Source: Primulina eburnea | Taxonomy: Eukaryota; Streptophyta; Magnoliopsida; Lamiales; Gesneriaceae | Assembly (NCBI RefSeq): GCF_022965805.1 | Contig: NW_027331436.1 | Location: 248,001 to 312,000 of the forward strand | Reading direction: 5' to 3' | Length of the DNA stretch: 64,000 bases | Shown: piece by piece, positions 1-64,000 of the stretch | Numbering within the stretch: position 1 is the first letter of the stretch | Layout: every line of letters begins with the position of its first letter | Position numbers and translations under genes: made by a program | The notes under the pieces: model-generated | Databases searched by the model: none | What the model was told of the DNA's origin: nothing | The model's input: only the letters and a program-made list of their open reading frames with translations

Positions 1-2610
1 AGCCCTTAATGTGATTAGTACAAGTTTCAAGTGTTGAACATGCTCTTCAAGATTCTTGCTATACACTAGGATATCATCAAAGTAAACCACAACAAATTTA
101 CCTATATGTGCACGCAAGACATGATTCATTAACCTCATAAAGGTGCTAGGTGCATTAGTTAAACCAAAAGGCATAACCATCCACTCATACAACCCATATT
201 TAGTTTTGAAAGCAGTTTTCCACTCATCACCTTCTCTCATCCTAATTTGATGGTAGCCACTCCTCAAATCAATTTTGCTAAAAATGCAAGAACCATGCAA
301 TTCATCTAACATATCATCTAGTCTAGGTATGGGATGCCTATACTTAATGGTTATGTTATTGATTGCCCTACAATCTACACACATACGCCATGAGCCATCT
401 TTCTTAGGGACTAGCAAAACAGGCACCGCACAAGGTGACATGGACTCACGCACATAACCTTTATCTAATAACTCACTTACCTGCCTTTGAAGCTCCTTAG
501 TCTCCTCCGGATTGCTCCTATAAGCTGGACGGTTCGGCAAGGCACTCCCGGGCACCAATTCAATTTGGTGCTCAATTCCCCTCAATGGTGGTAAACCTTG
601 AGGTAGCTCCTCCGGAAATACATCGTCAAATTCCTGCAATAGTGAAACAACAATGCTCGGAAGGGATCCGGCTATATCACTTGTGTTAAGGAGGATCTCC
701 TTGTAAAGAATTAACACAAGTGGCTCATGTGTGTGCAACAAGTGTTTTACCTCACCTTTTTGGGCCATATAAGAATTCTTTTTGGCCTCTTTCCTCTCTT
801 TTTCTTTTCTCTCATTTTCTTTCCTCTCTTTTTTTGTTTTTGTGGCTATCTCACTCTTTTGATCACTCTTTTTTTCAGCCACTTCATTTTTGTTTTCAAA
901 GGCCATCTCACTTTTTAGTTCACTCTTTTTTTCGGCCTCATCTCTCTTTTTCTTTTTCAAGTGGTCCTCCAATACTTGCTTTGGGGACAATGGAAGTAAG
1001 ACAACTGTTTCTTTTTTCAAGACAAACGAGTACTTATTTTTGAACCCATCGTGAGTCACTCGCTTATCAAATTGCCATGGCCTACCCAACAAGATATGAC
1101 AAGCATGCATGGGCACCATGTCACACAAAACCTCATCTTTGTACTTCCCAATTGAGAATGACACTAGAACTTGCCTATTAACCCTCACTTCCGCACAATC
1201 GTTCAACCATTGAAGCCTATATGGTTGAGGATGTTTTATTGTAGGCAACCCCAATTTTTCAACCATCTCAACACTAGCCACATTGGTGCAACTACCCCCA
1301 TCGATGATTACATTGCACACCTTACCATTCACAAAACATCTAGTGTGGAACAAGTTCTCTCTTTGGTTAACTTCCTCATCTTTGACTTGGGCACTCATGA
1401 TTCGCCTAGTCACTAGAGCTTCTCCTACAACCGCCCCATATCCCTCATCGGGATCCTCCAACTCCGGCATATCATCATCACTACCCTCGCCATCCCCCTC
1501 ACTTTGAGACTCATACTCACCATAATCATTTAAGAACATGACTCTCTTATTAGGACAATCACTAGAAATATGACCCATCCCTTGACACCTAAAACATCTA
1601 ACATCTCTAGAGCGATTAGAAGGAGTTTCAGATTTACCTTGGACTCCTTGCTTAGGCGCCTCTTGTTTGGTCTCAAATTTGGGCTTGGCCACCACTTTGT
1701 TCTCCTCACGCTTCCCCACATTTGATCTCCAAGAAGATGATGCACCTCCGGTTTGATTGGTGCGGCCAACTCCTCGCCTCTTGAGTTGTTGCTCCACCTT
1801 TATGGCCATTTGCACCATCTCGTCTAGATCTAAGTAGTGCCGAAGCTCCACTTGATCTTGGATCTCCCTGTTCAAACCACAAAGAAAACGAGCCATAGTT
1901 GCTTCATTATCCTCCTCAGTATTTGCCCTAATCATGAGTACTTCCATCTCCTTATAGTAGTCCTCAACACTCTTCAACCCTTGCCTCAAAGTTTGTAACC
2001 TCTTAAACATCTCCCTATAGTAATGGTTAGGCACAAACCTCTTCCTCATTACACTCTTCATCTCATCCCAAGATTCAATAGGCCTCTCATTATACTTTCT
2101 TTTAGTGGTCACTAATTGATCCCACCAAATGAGAGCATAGTCTAAGAATTCAACCACCGCCAACCTCACCTTCTTTTGTTCGGAGTAGTGGTGACATGCA
2201 AATACGAACTCTACCCTCTTTTCCCATTCTAGGTACGCCTCCGGGTCAGATTTCCCATGGAATGAAGGGATCTTCATCTTAATGCTACCCATGTGACCAT
2301 CTTCCCTAGTCTCCTCATATCTACCCCGCATGGCTTCCCTTCTTCCTCTACCAAATCCTCTATCTCTCCCATTCCTACCCCAATTCTCATTTTGACTCTC
2401 ATCGCCTCCTCCTAGATCATACTCCTCATCATCTCTACCCAAATCTCTAGGCTTAGGTTTACCCCCACTAACACTAACCTCAAGTTTACCCAACCTCTCA
2501 TGCAACGACTCCATTTGGGTCGCCATCGCTCTACTAAAATCCCCAAACAACGCATCTAGATGAGCTTTGGACACCCCCGAATTCGAACTATCTCCTACCT
2601 CCCTCTCCAT
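1..2610 (-). CDS. Ty3/gypsy Gag-Pol polyprotein, 3' part cut by window edge
   Basis: The minus-strand frame is open for 870 codons. It starts at an ATG at 2610-2608, immediately preceded by an in-frame TAA, and no stop occurs before base 1, so the gene continues outside the window. Domains in order: Gag core from about residue 114 (IPSFHG, then DPEAYLEWE); zinc knuckle CX2CX4HX4C at 339-352; an acidic linker around 361-391; aspartic protease with DGGSC at 437-441 and ILLGRPW at 506-512; a Lys/Glu-rich linker at about 551-611; reverse transcriptase from about 675, with LVPKKDGSWR at 733-742, the first catalytic Asp at 781 (KIDLRSGYHQIR) and YFDD at 843-846 (catalytic Asp 845-846). RNase H and integrase would lie beyond the edge. 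The motif set resembles plant chromoviruses, CRM/Reina type; that lineage call is from memory of the family. The element makes virus-like particles and copies its RNA to DNA. The lack of stops or frameshifts suggests a young copy. Confidence 0.93.
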   Translation of the reverse strand, partial: MEREVGDSSNSGVSKAHLDALFGDFSRAMATQMESLHERLGKLEVSVSGGKPKPRDLGRDDEEYDLGGGDESQNENWGRNGRDRGFGRGRREAMRGRYEETREDGHMGSIKMKIPSFHGKSDPEAYLEWEKRVEFVFACHHYSEQKKVRLAVVEFLDYALIWWDQLVTTKRKYNERPIESWDEMKSVMRKRFVPNHYYREMFKRLQTLRQGLKSVEDYYKEMEVLMIRANTEEDNEATMARFLCGLNREIQDQVELRHYLDLDEMVQMAIKVEQQLKRRGVGRTNQTGGASSSWRSNVGKREENKVVAKPKFETKQEAPKQGVQGKSETPSNRSRDVRCFRCQGMGHISSDCPNKRVMFLNDYGEYESQSEGDGEGSDDDMPELEDPDEGYGAVVGEALVTRRIMSAQVKDEEVNQRENLFHTRCFVNGKVCNVIIDGGSCTNVASVEMVEKLGLPTIKHPQPYRLQWLNDCAEVRVNRQVLVSFSIGKYKDEVLCDMVPMHACHILLGRPWQFDKRVTHDGFKNKYSFVLKKETVVLLPLSPKQVLEDHLKKKKRDEAEKKSELKSEMAFENKNEVAEKKSDQKSEIATKTKKERKENERKEKERKEAKKNSYMAQKGEVKHLLHTHEPLVLILYKEILLNTSDIAGSLPSIVVSLLQEFDDVFPEELPQGLPPLRGIEHQIELVPGSALPNRPAYRSNPEETKELQRQVSELLDKGYVRESMSPCAVPVLLVPKKDGSWRMCVDCRAINNITIKYRHPIPRLDDMLDELHGSCIFSKIDLRSGYHQIRMREGDEWKTAFKTKYGLYEWMVMPFGLTNAPSTFMRLMNHVLRAHIGKFVVVYFDDILVYSKNLEEHVQHLKLVLITLRA

Positions 2611-3220
2611 TTAATTTCAAAGTTGTACATGCAAGAAAAGGTTAGTAGAAACAAAATAATCCTCACCCAAATGCTCACGATCACTCCAAAGAAATTCACT
2701 CGTCTTTTACCTCTTTATTTGTATGCTCACAACAAATACTCACCGTTCACTCCAAAGAAAAGTCACTCTCACTCAAGTGTATCACTCGAATTTTGAAAGC
2801 TCTCTTGGAAGTGCTCAAGCTTTGTATTGTGGGTATATCAAACAATCAAAGTTCAAACTTGTGAACAAATGCGACCGACTCACTTGAACTGTGTAGACAA
2901 GAAATTCGAATATAGGAAATTTTTTTTTTTTTTTTGACTGTGTGAAACAATTGAATATGACTCTATGAAGACAATAGAACAATATATCAAAAAGAAATAA
3001 TGGTGAATTTTCGGAATTTTTGTACTCTTTTTTTTTTTTTTTTTTTTTTTTTTCAGTTCCGAAAATTCAAAAAAAAAAGGACTCAAAATTTCGTGTATCA
3101 CAGATTCACGAAAAAAATACGAAGAACGATAGAACAAAACAGATCTGAAAATATTCGAATAAATAATACAGATCTGCAATTTAAGAACAAGATAATTTAC
3201 TTGAATTCAATAAACCTGGC
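2611..3220 (-). other. Retrotransposon 5' leader between primer-binding site and gag
   Basis: This is about 610 bases of AT-rich, non-coding sequence between the primer-binding site and the gag ATG. On the plus strand it contains long T runs at 2920-2935 and 3028-3053. Small reading frames here are low-complexity Lys/Phe runs on both strands and I do not regard them as genes. In LTR elements this region normally carries packaging and dimerisation signals; here that is only inferred from position. Confidence 0.75.
3005..3068. repeat. 12-bp perfect inverted repeat around a T26 tract in the leader
   Basis: GAATTTTCGGAA at 3005-3016 is the exact reverse complement of TTCCGAAAATTC at 3057-3068. 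The 40-base loop holds the T26 run at 3028-3053. In the minus-strand element RNA this would be a stem with an A-rich loop, between the primer-binding site and gag. A role in RNA dimerisation or packaging is conjecture. Confidence 0.6.
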
Positions 3221-3232
3221 GCTCTGATACCA
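3221..3232 (-). promoter_or_regulatory. Primer-binding site for initiator-Met tRNA
   Basis: Read on the minus strand this is TGGTATCAGAGC, complementary to the 3' end of plant initiator methionine tRNA, the usual minus-strand primer of many plant Ty3/gypsy and Ty1/copia elements. It sits two bases inside the LTR edge (CA at 3236-3235 in minus sense) and about 610 bases upstream of the gag ATG, the expected position and orientation for the Gag-Pol frame. Confidence 0.9.
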
Positions 3233-3234
3233 AA

Positions 3235-3625
3235 TGATATGAATCTTGATACGAATAAATAGCAAACACGATTAAAAATAAATCGCACCCTCTATTCAAT
3301 TACGATATTAAGATTCGTGTGTTTTTCCCGATCTTTTGAATCAAGTAATATGTGATATTCGCCTCTAAACTAGCAAGAGTTTAGCAACAAATAAACACGA
3401 GGATAAACAATCGAAAACTATACGAACCTTCGAAGAACTTTGCCTACGACAATCCGCACAAGCAACGATCGACAAACGCCACAAAGTTAAAAACTTTGAT
3501 AAGTTTGATTTGATTTGACAAAGCTTGGCTTTGAAAAGTTGAGAGAAAATTCTCAAAAGTTTTGATAAACTCAAAATAAAATATGTATTGTGTGTAATTT
3601 TTCGTCCAACATAGTCAATATATCA
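3235..3625 (-). mobile_element. LTR of the Ty3/gypsy element (inner edge firm, outer edge tentative)
   Basis: The inner edge is set by the primer-binding site: on the plus strand the LTR begins with TGATAT at 3235-3240. The outer edge at 3625 is proposed because ATATCA at 3620-3625 completes a 6-bp terminal inverted repeat, giving a 391-bp LTR. An AT-rich tract near 3580-3600 could hold the minus-strand TATA element. Against 3625: no polypurine tract is visible just outside it. The LTR may instead run further right and include the GGTCCGTG repeats at 3703-3960, as tandem repeats of similar style fill the U3 of the solo LTR at 13436-14860. Comparison with the other LTR outside the window would settle this. 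Confidence 0.5.
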
Positions 3626-3702
3626 AAAGATACCATGCAATCTAGTCTCCCAAAATAATAAAACTCTAGAAAAGGAAACAAATCCGCGCAGAAAACAGAG
3701 GA

Positions 3703-3960
3703 CACGGACCCCGTGCAGACGTCCGTAGACGGGTCCGTGTACATACTGTAAAACTCTTCAATCGGGATCAAGCGACACGGACCCCGTGCTCACCTCCGTG
3801 TACGGGTCCGTGTAGGCACTGTATTTGCCAACTTCAAAGGGCACGGACCCCGTGCCTGGGTCCGTCTCCAGGTCCGTGGAGCCACTGTAAAAACCCTCCC
3901 CAGCTTGTGAAGGACACGGACCCCGTGTGCAGGTCCGTGTACTGGTCCGTCCAGACTCGG
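3703..3960 (-). repeat. Four tandem ~70-bp GC-rich repeats with GGTCCGTG palindromes
   Basis: Units begin at 3703, 3776, 3842 and 3915, each with plus-strand CACGGACCCCGTG followed by one or two further CCGTG or GGTCCGTG boxes. Most also contain an ACTGTA segment. Spacing is 73, 66 and 73 bp. CACGGACCCCGTG is itself nearly self-complementary. They lie between the pol C-terminal tail and the LTR core, so they could be U3 enhancer repeats or 3'-UTR repeats; part of them is still in the reading frame of the pol tail. Confidence 0.75.
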
Positions 3961-4150
3961 TAAGCAACACCAATGTTTGAACGACTTTCCGTTGGCCTCC
4001 AAACGTACTCCCATGCATCGCGACCTCTTCCGGCTTACTCATGACTCCTTGTAGCGCCTCCTTGAATCTCTTTAGTCGACCCCTCGTGATTGGTCCCTCC
4101 GGCAACTGCAAAGGATCCCGTGTTTTCCTTGGGACGTCCACGTTCGCATC
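3758..4150 (-). pseudogene. C-terminal tail of a Ty3/gypsy pol, fused to the satellite array
   Basis: Reading leftwards from 4150 the minus strand encodes a segment with PLQLPEGPITRGRLKRFKEA, the type of basic motif found at the very C-terminus of many plant Ty3/gypsy pol proteins after integrase. The frame stays open through three of the four GGTCCGTG repeats and stops at 3758. Immediately upstream (4152 and beyond) the sequence is satellite monomer, so the integrase body normally preceding this tail has been replaced by the array. It is a remnant without a start codon of its own. It precedes an LTR, PBS and a second Gag-Pol in the same orientation, the order expected for two tandem elements sharing an LTR. 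Recognition of the tail rests on one motif, so moderately sure. Confidence 0.6.
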
Positions 4151-4900
4151 ACATCCGTTTGGGGATGACAAGTAGTAGATTACAACAATATTGAGCAAAG
4201 TTTAGCCCATATAAGTTCGATTGACAACTTCAGTTTGTCCATCCGTTTGAGGATGACAAATAGTAGATTACAACAATATTGAGCAAAGTTTAGCCCATAA
4301 AATAATCCAAAAATAGAATCCCTCCCCTTCTTAGTCCTACGCAACCCCAGAATAAAGTGCATAGAAATGTCAATCCAAGTTCTTTTTAAGAATAGCACGC
4401 AAAAGTGTTCTCAAAGTTCTATTTACAACTTCAGTTTGTCCATCCGTTTGAGGATGACAAGTAGTAGATTACAACAATATTGAGCAAAGTTTAGCCCATA
4501 AAGTAATCCAAAAATAGAATCCCTCACCTTCTCAGTCCTAGGCAACCCCAAAATAAAGTGCATAGAAATGTCAATCCAAGTTCTTTTTAAGAATAGCACG
4601 CAAAAGTGTTCCCAAAGTTCTATTTACAACTTCAGTTTGTCCATCCGTTTGAGAATGACAAGTAGCAGATTACAACAATATTGAGCAAAGGTTAGGCCAT
4701 ATAAGTTCTTTGACAACTTCAGTTTTTCCATCCGTTTGAGGATGACAAGTAGTAGATTACAACAATATTGAGCAAAGTTTAGCCCATAAAGTAATCCAAA
4801 AATAGAATCCCTCCCCTTCTTAGTCCTAGGCAACCCCAAAATAAAGTGCATAGAAATGTTAATCCAAGTTCTTTTAAGAATAGCACGCACAAGTGTTCCC

Positions 4901-7900
4901 AAAGTTCTATTTACAACTTCAGTTTGTCCATCCGTTTGAGGATGACAAGTAGTAGATTACAACAATATTGAGCAAAGTTTAGCCCATAAAGTAATCCAAA
5001 AATAGAATCCCTCACCTTCTTAGTCCTAGGCAACCCCAAAATAAAGTCCACAGAAATGTCAGTCCAAGTTCTTTTAAGAATAGCACGCAAAAGTGTTCCC
5101 AAAGTTCTATTTACAACTTCAGTTTGTCCATCCGTTTGGGGATGACAAGTAGTAGATTACAACAATATTGAGCAAAGTTTAGCCCATAAAGTAATCCAAA
5201 AATAGAATCCCTCCCCTTCTTAGTCCTAGGCAACCCCAAAATAAAGTCCATAGAAATGTCAATCCAAGTTCTTTTTAAGAATAGCACGCACAAGTGTTCC
5301 CAAAGTTCTATTTACAACTTCAGTTTGTCCATCTGTTTGAGGATGACAAGTAGTAGATTACAACAATATTGAGCAAAGTTTAGCCCATAAAGTAATCCAA
5401 AAATAGAATCCCTCACCTTCTTAGTCCTAGGCAACCCCAAAATAAAGTGCATAGAAATGTCAGTCCAAGTTCTTTTAAGAATAGCACGCAAAAGTGTTCC
5501 CAAAGTTCTATTTACAACTTCAGTTTGTCCATCCGTTTGAGGATGACAAGTAGTAGATTACAACAATATGGAGCAAAGTTTAGCCCATAAAGTAATGCAA
5601 AAATAGAATCCCTCCCCTTCTTAGTCCTAGGCAACCCCAAAATAAAGTCCATAGAAATGTCAATCCAAGTTCTTTTAAGAATAGCACGCACAAGTGTTCC
5701 CAAAGTTCTATTTACAACTTCAGTTTGTCCATCCGTTTGGGGATGACAAGTAGTAGATTACAACAATATTGAGCAAAGTTTAGCCCATATAAGTTCTATT
5801 GACAACTTCAGTTTGTCCATCCGTTTGAGGATGAGAAGTAGTAGATTACAACAATATTGAGCAAAGTTTAGCCCATAAAGTAATCCAAAAATAGAATCCC
5901 TCCCCTTCTTAGTCCTAGGCAACCCCAGAATAAAGTCCATAGAAATGTCAATCCAAGTTCTTTTTAAGAATAGCACGCAAAAGTGTTCTCAAAGTTCTAT
6001 TTACAACTTCAGTTTGTCCATCCGTTTGAGGATGACAAGTAGTAGATTACAACAATATTGAGCAAAGTTTAGCCCATAAAGTAATCCAAAAATAGAATCC
6101 CTCACCTTCTCATTCCTAGGCAACCCCAAAATAAAGTGCATAGAAATGTGAATCCAAGTTCTTTTTAAGAATAGCACGCAAAAGTGTTCCCAAAGTTCTA
6201 TTTACAACTTCAGTTTGTCCATCCGTTTGAGAATGACAAGTAGTAGATTACAACAATATTGAGCAAAGGTTAAGCCATATAAGTTCTTTGACAACTTCAG
6301 TTTTTCCATCCGTTTGAGGATGACAAGTAGTAGATTACAACAATATTGAGCAAAGTTTAGCCCATAAAGTAATCCAAAAATAGAATCCCTCCCCTTCTTA
6401 GTCCTAGGCAACCCCAAAATAAAGTGCATAGAAATGTTAATCCAAGTTCTTTTAAGAATAGCACGCACAAGTGTTCCCAAAGTTCTATTTACAACTTCAG
6501 TTTGTCCATCCGTTTGAGGATGACAAGTAGTAGATTACAACAATATTGAGCAAAGTTTAGCCCATAAAGTAATCCAAAAATAGAATCCCTCACCTTCTTA
6601 GTCCTAGGCAACCCCAAAATAAAGTCCACAGAAATGTCAGTCCAAGTTCTTTTAAGAATAGCACGCAAAAGTGTTCCCAAAGTTCTATTTACAACTTCAG
6701 TTTGTCCATCCGTTTGGGGATGACAAGTAGTAGATTACAACAATATTGAGCAAAGTTTCGCCATATAAGTTCTATTGACAACCTCAGTTTGTCCATCCGT
6801 TTGAGGATGACAAATAGTAGATTACAACAATATTGAGCAAAGTTTAGCGCATAAAGTAATCCAAAAATAGAATCCCTCCCCTTCTTAGTCCTAGGCAACC
6901 CAAGAATAAAGTCCATAGAAATGTCAATCCAAGTTCTTTTTAAGAATAGCCCGCAAAAGTGTTCTCAAAGTTCTATTTACAACTTCAGTTTGTCCATCCG
7001 TTTGAGGATGACAAGTAGTAGATTACAACAATATTGAGCAAAGTTTAGCCCATAAAGTAATCCAAAAATAGAATCCCTCACCTTCTTAGTCCTAGGCAAC
7101 CCCAAAATAAAGTCCACAGAAATGTCAGTCCAAGTTCTTTTAAGAATAGCACGCAAAAGTGTTCCCAAAGTTCTATTTACAACTTCAGTTTGTCCATCCG
7201 TTTGGGGATGACAAGTAGTAGATTACAACAATATTGAGCAAAGTTTAGCCCATAAAGTAATCCAAAAATAGAATCCCTCCCCTTCTTAGTCCTAGGCAAC
7301 CCCAAAATAAAGTCCATAGAAATGTCAATCCAAGTTCTTTTTAAGAATAGCACGCACAAGTGTTCCCAAAGTTCTATTTACAACTTCAGTTTGTCCATCC
7401 GTTTGAGGATGACAAGTAGTAGATTACAACAATATTGAGCAAAGTTTAGCCCATAAAGTAATCCAAAAATAGAATCCCTCACCTTCTTAGTCCTAGGCAA
7501 CCCCAAAATAAAGTGCATAGAAATGTCAGTCCAAGTTCTTTTAAGAATAGCACGCAAAAGTGTTCCCAAAGTTCTATTTACAACTTCAGTTTGTCCATCC
7601 GTTTGAGGATGACAAGTAGTAGATTACAACAATATGGAGCAAAGTTTAGCCCATAAAGTAATGCAAAAATAGAATCCCTCCCCTTCTTAGTCCTAGGCAA
7701 CCCCAAAATAAAGTCCATAGAAATGTCAATCCAAGTTCTTTTAAGAATAGCACGCACAAGTGTTCCCAAAGTTCTATTTACAACTTCAGTTTGTCCATCC
7801 GTTTGGGGATGACAAGTAGTAGATTACAACAATATTGAGCAAAGTTTAGCCCATATAAGTTCTATTGACAACTTCAGTTTGTCCATCCGTTTGAGGATGA

Positions 7901-9032
7901 GAAGTAGTAGATTACAACAATATTGAGCAAAGTTTAGCCCATAAAGTAATCCAAAAATAGAATCCCTCCCCTTCTTAGTCCTAGGCAACCCCAGAATAAA
8001 GTCCATAGAAATGTCAATCCAAGTTCTTTTTAAGAATAGCACGCAAAAGTGTTCTCAAAGTTCTATTTACAACTTCAGTTTGTCCATCCGTTTGAGGATG
8101 ACAAGTAGTAGATTACAACAATATTGAGCAAAGTTTAGCCCATAAAGTAATCCAAAATAGAATCCCTCACCTTCTCATTCCTAGGCAACCCCAAAATAAA
8201 GTGCATAGAAATGTGAATCCAAGTTCTTTTTAAGAATAGCACGCAAAAGTGTTCCCAAAGTTCTATTTACAACTTCAGTTTGTCCATCCGTTTGAGAATG
8301 ACAAGTAGTAGATTACAACAATATTGAGCAAAGGTTAAGCCATATAAGTTCTTTGACAACTTCAGTTTTTCCATCCGTTGAGGATGACAAGTAGTAGATT
8401 ACAACAATATTGAGCAAAGTTTAGCCCATAAAGTAATCCAAAAATAGAATCCCTCCCCTTCTTAGTCCTAGGCAACCCCAAAATAAAGTGCATAGAAATG
8501 TTAATCCAAGTTCTTTTAAGAATAGCACGCACAAGTGTTCCCAAAGTTCTATTTACAACTTCAGTTTGTCCATCCGTTTGAGGATGACAAGTAGTAGATT
8601 ACAACAATATTGAGCAAAGTTTAGCCCATAAAGTAATCCAAAAATAGAATCCCTCACCTTCTTAGTCCTAGGCAACCCCAAAATAAAGTCCACAGAAATG
8701 TCAGTCCAAGTTCTTTTAAGAATAGCACGCAAAAGTGTTCCCAAAGTTCTATTTACAACTTCAGTTTGTCCATCCGTTTGGGGATGACAAGTAGTAGATT
8801 ACAACAATATTGAGCAAAGTTTCGCCATATAAGTTCTATTGACAACCTCAGTTTGTCCATCCGTTTGAGGATGACAAATAGTAGATTACAACAATATTGA
8901 GCAAAGTTTAGCGCATAAAGTAATCCAAAAATAGAATCCCTCCCCTTCTTAGTCCTAGGCAACCCAAGAATAAAGTCCATAGAAATGTCAATCCAAGTTC
9001 TTTTTAAGAATAGCCCGCAAAAGTGTTCTCAA
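4901..9032 (-). repeat. Two copies of a ~2066-bp higher-order repeat
   Basis: The monomer order starting at 4901 is repeated from 6967, at a constant offset of 2066 bp that drops to 2064 after small deletions in the second copy near 8150-8380. Diagnostic single-base variants, for example GTCCACAGAAATG and the ATGCAAAAATAG variant, recur at matching places. Beyond about 9032 the order diverges. Confidence 0.8.
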
Positions 9033-9230
9033 AGTTCTATTTACAACTTCAGTTTGTCCATCCGTTTGAGGATGACAAGTAGTAGATTACAACAATATTG
9101 AACAAAGTTTAGCCATAAAGTAATCCAAAAATAGAATCCCTCCCCTTCTTAGTCCTAGGCAACCCCAAAATAAAGTGCATAGAAATGTCAATCCAAGTTC
9201 TTTTTAAGAATAGCACGCAAAAGTGTTCCC

Positions 9231-12200
9231 AAAGTTCTATTTACAACTTCAGTTTGTCCATCCGTTTGAGGATGACAAGTTGTAGATTACAACTTTATTG
9301 TGCAAAGTTTAGCCCATAAAGTAATCCAAAAATAGAATCCCTTCCCTTCTTAGTCCTTGGCAACCCCAAAATAAAGTCCATAGAAATTTCAATCCAAGTT
9401 CTTTTTAAGAATAGCACGCAAAAGTGTTCCTAAAGTTCTATTGACAACTTCAGTTTGTCTATCCGTTTGAGGATGACAAGTAGTAGATTACAACAATATT
9501 GAGCAAAGTTTAGCCCATAAAGTAATCCAAAAATAGAATCCCTCCCCTTCTTAGTCCTAGGCAACCCAAGAATAAAGTCCATAGAAATGTCAATCCAAGT
9601 TCTTTTTAAGAATAGCACGCAAAAGTGTTCTCAAAGTTCTATTTACAACTTCAGTTTGTCCATCCGTTTGAGGATGACAAGTAGTAGATTACAACAATAT
9701 TGAGCAAAGTTTAGCCATAAAGTAATCCAAAAATAGAATCCCTCCCCTTCTTAGTCCTAGGAAACCCCAAAATAAAGTGCATAGAAATGTCAATCCAAGT
9801 TCTTTTTAAGAATAGCACGCAAAAGTGTTCCCAAAGTTCTATTTACAACTTCAGTTTGTCCATCCGTTTGAGGATGACAAGTTGTAGATTACAACTTTAT
9901 TGTGCAAAGTTTAGCCCATAAAGTAATCCAAAATAGAATCCCTCCCCTTCTTAGTCCTTGGCAACCCCAAAATAAAGTCCATAGAAATGTCAATCCAAGT
10001 TCTTTTTAAGAATAGCACGCAAAAGTGTTCCTAAAGTTCTATTGACAACTTCAGTTTGTCCATCCGTTTGAGGATGACAAGTAGTAGATTACAACAATAT
10101 TGAGCAAAGTTTAGCCCATAAAGTAATCCAAAAATAGAATCCCTCCCCTTCTTAGTCCTAGGCAACCCAAGAATAAAGTCCATAGAAATGTCAATCCAAG
10201 TTCTTTTTAAGAATAGCACGCAAAAGTGTTCTCAAAGTTCTATTTACAACTTCAGTTTGTCCATCCGTTTGAGGATGACAAGTAGTAGATTACAACAATA
10301 TTGAGCAAAGTTTAGCCATAAAGTAATCCAAAAATAGAATCCCTCCCCTTCTTAGTCCTAGGCAACCCCAAAATAAAGTGCATAGAAATGTCAATCCAAG
10401 TTCTTTTTAAGAATAGCACGCACAAGTGTTCCCAAAGTTCTATTTACAACTTCAGTTTGTCCATCCGTTTGAGGATGACAAATAGTAGATTACAACAATA
10501 TTGAGCAAAGTTTAGCCCATAAAGTAATCCAAAAATAGAATCCCTCACCTTCTTAATCCTAGGCAACCCCAAAATAAAGTGCATAGAAATGTCAGTCCAA
10601 GTTCTTTTAAGAATAGCACGCAAAAGTGTTCCCAAAGTTCTATTTACAACTTCAGTTTGTCCATCCGTTTGAGGATGACAAGTAGTAGATTACAACAATA
10701 TGGAGCAAAGTTTAGCCCATAAAGTAATGCAAAAATAGAATCCCTCCCCTTCTTAGTCCTAGGCAACCCCAAAATAAAGTCCATAGAAATGTCAATCCAA
10801 GTTCTTTTAAGAATAGCACGCACAAGTGTTCCCAAAGTTCTATTTACAACTTCAGTTTGTCCATCCGTTTGAGGATGACAAGTAGTAGATTACAACAATA
10901 TTGAGCAAAGTTTAGCCCATATAAGTTCTATTGACAACTTCAGTTTATCCATCCGTTTGAGGATGACAAGTAGTAGATTACAACAATATTGTGCAATGTT
11001 TAGCCCATAAAGTAATCCAAAAATAGAATCCCTCCCCTTCTTAGTCCTAGGCAACCCCAAAATAAAGTGCATAGAAATGTCAATCCAAGTTCTTTTTAAG
11101 AATAGCACGCACAAGTGTTTCCAATGTTCTATTTACAACTTCAGTTTGTCCATCCGTTTGAGGATGACAAGTAGTAGATTACAACAATATTGAACAAAGT
11201 TTAGCCCATAAAGTAATCTAAAAATAGAATCCCTCACCTTCTTAGTCCTAGGCAACCCCAAAATAAAGTACATAGAAATGTCAGTCCAAGTTCTTTTAAG
11301 AATAGCACGCAAAAGTGTTCCCAAAGTTCTATTTACAACTTCAGTTTGTCCATCCGTTTGAGGATGACAAGTAGTAGATTACAACAATATGGAGCAAAGT
11401 TTAGCCCATAAAGTAATGCAAAAATAGAATCCCTCCCCTTCTTAGTCCTAGGCAATCCCAAAATAAAGTCCATAGAAATGTCAATCCAAGTTCTTTTAAG
11501 AATAGCACGCACAAGTGTTCCCGAAGTTCTATTTACAACTTCAGTTTGTCCATCCGTTTGGGGATGACAAGTAGTAGATTACAACAATATTGAGCAAAGT
11601 TTAGCCCATATAAGTTCGATTGACAACTTCAGTTTGTCCATCCGTTTGAGGATGACAAATAGTAGATTACAACAATATTGAGCAAAGTTTAGCCCATAAA
11701 GTAAACCAAAAATAGAATCCCTCCCCTTCTTAGTCCTAGGCAACCCCTGAATAAAGTGCATAGAAATGTCAATCCAAGTTCTTTTTAAGAATAGCACGCA
11801 AAAGTGTTCTCAAAGTTCTATTTACAACTTCAGTTTGTCCATCCGTTTGAGGATGACAAGTAGTAGATTACAACAATATTGAGCAAAGTTTAGCCCATAA
11901 AGTAATCCAAAAATAGAATCCCTCACCTTCTCAGTCCTAGGCAACCCCAAAATAAAGTGCATAGAAATGTCAATCCAAGTTCTTTTTAAGAATAGCACGC
12001 AAAAGTGTTCCCAAAGTTCTATTTACAACTTCAGTTTGTCCATCCGTTTGAGAATGACAAGTAGCAGATTACAACAATATTGAGCAAAGGTTAGGCCATA
12101 TAAGTTCTTTGACAACTTCAGTTTTTCCATCCGTTTGAGGATGACAAGTAGTAGATTACAACAATATTGAGCAAAGTTTAGCCCATAAAGTAATCCAAAA

Positions 12201-13420
12201 ATAGAATCCCTCCCCTTCTTAGTCCTAGGCAACCCCAAAATAAAGTGCATAGAAATGTTAATCCAAGTTCTTTTAAGAATAGCACGCACAAGTGTTCCCA
12301 AAGTTCTATTTACAACTTCAGTTTGTCCATCCGTTTGAGGATGACAAGTAGTAGATTACAACAATATTGAGCAAAGTTTAGCCCATAAAGTAATCCAAAA
12401 ATAGAATCCCTCACCTTCTTAGTCCTAGGCAACCCCAAAATAAAGTCCACAGAAATGTCAGTCCAAGTTCTTTTAAGAATAGCACGCAAAAGTGTTCCCA
12501 AAGTTCTATTTACAACTTCAGTTTGTCCATCCGTTTGGGGATGACAAGTAGTAGATTACAACAATATTGAGCAAAGTTTAGCCCATAAAGTAATGCAAAA
12601 ATAGAATCCCTCCCCTTCTTAGTCCTAGGCAACCCCAAAATAAAGTCCATAGAAATGTCAATCCAAGTTCTTTTAAGAATAGCACGCACAAGTGTTCCCA
12701 AAGTTTTATTTACAACTTCAGTTTGTCCATCCGTTTGAGGATGACAAGTAGTAGATTACAACAATATTGAGCAATGTTTAGCCCATAAAGTAATCCAAAA
12801 ATAGAATCCCTCCCCTTCTTAGTCCTAGGCAACCCCAAAATAAAGTGCATAGAAATGTCAATCCAAGTTCTTTTTAAGAATAGCACGCACAAGTGTTCCC
12901 AAAGTTCTATTTACAACTTCAGTTTGTCCATCCGTTTGAGGATGACAAGTAGTAGATTACAACAATATTGAGCAAAGTTTAGCCCATAAAGTAATCCAAA
13001 AATAGAATCCCTCACCTTCTTAGTCCTAGGCAACCCCAAAATAAAGTGCATAGAAATGTCAGTCCAAGTTCTTTTAAGAATAGCACGCAAAAGTGTTCCC
13101 AAAGTTTTATTTACAACTTCAGTTTGTCCATCCGTTTGAGGATGACAAGTAGTAGATTACAACAATATGGAGCAAAGTTTAGCCCATAAAGTAATGCAAA
13201 AATAGAATCCCTCCCCTTCTTAGTCCTAGGCAACCCCAAAATAAAGTCCAAAGAAATGTCAGTCCAAGTTCTTTTAAGAATAGCACGCACAAGTGTTCCC
13301 AAAGTTCTATTTACAACTTCAGTTTGTCCATCCGTTTGGGGATGACAAGTAGTAGATTACAACAATATTGAGCAAAGTTTAGCCCATATAAGTTCTATTG
13401 ACAACTTCAGTTTGTCCATC
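9231..13420 (-). repeat. ~4.2-kb segmental duplication, copy 1 (partner 15220-19410)
   Basis: Monomers here match those about 5990 bp to the right in order and in private variants (for example TCGATTGACAAC at 11616, AACCCCTGAATAAAG at 11744 and GTAGCAGATTAC at 12061). The solo LTR entered at the right end of this copy; the partner lacks it. Confidence 0.85.
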
Positions 13421-13430
13421 CGTTTGAGGA

Positions 13431-13435
13431 TAACA
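13431..13435. repeat. Target-site duplication, left copy (TAACA)
   Basis: TAACA directly precedes the TGTAGT end of the solo LTR and is repeated at 14861-14865. An uninterrupted paralogous site, GAGGATAACAAGTAGTAG, is present at 19504-19521 and shows the sequence before insertion. Confidence 0.9.
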
Positions 13436-13556
13436 TGTAGTAGCCCGAATCCCAAATTGGGTAATTAACGGAGTAATGGTGATTAAGAAGGTTTAATGTG
13501 TAATTTTGACCGAGTCATGATCGGACGGTCCGAAGATGGTTCAGAAGCACCGAAGA

Positions 13557-13806
13557 GTTCGGAAGGTCCGAAGTGAGTTCGGTGGATCCGATCATTAGGT
13601 GTCAAGAGTTGATCGACACGTGGGAGTTCGGACGGTCCGAAGTGAGTTCGGTGGATCCGAACATGAGGTGTCAAGAGAAGCTGGACACGTGCATGTTCGG
13701 ACGGTCCGAAGTGTATGATCGGAGGATCCGATCATGAGCTGTCAAGAGCCAATGGACACGTAGCGTTCGGACGTTCCGAAGTGATGTTCGGAGGATCCGA
13801 ACATGG
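13557..13806 (+). promoter_or_regulatory. U3 tandem repeats with G-box cores in the solo LTR
   Basis: Units start at 13557, 13626, 13695 and 13765 (69, 69 and 70 bp; the last is partial). Each begins with GTTCGGA-x-GGTCCGAA or a one-base variant, a palindrome, then a second box GGTGGATCCGA or GGAGGATCCGA, then GTCAAGAG and a GACACGT core. Perfect G-boxes CACGTG lie at 13617-13622 and 13686-13691, with the variant CACGTA at 13757-13762. Such ACGT cores are bound by plant bZIP/bHLH factors, so a stress- or hormone-responsive LTR promoter is a fair inference. Confidence 0.8.
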
Positions 13807-13808
13807 CC

Positions 13809-13816
13809 TATAAATA
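13809..13816 (+). promoter_or_regulatory. TATA box of the solo LTR
   Basis: TATAAATA lies just after the last U3 repeat, about 373 bp from the LTR start. Transcription would then begin near 13840 and run rightwards into minus-oriented satellite, giving antisense satellite RNA if active. Confidence 0.7.
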
Positions 13817-14280
13817 GTGCTCGGATTTCTCATTTGTGACTTGCCATTCCTTGAGTTAAGTCTCCTCTTTGAGAGTTTTGGAAGGATTCTAGGGCTAGTT
13901 GTTGTTCGAGCGATAGCCAAGAGCTGCCGGGATTGGTAGCATAGCAGCGCCGGAGTTTCGAGGCAATCGACATCAAAGGGCTGTCGACGGACGAAGGTAA
14001 ACCCTAAACCTTTGGTAGTACTAGGGAGTACTGGTTTTGCTAGCCGAGCATGGTAGTATTGTTCATTGGGTATGCTTTTGATGAATAGGCTTGGATTAGA
14101 CCTGTTGTCTGGTTGTTCCAGTGGATTAGGATTGCAGTGATAGAGGTACGAAAGTACTATCCGAGATATCCTGGTTGAGTATACATTCTTATATGTGTTG
14201 CATGATTATGTGGTGCATTGATATATGTCATATGATGCATGCTATTATGTCACGTTTATTACTGCACGTTGCATTTCATG

Positions 14281-14338
14281 TTGAGCCGTATCTTCTTCGA
14301 GATAGCCTTTACTGTTGAGCTGTATCTCTTTCGAGATA
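14281..14338 (+). repeat. 34-bp direct repeat with small hairpins in the solo LTR
   Basis: TTGAGCCGTATCTTCTTCGA at 14281 and TTGAGCTGTATCTCTTTCGA at 14315 start two imperfect copies. Each contains TATCT and AGATA arms a few bases apart that can pair. No known function. Confidence 0.55.
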
Positions 14339-14860
14339 AGCTATATCTTGGGGCCGCTCAGCCCTGTCTTGTGGACGCATGGACACCGAGAGTACACAGT
14401 GGCCGACGGGTCGGGAGGGCTTCGGTGGTCCGGGACATTTTAGGTCCACGTCTGTCTTGTAGTGGATGCAGTGACCCAGAGGTTGGACCGCGCGGCACTA
14501 TCCACTTGGCGCCTCTAGACTGAGCAGTTTGAGATCCTTTGTGATTCCTGTTTCTTGACTACCCCGGTATCATGATCATAGCATGTGCATTTCATATAGG
14601 TCTGTATACTCATACTTTTGTACTGGGCGTTCTTATCGCTCACGTCCTCGGTTTTGTTTATTCTTGGACACCCCATTCCCACGGGGCAGGCCTCAGGTTG
14701 GACAGCTCAGGAGGAGCAGGAGGAGGACGTGAGTATCTGGTTGGTTTAGTTTATCGCTATTGTTGTTGACTTTTTCCGCTGTTATCTCTGATTATTGTTT
14801 ATTAGGCTAATTGCATGCTTAGTTTTTGATTAGTAGGTGATTCTGGAACGGGTCACTACA

Positions 14861-14865
14861 TAACA
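14861..14865. repeat. Target-site duplication, right copy (TAACA)
   Basis: TAACA directly follows the ACTACA end of the solo LTR and matches 13431-13435; satellite sequence resumes at once with AGTAGTAGATTAC. Confidence 0.9.
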
Positions 14866-17800
14866 AGTAGTAGATTACAACAATATTGAGCAAAGTTTAG
14901 CCCATAAAGTAATCCAAAAATAGAATCCCTCCCCTTTTTAGTCCTAGGCAACCCCAGAATAAAGTCCATAGAAATGTCAATCCAAGTTCTTTTTAAGAAT
15001 AGCACGCAAAAGTGTTCTCAAAGTTCTATTTACAACTTCAGTTTGTCCATCCGTTTGAGGATGACAAGTAGTAGATTACAACAATATTGAGCAAAGTTTA
15101 GCCCATAAAGTAATCCAAAAATAGAATCCCTCACCTTCTTAGTCCTAGGCAACCCCAAAATAAAGTGCATAGAAATGTCAGTCCAAGTTCTTTTAAGAAT
15201 AGCACGCAAAAGTGTTCCCAAAGTTCTATTTAAAACTTCAGTTTGTCCATCCGTTTGAGGATGACAAGTTGTAGATTACAACTTTATTGTGCAAAGTTTA
15301 GCCCATAAAGTAATCCAAAAATAGAATCCCCTCCCCTTCTTAGTCCTTGGCAACCCCAAAATAAAGTCCATAGAAATGTCAATCCAAGTTCTTTTTAAGA
15401 ATAGCACGCAAAAGTGTTCCTAAAGTTCTATTGACAACTTCAGTTTGTCCATCCGTTTGAGGATGACAAGTAGTAGATTACAACAATATTGAGCAAAGTT
15501 TAGCCCATAAAGTAATCCAAAAATAGAATCCCTCCCCTTCTTAGTCCTAGGCAACCCAAGAATAAAGTCCATAGAAATGTCAATCCAAGTTCTTTTTAAG
15601 AATAGCACGCAAAAGTGTTCTCAAAGTTCTATTTACAACTTCAGTTTGTCCATCCGTTTGAGGATGACAAGTAGTAGATTACAACAATATTGAGCAAAGT
15701 TTAGCCATAAAGTAATCCAAAAATAGAATCCCTCCCCTTCTTAGTCCTAGGAAACCCCAAAATAAAGTGCATAGAAATGTCAATCCAAGTTCTTTTTAAG
15801 AATAGCACGCAAAAGTGTTCCCAAAGTTCTATTTACAACTTCAGTTTGTCCATCCGTTTGAGGATGACAAGTTGTAGATTACAACTTTATTGTGCAAAGT
15901 TTAGCCCATAAAGTAATCCAAAAATAGAATCCCTCCCCTTCTTAGTCCTTGGCAACCCCAAAATAAAGTCCATAGAAATGTCAATCCAAGTTCTTTTTAA
16001 GAATAGCACGCAAAAGTGTTCCTAAAGTTCTATTGACAACTTCAGTTTGTCCATCCGTTTGAGGATGACAAGTAGTAGATTACAACAATATTGAGCAAAG
16101 TTTAGCCCATAAAGTAATCCAAAAATAGAATCCCTCCCCTTCTTAGTCCTAGGCAACCCAAGAATAAAGTACATAGAAATGTCAATCCAAGTTCTTTTTA
16201 AGAATAGCACGCAAAAGTGTTCTCAAAGTTCTATTTACAACTTCAGTTTGTCCATCCGTTTGAGGATGACAAGTAGTAGATTACAACAATATTGAGCAAA
16301 GTTTAGCCATAAAGTAATCCAAAAATAGAATCCCTCCCCTTCTTAGTCCTAGGCAACCCCAAAATAAAGTGCATAGAAATGTCAATCCAAGTTCTTTTTA
16401 AGAATAGCACGCACAAGTGTTCCCAAAGTTCTATTTACAACTTCAGTTTGTCCATCCGTTTGAGGATGACAAGTAGTAGATTACAACAATATTGAGCAAA
16501 GTTTAGCCCATAAAGTAATCCAAAAATAGAATCCCTCACCTTCTTAGTCCTAGGCAACCCAAAATAAAGTGCATAGAAATGTCAGTCCAAGTTCTTTTAA
16601 GAATAGCACGCAAAAGTGTTCCCAAAGTTCTATTTACAACTTCAGTTTGTCCATCCGTTTGAGGATGACAAGTAGTAGATTACAACAATATGGAGCAAAG
16701 TTTAGCCCATAAAGTAATGCAAAAATAGAATCCCTCCCCTTCTTAGTCCTAGGCAACCCCATAATAAAGTCCATAGAAATGTCAATCCAAGTTCTTTTAA
16801 GAATAGCACGCACAAGTGTTCCCAAAGTTCTATTTACAACTTCAGTTTGTCCATCCGTTTGAGGATGACAAGTAGTAGATTACAACAATATTGAGCAAAG
16901 TTTAGCCCATATAAGTTCTATTGACAACTTCAGTTTGTCCATCCGTTTGAGGATGACAAGTAGTAGATTACAACAATATTGAGCAATGTTTAGCCCATAA
17001 AGTAATCCAAAAATAGAATCCCTCCCCTTCTTAGTCCTAGGCAACCCCAAAATAAAGTGCATAGAAATGTCAATCCAAGTTCTTTTTAAGAATAGCACGC
17101 ACAAGTGTTCCCAAAGTTCTATTTACAACTTCAGTTTGTCCATCCGTTTGAGGATGACAAGTAGTAGATTACAACAATATTGAACAAAGTTTAGCCCATA
17201 AAGTAATTTAAAAATAGAATCCCTCACCTTCTTAGTCCTAGGCAACCCCAAAATAAAGTACATAGAAATGTCAGTCCAAGTTCTTTTAAGAATAGCACGC
17301 AAAAGTGTTCCCAAAGTTCTATTTACAACTTCAGTTTGTCCATCCGTTTGAGGATGACAAGTAGTAGATTACAACAATATGGAGCAAAGTTTAGCCCATA
17401 AAGTAATGCAAAAATAGAATCCCTCCCCTTCTTAGTCCTAGGCAATCCCAAAATAAAGTCCATAGAAATGTCAATCCAAGTTCTTTTAAGAATAGCACGC
17501 ACAAGTGTTCCCAAAGTTCTATTTACAACTTCAGTTTGTCCATCCGTTTGGGGATGACAAGTAGTAGATTACAACAATATTGAGCAAAGTTTAGCCCATA
17601 TAAGTTCGATTGACAACTTCAGTTTGTCCATCCGTTTGAGGATGACAAATAGTAGATTACAACAATATTGAGCAAAGTTTAGCCCATAAAGTAAACCAAA
17701 AATAGAATCCCTCCCCTTCTTAGTCCTAGGCAACCCCTGAATAAAGTGCATAGAAATGTCAATCCAAGTTCTTTTTAAGAATAGCACGCAAAAGTGTTCT

Positions 17801-20800
17801 CAAAGTTCTATTTACAACTTCAGTTTGTCCATCCGTTTGAGGATGACAAGTAGTAGATTACAACAATATTGAGCAAAGTTTAGCCCATAAAGTAATCCAA
17901 AAATAGAATCCCTCACCTTCTCAGTCCTAGGCAACCCCAAAATAAAGTGCATAGAAATGTCAATCCAAGTTCTTTTTAAGAATAGCACGCAAAAGTGTTC
18001 CCAAAGTTCTATTTACAACTTCAGTTTGTCCATCCGTTTGAGAATGACAAGTAGCAGATTACAACAATATTGAGCAAAGGTTAGGCCATATAAGTTCTTT
18101 GACAACTTCAGTTTTTCCATCCGTTTGAGGATGACAAGTAGTAGATTACAACAATATTGAGCAAAGTTTAGCCCATAAAGTAATCCAAAAATAGAATCCC
18201 TCCCCTTCTTAGTCCTAGGCAACCCCAAAATAAAGTGCATAGAAATGTTAATCCAAGTTCTTTTAAGAATAGCACGCACAAGTGTTCCCAAAGTTCTATT
18301 TACAACTTCAGTTTGTCCATCCGTTTGAGGATGACAAGTAGTAGATTACAACAATATTGAGCAAAGTTTAGCCCATAAAGTAATCCAAAAATAGAATCCC
18401 TCACCTTCTTAGTCCTAGGCAACCCCAAAATAAAGTCCACAGAAATGTCAGTCCAAGTTCTTTTAAGAATAGCACGCAAAAGTGTTCCCAAAGTTCTATT
18501 TACAACTTCAGTTTGTCCATCCGTTTGGGGATGACAAGTAGTAGATTACAACAATATTGAGCAAAGTTTAGCCCATAAAGTAATGCAAAAATAGAATCCC
18601 TCCCCTTCTTAGTCCTAGGCAACCCCAAAATAAAGTCCATAGAAATGTCAATCCAAGTTCTTTTAAGAATAGCACGCACAAGTGTTCCCAAAGTTTTATT
18701 TACAACTTCAGTTTGTCCATCCGTTTGAGGATGACAAGTAGTAGATTACAACAATATTGAGCAATGTTTAGCCCATAAAGTAATCCAAAAATAGAATCCC
18801 TCCCCTTCTTAGTCCTAGGCAACCCCAAAATAAAGTGCATAGAAATGTCAATCCAAGTTCTTTTTAAGAATAGCACGCACAAGTGTTCCCAAAGTTCTAT
18901 TTACAACTTCAGTTTGTCCATCCGTTTGAGGATGACAAGTAGTAGATTACAACAATATTGAGCAAAGTTTAGCCCATAAAGTAATCCAAAAATAGAATCC
19001 CTCACCTTCTTAGTCCTAGGCAACCCCAAAATAAAGTGCATAGAAATGTCAGTCCAAGTTCTTTTAAGAATAGCACGCAAAAGTGTTCCCAAAGTTCTAT
19101 TTACAACTTCAGTTTGTCCATCCGTTTGAGGATGACAAGTAGTAGATTACAACAATATGGAGCAAAGTTTAGCCCATAAAGTAATGCAAAAATAGAATCC
19201 CTCCCCTTCTTAGTCCTAGGCAACCCCAAAATAAAGTCCATAGAAATGTCAATCCAAGTTCTTTTAAGAATAGCACGCACAAGTGTTCCCAAAGTTCTAT
19301 TTACAACTTCAGTTTGTCCATCCGTTTGGGGATGACAAGTAGTAGATTACAACAATATTGAGCAAAGTTTAGCCCATATAAGTTCTATTGACAACTTCAG
19401 TTTGTCCATCCGTTTGGGGATGACAAGTAGTAGATTACAACAATATTGAGCAAAGTTTAGCCCATATAAGTTCTATTGACAACTTCAGTTTGTCCATCCG
19501 TTTGAGGATAACAAGTAGTAGATTACAACAATATTGAGCAAAGTTTAGCCCATAAAGTAATCCAAAAATAGAATCCCTCCCCTTTTTAGTCCTAGGGAAC
19601 CCCAGAATAAAGTCCATAGAAATGTCAATCCAAGTTCTTTTTAAGAATAGCACGCAAAAGTGTTCTCAAAGTTCTATTTACAACTTCAGTTTGTCCATCC
19701 GTTTGAGGATGACAAGTAGTAGATTACAACAATATTGAGCAAAGTTTAGCCCATAAAGTAATCCAAAAATAGAATCCCTCACCTTCTCAGTCCTAGGCAA
19801 CCCCAAAATAAAGTGCATAGAAATGTCAATCCAAGTTCTTTTTAAGAATAGCACGCAAAAGTGTTCCCAAAGTTCTATTTACAACTTCAGTTTGTCCATC
19901 CGTTTGAGAATGACAAATAGTAGATTACAACAATATTGAGCAAAGGTTAGGCCATATAAGTTCTTTGACAACTTCAGTTTTTCCATCCGTTTGAGGATGA
20001 CAAGTAGTAGATTACAACAATATTGAGCAAAGTTTAGCCCATAAAGTAATCCAAAAATAGAATCCCTCCCCTTCTTAGTCCTAGGCAACCCCAAAATAAA
20101 GTGCATAGAAATGTTAATCCAAGTTCTTTTAAGAATAGCACGCACAAGTGTTCCCAAAGTTCTATTTACAACTTCAGTTTGTCCATCCGTTTGAGGATGA
20201 CAAGTAGTAGATTACAACAATATTGAGCAAAGTTTAGCCCATAAAGTAATCCAAAAATAGAATCCCTCACCTTCTTAGTCCTAGGCAACCCCAAAATAAA
20301 GTCCACAGAAATGTCAGTCCAAGTTCTTTTAAGAATAGCACGCAAAAGTGTTCCCAAAGTTCTATTTACAACTTCAGTTTGTCCATCCGTTTGAGGATGA
20401 CAAGTAGTAGATTACAACAATATTGAGCAATGTTTAGCGCATAAAGTAATCCAAAAATAGAATCCCTCCCCTTCTTAGTCCTAGGCAACCCAAGAATAAA
20501 GTCCATAGAAATGTCAATCCAAGTTCTTTTTAAGAATAGCACGCAAAAGTGTTCTCAAAGTTCTATTTACAACTTCAGTTTGTCCATCCGTTTGAGGATG
20601 ACAAGTAGTAGATTACAACAATATTGAGCAAAGTTTAGCCATAAAGTAATCCAAAAATATAATCCCTCCCCTTCTTAGTCCTAGGCAACCCCAAAATAAA
20701 GTGCATAGAAATGTCAATCCAAGTTCTTTTTAAGAATAGCACGCAAAAGTGTTCCCAAAGTTATATTTACAACTTCAGTTTGTCCATCCGTTTGAGGATG

Positions 20801-21659
20801 ACAAGTTGTAGATTACAACTTTATTGTGCAAAGTTTAGCCCATAAAGTAATCCAAAAATAGAATCCCTCCCCTTCTTAGTCCTAGGCAACCCCAAAATAA
20901 AGTCCATAGAAATGTCAATCCAAGTTCTTTTTAAGAATAGCACGCAAAAGTGTTCCCAAAGTTCTATTTACAACTTCAGTTTGTCCATCCGTTTGAGGAT
21001 GACAAGTAGTAGATTACAACAATATTGAGCAAAGTTTAGCCATAAAGTAATCCGAAAATAGAATTCCTCCCTTCTTAGTCCTTGGCAACCCCAAAATAAA
21101 GTCCATAGAAATGTCAATCCAAGTTCTTTTTAAGAATAGCACGCAAAAGTGTTCCTAAAGTTCTATTGACAACTTCAGTTTGTCCATCCGTTTGAGGATG
21201 ACAAGTAGTAGATTACAACAATATTGAGCAAAGTTTAGCCCATAAAGTAATCCAAAAATAGAATCCCTCCCCTTCTCAGTCCTAGGCAACCCAAGAATAA
21301 AGTCCATAGAAATGTCAATCCAAGTTCTTTTTAAGAATAGCACGCAAAATAGTTCTCAAAGTTCTATTTACAACTTCAGTTTGTCCATCCGTTTGAGGAT
21401 GACAAGTAGTAGATTACAACAATATTGAGCAAAGTTTAGCCATAAAGTAATCCAAAAATAGAATCCCTCACCTTCTTAGTCCTAGGCAACCCCAAAATAA
21501 AGTGCATAGAAATGTCAATCCAAGTTCTTTTTAAGAATAGCACGCAAAAGTGTTCCCAAAGTTCTATTTACAACTTCAGTTTGTCCATCCGTTTGAGGAT
21601 GACAAGTTGTAGATTACAACTTTATTGTGCAAAGTTTAGCCCATAAAGTAATCCAAAAA
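14866..21659 (-). repeat. Satellite array, left arm part 2
   Basis: The minus-oriented ~200-bp monomers resume in register after the solo LTR and continue to the orientation switch. The stretch contains the dyad-type monomers at about 15266, 15867, 20803 and 21604, two adjacent 88-bp monomers around 19340-19510, and several monomers with a single-base deletion giving AGCCATAAAG instead of AGCCCATAAAG. No gene is seen; all ORFs are periodic shadows of integrase remnants. Confidence 0.95.
15220..19410 (-). repeat. ~4.2-kb segmental duplication, copy 2 (partner 9231-13420)
   Basis: Same monomer order as copy 1, shifted by 5989-5991 bp; the offset changes by one because of an extra C near 15327. 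This copy has an additional 88-bp monomer at its right end and the empty counterpart of the solo-LTR insertion site at 19509-19513. Confidence 0.85.
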
Positions 21660-21660
21660 C
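21655..21660. other. Orientation switch of the satellite array
   Basis: Up to the A5 run at 21655-21659 the sequence is minus-oriented monomer (AAGTAATCCAAAAA). From ACTGAAGTTGTC at 21659 onward it is plus-oriented. The A5 is compatible with both sides (CCAAAAATAG on one, GGAAAAACTGAAG in some monomers of the other), so the join may have used 5-base microhomology. The two arms diverge from this point. Confidence 0.92.
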
Positions 21661-22017
21661 TGAAGTTGTCAATAGAACTTTAGGAACACTTTTGCGTGCT
21701 ATTCTTAAAAAGAACTTGGATTGACATTTCTATTGACTTTATTTTGGGGTTGTCAAGGACTAAGAAGGGGAGGGATTCTATTTTTGGATTACTTTATGGC
21801 TAAACTTTGCTCAATATTGTTGTAATCTACTACTTGTCATCCTCAAACAGATGGACAAACTGAAGTTGTAAATAGAACTTTTGGAACACTTTTGCGTGCT
21901 ATTCTTAAAAAGAACTTGGATTGACATTTCTATGGACTTTATTTTGGGGTTGCCTAGGACTAAGAAGGGGAGGGATTCTATTTTTGGATTACTTTATGGG
22001 CTAAACTTTGCACAATA

Positions 22018-22036
22018 AAGTTGTAATCTACAACTT
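22018..22036. repeat. Dyad-type monomer variant (8-bp perfect arms)
   Basis: AAGTTGTA-ATC-TACAACTT replaces the usual TATTGTTGTAATCTACTACTT, turning this part of the monomer into a perfect dyad. The same form recurs in both arms near 9279, 9880, 15266, 15867, 20803, 21604, 41670, 46415, 51440, 53020, 55485, 59045 and 63590. Confidence 0.8.
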
Positions 22037-22457
22037 GTCATCCTCAAACGGATGGACAAACTGAAGTGGTAAATAGAACTTTGGGAACACTTTTGCTTGC
22101 TATTCTTAAAAAAAACTTGGATTGACATTTCTATGCACTTTATTTTGGGGTTGCCTAGGACTAAGAAGGGGAGGGATTCTATTTTTGGATTACTTTATGG
22201 CTAAACTTTGCTCAATATTGTTGTAATCTACTACTTGTCATCCTCAAACGGATGGACAAACTGAAGTTGTAAATAGAACTTTGAGAACACTTTTGCGTGC
22301 TATTCTTAAAAAGAACTTGGATTGACATTTCTATGGACTTTATTCTTGGGTTGCCTAGGACTAAGAAGGGGAGGGATTCTATTTTTGGATTACTTTATGG
22401 GCTAAACTTTGCTCAATATTGTTGTAATCTACTATTTGTCATCCTCAAACGGATGGA

Positions 22458-22545
22458 CAAACTGAAGTTGTCAATAGAACTTATATGGGCTAAACTTTGC
22501 TCAATATTGTTGTAATCTACTACTTGTCATCCCCAAACGGATGGA
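22458..22545 (+). repeat. Representative 88-bp short monomer
   Basis: The distance between successive CAAACTGAAG boxes is 88 instead of 200. A deletion of about 112 bp joins GAACTT to ATATGGGC, removing all of the DISMDF piece and part of the other piece. ACTT occurs at both edges of the deletion. This form appears in both arms, often followed by a CCCCAAACGG variant, so it predates the inversion. Confidence 0.85.
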
Positions 22546-24183
22546 CAAACTGAAGTTGTAAATAGAACTTTGGGAACACTTTTGCGTGCTATTCTTAAAA
22601 GAACTTGGACTGACATTTCTGTGGACTTTATTTTGGGGTTGCCTAGGACTAAGAAGGTGAGGGATTCTATTTTTGGATTACTTTATGGGCTAAACTTTGC
22701 TCAATATTGTTGTAATCTACTACTTGTCATCCTCAAACGGATGGACAAACTGAAGTTGTAAATAGAACTTTGGGAACACTTGTGCGTGCTATTCTTAAAA
22801 GAACTTGGATTAACATTTCTATGCACTTTATTTTGGGGTTGCCTAGGACTAAGAAGGGGAGGGATTCTATTTTTGGATTACTTTATGGGCTAAACTTTGC
22901 TCAATATTGTTGTAATCTACTACTTGTCATCCTCAAACGGATGGAAAAACTGAAGTTGTCAAAGAACTTATATGGCCTAACCTTTGCTCAATATTGTTGT
23001 AATCTGCTACTTGTCATTCTCAAACGGATGGACAAACTGAAGTTGTAAATAGAACTTTGGGAACACTTTTGCGTGCTATTCTTAAAAAGAACTTGGATTG
23101 ACATTTCTATGCACTTTATTTTGGGGTTGCCTAGGACTGAGAAGGTGAGGGATTCTATTTTTGGATTACTTTATGGGCTAAACTTTGCTCAATATTGTTG
23201 TAATCTACTACTTGTCATCCTCAAACGGATGGACAAACTGAAGTTGTAAATAGAACTTTGAGAACACTTTTGCGTGCTATTCTTAAAAAGAACTTGGATT
23301 GACATTTCTATGGACTTTATTATGGGGTTGCCTAGGACTAAGAAGGGGAGGGATTCTATTTTTGGATTACTTTATGGGCTAAACTTTGCTCAATATTGTT
23401 GTAATCTACTATTTGTCATCCTCAAACGGATGGACAAACTGAAGTTGTCAATAGAACTTATATGGGCTAAACTTTGCTCAATATTGTTGTAATCTACTAC
23501 TTGTCATCCACAAACGGATGGACAAACTGAAGTTGTAAATAGAACTTTGGGAACACTTGTGCGTGCTATTCTTAAAAGAACTTGGATTGACATTTCTATG
23601 GACTTTATTTTGGGGTTGCCTAGGACTAAGAAGGGGAGGGATTCTATTTTTGCATTACTTTATGGGCTAGACTTTGCTCCATATTGTTGTAATCTACTAC
23701 TTGTCATCCTAAAACGGATGGACAAACTGAAGTTGTAAACAGAACTTTGGGAACACTTTTGCGTGCTATTCTTAAAAGAACTTGGACTGACATTTCTATG
23801 CACTTTATTTTGGGGTTGCCTAGGACTAAGAAGGTGAGGGATTCTATTTTTGGATTACTTTATGGGCTAAACTTTGCTCAATATTGTTGTAATCTACTAC
23901 TTGTCATCCTCAAACGGATGCACAAACTGAAGTTGTAAATAGAACTTTGGGAACACTTGTGCGTGCTATTCTTAAAAAGAACTTGGATTGACATTTCTAT
24001 GCTCTTTATTTTGGGGTTGCCTAGGACTAAGAAGGGGAGGGATTCTATTTTTGGATTACTTTATGGGCTAAACATTGCTCAATATTGTTGTAATCTACTA
24101 CTTGTCATCCCCAAACGGATGGACAAACTGAAGTTGTAAATAGAACTTTGGGAACACTTGTGCGTGCTATTCTTAAAAGAACT

Positions 24184-24383
24184 TGGATTGACATTTCTAT
24201 GGACTTTATTTTGGGGTTGCCTAGGACTAAGAAGGGGAGGGATTCTATTTTTGCATTACTTTATGGGCTAAACTTTGCTCCATATTGTTGTAATCTACTA
24301 CTTGTCATCCTCAAACGGATGGACAAACTGAAGTTGTAAATAGAACTTTGGGAACACTTTTGCGTGCTATTCTTAAAAGAACT
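24184..24383 (+). repeat. Representative canonical 200-bp monomer
   Basis: Piece A (24184-24253, 70 bp) encodes [20 protein letters not shown]; the Asp codon of MDF, the first catalytic Asp in Ty3/gypsy integrases, is 24202-24204. Piece B (24254-24383, 130 bp) encodes, in another frame, TLWAKL, a TAA in place of a usual Phe codon, then [20 protein letters not shown]; the Glu codon of QTE, the last catalytic residue, is 24330-24332. In intact integrases about 60 or more residues, including the middle catalytic Asp, separate A from B and B is C-terminal to A. Here they are fused A-B-A-B. With four As before GAACT the B-to-A join is in frame (LKRTW); with five it is not. Confidence 0.9.
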
Positions 24384-24606
24384 TGGACTGACATTTCTAT
24401 GGACTTTATTTTGGGGTTGCCTAGGACTAAGAAGGGGCGGGATTCTATTTTTGGATTACTTTATGGGCTAAACATTGCTCAATATTGTTGTAATCTACTA
24501 CTTGTCATCCTCAAACGGATGGACAAACTGAAGTTGTCAATAGAACTTATATGGGCTAAACTTTGCTCAATATTGTTGTAATCTACTACTTGTCATCCCC
24601 AAACGG

Positions 24607-27600
24607 ATGGACAAACTGAAGTTGTAAATAGAACTTTGGGAACACTTTTGCGTGCTATTCTTAAAAAGAACTTGGATTGACATTTCTATGGACTTTATTT
24701 TGGGGTTGCCTAGGACTAAGAAGGGGAGGGATTCTATTTTTGGATTACTTTATGGGCTAAACTTTGCTCAATATTGTTGTAATCTACTATTTGTCATCCT
24801 CAAACGGATGGACAAACTGAAGTTGTCAATAGAACTTATATGGGCTAAACTTTGCTCAATATTGTTGTAATCTACTACTTGTCATCCCCAAACGGATGGA
24901 CAAACTGAAGTTGTAAATAGAACTTTGGGAACACTTGTGCGTGCTATTCTTAAAAGAACTTGGATTGACATTTCTATGGACTTTATTTTGGGGTTGCCTA
25001 GAACTAAGAAGGGGAGGGATTCTATTTTTGCATTACTTTATGGGCTAAACTTTGCTCCATATTGTTGTAATCTACTACTTGTCATCCTCAAACGGATGGA
25101 CAAACTGAAGTTGTAAATAGAACTTTGGGAACACTTTTGCGTGCTATTCTTAAAAGAACTTGGCCTGACATTTCTGTGGACTTTATTTTGGGGTTGTCTA
25201 GGACTAAGAAGGTGAGGGATTCTTTTTTTGGATTACTTTATGGGCTAAACTTTGCTCCATATTGTTGTAATCTACTACTTGTCATCCTCAAACGGATGGA
25301 CAAACTGAAGTTGTAAATAGAACTTTGGGAACACTTGTGCGTGCTATTCTTAAAAGAACTTGGATTCACATTTCTATGCACTTTATTTTGGGGTTGCCTA
25401 GGACTAAGAAGGGGAGGGATTCTATTTTTGGATTACTTTATGGGCTAAACTTTGCTCAATATTGTTGTAATCTACTACTTGTCATCCTCAAACGGATGGA
25501 AAAACTGAAGTTGTCAATAGAACTTATATGGCCTAACCTTTGCTCAATATTGTTGTAATCTACTACTTGTCATTCTCAAACGGATGGACAAACTGAAGTT
25601 GTAAATAGAACTTTGGGAACACTTTTGCGTGCTATTCTTAAAAAGAACTTGGATTGACATTTCTATGGACTTTATTTTGGGGTTGCCTAGGACTAAGAAG
25701 GGGAGGGATTCTATTTTTGGATTACTTTATGGGCTAAACTTTGCTCAATATTGTTGTAATCTACTATTTGTCATCCTCAAACGGATGGACAAACTGAAGT
25801 TGTCAATAGAACTTATATGGGCTAAACTTTGCTCAATATTGTTGTAATCTACTACTTGTCATCCCCAAACAGATGGACAAACTGAAGTTGTAAATAGAAC
25901 TTTGGGAACACTTGTGCGTGCTATTCTTAAAAGAACTTGGATTGACATTTCTATGGACTTTATTTTGGGGTTGCCTAGGACTAAGAAGGGGAGGGATTCT
26001 ATTTTTGCATTACTTTATGGGCTAAACTTTGCTCCATATTGTTGTAATGTACTACTTGTCATCCTCAAACGGATGGACAAACTGAATTTGTAAATAGAAC
26101 TTTGGAAACACTTTTGCGTGCTATTCTTAAAAGAACTTGGACTGACATTTCTGTGGACTTTATTTTGGGGTTGCCTAGGACTAATAAGGTGAGGGATTCT
26201 ATTTTTGGATTACTTTATGGGCTAAACTTTGCTCAATATTGTTGTAATCTACTACTTGTCATCCTCAAACGGATGGACAAACTGAAGTTGTAAATAGAAC
26301 TTTGGGAACACTTTTGCGTGCTATTCTTAAAAAGAACTTGGATTGACATTTCTATGGACTTTATTTTGGGGTTGCCAATGACTAAGAAGGGGAGGGATTC
26401 TATTTTTGAATTACTTTATGGCTAAACTTTGCTCAATATTGTTGTAATCTACTAATTGTCATCCTCAAACAGATGGACAAACTGAAGTTGTAAATAGAAC
26501 TATGGGAACAATTTTGCTTGCAATTCTTAAAAAGAACTTGGATTGACATTTCTATGGACTTTATTTTGGGGTTGCCTAGGACTAAGAAGGGGAGGGATTC
26601 TATTTTTGGATTACTTTATGGCTAAACTTTGCTCAATATTGTTGTAATCTACTACTTGTCATCCTCAAACGGATGGACAAACTGAAGTTGTAAATAGAAC
26701 TTTGAGAACACTTTTGCGTGCTATTCTTAAAAAGAACTTGGATTGACATTTCTATGGACTTTATTCTTGGGTTGCCTAGGACTAAGAAGGGGAGGGATTC
26801 TATTTTTGGATTACTTTATGGGCTAAACTTTGCTCAATATTGTTGTAATCTACTATTTGTCATCCTCAAACGGATGGACAAACTGAAGTTGTCAATAGAA
26901 CTTATATGGGCTAAACTTTGCTCAATATTGTTGTAATCTACTACTTGTCATCCCCAAACGGATGGACAAACTGAAGTTGTAAATAGAACTTTGGGAACAC
27001 TTTTGCGTGCTATTCTTAAAAGAACTTGGACTGACATTTCTGTGGACTTTATTTTGGGGTTGCCTAGGACTAAGAAGGTAAGGGATTCTATTTTTGGATT
27101 ACTTTATGGGCTAAACTTTGCTCAATATTGTTGTAATCTACTACTTGTCATCCTCAAACGGATGGACAAACTGAAGTTGTAAATAGAACTTTGGGAACAC
27201 TTGTGCGTGCTATTCTTAAAAGAACTTGGATTAACATTTCTATGCACTTTATTTTGGGGTTGCCTAGGACTAAGAAGGGGAGGGATTCTATTTTTGGATT
27301 ACTTTATGGGCTAAACTTTGCTCAACATTGTTGTAATCTACTACTTGTCATCCTCAAACGGATGGAAAAACTGAAGTTGTCAAAGAACTTATATGGCCTA
27401 ACCTTTGCTCAATATTGTTGTAATCTACTACTTGTCATTCTCAAACGGATGGACAAACTGAAGTTGTAAATAGAACTTTGGGAACACTTTTGCGTGCTAT
27501 TCTTAAAAAGAACTTGGATTGACATTTCTATGCACTTTATTTTGGGGTTGCCTAGGACTGAGAAGGTGAGGGATTCTATTTTTGGATTACTTTATGGGCT

Positions 27601-28826
27601 AAACTTTGCTCAATATTGTTGTAATCTACTACTTGTCATCCTCAAACGGATGGACAAACTGAAGTTGTAAATAGAACTTTGAGAACACTTTTGCGTGCTA
27701 TTCTTAAAAAGAACTTGGATTGACATTTCTATGGACTTTATTCTGGGGTTGCCTAGGACTAAGAAGGGAGGGATTCTATTTTTGGATTACTTTATGGGCT
27801 AAACTTTGCTCAATATTGTTGTAATCTACTATTTGTCATTTTCAAACGGATGGACAAACTGAAGTTGTCAATAGAACTTATATGGGCTAAACTTTGCTCA
27901 ATATTGTTGTAATCTACTACTTGTCATCCCCAAACGGATGGACAAACTGAAGTTGTAAATAGAACTTTGGGAACACTTGTGCGTGCTATTCTTAAAAGAA
28001 CTTGGATTGACATTTCTATGGACTTTATTTTGGGGTTGCCTAGGACTAAGAAGGGGAGGGATTCTATTTTTGCATTACTTTATGGGCTAAACTTTGCTCC
28101 ATATTGTTGTAATCTACTACTTGTCATCCCCAAACGGATGGACAAACTGAAGTTGTAAATAGAACTTTGGGAACACTTTTGCGTGCTATTCTTAAAAGAA
28201 CTTGGACTGACATTTCTATGCACTTTATTTTGGGGTTGCCTAGGACTAAGAAGGTGAGGGATTCTATTTTTGGATTACTTTATGGGCTAAACTTTGCTCA
28301 ATATTGTTGTAATCTACTACTTGTCATCCTCAAACGGATGGACAAACTGAAGTTGTAAATAGAACTTTGGGAACACTTGTGCGTGCTATTCTTAAAAAGA
28401 ACTTGGATTGACATTTCTATGCACTTTATTTTGGGGTTGCCTAGGACTAAGAAGGGGAGGGATTCTATTTTTGAATTACTTTATGGGCTAAACATTGCTC
28501 AATATTGTTGTAATCTACTACTTGTCATCCTCAAACGGATGGACAAACTGAAGTTGTCAATAGAACTTATATGGGCTAAACTTTGCTCAATATTGTTGTA
28601 ATCTACTACTTGTCATCCCCAAACGGATGGACAAACTGAAGTTGTAAATAGAACTTTGGGAACACTTGTGCGTCCTATTCTTAAAAAGAACTTGGATTGA
28701 CATTTCTATGCACTTTATTTTGAGGTTGCCTAGGACTAAGAAGGGGAGGGATTCTATTTTTGGATTACTTTATGGCCTAACTTTGCTCCATATTGTTGTA
28801 ATCTACTACTTGTCATCCTCAAACGG
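24607..28826 (+). repeat. Higher-order repeat R1, ~4220 bp
   Basis: Monomer order and private variants reappear 4219-4220 bp to the right (R2), for example the CTTGGCCTGACATTTC monomer at 25163 and 29383, the TTGTAATGTACTAC monomer at 26043 and 30263, and the GCTCAACATTG monomer at 27320 and 31539. Confidence 0.85.
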
Positions 28827-31800
28827 ATGGACAAACTGAAGTTGTCAATAGAACTTTGGGAACACTTTTGCGTGCTATTCTTAAAAAGAACTTGGATTGA
28901 CATTTCTATGGACTTTATTTTGGGGTTGCCTAGGACTAAGAAGGGGAGGGATTCTATTTTTGGATTACTTTATGGGCTAAACTTTGCTCAATATTGTTGT
29001 AATCTACTATTTGTCATCCTCAAACGGATGGACAAACTGAAGTTGTCAATAGAACTTATATGGGCTAAACTTTGCTCAATATTGTTGTAATCTACTACTT
29101 GTCATCCCCAAACGGATGGACAAACTGAAGTTGTAAATAGAACTTTGGGAACACTTGTGCGTGCTATTCTTAAAAGAACTTGGATTGACATTTCTATGGA
29201 CTTTATTTTGGGGTTGCCTAGAACTAAGAAGGGGAGGGATTCTATTTTTGCATTACTTTATGGGCTAAACTTTGCTCCATATTGTTGTAATCTACTACTT
29301 GTCATCCTCAAACGGATGGACAAACTGAAGTTGTAAATAGAACTTTGGGAACACTTTTGCGTGCTATTCTTAAAAGAACTTGGCCTGACATTTCTGTGGA
29401 CTTTATTTTGGGGTTGCCTAGGACTAAGAAGGTGAGGGATTCTTTTTTTGGATTACTTTATGGGCTAAACTTTGCTCAATATTGTTGTAATCTACTACTT
29501 GTCATCCTCAAACGGATGGACAAACTGAAGTTGTAAATAGAACTTTGGGAACACTTGTGCGTGCTATTCTTAAAAGAACTTGGATTCACATTTCTATGCA
29601 CTTTATTTTGGGGTTGCCTAGGACTAAGAAGGGGAGGGATTCTATTTTTGGATTACTTTATGGGCTAAACTTTGCTCAATATTGTTGTAATCTACTACTT
29701 GTCATCCTCAAACGGATGGAAAAACTGAAGTTGTCAATAGAACTTATATGGCCTAACCTTTGCTCAATATTGTTGTAATCTACTACTTGTCATTCTCAAA
29801 CGGATGGACAAACTGAAGTTGTAAATAGAACTTTGGGAACACTTTTGCGTGCTATTCTTAAAAAGAACTTGGATTGACATTTCTATGGACTTTATTTTGG
29901 GGTTGCCTAGGACTAAGAAGGGGAGGGATTCTATTTTTGGATTACTTTATGGGCTAAACTTTGCTCAATATTGTTGTTATCTACTATTTGTCATCCTCAA
30001 ACGGATGGACAAACTGAAGTTGTCAATAGAACTTATATGGGCTAAACTTTGCTCAATATTGTTGTAATCTACTACTTGTCATCCCCAAACAGATGGACAA
30101 ACTGAAGTTGTAAATAGAACTTTGGGAACACTTGTGCGTGCTATTCTTAAAAGAACTTGGATTGACATTTCTATGGACTTTATTTTGGGGTTGCCTAGGA
30201 CTAAGAAGGGGAGGGATTCTATTTTTGCATTACTTTATGGGCTAAACTTTGCTCCATATTGTTGTAATGTACTACTTGTCATCCTCAAACGGATGGACAA
30301 ACTGAATTTGTAAATAGAACTTTGGAAACACTTTTGCGTGCTATTCTTAAAAGAACTTGGACTGACATTTCTGTGGACTTTATTTTGGGGTTGCCTAGGA
30401 CTAATAAGGTGAGGGATTCTATTTTTGGATTACTTTATGGGCTAAACTTTGCTCAATATTGTTGTAATCTACTACTTGTCATCCTCAAACGGATGGACAA
30501 ACTGAAGTTGTAAATAGAACTTTGGGAACACTTTTGCGTGCTATTCTTAAAAAGAACTTGGATTGACATTTCTATGGACTTTATTTTGGGGTTGCCAATG
30601 ACTAAGAAGGGGAGGGATTCTATTTTGAATTACTTTATGGCTAAACTTTGCTCAATATTGTTGTAATCTACTAATTGTCATCCTCAAACAGATTGACAAA
30701 CTGAAGTTGTAAATAGAACTATGGGAACAATTTTGCTTGCAATTCTTAAAAAGAACTTGGATTGACATTTCTATGGACTTTATTTTGGGGTTGCCTAGGA
30801 CTAAGAAGGGGAGGGATTCTATTTTTGGATTACTTTATGGCTAAACTTTGCTCAATATTGTTGTAATCTACTACTTGTCATCCTCAAACGGATGGACAAA
30901 CTGAAGTTGTAAATAGAACTTTGAGAACACTTTTGCGTGCTATTCTTAAAAAGAACTTGGATTGACATTTCTATGGACTTTATTCTTGGGTTGCCTAGGA
31001 CTAAGAAGGGGAGGGATTCTATTTTTGGATTACTTTATGGGCTAAACTTTGCTCAATATTGTTGTAATCTACTATTTGTCATCCTCAAACGGATGGACAA
31101 ACTGAAGTTGTCAATAGAACTTATATGGGCTAAACTTTGCTCAATATTGTTGTAATCTACTACTTGTCATCCCCAAACGGATGGACAAACTGAAGTTGTA
31201 AATAGAACTTTGGGAACACTTTTGCGTGCTATTCTTAAAAGAACTTGGACTGACATTTCTGTGGACTTTATTTTGGGGTTGCCTAGGACTAAGAAGGTAA
31301 GGGATTCTATTTTTGGATTACTTTATGGGCTAAACTTTGCTCAATATTGTTGTAATCTACTACTTGTCATCCTCAAACGGATGGACAAACTGAAGTTGTA
31401 AATAGAACTTTGGGAACACTTGTGCGTGCTATTCTTAAAAGAACTTGGATTAACATTTCTATGCACTTTATTTTGGGGTTGCCTAGGACTAAGAAGGGGA
31501 GGGATTCTATTTTTGGATTACTTTATGGGCTAAACTTTGCTCAACATTGTTGTAATCTACTACTTGTCATCCTCAAACGGATGGAAAAACTGAAGTTGTC
31601 AAAGAACTTATATGGCCTAACCTTTGCTCAATATTGTTGTAATCTACTACTTGTCATTCTCAAACGGATGGACAAACTGAAGTTGTAAATAGAACTTTGG
31701 GAACACTTTTGCGTGCTATTCTTAAAAAGAACTTGGATTGACATTTCTATGCACTTTATTTTGGGGTTGCCTAGGACTGAGAAGGTGAGGGATTCTATTT

Positions 31801-34800
31801 TTGGATTACTTTATGGGCTAAACTTTGCTCAATATTGTTGTAATCTACTACTTGTCATCCTCAAACGGATGGACAAACTGAAGTTGTAAATAGAACTTTG
31901 AGAACACTTTTGCGTGCTATTCTTAAAAAGAACTTGGATTGACATTTCTATGGACTTTATTCTGGGGTTGCCTAGGACTAAGAAGGGAGGGATTCTATTT
32001 TTGGATTACTTTATGGGCTAAACTTTGCTCAATATTGTTGTAATCTACTATTTGTCATTTTCAAACGGATGGACAAACTGAAGTTGTCAATAGAACTTAT
32101 ATGGGCTAAACTTTGCTCAATATTGTTGTAATCTACTACTTGTCATCCCCAAACGGATGGACAAACTGAAGTTGTAAATAGAACTTTGGGAACACTTGTG
32201 CGTGCTATTCTTAAAAGAACTTGGATTGACATTTCTATGGAATTTATTTTGGGGTTGCCTAGGACTAAGAAGGGGAGGGATTCTATTTTTGCATTACTTT
32301 ATGGGCTAAACTTTGCTCCATATTGTTGTAATCTACTACTTGTCATCCCCAAACGGATGGACAAACTGAAGTTGTAAATAGAACTTTGGGAACACTTTTG
32401 CGTGCTATTCTTAAAAGAACTTGGACTGACATTTCTATGCACTTTATTTTGGGGTTGCCTAGGACTAAGAAGGTGAGGGATTCTATTTTTGGATTACTTT
32501 ATGGGCTAAACTTTGCTCAATATTGTTGTAATCTACTACTTGTCATCCTCAAACGGATGGACAAACTGAAGTTGTAAATAGAACTTTGGGAACACTTGTG
32601 CGTGCTATTCTTAAAAAGAACTTGGATTGACATTTCTATGCACTTTATTTTGGGGTTGCCTAGGACTAAGAAGGGGAGGGATTCTATTTTTGGATTACTT
32701 TATGGGCTAAACATTGCTCAATATTGTTGTAATCTACTACTTGTCATCCTCAAACGGATGGACAAACTGAAGTTGTCAATAGAACTTATATGGGCTAAAC
32801 TTTGCTCAATATTGTTGTAATCTACTACTTGTCATCCCCAAACGGATGGACAAACTGAAGTTGTAAATAGAACTTTGGGAACACTTGTGCGTCCTATTCT
32901 TAAAAAGAACTTGGATTGACATTTCTATGCACTTTATTTTGAGGTTGCCTAGGACTAAGAAGGGGAGGGATTCTATTTTTGGATTACTTTATGGCCTAAC
33001 TTTGCTCCATATTGTTGTAATCTACTACTTGTCATCCTCAAACGGATGGACAAACTGAAGTTGTCAATAGAACTTTGGGAACACTTTTGCGTGCTATTCT
33101 TAAAAAGAACTTGGATTGACATTTCTATGGACTTTATTTTGGGGTTGCCTAGGACTAAGAAGGGGAGGGATTCTATTTTTGGATTACTTTATGGGCTAAA
33201 CTTTGCTCAATATTGTTGTAATCTACTACTTGTCATCCTCAAACGGATGGAAAAACTGAAGTTGTCAATAGAACTTATATGGCCTAACCTTTGCTCAATA
33301 TTGTTGTAATTTACTACTTGTCATTCTCAAACGGATGGACAAACTGAAGTTGTAAATAGAACTTTGGGAACACTTTTGCGTGCTATTCTTAAAAAGAACT
33401 TGGATTGACATTTCTATGCACTTTATTTTGGGGTTGCCTAGGACTGAGAAGGGGAGGGATTCTATTTATGGATTACTTTATGGGCTAAACTTTGTTCAAT
33501 ATTGTTGTAATCTACTACTTGTCATCCTCAAACAGATGGACAAACTGAAGTTGTCAATAGAACTTTGGGAACACTTTTGCGTGCTATTCTTAAAAGAAGG
33601 GGAGGGATTCTATTTTCGGATTACTTTATGGGCTAAACTTTGCTCAATATTGTTGTAATCTACTACTTGTCATCCCCAAACGGATGGACAAACTGAAGTT
33701 GTAAATAGAACTTTGGGAACACTTGTGCGTGCTATTCTTAAAAGAACTTGGATTGACATTTCTATGCACTTTATTTTGGGGTTGCCTAGGACTAAGAAGG
33801 GGAGGGATTCTATTTTTGGATTACTTTATGGGCTAAACTTTAATCCATATTGTTGTAATCTACTACTTGTCATCCTCAAACGGATGGACAAACTGAAGTT
33901 GTCAATAGAACTTTGGGAACACTTTTGCGTGCTATTCTTAAAAGAAGGGGAGAGATTCTATTTTCGGATTACTTTATGGGCTAAACTTTGCTCAATATTG
34001 TTGTAATCTACTACTTGTCTTCCCCAAACGGATGGACAAACTGAAGTTGTAAATAGAACTTTAGGAACACTTGTGCGTGCTATTCTTAAAAGAACTTGGA
34101 TTGACATTTCTATGCACTTTATTTTGGGGTTGCCAAGGACTAAGAAGGGGAGGGATTCTATTTTTGGATTACTTTATGGGCTAAACTTTAATCCATATTG
34201 TTGTAATCTACTACTTGTCATCCTCAAACGGATGGACAAACTGAAGTTGTAAATAGAACTTTGTGAACACTTTTGCGTGCTATTCTTAAAAGAACTTGGC
34301 CTGACATTTCTGTGGACTTTATTTTGGGGTTGCCTAGGACTAAGAAGGTGAGGGATTCTTTTTTGGATTACTTTATGGGCTAAACTTTGCTCAATATTGT
34401 TGTAATCTACTACTTGTCATCCTCAAACGGATAGACAAACTGAAGTTGTCAATAGAACTTATATGGGCTAAACTTTGCTCAATATTGTTGTAATCTACTA
34501 CTTGTCATCCTCAAACGGATGGACAAACTGAAGTTGTAAATAGAACTTTGAGAACACTTTTGCGTGCTATTCTTAAAAAGAACTTGGATTGACATTTCTA
34601 TGGACTTTATTTTGGGGTTGCCTAGGACTAAGAAGGGGAGGGATTCTATTTTTGGATTACTTTATGGGCTAAACATTGCTCAATATTGTTGTAATCTACT
34701 ACTTGTCATCCTCAAACGGATGGACAAACTGAAGTTGTCAATAGAACTTATATGGGCTAAACTTTGCTCAATATTGTTGTAATCTACTACTTGTCATCCC

Positions 34801-35007
34801 CAAACGGATGGACAAACTGAAGTTGTAAATAGAACTTTGGGAACACTTGTGCGTCCTATTCTTAAAAAGAACTTGGATTGACATTTCTATGCACTTTATT
34901 TTGAGGTTGCCTAGGACTAAGAAGGGGAGGGATTCTATTTTTGGATTACTTTATGGCCTAACTTTGCTCCATATTGTTGTAATCTACTACTTGTCATCCT
35001 CAAACGG
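28827..35007 (+). repeat. Higher-order repeat R2, ~6181 bp
   Basis: The first ~4.2 kb repeat R1; the last ~1.96 kb (33046-35007) is new material with the first 148-bp deletion monomers (33541-33688 and about 33890-34040). The whole block up to about 34435 recurs at +6181 as R3, so R2 is R1 plus an added segment. Confidence 0.85.
33541..33688 (+). repeat. Representative 148-bp deletion monomer
   Basis: Successive CAAACTGAAG boxes are 148 bp apart. The join CTTAAAAGAAGGGGAGGG deletes 52 bp, from the GAACTTGG box to just before AAGGGGAGGG, with AAG shared at the edges. This removes the catalytic Asp codon. The form is seen only in the right arm, from about 33.5 kb onward, usually paired with a TTTAATCCATATTG monomer. 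Confidence 0.8.
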
Positions 35008-38000
35008 ATGGACAAACTGAAGTTGTCAATAGAACTTTGGGAACACTTTTGCGTGCTATTCTTAAAAAGAACTTGGATTGACATTTCTATGGACTTTATT
35101 TTGGGGTTGCCTAGGACTAAGAAGGGGAGGGATTCTATTTTTGGATTACTTTATGGGCTAAACTTTGCTCAATATTGTTGTAATCTACTATTTGTCATCC
35201 TCAAACGGATGGACAAACTGAAGTTGTCAATAGAACTTATATGGGCTAAACTTTGCTCAATATTGTTGTAATCTACTACTTGTCATCCCCAAACGGATGG
35301 ACAAACTGAAGTTGTAAATAGAACTTTGGGAACACTTGTGCGTGCTATTCTTAAAAGAACTTGGATTGACATTTCTATGGACTTTATTTTGGGGTTGCCT
35401 AGAACTAAGAAGGGGAGGGATTCTATTTTTGCATTACTTTATGGGCTAAACTTTGCTCCATATTGTTGTAATCTACTACTTGTCATCCTCAAACGGATGG
35501 ACAAACTGAAGTTGTAAATAGAACTTTGGGAACACTTTTGCGTGCTATTCTTAAAAGAACTTGGCCTGACATTTCTGTGGACTTTATTTTGGGGTTGCCT
35601 AGGACTAAGAAGGTGAGGGATTCTTTTTTTGGATTACTTTATGGGCTAAACTTTGCTCAATATTGTTGTAATCTACTACTTGTCATCCTCAAACGGATGG
35701 ACAAACTGAAGTTGTAAATAGAACTTTGGGAACACTTGTGCGTGCTATTCTTAAAAGAACTTGGATTCACATTTCTATGCACTTTATTTTGGGGTTGCCT
35801 AGGACTAAGAAGGGGAGGGATTCTATTTTTGGATTACTTTATGGGCTAAACTTTGCTCAATATTGTTGTAATCTACTACTTGTCATCCTCAAACGGATGG
35901 AAAAACTGAAGTTGTCAATAGAACTTATATGGCCTAACCTTTGCTCAATATTGTTGTAATCTACTACTTGTCATTCTCAAACGGATGGACAAACTGAAGT
36001 TGTAAATAGAACTTTGGGAACACTTTTGCGTGCTATTCTTAAAAAGAACTTGGATTGACATTTCTATGGACTTTATTTTGGGGTTGCCTAGGACTAAGAA
36101 GGGGAGGGATTCTATTTTTGGATTACTTTATGGGCTAAACTTTGCTCAATATTGTTGTTATCTACTATTTGTCATCCTCAAACGGATGGACAAACTGAAG
36201 TTGTCAATAGAACTTATATGGGCTAAACTTTGCTCAATATTGTTGTAATCTACTACTTGTCATCCCCAAACAGATGGACAAACTGAAGTTGTAAATAGAA
36301 CTTTGGGAACACTTGTGCGTGCTATTCTTAAAAGAACTTGGATTGACATTTCTATGGACTTTATTTTGGGGTTGCCTAGGACTAAGAAGGGGAGGGATTC
36401 TATTTTTGCATTACTTTATGGGCTAAACTTTGCTCCATATTGTTGTAATGTACTACTTGTCATCCTCAAACGGATGGACAAACTGAATTTGTAAATAGAA
36501 CTTTGGAAACACTTTTGCGTGCTATTCTTAAAAGAACTTGGACTGACATTTCTGTGGACTTTATTTTGGGGTTGCCTAGGACTAATAAGGTGAGGGATTC
36601 TATTTTTGGATTACTTTATGGGCTAAACTTTGCTCAATATTGTTGTAATCTACTACTTGTCATCCTCAAACGGATGGACAAACTGAAGTTGTAAATAGAA
36701 CTTTGGGAACACTTTTGCGTGCTATTCTTAAAAAGAACTTGGATTGACATTTCTATGGACTTTATTTTGGGGTTGCCAATGACTAAGAAGGGGAGGGATT
36801 CTATTTTTGAATTACTTTATGGCTAAACTTTGCTCAATATTGTTGTAATCTACTAATTGTCATCCTCAAACAGATTGACAAACTGAAGTTGTAAATAGAA
36901 CTATGGGAACAATTTTGCTTGCAATTCTTAAAAAGAACTTGGATTGACATTTCTATGGACTTTATTTTGGGGTTGCCTAGGACTAAGAAGGGGAGGGATT
37001 CTATTTTTGGATTACTTTATGGCTAAACTTTGCTCAATATTGTTGTAATCTACTACTTGTCATCCTCAAACGGATGGACAAACTGAAGTTGTAAATAGAA
37101 CTTTGAGAACACTTTTGCGTGCTATTCTTAAAAAGAACTTGGATTGACATTTCTATGGACTTTATTCTTGGGTTGCCTAGGACTAAGAAGGGGAGGGATT
37201 CTATTTTTGGATTACTTTATGGGCTAAACTTTGCTCAATATTGTTGTAATCTACTATTTGTCATCCTCAAACGGATGGACAAACTGAAGTTGTCAATAGA
37301 ACTTATATGGGCTAAACTTTGCTCAATATTGTTGTAATCTACTACTTGTCATCCCCAAACGGATGGACAAACTGAAGTTGTAAATAGAACTTTGGGAACA
37401 CTTTTGCGTGCTATTCTTAAAAGAACTTGGACTGACATTTCTGTGGACTTTATTTTGGGGTTGCCTAGGACTAAGAAGGTAAGGGATTCTATTTTTGGAT
37501 TACTTTATGGGCTAAACTTTGCTCAATATTGTTGTAATCTACTACTTGTCATCCTCAAACGGATGGACAAACTGAAGTTGTAAATAGAACTTTGGGAACA
37601 CTTGTGCGTGCTATTCTTAAAAGAACTTGGATTAACATTTCTATGCACTTTATTTTGGGGTTGCCTAGGACTAAGAAGGGGAGGGATTCTATTTTTGGAT
37701 TACTTTATGGGCTAAACTTTGCTCAACATTGTTGTAATCTACTACTTGTCATCCTCAAACGGATGGAAAAACTGAAGTTGTCAAAGAACTTATATGGCCT
37801 AACCTTTGCTCAATATTGTTGTAATCTACTACTTGTCATTCTCAAACGGATGGACAAACTGAAGTTGTAAATAGAACTTTGGGAACACTTTTGCGTGCTA
37901 TTCTTAAAAAGAACTTGGATTGACATTTCTATGCACTTTATTTTGGGGTTGCCTAGGACTGAGAAGGTGAGGGATTCTATTTTTGGATTACTTTATGGGC

Positions 38001-40617
38001 TAAACTTTGCTCAATATTGTTGTAATCTACTACTTGTCATCCTCAAACGGATGGACAAACTGAAGTTGTAAATAGAACTTTGAGAACACTTTTGCGTGCT
38101 ATTCTTAAAAAGAACTTGGATTGACATTTCTATGGACTTTATTCTGGGGTTGCCTAGGACTAAGAAGGGAGGGATTCTATTTTTGGATTACTTTATGGGC
38201 TAAACTTTGCTCAATATTGTTGTAATCTACTATTTGTCATTTTCAAACGGATGGACAAACTGAAGTTGTCAATAGAACTTATATGGGCTAAACTTTGCTC
38301 AATATTGTTGTAATCTACTACTTGTCATCCCCAAACGGATGGACAAACTGAAGTTGTAAATAGAACTTTGGGAACACTTGTGCGTGCTATTCTTAAAAGA
38401 ACTTGGATTGACATTTCTATGGAATTTATTTTGGGGTTGCCTAGGACTAAGAAGGGGAGGGATTCTATTTTTGCATTACTTTATGGGCTAAACTTTGCTC
38501 CATATTGTTGTAATCTACTACTTGTCATCCCCAAACGGATGGACAAACTGAAGTTGTAAATAGAACTTTGGGAACACTTTTGCGTGCTATTCTTAAAAGA
38601 ACTTGGACTGACATTTCTATGCACTTTATTTTGGGGTTGCCTAGGACTAAGAAGGTGAGGGATTCTATTTTTGGATTACTTTATGGGCTAAACTTTGCTC
38701 AATATTGTTGTAATCTACTACTTGTCATCCTCAAACGGATGGACAAACTGAAGTTGTAAATAGAACTTTGGGAACACTTGTGCGTGCTATTCTTAAAAAG
38801 AACTTGGATTGACATTTCTATGCACTTTATTTTGGGGTTGCCTAGGACTAAGAAGGGGAGGGATTCTATTTTTGGATTACTTTATGGGCTAAACATTGCT
38901 CAATATTGTTGTAATCTACTACTTGTCATCCTCAAACGGATGGACAAACTGAAGTTGTCAATAGAACTTATATGGGCTAAACTTTGCTCAATATTGTTGT
39001 AATCTACTACTTGTCATCCCCAAACGGATGGACAAACTGAAGTTGTAAATAGAACTTTGGGAACACTTGTGCGTCCTATTCTTAAAAAGAACTTGGATTG
39101 ACATTTCTATGCACTTTATTTTGAGGTTGCCTAGGACTAAGAAGGGGAGGGATTCTATTTTTGGATTACTTTATGGCCTAACTTTGCTCCATATTGTTGT
39201 AATCTACTACTTGTCATCCTCAAACGGATGGACAAACTGAAGTTGTCAATAGAACTTTGGGAACACTTTTGCGTGCTATTCTTAAAAAGAACTTGGATTG
39301 ACATTTCTATGGACTTTATTTTGGGGTTGCCTAGGACTAAGAAGGGGAGGGATTCTATTTTTGGATTACTTTATGGGCTAAACTTTGCTCAATATTGTTG
39401 TAATCTACTACTTGTCATCCTCAAACGGATGGAAAAACTGAAGTTGTCAATAGAACTTATATGGCCTAACCTTTGCTCAATATTGTTGTAATTTACTACT
39501 TGTCATTCTCAAACGGATGGACAAACTGAAGTTGTAAATAGAACTTTGGGAACACTTTTGCGTGCTATTCTTAAAAAGAACTTGGATTGACATTTCTATG
39601 CACTTTATTTTGGGGTTGCCTAGGACTGAGAAGGGGAGGGATTCTATTTATGGATTACTTTATGGGCTAAACTTTGTTCAATATTGTTGTAATCTACTAC
39701 TTGTCATCCTCAAACAGATGGACAAACTGAAGTTGTCAATAGAACTTTGGGAACACTTTTGCGTGCTATTCTTAAAAGAAGGGGAGGGATTCTATTTTCG
39801 GATTACTTTATGGGCTAAACTTTGCTCAATATTGTTGTAATCTACTACTTGTCATCCCCAAACGGATGGACAAACTGAAGTTGTAAATAGAACTTTGGGA
39901 ACACTTGTGCGTGCTATTCTTAAAAGAACTTGGATTGACATTTCTATGCACTTTATTTTGGGGTTGCCTAGGACTAAGAAGGGGAGGGATTCTATTTTTG
40001 GATTACTTTATGGGCTAAACTTTAATCCATATTGTTGTAATCTACTACTTGTCATCCTCAAACGGATGGACAAACTGAAGTTGTCAATAGAACTTTGGGA
40101 ACACTTTTGCGTGCTATTCTTAAAAGAAGGGGAGAGATTCTATTTTCGGATTACTTTATGGGCTAAACTTTGCTCAATATTGTTGTAATCTACTACTTGT
40201 CTTCCCCAAACGGATGGACAAACTGAAGTTGTAAATAGAACTTTAGGAACACTTGTGCGTGCTATTCTTAAAAGAACTTGGATTGACATTTCTATGCACT
40301 TTATTTTGGGGTTGCCAAGGACTAAGAAGGGGAGGGATTCTATTTTTGGATTACTTTATGGGCTAAACTTTAATCCATATTGTTGTAATCTACTACTTGT
40401 CATCCTCAAACGGATGGACAAACTGAAGTTGTAAATAGAACTTTGTGAACACTTTTGCGTGCTATTCTTAAAAGAACTTGGCCTGACATTTCTGTGGACT
40501 TTATTTTGGGGTTGCCTAGGACTAAGAAGGTGAGGGATTCTTTTTTTGGATTACTTTATGGGCTAAACTTTGCTCAATATTGTTGTAATCTACTACTTGT
40601 CATCCTCAAACGGATGG
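35008..40617 (+). repeat. Higher-order repeat R3 (copy of R2)
   Basis: Collinear with 28827-34435 at an offset of 6181-6182 bp, including the ATGGAATTTATTTTG variant (38420 versus 32238) and the CTTGTCTTCCCC variant (40196 versus 34014). After about 40617 the copies part: R2 goes on to an 88-bp monomer, R3 to a full monomer. Confidence 0.85.
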
Positions 40618-41869
40618 ACAAACTGAAGTTGTAAATAGAACTTTGGGAACACTTGTGCGTGCTATTCTTAAAAGAACTTGGATTCACATTTCTATGCACT
40701 TTATTTTGGGGTTGCCTAGGACTAAGAAGGGGAGGGATTCTATTTTTGGATTACTTTATGGGCTAAACTTTGCTCAATATTGTTGTAATCTACTACTTGT
40801 CATCCTCAAACGGATGGAAAAACTGAAGTTGTCAATAGAACTTATATGGCCTAACCTTTGCTCAATATTGTTGTAATCTACTACTTGTCATTCTCAAACG
40901 GATGGACAAACTGAAGTTGTAAATAGAACTTTGGGAACACTTTTGCGTGCTATTCTTAAAAAGAACTTGGATTGACATTTCTATGGACTTTATTTTGGGG
41001 TTGCCTAGGACTAAGAAGGGGAGGGATTCTATTTTTGCATTACTTTATGGGCTAAACTTTGCTCCATATTGTTGTAATGTACTACTTGTCATCCTCAAAC
41101 GGATGGACAAACTGAATTTGTAAATAGAACTTTGGAAACACTTTTGCGTGCTATTCTTAAAAGAACTTGGACTGACATTTCTGTGGACTTTATTTTGGGG
41201 TTGCCTAGGACTAATAAGGTGAGGGATTCTATTTTTGGATTACTTTATGGGCTAAACTTTGCTCAATATTGTTGTAATCTACTACTTGTCATCCTCAAAC
41301 GGATGGACAAACTGAAGTTGTAAATAGAACTTTGGGAACACTTTTGCGTGCTATTCTTAAAAAGAACTTGGATTGACATTTCTATGGACTTTATTTTGGG
41401 GTTGCCAATGACTAAGAAGGGGAGGGATTCTATTTTTGGATTACTTTATGGCTAAACTTTGCTCAATATTGTTGTAATCTACTACTTGTCATCCTCAAAC
41501 GGATGGACAAACTGAAGTTGTAAATAGAACTTTGGGAACACTTTTGCGTGCTATTCTTAAAAAGAACTTGGATTGACATTTCTATGGACTTTATTTTGGG
41601 GTTGCCTAGGACTAAGAAGGGGAGGGATTCTATTTTTGGATTACTTTATGGGCTAAACTTTGCACAATAAAGTTGTAATCTACAACTTGTCATCCTCAAA
41701 CGGATGGACAAACTGAAGTTGTAAATAGAACTTTGGGAACACTTTTGCGTGCTATTCTTAAAAAGAACTTGGATTGACATTTCTATGCACTTTATTTTGG
41801 GGTTTCCTAGGACTAAGAAGGGGAGGGATTCTATTTTTGGATTACTTTATGGCTAAACTTTGCTCAATA

Positions 41870-44800
41870 TTGTTGTAATCTACTACTTGTCATCCTCAAA
41901 CGGATGGACAAACTGAAGTTGTAAATAGAACTTTGAGAACACTTTTGCGTGCTATTCTTAAAAAGAACTTGGATTGACATTTCTATGGACTTTATTCTTG
42001 GGTTGCCTAGGACTAAGAAGGGGAGGGATTCTATTTTTGGATTACTTTATGGGCTAAACTTTGCTCAATATTGTTGTAATCTACTATTTGTCATCCTCAA
42101 ACGGATGGACAAACTGAAGTTGTCAATAGAACTTATATGGGCTAAACTTTGCTCAATATTGTTGTAATCTACTACTTGTCATCCCCAAACGGATGGACAA
42201 ACTGAAGTTGTAAATAGAACTTTGGGAACACTTTTGCGTGCTATTCTTAAAAGAACTTGGACTGACATTTCTGTGGACTTTATTTTGGGGTTGCCTAGGA
42301 CTAAGAAGGTAAGGGATTCTATTTTTGGATTACTTTATGTGCTAAACTTTGCTCAATATTGTTGTAATCTACTACTTGTCATCCTCAAACGGATGGACAA
42401 ACTGAAGTTGTAAATAGAACTTTGGGAACACTTGTGCGTGCTATTCTTAAAAGAACTTGGATTAACATTTCTATGCACTTTATTTTGGGGTTGCCTAGGA
42501 CTAAGAAGGGGAGGGATTCTATTTTTGGATTACTTTATGGGCTAAACTTTGCTCAACATTGTTGTAATCTACTACTTGTCATCCTCAAACGGATGGAAAA
42601 ACTGAAGTTGTCAAAGAACTTATATGGCCTAACCTTTGCTCAATATTGTTGTAATCTACTACTTGTCATTCTCAAACGGATGGACAAACTGAAGTTGTAA
42701 ATAGAACTTTGGGAACACTTTTGCGTGCTATTCTTAAAAAGAACTTGGATTGACATTTCTATGCACTTTATTTTGGGGTTGCCTAGGACTGAGAAGGTGA
42801 GGGATTCTATTTTTGGATTACTTTATGGGCTAAACTTTGCTCAATATTGTTGTAATCTACTTCTTGTCATCCTCAAACGGATGGACAAACTGAAGTTGTA
42901 AATAGAACTTTGAGAACACTTTTGCGTGCTATTCTTAAAAAGAACTTGGATTGACATTTCTATGGACTTTATTCTGGGGTTGCCTAGGACTAAGAAGGGA
43001 GGGATTCTATTTTTGGATTACTTTATGGGCTAAACTTTGCTCAATATTGTTGTAATCTACTATTTGTCATTTTCAAACGGATGGACAAACTGAAGTTGTC
43101 AATAGAACTTATATGGGCTAAACTTTGCTCAATATTGTTGTAATCTACTACTTTTCATCCCCAAACGGATGGACAAACTGAAGTTGTAAATAGAACTTTG
43201 GGAACACTTGTGCGTGCTATTCTTAAAAGAACTTGGATTGACATTTCTATGGACTTTATTTTGGGGTTGCCTAGGACTAAGAAGGGGAGGGATTCTATTT
43301 TTGCATTACTTTATGGGCTAAACTTTGCTCCATATTGTTGTAATCTACTACTTGTCATCCCCAAACGGATGGACAAACTGAAGTTGTAAATAGAACTTTG
43401 GGAACACTTTTGCGTGCTATTCTTAAAAGAACTTGGACTGACATTTCTATGCACTTTATTTTGGGGTTGCCTAGGACTAAGAAGGTGAGGGATTCTATTT
43501 TTGGATTACTTTATGGGCTAAACTTTGCTCAATATTGTTGTAATCTACTACTTGTCATCCTCAAACGGATGGACAAACTGAAGTTGTAAATAGAACTTTG
43601 GGAACACTTGTGCGTGCTATTCTTAAAAAGAACTTGGATTGACATTTCTATGCACTTTATTTTGGGGTTGCCTAGGACTAAGAAGGGGAGGGATTCTATT
43701 TTTGGATTACTTTATGGGCTAAACATTGCTCAATATTGTTGTAATCTACTACTTGTCATCCTCAAACGGATGGACAAACTGAAGTTGTCAATAGAACTTA
43801 TATGGGCTAAACTTTGCTCAATATTGTTGTAATCTACTACTTGTCATCCCCAAACGGATGGACAAACTGAAGTTGTAAATAGAACTTTGGGAACACTTGT
43901 GCGTCCTATTCTTAAAAAGAACTTGGATTGACATTTCTATGCACTTTATTTTGAGGTTGCCTAGGACTAAGAAGGGGAGGGATTCTATTTTTGGATTACT
44001 TTATGGCCTAACTTTGCTCCATATTGTTGTAATCTACTACTTGTCATCCTCAAACGGATGGACAAACTGAAGTTGTCAATAGAACTTTGGGAACACTTTT
44101 GCGTGCTATTCTTAAAAAGAACTTGGATTGACATTTCTAAGGACTTTATTTTGGGGTTGCCTAGGACTAAGAAGGGGAGGGATTCTATTTTTGGATTACT
44201 TTATGGGCTAAACTTTGCACAATATTGTTGTAATCTACTACTTGTCATCCTCAAACGGATGGAAAAACTGAAGTTGTCAATAGAACTTATATGGCCTAAC
44301 CTTTGCTCAATATTGTTGTAATTTACTACTTGTCATTCTCAAACGGATGGACAAACTGAAGTTGTAAATAGAACTTTGGGAACACTTTTGCGTGCTATTC
44401 TTAAAAAGAACTTGGATTGACATTTCTATGCACTTTATTTTGGGGTTGCCTAGGACTGAGAAGGGGAGGGATTCTATTTATGGATTACTTTATGGGCTAA
44501 ACTTTGTTCAATATTGTTGTAATCTACTACTTGTCATCCTCAAACAGATGGACAAACTGAAGTTGTCAATAGAACTTTGGGAACACTTTTGCGTGCTATT
44601 CTTAAAAGAAGGGGAGGGATTCTATTTTCGGATTACTTTATGGGCTAAACTTTGCTCAATATTGTTGTAATCTACTACTTGTCATCCCCAAACGGATGGA
44701 CAAACTGAAATTGTAAATAGAACTTTGGGAACACTTGTGCGTGCTATTCTTAAAAGAACTTGGATTGACATTTCTATGCACTTTATTTTGGGGTTGCCTA

Positions 44801-45270
44801 GGACTAAGAAGGGGAGGGATTCTATTTTTGGATTACTTTATGGGCTAAACTTTAATCCATATTGTTGTAATCTACTACTTGTCATCCTCAAACGGATGGA
44901 CAAACTGAAGTTGTCAATAGAACTTTGGGAACACTTTTGCGTGCTATTCTTAAAAGAAGGGGAGGGATTCTATTTTCGGATTACTTTATGGGCTAAACTT
45001 TGCTCAATATTGTTGTAATCTACTACTTGTCATCCCCAAACGGATGGACAAACTGAAGTTGTAAATAGAACTTTAGGAACACTTGTGCGTGCTATTCTTA
45101 AAAGAACTTGGATTGACATTTCTATGCACTTTATTTTGGGGTTGCCAAGGACTAAGAAGGGGAGGGATTCTATTTTTGGATTACTTTATGGGCTAAACTT
45201 TAATCCATATTGTTGTAATCTACTACTTGTCATCCTCAAACGGATGGACAAACTGAAGTTGTAAATAGAA
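41870..45270 (+). repeat. Higher-order repeat R4 (copy of 37040-40440)
   Basis: Collinear with part of R3 at an offset of 4830 bp. Private changes such as TTATGTGCTAAAC at 42336 and CTACTTCTTGTC at 42857 mark this copy. Confidence 0.8.
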
Positions 45271-47100
45271 CTTTGGGAACACTTTTGCGTGCTATTCTTA
45301 AAAGAACTTGGACTGATATTTCTATGGACTTTATTTTAGGGTTGCCTAGGACTAAGAAGGTGAGGGATTCTATTTTTGGATTACTTTATAGGCTAAACTT
45401 TGCTCAATATTGTTGTAATCTACTACTTTTCATCCTCAAACGGAAGGACAAACTGAAGTTGTCAATAGAACTTTGGGAACACTTTTGCGTGCTATTCTTA
45501 CAAAGAACTTGGATTGACATTTCTATGGACTTTATTTTGGGGTTGACAAGGACTAAGAAGGGGAGGGATTCTATTTTTGGATTACTTTATGGCTAAACTT
45601 TGCTCAATATTGTTGTAATCTACTACTTGTCATCCTCAAACAGATTGACAAACTGAAGTTGTAAATTGAACTTTGGGAACACTTTTGCGTGCTATTCTTA
45701 AAAAGAACTTGGATTGACATTTCTATGGACTTTATTCTGGGGTTGCCTAGGACTAAGAAGGGGAGGGATTCTATTTTTAGATTACTTTATGGGCTAAACT
45801 TTGCTCAATATTGTTGTAATCTACTACTTGTCATCCTCAAACGGATGGACAAACTGAAGTTGTAAATAGAACTTTGGGAACACTTTTGCGTGCTATTCTT
45901 AAAAGAACTTGGACTGACATTTCTATGGACTTTATTTTGGGGTTGCCTAGGACTAAGAAGGGGAGGGATTCTATTTTTGGATTACTTTATGGGCTAAACT
46001 TTGCTCAATATTGTTGTAATCTACTATTTGTCATCCTCAAACGGATGGACAAACTGAAGTTGTCAATAGAACTTTAGGAACACTTTTGCGTGCTATTCTT
46101 AAAAAGAACTTGGATTGACATTTCTATGGACTTTATTTTGGGGTTGCCAATGACTAAGAAGGGGAGGGATTCTATTTTTGGATTACTTTATGGCTAAACT
46201 TTGCTCAATATTGTTGTAATCTACTACTTGTCATCCTCAAACAGATGGACAAACTGAAGTTGTAAATAGAACTTTGGGAACACTTTTGCGTGCTATTCTT
46301 AAAAAGAACTTGGATTGACATTTCTATGGACTTTATTTTGGGGTTGCCTAGGACTAAGAAGGGGAGGGATTCTATTTTTGGATTACTTTATGGGCTAAAC
46401 TTTGCACAATAAAGTTGTAATCTACAACTTGTCATCCTCAAACGGATGGACAAACTGAAGTTGTAAATAGAACTTTGGGAACACTTTTGCGTGCTATTCT
46501 TAAAAAGAACTTGGATTGACATTTCTATGCACTTTATTTTGGGGTTGCCTAGGACTAAGAAGGGGAGGAATTCTATTTTTGGATTACTTTATGGCTAAAC
46601 TTTGCTCAATATTGTTGTAATCTACTACTTGTCATCCTCAAACGGATGGACAAACTGAAGTTGTAAATAGAACTTTGAGAACACTTTTGCGTGCTATTCT
46701 TAAAAAGAACTTGGATTGACATTTCTATGGACTTTATTCTTGGGTTGCCTAGGACTAAGAAGGGGAGGGATTCTATTTTTGGATTACTTTATGGACTAAA
46801 CTTTGCTCAATATTGTTGTAATCTACTATTTGTCATCCTCAAACGGATGGACAAACTGAAGTTGTCAATAGAACTTATATGGGCTAAACTTTGCTCAATA
46901 TTGTTGTAATCTACTACTTGTCATCCCCAAACGGATGGACAAACTGAAGTTGTAAATAGAACTTTGGGAACACTTTTGCGTGCTATTCTTAAAAGAACTT
47001 GGACTGACATTTCTGTGGACTTTATTTTGGGGTTGCCTAGGACTAAGAAGGTAAGGGATTCTATTTTTGGATTACTTTATGGGCTAAACTTTGCTCAATA
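44217..47100 (+). repeat. Higher-order segment shared with 56853-59737
   Basis: Offset 12636 bp. Shared private variants include GCACAATATTG (44217 and 56853), GAAATTGTAAATAG (44708 and 57344), TTTATAGGCTAAAC (45386 and 58022) and TTCTTACAAAGAAC (45495 and 58131). Confidence 0.8.
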
Positions 47101-48705
47101 TTGTTGTAATCTACTACTTGTCATCCCCAAACGGATGGACAAACTGAAGTTGTAAATAGAACTTTGGGAACACTTGTGCGTGCTATTCTTAAAAGAACTT
47201 GGATTGACATTTCTATGCACTTTATTTTGGGGTTGCCAAGGACTAAGAAGGGGAGGGATTCTATTTTTGGATTACTTTATGGGCTAAACTTTAATCCATA
47301 TTGTTGTAATCTACTACTTGTCATCCTCAAACGGATGGACAAACTGAAGTTGTAAATAGAACTTTGGGAACACTTTTGCGTGCTATTCTTAAAAGAACTT
47401 GGCCTGACATTTCTGTGGACTTTATTTTGGGGTTGCCTAGGACTAAGAAGGTGAGGGATTCTTTTTTTGGATTACTTTATGGGCTAAACTTTGCTCAATA
47501 TTGTTGTAATCTACTACTTGTCATCCTCAAACGGATGGACAAACTGAAGTTGTAAATAGAACTTTGGGAACACTTGTGCGTGCTATTCTTAAAAGAACTT
47601 GGATTCACATTTCTATGCACTTTATTTTGGGGTTGCCTAGGACTAAGAAGGGGAGGGATTCTATTTTTGGATTACTTTATGGGCTAAACTTTGCTCAATA
47701 TTGTTGTAATCTACTACTTGTCATCCTCAAACGGATGGAAAAACTGAAGTTGTCAATAGAACTTATATGGCCTAACCTTTGCTCAATATTGTTGTAATCT
47801 ACTACTTGTCATTCTCAAACGGATGGACAAACTGAAGTTGTAAATAGAACTTTGGGAACACTTTTGCGTGCTATTCTTAAAAAGAACTTGGATTGACATT
47901 TCTATGGACTTTATTTTGGGGTTGCCTAGGACTAAGAAGGGGAGGGATTCTATTTTTGGATTACTTTATGGGCTAAACTTTGCTCAATATTGTTGTAATC
48001 TACAATTTGTCATCCTCAAACGGATGGACAAACTGAAGTTGTCAATAGAACTTATATGGGCTAAACTTTGCTCAATATTGTTGTAATCTACTACTTGTCA
48101 TCCCCAAACAGATGGACAAACTGAAGTTGTAAATAGAACTTTGGGAACACTTGTGCGTGCTATTCTTAAAAGAACTTGGATTGACATTTCTATGGACTTT
48201 ATTTTGGGGTTGCCTAGGACTAAGAAGGGGAGGGATTCTATTTTTGCATTACTTTATGGGCTAAACTTTGCTCCATATTGTTGTAATGTACTACTTGTCA
48301 TCCTCAAACGGATGGACAAACTGAATTTGTAAATAGAACTTTGGAAACACTTTTGCGTGCTATTCTTAAAAGAACTTGGACTGACATTTCTGTGGACTTT
48401 ATTTTGGGGTTGCCTAGGACTAATAAGGTGAGGGATTCTATTTTTGGATTACTTTATGGGCTAAACTTTGCTCAATATTGTTGTAATCTACTACTTGTCA
48501 TCCTCAAACGGATGGACAAACTGAAGTTGTAAATAGAACTTTGGGAACACTTTTGCGTGCTATTCTTAAAAAGAACTTGGATTGACATTTCTATGGACTT
48601 TATTTTGGGGTTGCCAATGACTAAGAAGGGGAGGGATTCTATTTTTGGATTACTTTATGGCTAAACTTTGCTCAATATTGTTGTAATCTACTACTTGTCA
48701 TCCTC

Positions 48706-51700
48706 AAACGGATGGACAAACTGAAGTTGTCAATAGAACTTATATGGGCTAAACTTTGCTCAATATTGTTGTAATCTACTACTTGTCATCCCCAAACGGA
48801 TGGACAAACTGAAGTTGTAAATAGAACTTTGGGAACACTTGTGCGTCCTATTCTTAAAAAGAACTTGGATTGACATTTCTATGCACTTTATTTTGAGGTT
48901 GCCTAGGACTAAGAAGGGGAGGGATTCTATTTTTGGATTACTTTATGGCCTAACTTTGCTCCATATTGTTGTAATCTACTACTTGTCATCCTCAAACGGA
49001 TGGACAAACTGAAGTTGTCAATAGAACTTTGGGAACACTTTTGCGTGCTATTCTTAAAAAGAACTTGGATTGACATTTCTATGGACTTTATTTGGGGTTG
49101 CCTAGGACTAAGAAGGGGAGGGATTCTATTTTTGGATTACTTTATGGGCTAAACTTTGCTCAATATTGTTGTAATCTACTACTTGTCATCCTCAAACGGA
49201 TGGAAAAACTGAAGTTGTCAATAGAACTTATATGGCCTAACCTTTGCTCAATATTGTTGTAATTTACTACTTGTCATTCTCAAACGGATGGACAAACTGA
49301 AGTTGTAAATAGAACTTTGGGAACACTTTTGCGTGCTATTCTTAAAAAGAACTTGGATTGACATTTCTATGCACTTTATTTTGGGGTTGCCTAGGACTGA
49401 GAAGGGGAGGGATTCTATTTATGGATTACTTTATGGGCTAAACTTTGTTCAATATTGTTGTAATCTACTACTTGTCATCCTCAAACAGATGGACAAACTG
49501 AAGTTGTCAATAGAACTTTGGGAACACTTTTGCGTGCTATTCTTAAAAGAAGGGGAGGGATTCTATTTTCGGATTACTTTATGGGCTAAACTTTGCTCAA
49601 TATTGTTGTAATCTACTACTTGTCATCCCCAAACGGATGGACAAACTGAAGTTGTAAATAGAACTTTGGGAACACTTGTGCGTGCTATTCTTAAAAGAAC
49701 TTGGATTGACATTTCTATGCACTTTATTTTGGGGTTGCCTAGGACTAAGAAGGGGAGGGATTCTATTTTTGGATTACTTTATGGGCTAAACTTTAATCCA
49801 TATTGTTGTAATCTACTACTTGTCATCCTCAAACGGATGGACAAACTGAAGTTGTCAATAGAACTTTGGGAACACTTTTGCGTGCTATTCTTAAAAGAAG
49901 GGGAGAGATTCTATTTTCGGATTACTTTATGGGCTAAACTTTGCTCAATATTGTTGTAATCTACTACTTGTCTTCCCCAAACGGATGGACAAACTGAAGT
50001 TGTAAATAGAACTTTAGGAACACTTGTGCGTGCTATTCTTAAAAGAACTTGGATTGACATTTCTATGCACTTTATTTTGGGGTTGCCAAGGACTAAGAAG
50101 GGGAGGGATTCTATTTTTGGATTACTTTATGGGCTAAACTTTAATCCATATTGTTGTAATCTACTACTTGTCATCCTCAAACGGATGGACAAACTGAAGT
50201 TGTAAATAGAACTTTGTGAACACTTTTGCGTGCTATTCTTAAAAGAACTTGGCCTGACATTTCTGTGGACTTTATTTTGGGGTTGCCTAGGACTAAGAAG
50301 GTGAGGGATTCTTTTTTTGGATTACTTTATGGGCTAAACTTTGCTCAATATTGTTGTAATCTACTACTTGTCATCCTCAAACGGATGGACAAACTGAAGT
50401 TGTAAATAGAACTTTGGGAACACTTGTGCGTGCTATTCTTAAAAGAACTTGGATTCACATTTCTATGCACTTTATTTTGGGGTTGCCTAGGACTAAGAAG
50501 GGGAGGGATTCTATTTTTGGATTACTTTATGGGCTAAACTTTGCTCAATATTGTTGTAATCTACTACTTGTCATCCTCAAACGGATGGAAAAACTGAAGT
50601 TGTCAATAGAACTTATATGGCCTAACCTTTGCTCAATATTGTTGTAATCTACTACTTGTCATTCTCAAACGGATGGACAAACTGAAGTTGTAAATAGAAC
50701 TTTGGGAACACTTTTGCGTGCTATTCTTAAAAAGAACTTGGATTGACATTTCTATGGACTTTATTTTGGGGTTGCCTAGGACTAAGAAGGGGAGGGATTC
50801 TATTTTTGCATTACTTTATGGGCTAAACTTTGCTCCATATTGTTGTAATGTACTACTTGTCATCCTCAAACGGATGGACAAACTGAATTTGTAAATAGAA
50901 CTTTGGAAACACTTTTGCGTGCTATTCTTAAAAGAACTTGGACTGACATTTCTGTGGACTTTATTTTGGGGTTGCCTAGGACTAATAAGGTGAGGGATTC
51001 TATTTTTGGATTACTTTATGGGCTAAACTTTGCTCAATATTGTTGTAATCTACTACTTGTCATCCTCAAACGGATGGACAAACTGAAGTTGTAAATAGAA
51101 CTTTGGGAACACTTTTGCGTGCTATTCTTAAAAAGAACTTGGATTGACATTTCTATGGACTTTATTTTGGGGTTGCCAATGACTAAGAAGGGGAGGGATT
51201 CTATTTTTGGATTACTTTATGGCTAAACTTTGCTCAATATTGTTGTAATCTACTACTTGTCATCCTCAAACGGATGGACAAACTGAAGTTGTAAATAGAA
51301 CTTTGGGAACACTTTTGCGTGCTATTCTTAAAAAGAACTTGGATTGACATTTCTATGGACTTTATTTTGGGGTTGCCTAGGACTAAGAAGGGGAGGGATT
51401 CTATTTTTGGATTACTTTATGGGCTAAACTTTGCACAATAAAGTTGTAATCTACAACTTGTCATCCTCAAACGGATGGACAAACTGAAGTTGTAAATAGA
51501 ACTTTGGGAACACTTTTGCGTGCTATTCTTAAAAAGAACTTGGATTGACATTTCTATGCACTTTATTTTGGGGTTTCCTAGGACTAAGAAGGGGAGGGAT
51601 TCTATTTTTGGATTACTTTATGGCTAAACTTTGCTCAATATTGTTGTAATCTACTACTTGTCATCCTCAAACGGATGGACAAACTGAAGTTGTAAATAGA

Positions 51701-52481
51701 ACTTTGAGAACACTTTTGCGTGCTATTCTTAAAAAGAACTTGGATTGACATTTCTATGGACTTTATTCTTGGGTTGCCTAGGACTAAGAAGGGGAGGGAT
51801 TCTATTTTTGGATTACTTTATGGGCTAAACTTTGCTCAATATTGTTGTAATCTACTATTTGTCATCCTCAAACGGATGGACAAACTGAAGTTGTCAATAG
51901 AACTTATATGGGCTAAACTTTGCTCAATATTGTTGTAATCTACTACTTGTCATCCCCAAACGGATGGACAAACTGAAGTTGTAAATAGAACTTTGGGAAC
52001 ACTTTTGCGTGCTATTCTTAAAAGAACTTGGACTGACATTTCTGTGGACTTTATTTTGGGGTTGCCTAGGACTAAGAAGGTAAGGGATTCTATTTTTGGA
52101 TTACTTTATGTGCTAAACTTTGCTCAATATTGTTGTAATCTACTACTTGTCATCCTCAAACGGATGGACAAACTGAAGTTGTAAATAGAACTTTGGGAAC
52201 ACTTGTGCGTGCTATTCTTAAAAGAACTTGGATTAACATTTCTATGCACTTTATTTTGGGGTTGCCTAGGACTAAGAAGGGGAGGGATTCTATTTTTGGA
52301 TTACTTTATGGGCTAAACTTTGCTCAACATTGTTGTAATCTACTACTTGTCATCCTCAAACGGATGGAAAAACTGAAGTTGTCAAAGAACTTATATGGCC
52401 TAACCTTTGCTCAATATTGTTGTAATCTACTACTTGTCATTCTCAAACGGATGGACAAACTGAAGTTGTAAATAGAACTTT
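48706..52481 (+). repeat. Higher-order segment, copy of 38935-42710
   Basis: Offset 9771 bp over about 3.8 kb. The copy includes both 148-bp deletion monomers and the GGGGTTTCCTAGG variant (51571 versus 41800). It also carries the TTATGTGCTAAAC change of R4, so it was copied after that change arose. Confidence 0.8.
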
Positions 52482-52629
52482 GGGAACACTTTTGCGTGCT
52501 ATTCTTAAAAAGAACTTGGATTGACATTTCTATGCACTTTATTTTGGGGTTGCCTAGGACTAAGAAGGGGAGGAATTCTATTTTTGGATTACTTTATGGC
52601 TAAACTTTGCTCAATATTGTTGTAATCTA

Positions 52630-55310
52630 CTATTTGTCATCCTCAAACGGATGGACAAACTGAAGTTGTCAATAGAACTTTAGGAACACTTTTGCGTGCT
52701 ATTCTTAAAAAGAACTTGGATTGACATTTCTATGGACTTTATTTTGGGGTTGCCAATGACTAAGAAGGGGAGGGATTCTATTTTTGGATTACTTTATGGC
52801 TAAACTTTGCTCAATATTGTTGTAATCTACTACTTGTCATCCTCAAACAGATGGACAAACTGAAGTTGTAAATAGAACTTTGGGAACACTTTTGCGTGCT
52901 ATTCTTAAAAAGAACTTGGATTGACATTTCTATGGACTTTATTTTGGGGTTGCCTAGGACTAAGAAGGGGAGGGATTCTATTTTTGGATTACTTTATGGG
53001 CTAAACTTTGCACAATAAAGTTGTAATCTACAACTTGTCATCCTCAAACGGATGGACAAACTGAAGTTGTAAATAGAACTTTGGGAACACTTTTGCGTGC
53101 TATTCTTAAAAAGAACTTGGATTGACATTTCTATGCACTTTATTTTGGGGTTGCCTAGGACTAAGAAGGGGAGGAATTCTATTTTTGGATTACTTTATGG
53201 CTAAACTTTGCTCAATATTGTTGTAATCTACTACTTGTCATCCTCAAACGGATGGACAAACTGAAGTTGTAAATAGAACTTTGAGAACACTTTTGCGTGC
53301 TATTCTTAAAAAGAACTTGGATTGACATTTCTATGGACTTTATTCTTGGGTTGCCTAGGACTAAGAAGGGGAGGGATTCTATTTTTGGATTACTTTATGG
53401 ACTAAACTTTGCTCAATATTGTTGTAATCTACTATTTGTCATCCTCAAACGGATGGACAAACTGAAGTTGTCAATAGAACTTATATGGGCTAAACTTTGC
53501 TCAATATTGTTGTAATCTACTACTTGTCATCCCCAAACGGATGGACAAACTGAAGTTGTAAATAGAACTTTGGGAACACTTTTGCGTGCTATTCTTAAAA
53601 GAACTTGGACTGACATTTCTGTGGACTTTATTTTGGGGTTGCCTAGGACTAAGAAGGTAAGGGATTCTATTTTTGGATTACTTTATGGGCTAAACTTTGC
53701 TCAATATTGTTGTAATCTACTACTTGTCATCCCCAAACGGATGGACAAACTGAAGTTGTAAATAGAACTTTGGGAACACTTGTGCGTGCTATTCTTAAAA
53801 GAACTTGGATTGACATTTCTATGCACTTTATTTTGGGGTTGCCAAGGACTAAGAAGGGGAGGGATTCTATTTTTGGATTACTTTATGGGCTAAACTTTAA
53901 TCCATATTGTTGTAATCTACTACTTGTCATCCTCAAACGGATGGACAAACTGAAGTTGTAAATAGAACTTTGGGAACACTTTTGCGTGCTATTCTTAAAA
54001 GAACTTGGCCTGACATTTCTGTGGACTTTATTTTGGGGTTGCCTAGGACTAAGAAGGTGAGGGATTCTTTTTTGGATTACTTTATGGGCTAAACTTTGCT
54101 CAATATTGTTGTAATCTACTACTTGTCATCCTCAAACGGATGGACAAACTGAAGTTGTAAATAGAACTTTGGGAACACTTGTGCGTGCTATTCTTAAAAG
54201 AACTTGGATTCACATTTCTATGCACTTTATTTTGGGGTTGCCTAGGACTAAGAAGGGGAGGGATTCTATTTTTGGATTACTTTATGGGCTAAACTTTGCT
54301 CAATATTGTTGTAATCTACTACTTGTCATCCTCAAACGGATGGAAAAACTGAAGTTGTCAATAGAACTTATATGGCCTAACCTTTGCTCAATATTGTTGT
54401 AATCTACTACTTGTCATTCTCAAACGGATGGACAAACTGAAGTTGTAAATAGAACTTTGGGAACACTTTTGCGTGCTATTCTTAAAAAGAACTTGGATTG
54501 ACATTTCTATGGACTTTATTTTGGGGTTGCCTAGGACTAAGAAGGGGAGGGATTCTATTTTTGGATTACTTTATGGGCTAAACTTTGCTCAATATTGTTG
54601 TAATCTACAATTTGTCATCCTCAAACGGATGGACAAACTGAAGTTGTCAATAGAACTTATATGGGCTAAACTTTGCTCAATATTGTTGTAATCTACTACT
54701 TGTCATCCCCAAACAGATGGACAAACTGAAGTTGTAAATAGAACTTTGGGAACACTTGTGCGTGCTATTCTTAAAAGAACTTGGATTGACATTTCTATGG
54801 ACTTTATTTTGGGGTTGCCTAGGACTAAGAAGGGGAGGGATTCTATTTTTGCATTACTTTATGGGCTAAACTTTGCTCCATATTGTTGTAATGTACTACT
54901 TGTCATCCTCAAACGGATGGACAAACTGAATTTGTAAATAGAACTTTGGAAACACTTTTGCGTGCTATTCTTAAAAGAACTTGGACTGACATTTCTGTGG
55001 ACTTTATTTTGGGGTTGCCTAGGACTAATAAGGTGAGGGATTCTATTTTTGGATTACTTTATGGGCTAAACTTTGCTCAATATTGTTGTAATCTACTACT
55101 TGTCATCCTCAAACGGATGGACAAACTGAAGTTGTAAATAGAACTTTGGGAACACTTTTGCGTGCTATTCTTAAAAAGAACTTGGATTGACATTTCTATG
55201 GACTTTATTTTGGGGTTGCCAATGACTAAGAAGGGGAGGGATTCTATTTTTGGATTACTTTATGGCTAAACTTTGCTCAATATTGTTGTAATCTACTACT
55301 TGTCATCCTC
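52630..55310 (+). repeat. Higher-order segment, copy of 46030-48700
   Basis: Offset 6605-6606 bp. Shared variants: TTATGGACTAAAC (53396 versus 46790), GGGAGGAATTC (53169 versus 46563) and CTACAATTTGTC (54605 versus 48000). Followed by a stretch matching 51.1-52.5 kb at an offset of 4043 bp. Confidence 0.78.
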
Positions 55311-58300
55311 AAACGGATGGACAAACTGAAGTTGTAAATAGAACTTTGGGAACACTTTTGCGTGCTATTCTTAAAAAGAACTTGGATTGACATTTCTATG
55401 GACTTTATTTTGGGGTTGCCTAGGACTAAGAAGGGGAGGGATTCTATTTTTGGATTACTTTATGGGCTAAACTTTGCACAATAAAGTTGTAATCTACAAC
55501 TTGTCATCCTCAAACGGATGGACAAACTGAAGTTGTAAATAGAACTTTGGGAACACTTTTGCGTGCTATTCTTAAAAAGAACTTGGATTGACATTTCTAT
55601 GCACTTTATTTTGGGGTTGCCTAGGACTAAGAAGGGGAGGGATTCTATTTTTGGATTACTTTATGGCTAAACTTTGCTCAATATTGTTGTAATCTACTAC
55701 TTGTCATCCTCAAACGGATGGACAAACTGAAGTTGTAAATAGAACTTTGAGAACACTTTTGCGTGCTATTCTTAAAAAGAACTTGGATTGACATTTCTAT
55801 GGACTTTATTCTTGGGTTGCCTAGGACTAAGAAGGGGAGGGATTCTATTTTTGGATTACTTTATGGGCTAAACTTTGCTCAATATTGTTGTAATCTACTA
55901 TTTGTCATCCTCAAACGGATGGACAAACTGAAGTTGTCAATAGAACTTATATGGGCTAAACTTTGCTCAATATTGTTGTAATCTACTACTTGTCATCCCC
56001 AAACGGATGGACAAACTGAAGTTGTAAATAGAACTTTGGGAACACTTTTGCGTGCTATTCTTAAAAGAACTTGGACTGACATTTCTGTGGACTTTATTTT
56101 GGGGTTGCCTAGGACTAAGAAGGTAAGGGATTCTATTTTTGGATTACTTTATGTGCTAAACTTTGCTCAATATTGTTGTAATCTACTACTTGTCATCCTC
56201 AAACGGATGGACAAACTGAAGTTGTAAATAGAACTTTGGGAACACTTGTGCGTGCTATTCTTAAAAGAACTTGGATTAACATTTCTATGCACTTTATTTT
56301 GGGGTTGCCTAGGACTAAGAAGGGGAGGGATTCTATTTTTGGATTACTTTATGGGCTAAACTTTGCTCAACATTGTTGTAATCTACTACTTGTCATCCTC
56401 AAACGGATGGAAAAACTGAAGTTGTCAAAGAACTTATATGGCCTAACCTTTGCTCAATATTGTTGTAATCTACTACTTGTCATTCTCAAACGGATGGACA
56501 AACTGAAGTTGTAAATAGAACTTTGGGAACACTTTTGCGTGCTATTCTTAAAAAGAACTTGGATTGACATTTTTATGCACTTTATTTTGGGGTTGCCTAG
56601 GACTGAGAAGGTGAGGGATTCTATTTTTGGATTACTTTATGGGCTAAACTTTGCTCAATATTGTTGTAATCTACTTCTTGTCATCCTCAAACGGATGGAC
56701 AAACTGAAGTTGTAATAGAACTTTGAGAACACTTTTGCGTGCTATTCTTAAAAAGAACTTGGATTGACATTTCTATGGACTTTATTCTGGGGTTGCCTAG
56801 GACTAAGAATGGGAGGGATTCTATTTTTGGATTACTTTATGGGCTAAACTTTGCACAATATTGTTGTAATCTACTACTTGTCATCCTCAAACGGATGGAA
56901 AAACTGAAGTTGTCAATAGAACTTATATGGCCTAACCTTTGCTCAATATTGTTGTAATTTACTACTTGTCATTCTCAAACGGATGGACAAACTGAAGTTG
57001 TAAATAGAACTTTGGGAACACTTTTGCGTGCTATTCTTAAAAAGAACTTGGATTGACATTTCTATGCACTTTATTTTGGGGTTGCCTAGGACTGAGAAGG
57101 GGAGGGATTCTATTTATGGATTACTTTATGGGCTAAACTTTGTTCAATATTGTTGTAATCTACTACTTGTCATCCTCAAACAGATGGACAAACTGAAGTT
57201 GTCAATAGAACTTTGGGAACACTTTTGCGTGCTATTCTTAAAAGAAGGGGAGGGATTCTATTTTCGGATTACTTTATGGGCTAAACTTTGCTCAATATTG
57301 TTGTAATCTACTACTTGTCATCCCCAAACGGATGGACAAACTGAAATTGTAAATAGAACTTTGGGAACACTTGTGCGTGCTATTCTTAAAAGAACTTGGA
57401 TTGACATTTCTATGCACTTTATTTTGGGGTTGCCTAGGACTAAGAAGGGGAGGGATTCTATTTTTGGATTACTTTATGGGCTAAACTTTAATCCATATTG
57501 TTGTAATCTACTACTTGTCATCCTCAAACGGATGGACAAACTGAAGTTGTCAATAGAACTTTGGGAACACTTTTGCGTGCTATTCTTAAAAGAAGGGGAG
57601 GGATTCTATTTTCGGATTACTTTATGGGCTAAACTTTGCTCAATATTGTTGTAATCTACTACTTGTCATCCCCAAACGGATGGACAAACTGAAGTTGTAA
57701 ATAGAACTTTAGGAACACTTGTGCGTGCTATTCTTAAAAGAACTTGGATTGACATTTCTATGCACTTTATTTTGGGGTTGCCAAGGACTAAGAAGGGGAG
57801 GGATTCTATTTTTGGATTACTTTATGGGCTAAACTTTAATCCATATTGTTGTAATCTACTACTTGTCATCCTCAAACGGATGGACAAACTGAAGTTGTAA
57901 ATAGAACTTTGGGAACACTTTTGCGTGCTATTCTTAAAAGAACTTGGACTGATATTTCTATGGACTTTATTTTAGGGTTGCCTAGGACTAAGAAGGTGAG
58001 GGATTCTATTTTTGGATTACTTTATAGGCTAAACTTTGCTCAATATTGTTGTAATCTACTACTTTTCATCCTCAAACGGAAGGACAAACTGAAGTTGTCA
58101 ATAGAACTTTGGGAACACTTTTGCGTGCTATTCTTACAAAGAACTTGGATTGACATTTCTATGGACTTTATTTTGGGGTTGACAAGGACTAAGAAGGGGA
58201 GGGATTCTATTTTTGGATTACTTTATGGCTAAACTTTGCTCAATATTGTTGTAATCTACTACTTGTCATCCTCAAACAGATTGACAAACTGAAGTTGTAA

Positions 58301-61300
58301 ATTGAACTTTGGGAACACTTTTGCGTGCTATTCTTAAAAAGAACTTGGATTGACATTTCTATGGACTTTATTCTGGGGTTGCCTAGGACTAAGAAGGGGA
58401 GGGATTCTATTTTTAGATTACTTTATGGGCTAAACTTTGCTCAATATTGTTGTAATCTACTACTTGTCATCCTCAAACGGATGGACAAACTGAAGTTGTA
58501 AATAGAACTTTGGGAACACTTTTGCGTGCTATTCTTAAAAGAACTTGGACTGACATTTCTATGGACTTTATTTTGGGGTTGCCTAGGACTAAGAAGGGGA
58601 GGGATTCTATTTTTGGATTACTTTATGGGCTAAACTTTGCTCAATATTGTTGTAATCTACTATTTGTCATCCTCAAACGGATGGACAAACTGAAGTTGTC
58701 AATAGAACTTTAGGAACACTTTTGCGTGCTATTCTTAAAAAGAACTTGGATTGACATTTCTATGGACTTTATTTTGGGGTTGCCAATGACTAAGAAGGGG
58801 AGGGATTCTATTTTTGGATTACTTTATGGCTAAACTTTGCTCAATATTGTTGTAATCTACTACTTGTCATCCTCAAACAGATGGACAAACTGAAGTTGTA
58901 AATAGAACTTTGGGAACACTTTTGCGTGCTATTCTTAAAAGAACTTGGATTGACATTTCTATGGACTTTATTTTGGGGTTGCCTAGGACTAAGAAGGGGA
59001 GGGATTCTATTTTTGGATTACTTTATGGGCTAAACTTTGCACAATAAAGTTGTAATCTACAACTTGTCATCCTCAAACGGATGGACAAACTGAAGTTGTA
59101 AATAGAACTTTGGGAACACTTTTGCGTGCTATTCTTAAAAAGAACTTGGATTGACATTTCTATGCACTTTATTTTGGGGTTGCCTAGGACTAAGAAGGGG
59201 AGGAATTCTATTTTTGGATTACTTTATGGCTAAACTTTGCTCAATATTGTTGTAATCTACTACTTGTCATCCTCAAACGGATGGACAAACTGAAGTTGTA
59301 AATAGAACTTTGAGAACACTTTTGCGTGCTATTCTTAAAAAGAACTTGGATTGACATTTCTATGGACTTTATTCTTGGGTTGCCTAGGACTAAGAAGGGG
59401 AGGGATTCTATTTTTGGATTACTTTATGGACTAAACTTTGCTCAATATTGTTGTAATCTACTATTTGTCATCCTCAAACGGATGGACAAACTGAAGTTGT
59501 CAATAGAACTTATATGGGCTAAACTTTGCTCAATATTGTTGTAATCTACTACTTGTCATCCCCAAACGGATGGACAAACTGAAGTTGTAAATAGAACTTT
59601 GGGAACACTTTTGCGTGCTATTCTTAAAAGAACTTGGACTGACATTTCTGTGGACTTTATTTTGGGGTTGCCTAGGACTAAGAAGGTAAGGGATTCTATT
59701 TTTGGATTACTTTATGGGCTAAACTTTGCTCAATATTGTTGTAATCTACTACTTGTCATCCTCAAACGGATGGACAAACTGAAGTTGTAAATAGAACTTT
59801 GGGAACACTTGTGCGTGCTATTCTTAAAAGAACTTGGATTAACATTTCTATGCACTTTATTTTGGGGTTGCCTAGGACTAAGAAGGGGAGGGATTCTATT
59901 TTTGGATTACTTTATGGGCTAAACTTTGCTCAACATTGTTGTAATCTACTACTTGTCATCCTCAAACGGATGGAAAAACTGAAGTTGTCAAAGAACTTAT
60001 ATGGCCTAACCTTTGCTCAATATTGTTGTAATCTACTACTTGTCATTCTCAAACGGATGGACAAACTGAAGTTGTAAATAGAACTTTGGGAAAACTTTTG
60101 CGTGCTATTCTTAAAAAGAACTTGGATTGACATTTCTATGCACTTTATTTTGGGGTTGCCTAGGACTGAGAAGATGAGGGATTCTATTTTTGGATTACTT
60201 TATGGGCTAAACTTTGCTCAATATTGTTGTAATCTACTACTTGTCATCCTCAAACGGATGGACAAACTGAAGTTGTAAATAGAACTTTGAGAACACTTTT
60301 GCGTGCTATTCTTAAAAAGAACTTGGATTGACATTTCTATGGACTTTATTCTGGGGTTGCCTAGGACTAAGAAGGGAGGGATTCTATTTTTGGATTACTT
60401 TATGGGCTAAACTTTGCTCAATATTGTTGTAATCTACTATTTGTTATTCTCAAACGGATGGACAAACTGAAGTTGTCAATAGAACTTATATGGGCTAAAC
60501 TTTGCTCAATATTGTTGTAATCTACTACTTGTCATCCCCAAACGGATGGACAAACTGAAGTTGTAAATAGAACTTTGGGAACACTTGTGCGTGCTATTCT
60601 TAAAAGAACTTGGATTGACATTTCTATGGACTTTATTTTGGGGTTGCCTAGGACTAAGAAGGGGAGGGATTCTATTTTTGCATTACTTTATGGGCTAAAC
60701 TTTGCTCCATATTGTTGTAATCTACTACTTGTCATCCCCAAACGGATGGACAAACTGAAGTTGTAAATAGAACTTTGGGAACACTTTTGCGTGCTATTCT
60801 TAAAAGAACTTGGACTGACATTTCTATGCACTTTATTTTGGGGTTGCCTAGGACTAAGAAGGTGAGGGATTCTATTTTTGGATTACTTTATGGGCTAAAC
60901 TTTGCTCAATATTGTTGTAATCTACTACTTGTCATCCTCAAACGGATGGACAAACTGAAGTTGTAAATAGAACTTTGGGAACACTTGTGCGTGCTATTCT
61001 TAAAAAGAACTTGGATTGACATTTCTATGCACTTTATTTTGGGGTTGCCTAGGACTAAGAAGGGGAGGGATTCTATTTTTGGATTACTTTATGGGCTAAA
61101 CATTGCTCAATATTGTTGTAATCTACTACTTGTCATCCTCAAACGGATGGACAAACTGAAGTTGTCAATAGAACTTATATGGGCTAAACTTTGCTCAATA
61201 TTGTTGTAATCTACTACTTGTCATCCCCAAACGGATGGACAAACTGAAGTTGTAAATAGAACTTTGGGAACACTTGTGCGTCCTATTCTTAAAAAGAACT

Positions 61301-61768
61301 TGGATTGACATTTCTATGCACTTTATTTTGAGGTTGCCTAGGACTAAGAAGGGGAGGGATTCTATTTTTGGATTACTTTATGGCCTAACTTTTCTCCATA
61401 TTGTTGTAATCTACTACTTGTCATCCTCAAACGGATGGACAAACTGAAGTTGTCAATAGAACTTTGGGAACACTTTTGCGTGCTATTCTTAAAAAGAACT
61501 TGGATTGACATTTCTATGGACTTTATTTTGGGGTTGCCTAGGACTAAGAAGGGGAGGGATTCTATTTTTGGATTACTTTATGGGCTAAACTTTGCTCAAT
61601 ATTGTTGTAATCTACTACTTGTCATCCTCAAACGGATGGAAAAACTGAAGTTGTCAATAGAACTTATATGGCCTAACCTTTGCTCAATATTGTTGTAATT
61701 TACTACTTGTCATTCTCAAACGGATGGACAAACTGAAGTTGTAAATAGAACTTTGGGAACACTTTTGC

Positions 61769-63480
61769 GTGCTATTCTTAAAAAGAACTTGGATTGACAT
61801 TTCTATGCACTTTATTTTGGGGTTGCCTAGGACTGAGAAGGGGAGGGATTCTATTTTTGGATTACTTTATGGGCTAAACTTTGTTCAATATTGTTGTAAT
61901 CTACTACTTGTCATCCTCAAACAGATGGACAAACTGAAGTTGTCAATAGAACTTTGGGAACACTTTTGCGTGCTATTCTTAAAAGAAGGGGAGGGATTCT
62001 ATTTTCGGATTACTTTATGGGCTAAACTTTGCTCAATATTGTTGTAATCTACTACTTGTCATCCCCAAAAGGATGGACAAACTGAAGTTGTAAATAGAAC
62101 TTTGGGAACACTTGTGCGTGCTATTCTTAAAAGAACTTGGATTGACATTTCTATGCACTTTATTTTGGGGTTGCCTAGGACTAAGAAGGGGAGGGATTCT
62201 ATTTTTGGATTACTTTATGGGCTAAACTTTAATCCATATTGTTGTAATCTACTACTTGTCATCCTCAAACGGATGGACAAACTGAAGTTGTCAATAGAAC
62301 TTTGGGAACACTTTTGCGTGCTATTCTTAAAAGAAGGGGAGGGATTCTATTTTCGGATTACTTTATGGGCTAAACTTTGCTCAATATTGTTGTAATCTAC
62401 TACTTGTCATCCCCAAACGGATGGACAAACTGAAGTTGTAAATAGAACTTTAGGAACACTTGTGCGTGCTATTTTTAAAAGAACTTGGATTGACATTTCT
62501 ATGCACTTTATTTTGGGGTTGCCAAGGACTAAGAAGGGGAGGGATTCTATTTTTGGATTACTTTATGGGCTAAACTTTAATCCATATTGTTGTAATCTAC
62601 TACTTGTCATCCTCAAACGGATGGACAAACTGAAGTTGTAAATAGAACTTTGGGAACACTTTTGCGTGCTATTCTTAAAAGAACTTGGACTGATATTTCT
62701 ATGGACTTTATTTTAGGGTTGCCTAGGACTAAGAAGGTGAGAAATTCTATTTTTGGATTACTTTATAGGCTAAACTTTGCTCAATATTGTTGTAATCTAC
62801 TACTTTTCATCCTCAAACGGAAGGACAAACTGAAGTTGTCAATAGAACTTTGGGAACACTTTTGCGTGCTATTCTTACAAAGAACTTGGATTGACATTTC
62901 TATGGACTTTATTTTGGGGTTGACAAGGACTAAGAAGGGGAGGGATTCTATTTTTGGATTACTTTATGGCTAAACTTTGCTCAATATTGTTGTAATCTAC
63001 TACTTGTCATCCTCAAACAGATTGACAAACTGAAGTTGTAAATTGAACTTTGGGAACACTTTTGCGTGCTATTCATAAAAAGAACTTGGATTGACATTTC
63101 TATGGACTTTATTCTGGGGTTGCCTAGGACTAAGAAGGGGAGGGATTCTATTTTTAGATTACTTTATGGGCTAAACTTTGCTCAATATTGTTGTAATCTA
63201 CTACTTGTCATCCTCAAACGGATGGACAAACTGAAGTTGTAAATAGAACTTTGGGAACACTTTTGCGTGCTATTCTTAAAAGAACTTGGACTGACATTTC
63301 TATGGACTTTATTTTGGGGTTGCCTAGAACTAAGAAGGTGAGGGATTCTATTTTTGGATTACTTTATGGGCTAAACTTTGCTCAATATTGTTGTAATCTA
63401 CTACTTGTCATCCTCAAACGGATGGACAAACTGAAGTTGTCAATAGAACTTTGGGAACACTTTTGCGTGCTATTCTTAAA
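61769..63480 (+). repeat. Higher-order segment, copy of 57028-58740
   Basis: Offset 4741 bp. The TTTATAGGCTAAAC and TTCTTACAAAGAAC monomers reappear at 62763 and 62872, with a few new private changes (GTGAGAAATTC at 62738, TTCATAAAAAG at 63072). Confidence 0.78.
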
Positions 63481-64000
63481 AAGAACTTGGATTGACATTT
63501 CTATGCACTTTATTTTGGGGTTGCCTAGGACTAAGAAGGGGAGGGATTCTATTTTTGAATTACTTTATGGGCTAAACTTTGCACAATAAAGTTGTAATCT
63601 ACAACTTGTCATCCTCAAACGGATGGACAAACTGAAGTTGTAAATAGAACTTTGGGAACACTTTTGCGTGCTATTCTTAAAAAGAACTTGGATTGACATA
63701 TCTATGCACTTTATTGTGGGGTTGCCTAGGACTAAGAAGGGGAGGGATTCTATTTTTGGATTACTTTATGTGCTAAACTTTGCTCAATATTGTTGTAATC
63801 TACTACTTGTCATCCTCAAACGGATGGACAAACTGAAGTTGTAAATAGAACTTTGAGAACACTTTTGCGTGCTATTCTTAAAAAGAACTTGGATTGACAT
63901 TTCTATGGACTTTATTCTGGGGTTGCCTAGGACTAAGAAGGGGAGGGATTCTATTTTTGGATTACTTTATGGGCTAAACTTTGCTCAATATTGTTGTAAT

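Follow-up and report, generated by a model that had tools for sequence, protein, structure and literature searches.

The window, i.e., the whole 64-kb stretch of Primulina DNA analysed here, holds the 5′ part of a Ty3/gypsy retrotransposon and, next to it, a satellite array that runs to the window end in two opposed arms (Table 1). The array carries 335 anchor copies (91 minus-sense and 244 plus-sense) and yields 332 clean units when one 1518-bp interval, the site of a solo LTR, is left out: 249 units of 199–202 bp, 71 of 86–88 bp and 12 of 148 bp. The long monomers (n = 249) showed a mean identity of 97.3% to their consensus and a mean pairwise difference of 4.1%, so that the 332 clean units make up a long tandem array of near-identical monomers, as expected of a satellite. 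The original prediction of about 58 kb of head-to-tail repeats was correct in size, the satellite DNA totalling ~58.4 kb after deduction of the 1425-bp solo LTR, but not in arrangement, as the copies form two opposed arms and not a single run. Arm 1 at 21158–21656 and arm 2 at 21984–22482 match at 98.4%. Blocks of up to 6.2 kb have been duplicated within the array, with 28277–34460 and 34457–40643 sharing 99.86% identity.

Table 1. Coordinates of the features discussed in the text (positions in the window).
Feature	Position	Strand	Remarks
5′ gag-pol part of Ty3/gypsy element (gag, CCHC, protease, RT start)	1..2610	-	870-aa open ORF
Primer binding site TGGTATCAGAGC, presumed tRNA-Met type	3221..3232	-	
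5′ LTR of flanking element, 917 bp	3235..4151	-	TGATG start, TATCA end
Satellite array	4152..64000 (window end)	both orientations	unit anchors
Satellite arm 1	4152..21656	sense strand minus	91 anchors; interrupted by solo LTR
Solo-LTR-like insertion, 1425 bp	13436..14860	.	TGTAGTAGCC...CACTACA
Inversion junction of arms	21656..21657	.	antisense copies left, sense copies right; skew flip
Satellite arm 2	21657..64000	sense strand plus	244 anchors; continues past window end
Example 201-bp monomer	21917..22117	+	W codon to W codon
Piece A of example monomer	21917..21986	+	23 residues including first catalytic Asp
Fusion point TATTTTTG	21979..21986	+	SIF(V) in frame A, YFW in frame B
Piece B of example monomer	21979..22119	+	final catalytic Glu; in-frame TAA; wording from consensus
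Example 88-bp unit	22397..22484	+	net 113 bp absent: piece A and end of piece B
Stretch with 148-bp unit	33447..33746	+	53 bp absent (52 relative to 200-bp type)

The solo LTR is flanked by the target site duplication TAACA (13431–13435 and 14861–14865) and lies within a tandem duplication with a period of 4561 bp and a length of 5142 bp. A block duplication had appeared to be flush with both solo-LTR edges, a coincidence that disappeared upon comparison with the empty site; since the duplication spans the insertion point in this comparison, the duplication is older and the solo LTR came later.

In the flanking element, the 870-aa ORF scored above the Pfam cut-off for RVT_1, Retrotrans_gag and zf-CCHC and below it for Asp_protease_2, and showed 99.0% identity over 523 aa with the Primulina eburnea protein P0003. 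The element continues beyond the window and its integrase is thus not visible, but an ORF in its 5′ LTR (3758–4151) continues the integrase C-terminus, sharing 122 of 128 residues with the C-terminal end of P0014. Its primer binding site is presumably of the tRNA-Met type, and a putative CR motif may resemble that of CRM. Centromeric retrotransposons of CRM group A are described as having TGATG...T/CATCA LTR ends and integrase coding sequence that reaches into the LTR (PMC3059260). The LTR ends of the flanking element (TGATGCGAAC... and ...CATATCA) fit this pattern, and the integrase coding sequence reaches into its 5′ LTR, the 3′ LTR lying outside the window. By sequence, the element carries hallmarks of a CRM-type centromeric retrotransposon.

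The array itself matches integrase and no other part of P0003 or P0001. A tblastn search with P0003 gave 398 HSPs in the array, the best of them at 109 bits (E 9.5e-27), and all begin at about residue 900 of the query or beyond, i.e., in the integrase, whereas 20 mononucleotide shuffles of a 4-kb array piece reached a maximum of 21.9 bits; the rest of P0003 found no match, and P0001, a relative that ends before the core, gave 0 matches by tblastn. No better match to a non-retrotransposon sequence, one of the two cases that would have undone the prediction, came up in these protein comparisons. P0003 bears the source label LOW QUALITY PROTEIN, and for several of the relatives the gene model probably includes false introns. 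The monomer shares 64 of 70 residues with a Primulina integrase, and the closest among 141 compared proteins (one protein search being represented by its best 120 of 4904 matches) were three elements of Primulina (Gesneriaceae) with 64, 63 and 61 of 70 residues, followed by 59. Alignment to the Ty3 integrase (PDB 7q5b) and the retroviral chains 3dlr and 2x6n placed the retained motifs, as had been predicted, at the two ends of the DDE triad, one at its first Asp and the other at its final Glu, residues whose catalytic roles are established.

The 200/201-bp monomer joins two stretches of integrase core, which bears out the claim that it is made of two fused pieces. In the 201-bp consensus, 23 residues are read in one frame and (YFWIT) plus 41 residues in another. 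Pieces A and B do not share a reading frame, so that the monomer cannot encode a chimeric enzyme; the predicted integrase chimera thus holds as a DNA fusion but not as a protein. Among 106 single-copy relatives the two motifs are spaced 91 residues apart, start to start, in 103, the others having spacings of 79, 62 and 48, and the case that would have undone the prediction, i.e., adjacent pieces in an intact relative, was absent. In the monomer the spacing is 110 bp in place of 273 bp, a net loss of 163 bp that shifts the frame and takes out the middle Asp. Loss of the middle Asp had been predicted correctly, but not its length: about 60 or more residues had been expected between the pieces, and the net loss comes to 54.3 codons.

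On either side of the fusion the reading frame agrees with the intact protein, and the two frames share TATTTTTG, which is found in one of its 12 commonest forms in 243 of the 249 long monomers. As TATTTTTG is correct in both frames, a deletion through a microhomology of at most 8 nt is indicated; the parent's Y-F-W codons dictate 6 of the 8 bases, and in random junctions of the same composition strings of at least 8 nt are expected at 0.0002 and of at least 6 nt at 0.0024. The tandem joint, from a W codon (PW|IDISMDF) to an L codon (KKNL), has a microhomology of 3–4 nt, (C)TTG; all such lengths are upper bounds. The 148-bp unit is likewise joined at a microhomology, AAGAA. No progenitor copy attached to an element was present within the 64-kb window. 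Of the six positions at which the monomer departs from P0101, five fall in a 13-residue part of piece B (I for K at the fusion; C, S and I for G, T and K; a stop for F), a cluster that is unexplained by plain deletion.

Alternatively, the pieces might stem from two different copies of the element, brought together by recombination or by a template switch in the course of reverse transcription. Template switching within the particle also uses short homologies, and piece A fits P0101 slightly better (22/23) than P0003 (21/23), while piece B fits each equally (42/47). However, the pieces share their best relatives and are collinear with one core, and deletion in a single copy is simpler, so that we consider an origin from two copies unlikely. 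Quite improbable, too, is that duplication came first, i.e., that a full integrase stretch of ~364 bp became tandem and one unit then lost 163 bp and was homogenised through the array. The 88- and 148-bp deletion units did spread by co-amplification, but none of the 332 clean units has the undeleted length of 300–420 bp, and the fusion string forms shared by 243 of 249 long monomers, the forms of the other 6 not being listed, also speak against it. Since a single microhomology deletion suffices and no undeleted unit was found, the simplest sequence of events is deletion first and amplification second; the spacing, the single-deletion fit and the lack of undeleted units thus favor the predicted course of an internal deletion followed by amplification, as far as the array sequence allows this to be read.

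In the short classes, every 88-bp unit that could be read (69 of 71) has a GTC variant, as do 12 of 12 148-bp units; the long monomers read GTC in 19 of 249 and GTA in 218, with 12 unreadable. Given GTC throughout, each short class fits a single origin. The 88-bp class was considered as the ancestral unit and rejected, as its readable members have only the minority GTC and lack piece A.

The array does not code for protein, and its drift shows no visible sign of constraint. Variants fall on the three codon positions as 13/5/11 in piece A and 18/17/16 in piece B, and the ratio of synonymous to nonsynonymous changes over both pieces is 20:60, compared with 128:448 possible changes. Second-position variants are few in piece A (5 vs. 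13 and 11), though these numbers are too small to settle the matter. Of the 249 long monomers, 109 have a codon for another residue at the position of the first Asp (103 CAC, 3 TAC, 2 GAA and 1 CTC). A strict TAA stop was found in 313 of 332 units, and no unit had the functional TTC. Among the units that miss the strict stop pattern, the first 10 listed read TAA in 8 cases and TTA in 2, and the stop is hence not universal among units. That the array is part of a living element or a functional repeated peptide is exceedingly improbable: some units regain a local frame (four ORFs of 107–112 aa are listed), but the frames differ in the consensus, stops are near-universal, piece B has no codon-position bias and the drift likewise rejects a coding role.

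Several proteins were considered as a middle-deleted progenitor and rejected. By the loose patterns tried, no fused junction was present among 82 protein matches to the satellite ORF, a search whose targets measured 0.55–1.75 times the 112-residue query, so that polyprotein-sized progenitors were out of its range; the sole protein flagged, P0121, has a frameshift but its integrase is undeleted. In P0002 the gap after DSIFVVVD extends to SYSPFEIV and, unlike in the monomer, all of piece B is lost; its sibling models have gaps resembling false introns. The relatives of shorter spacing, P0075, P0106 and P0142 (62, 48 and 79 residues), have their gaps elsewhere, and proteins with at least two integrase cores, such as P0203 and P0208, are probably fused or nested gene models.

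Taken together, we conclude with a probability of about 0.87 that the satellite arose by multiplication of what was left of an integrase catalytic core, that of a CRM-like Ty3/gypsy element of the Primulina lineage. Judging from the fusion junction, a net 163 bp would first have been lost from one integrase copy, between the first Asp region and the region ahead of the final Glu, when microhomology-mediated deletion or template slippage occurred at TATTTTTG. The shortened W-to-L stretch, as the tandem junction suggests, would then have been duplicated head to tail across (C)TTG. The patterns in the array indicate that the 201-bp unit subsequently expanded by duplication of multi-monomer blocks, as would be expected from unequal exchange or conversion, with one inversion within the window and with the 88- and 148-bp deletion classes apparently co-amplified in higher-order blocks. 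The solo LTR arrived after one of the block duplications, and at 4152 an element belonging to the same lineage entered the array. Structural heterochromatin is the likeliest role of the array, and from the flanking element alone its position is probably (peri)centromeric. It is a doubtful extension that a centromeric satellite was built from the integrase of a centromere-targeting retrotransposon whose lineage still inserts there, i.e., that the element made its own target chromatin. The opposed arms could also give rise to double-stranded RNA with homology to the integrase gene and thereby contribute to silencing of the element.

The birth mode had been called unusual, which is only partly right because satellites from a transposase domain and from centromeric retrotransposons have been published (PMC7320549; PMC3648361). 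In maize, CRM1TR and CRM4TR derive wholly from centromeric Ty3/gypsy retrotransposons, through illegitimate recombination at short homologies, growth by conversion and later retrotransposon invasion (Sharma et al., 2013, PMC3648361). The Primulina array has in common with them the centromeric retrotransposon source, the birth at short homology and the later insertions, but CRM1TR and CRM4TR come from LTR/UTR sequence whereas its monomer is integrase core with an internal deletion and thus not of LTR-UTR origin; the array therefore arose like CRM1TR and CRM4TR, yet is no member of them. In Chenopodium, CficCl-61-40 stems from deletion derivatives of a tnp2 transposase domain (Belyayev et al., 2020, PMC7320549) and so resembles the Primulina array in its origin from a conserved mobile-element enzyme domain, but has a ~40-bp monomer from one CACTA fragment instead of two separated integrase pieces in 201 bp. 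In Lathyrus, too, many satellites have an LTR-retrotransposon source, but these Ogre-derived satellites, unlike the array, were seeded by pre-existing short tandem repeats in the 3′ UTR (PMC7004042). A 250-bp repeat of wheat and rye similar to Cereba gag is a further case of coding DNA turned centromeric satellite, and in the retrotransposon-related centromeric satellites of potato the monomers measure 979 bp to 5.4 kb; neither is like the fused integrase core of Primulina (cited in PMC3648361). Among the matches listed in the literature on Primulina, Gesneriaceae or integrase-derived satellites, most subscription journals being outside the scope, this array was absent. It is thus a new and unusually clear case of a known route of satellite birth.

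The earliest step of satellite birth is usually erased. Here the parent core is so highly conserved that protein alignment by itself suffices to place both breakpoints with an accuracy of a few bases, and the breakpoint mapping proposed with the original prediction placed both edges in this way. The array indicates that CRM-type coding DNA, and not only LTR/UTR repeats, is able to seed a monomer of about nucleosome size, and offers a testable case of how centromeric retrotransposons may renew satellites. Three junctions at short shared strings, namely the fusion, the tandem joint and that of the 148-bp class, are preserved in this one array.

The 201-bp consensus of the satellite monomer was compared with P0003, a Primulina retrotransposon protein, and the comparison showed that its two coding stretches, piece A in one frame and piece B in another, come from opposite ends of a single integrase core, piece A from its start and piece B from its end. 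This core aligned to the Ty3 integrase (7q5b) with an E value of 4.9e-43 and also to two retroviral integrase chains (3dlr and 2x6n), and by alignment to all three the DDE positions fall on the SMDF Asp, the first VSDRD Asp and the GQTE Glu, the catalytic residues of such integrases. The monomer retains the first and third of these without the middle one, and the original prediction, which had placed its motifs at the first Asp and the final Glu, is correct for both. The distance from the start of SMDF to that of HPQ was 91 residues (273 bp) in 103 of 106 fetched single-core relatives, the three exceptions having spacings of 62, 48 and 79 with gaps elsewhere. The monomer shortens this to 110 bp, so that a net 163 bp, a number not divisible by three, is missing. 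The comparison with P0003 and the spacing of 110 bp versus 273 bp therefore bear out the claim that the monomer fuses two integrase-core pieces, and the alternative that both pieces lie side by side in intact relatives fails on the same 103 proteins.

The match lies in the integrase core and is closest to Primulina elements among the proteins fetched. The best three of 141 fetched proteins containing both pieces (drawn from the best 120 of 1957, all 82, and the best 120 of 4904 matches) were all from Primulina (P0101, 64/70; P0003, 63/70; P0028, 61/70), and the next reached 59. When the whole of P0003 was searched against the array with tblastn, all 398 HSPs started at about residue 900 or later, and P0001, a relative that ends before the core, gave no HSP against the array. 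The top tblastn score for the array was 109 bits versus at most 21.9 bits in 20 shuffles of one 4-kb piece. Several plant gene models (P0203, P0204, P0208, P0213 and others) contain two or more integrase cores and scored above the query self-score of 470 bits; these may be elements that are fused or nested, or else genuine duplications of the integrase in tandem.

The monomer sequence at the fusion is GATTCTATTTTTGGATTACTTTATGG, which reads D-S-I-F in the frame of piece A, matching RDSIFVVV, and Y-F-W-I-T-L-W in that of piece B, where the intact protein has Y-F-W-K-T-L-W. Since both frames match the intact protein at the fusion, TATTTTTG is common to both sides; the left copy of these 8 nt is observed, and the right copy is derived from protein, with 6/8 bases forced by the Tyr-Phe-Trp codons and the other two being third positions that could differ, which makes 8 nt an upper bound. 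At this composition a random junction is expected to share at least 8 nt with a probability of 0.0002 and at least 6 nt with 0.0024. At the tandem joint (...AAGAACTTGGATTGAC...), AAC TTG (K-K-N-L) and TGG ATT GAC (W-I-D) have TTG in common, and the overlap is CTTG provided that the parent Pro codon was CCT; this joint by itself is weak evidence, because at least 3 shared bases are expected by chance at 0.066 and at least 4 at 0.022. Units of the 148-bp class are missing 53 bp (52 relative to the 200-bp type) from between CTTAAAAAGAA and ACTAAGAAGGGG, which have AAGAA in common, and those of the 88-bp class are missing a net 113 bp at a joint that is not clean microhomology. On the whole, the junction sequences look like products of microhomology-mediated deletion or slippage. 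A plain deletion leaves a cluster of changes in piece B unexplained (K to I at the fusion, GTK to CSI, and F to stop), which may have arisen by drift that preceded amplification or by patching from another, diverged copy.

Not one of the 332 units was 300-420 bp long, so the simplest order is that deletion preceded tandem growth. A Val codon in the long units is GTA in 218/249 and GTC in 19/249 (12 unreadable), and it is GTC in every 88-bp unit that could be read (69 of 71) and in 12/12 148-bp units; thus, both short classes descend from the minority GTC type. Array growth went by blocks. In comparisons with a 97% identity cut-off and at most 26 matches listed for each, blocks 28277-34460 and 34457-40643 matched at 99.86% across 6187 bp, and among the matches listed other plus-arm blocks of at least 2.5 kb matched at about 98 to 99.6% and between-arm blocks at 97.1 to 98.4%; the mean difference between long monomers is 4.1%. 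With the solo LTR taken out, a duplication of 4561-bp period spans the insertion site, which makes this insertion younger than the duplication.

The array is without a coding role. Variants present in at least two long monomers were distributed over the three codon positions as 13/5/11 in piece A and 18/17/16 in piece B, and synonymous to nonsynonymous changes were 8:21 (possible 40:158) and 12:39 (possible 88:290), respectively. The only sign that is not flat is the small number of second-position variants in piece A, and with 29 variants we do not read it as constraint. The stop separating LL from STTCH fitted a strict pattern in 313/332 units; the first 10 misses listed comprised eight that were still TAA and two TTA, and a functional TTC at this position was found in 0/332 units. 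The first-Asp codon does not encode Asp in 109/249 long units, 103 of them carrying GAC to CAC (Asp to His) at consensus column 141, which is the commonest single-base variant of long monomers among the variants listed and marks a major subtype. The Glu codon is retained in 249/249 long units, which we read as chance because wider constraint is absent.

Satellites born from mobile elements are already known. Passages of PMC3648361 describe maize CRM1TR and CRM4TR, which derive from the LTR-UTR of centromeric retrotransposons and are ascribed to illegitimate recombination and gene conversion, and cite a repeat of wheat and rye that resembles Cereba gag as well as potato satellites. Portions of other reports trace a Chenopodium satellite to deletion derivatives of the tnp2 transposase domain (PMC7320549) and most of the Lathyrus satellites studied to Ogre 3' UTR repeats (PMC7004042). 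In sugarcane, some of the centromeric repeats are similar to CRM gag-pol, and Ss1, separate from these, is the only one called a confirmed tandem repeat in the sections concerned (PMC5278356). Among the matches listed in the open-licence literature, none described a satellite derived from an integrase core with its middle deleted; the present satellite is real, well resolved and a novel version of this known route.

Fuzzy-anchor copies numbered 335 (91 minus, 244 plus), and the two orientations form two arms. Leaving out one 1518-bp interval with an insertion, the 332 units comprise 249 of 199-202 bp, 71 of 86-88 bp and 12 of 148 bp.

Coordinates of the array, its arms and the associated elements in the window
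Feature	Position	Description
Flanking Ty3/gypsy element	1-4151	LTR ends TGATG...TATCA
gag-pol fragment	1-2610	minus strand
Satellite array	4152-64000	to window end
Arm 1	4152-21656	minus-sense
Arm 2	21657-64000	plus-sense
Inversion joint	21656-21657	abrupt, without spacer
Solo-LTR-like insertion, 1425 bp	13436-14860	TGTAGTAGCC...CACTACA; perfect 5-bp TSD TAACA

The inversion joint may be either genuine or an artefact of assembly. The arms meeting there make up an imperfect hairpin (0.5-0.8 kb at 95-98%) whose loops measure about 75 to 330 bp, and one divergent kind of monomer, seen as GCACAATAAAGTTGTAATCTACAAC and as its reverse complement, occurs on both sides (21600-22060) and again near 15270.

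The window is of plant origin: the gag-pol fragment is 99.0% identical across 523 residues to P0003 of Primulina eburnea, and two segments of P0014 from the same species match the window at 98.5 and 98.4%. The LTR of this element adjoins array sequence, so the element was inserted into the satellite; its own integrase and the far-side target duplication lie beyond the window. Its PBS is of the tRNA-Met type, and an ORF in its LTR continues the integrase C-terminus, with 122/128 residues identical to P0014. According to passages of PMC3059260, most CRM elements have the LTR ends TGATG...T/CATCA, and in CRM group A integrase coding reaches into the 3' LTR and all tested members are centromeric. 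From these hallmarks of the flanking element, a (peri)centromeric location of the array is probable. Degenerate short repeats (ACGGACCCCGTG / GGTCCGTGTA) lie at 3690-3960 in the LTR, mostly within the integrase C-terminus ORF, and tandem repeats within the solo LTR (TRF, 13521-13805) are rich in TTCGGA/GGATCCGAA.
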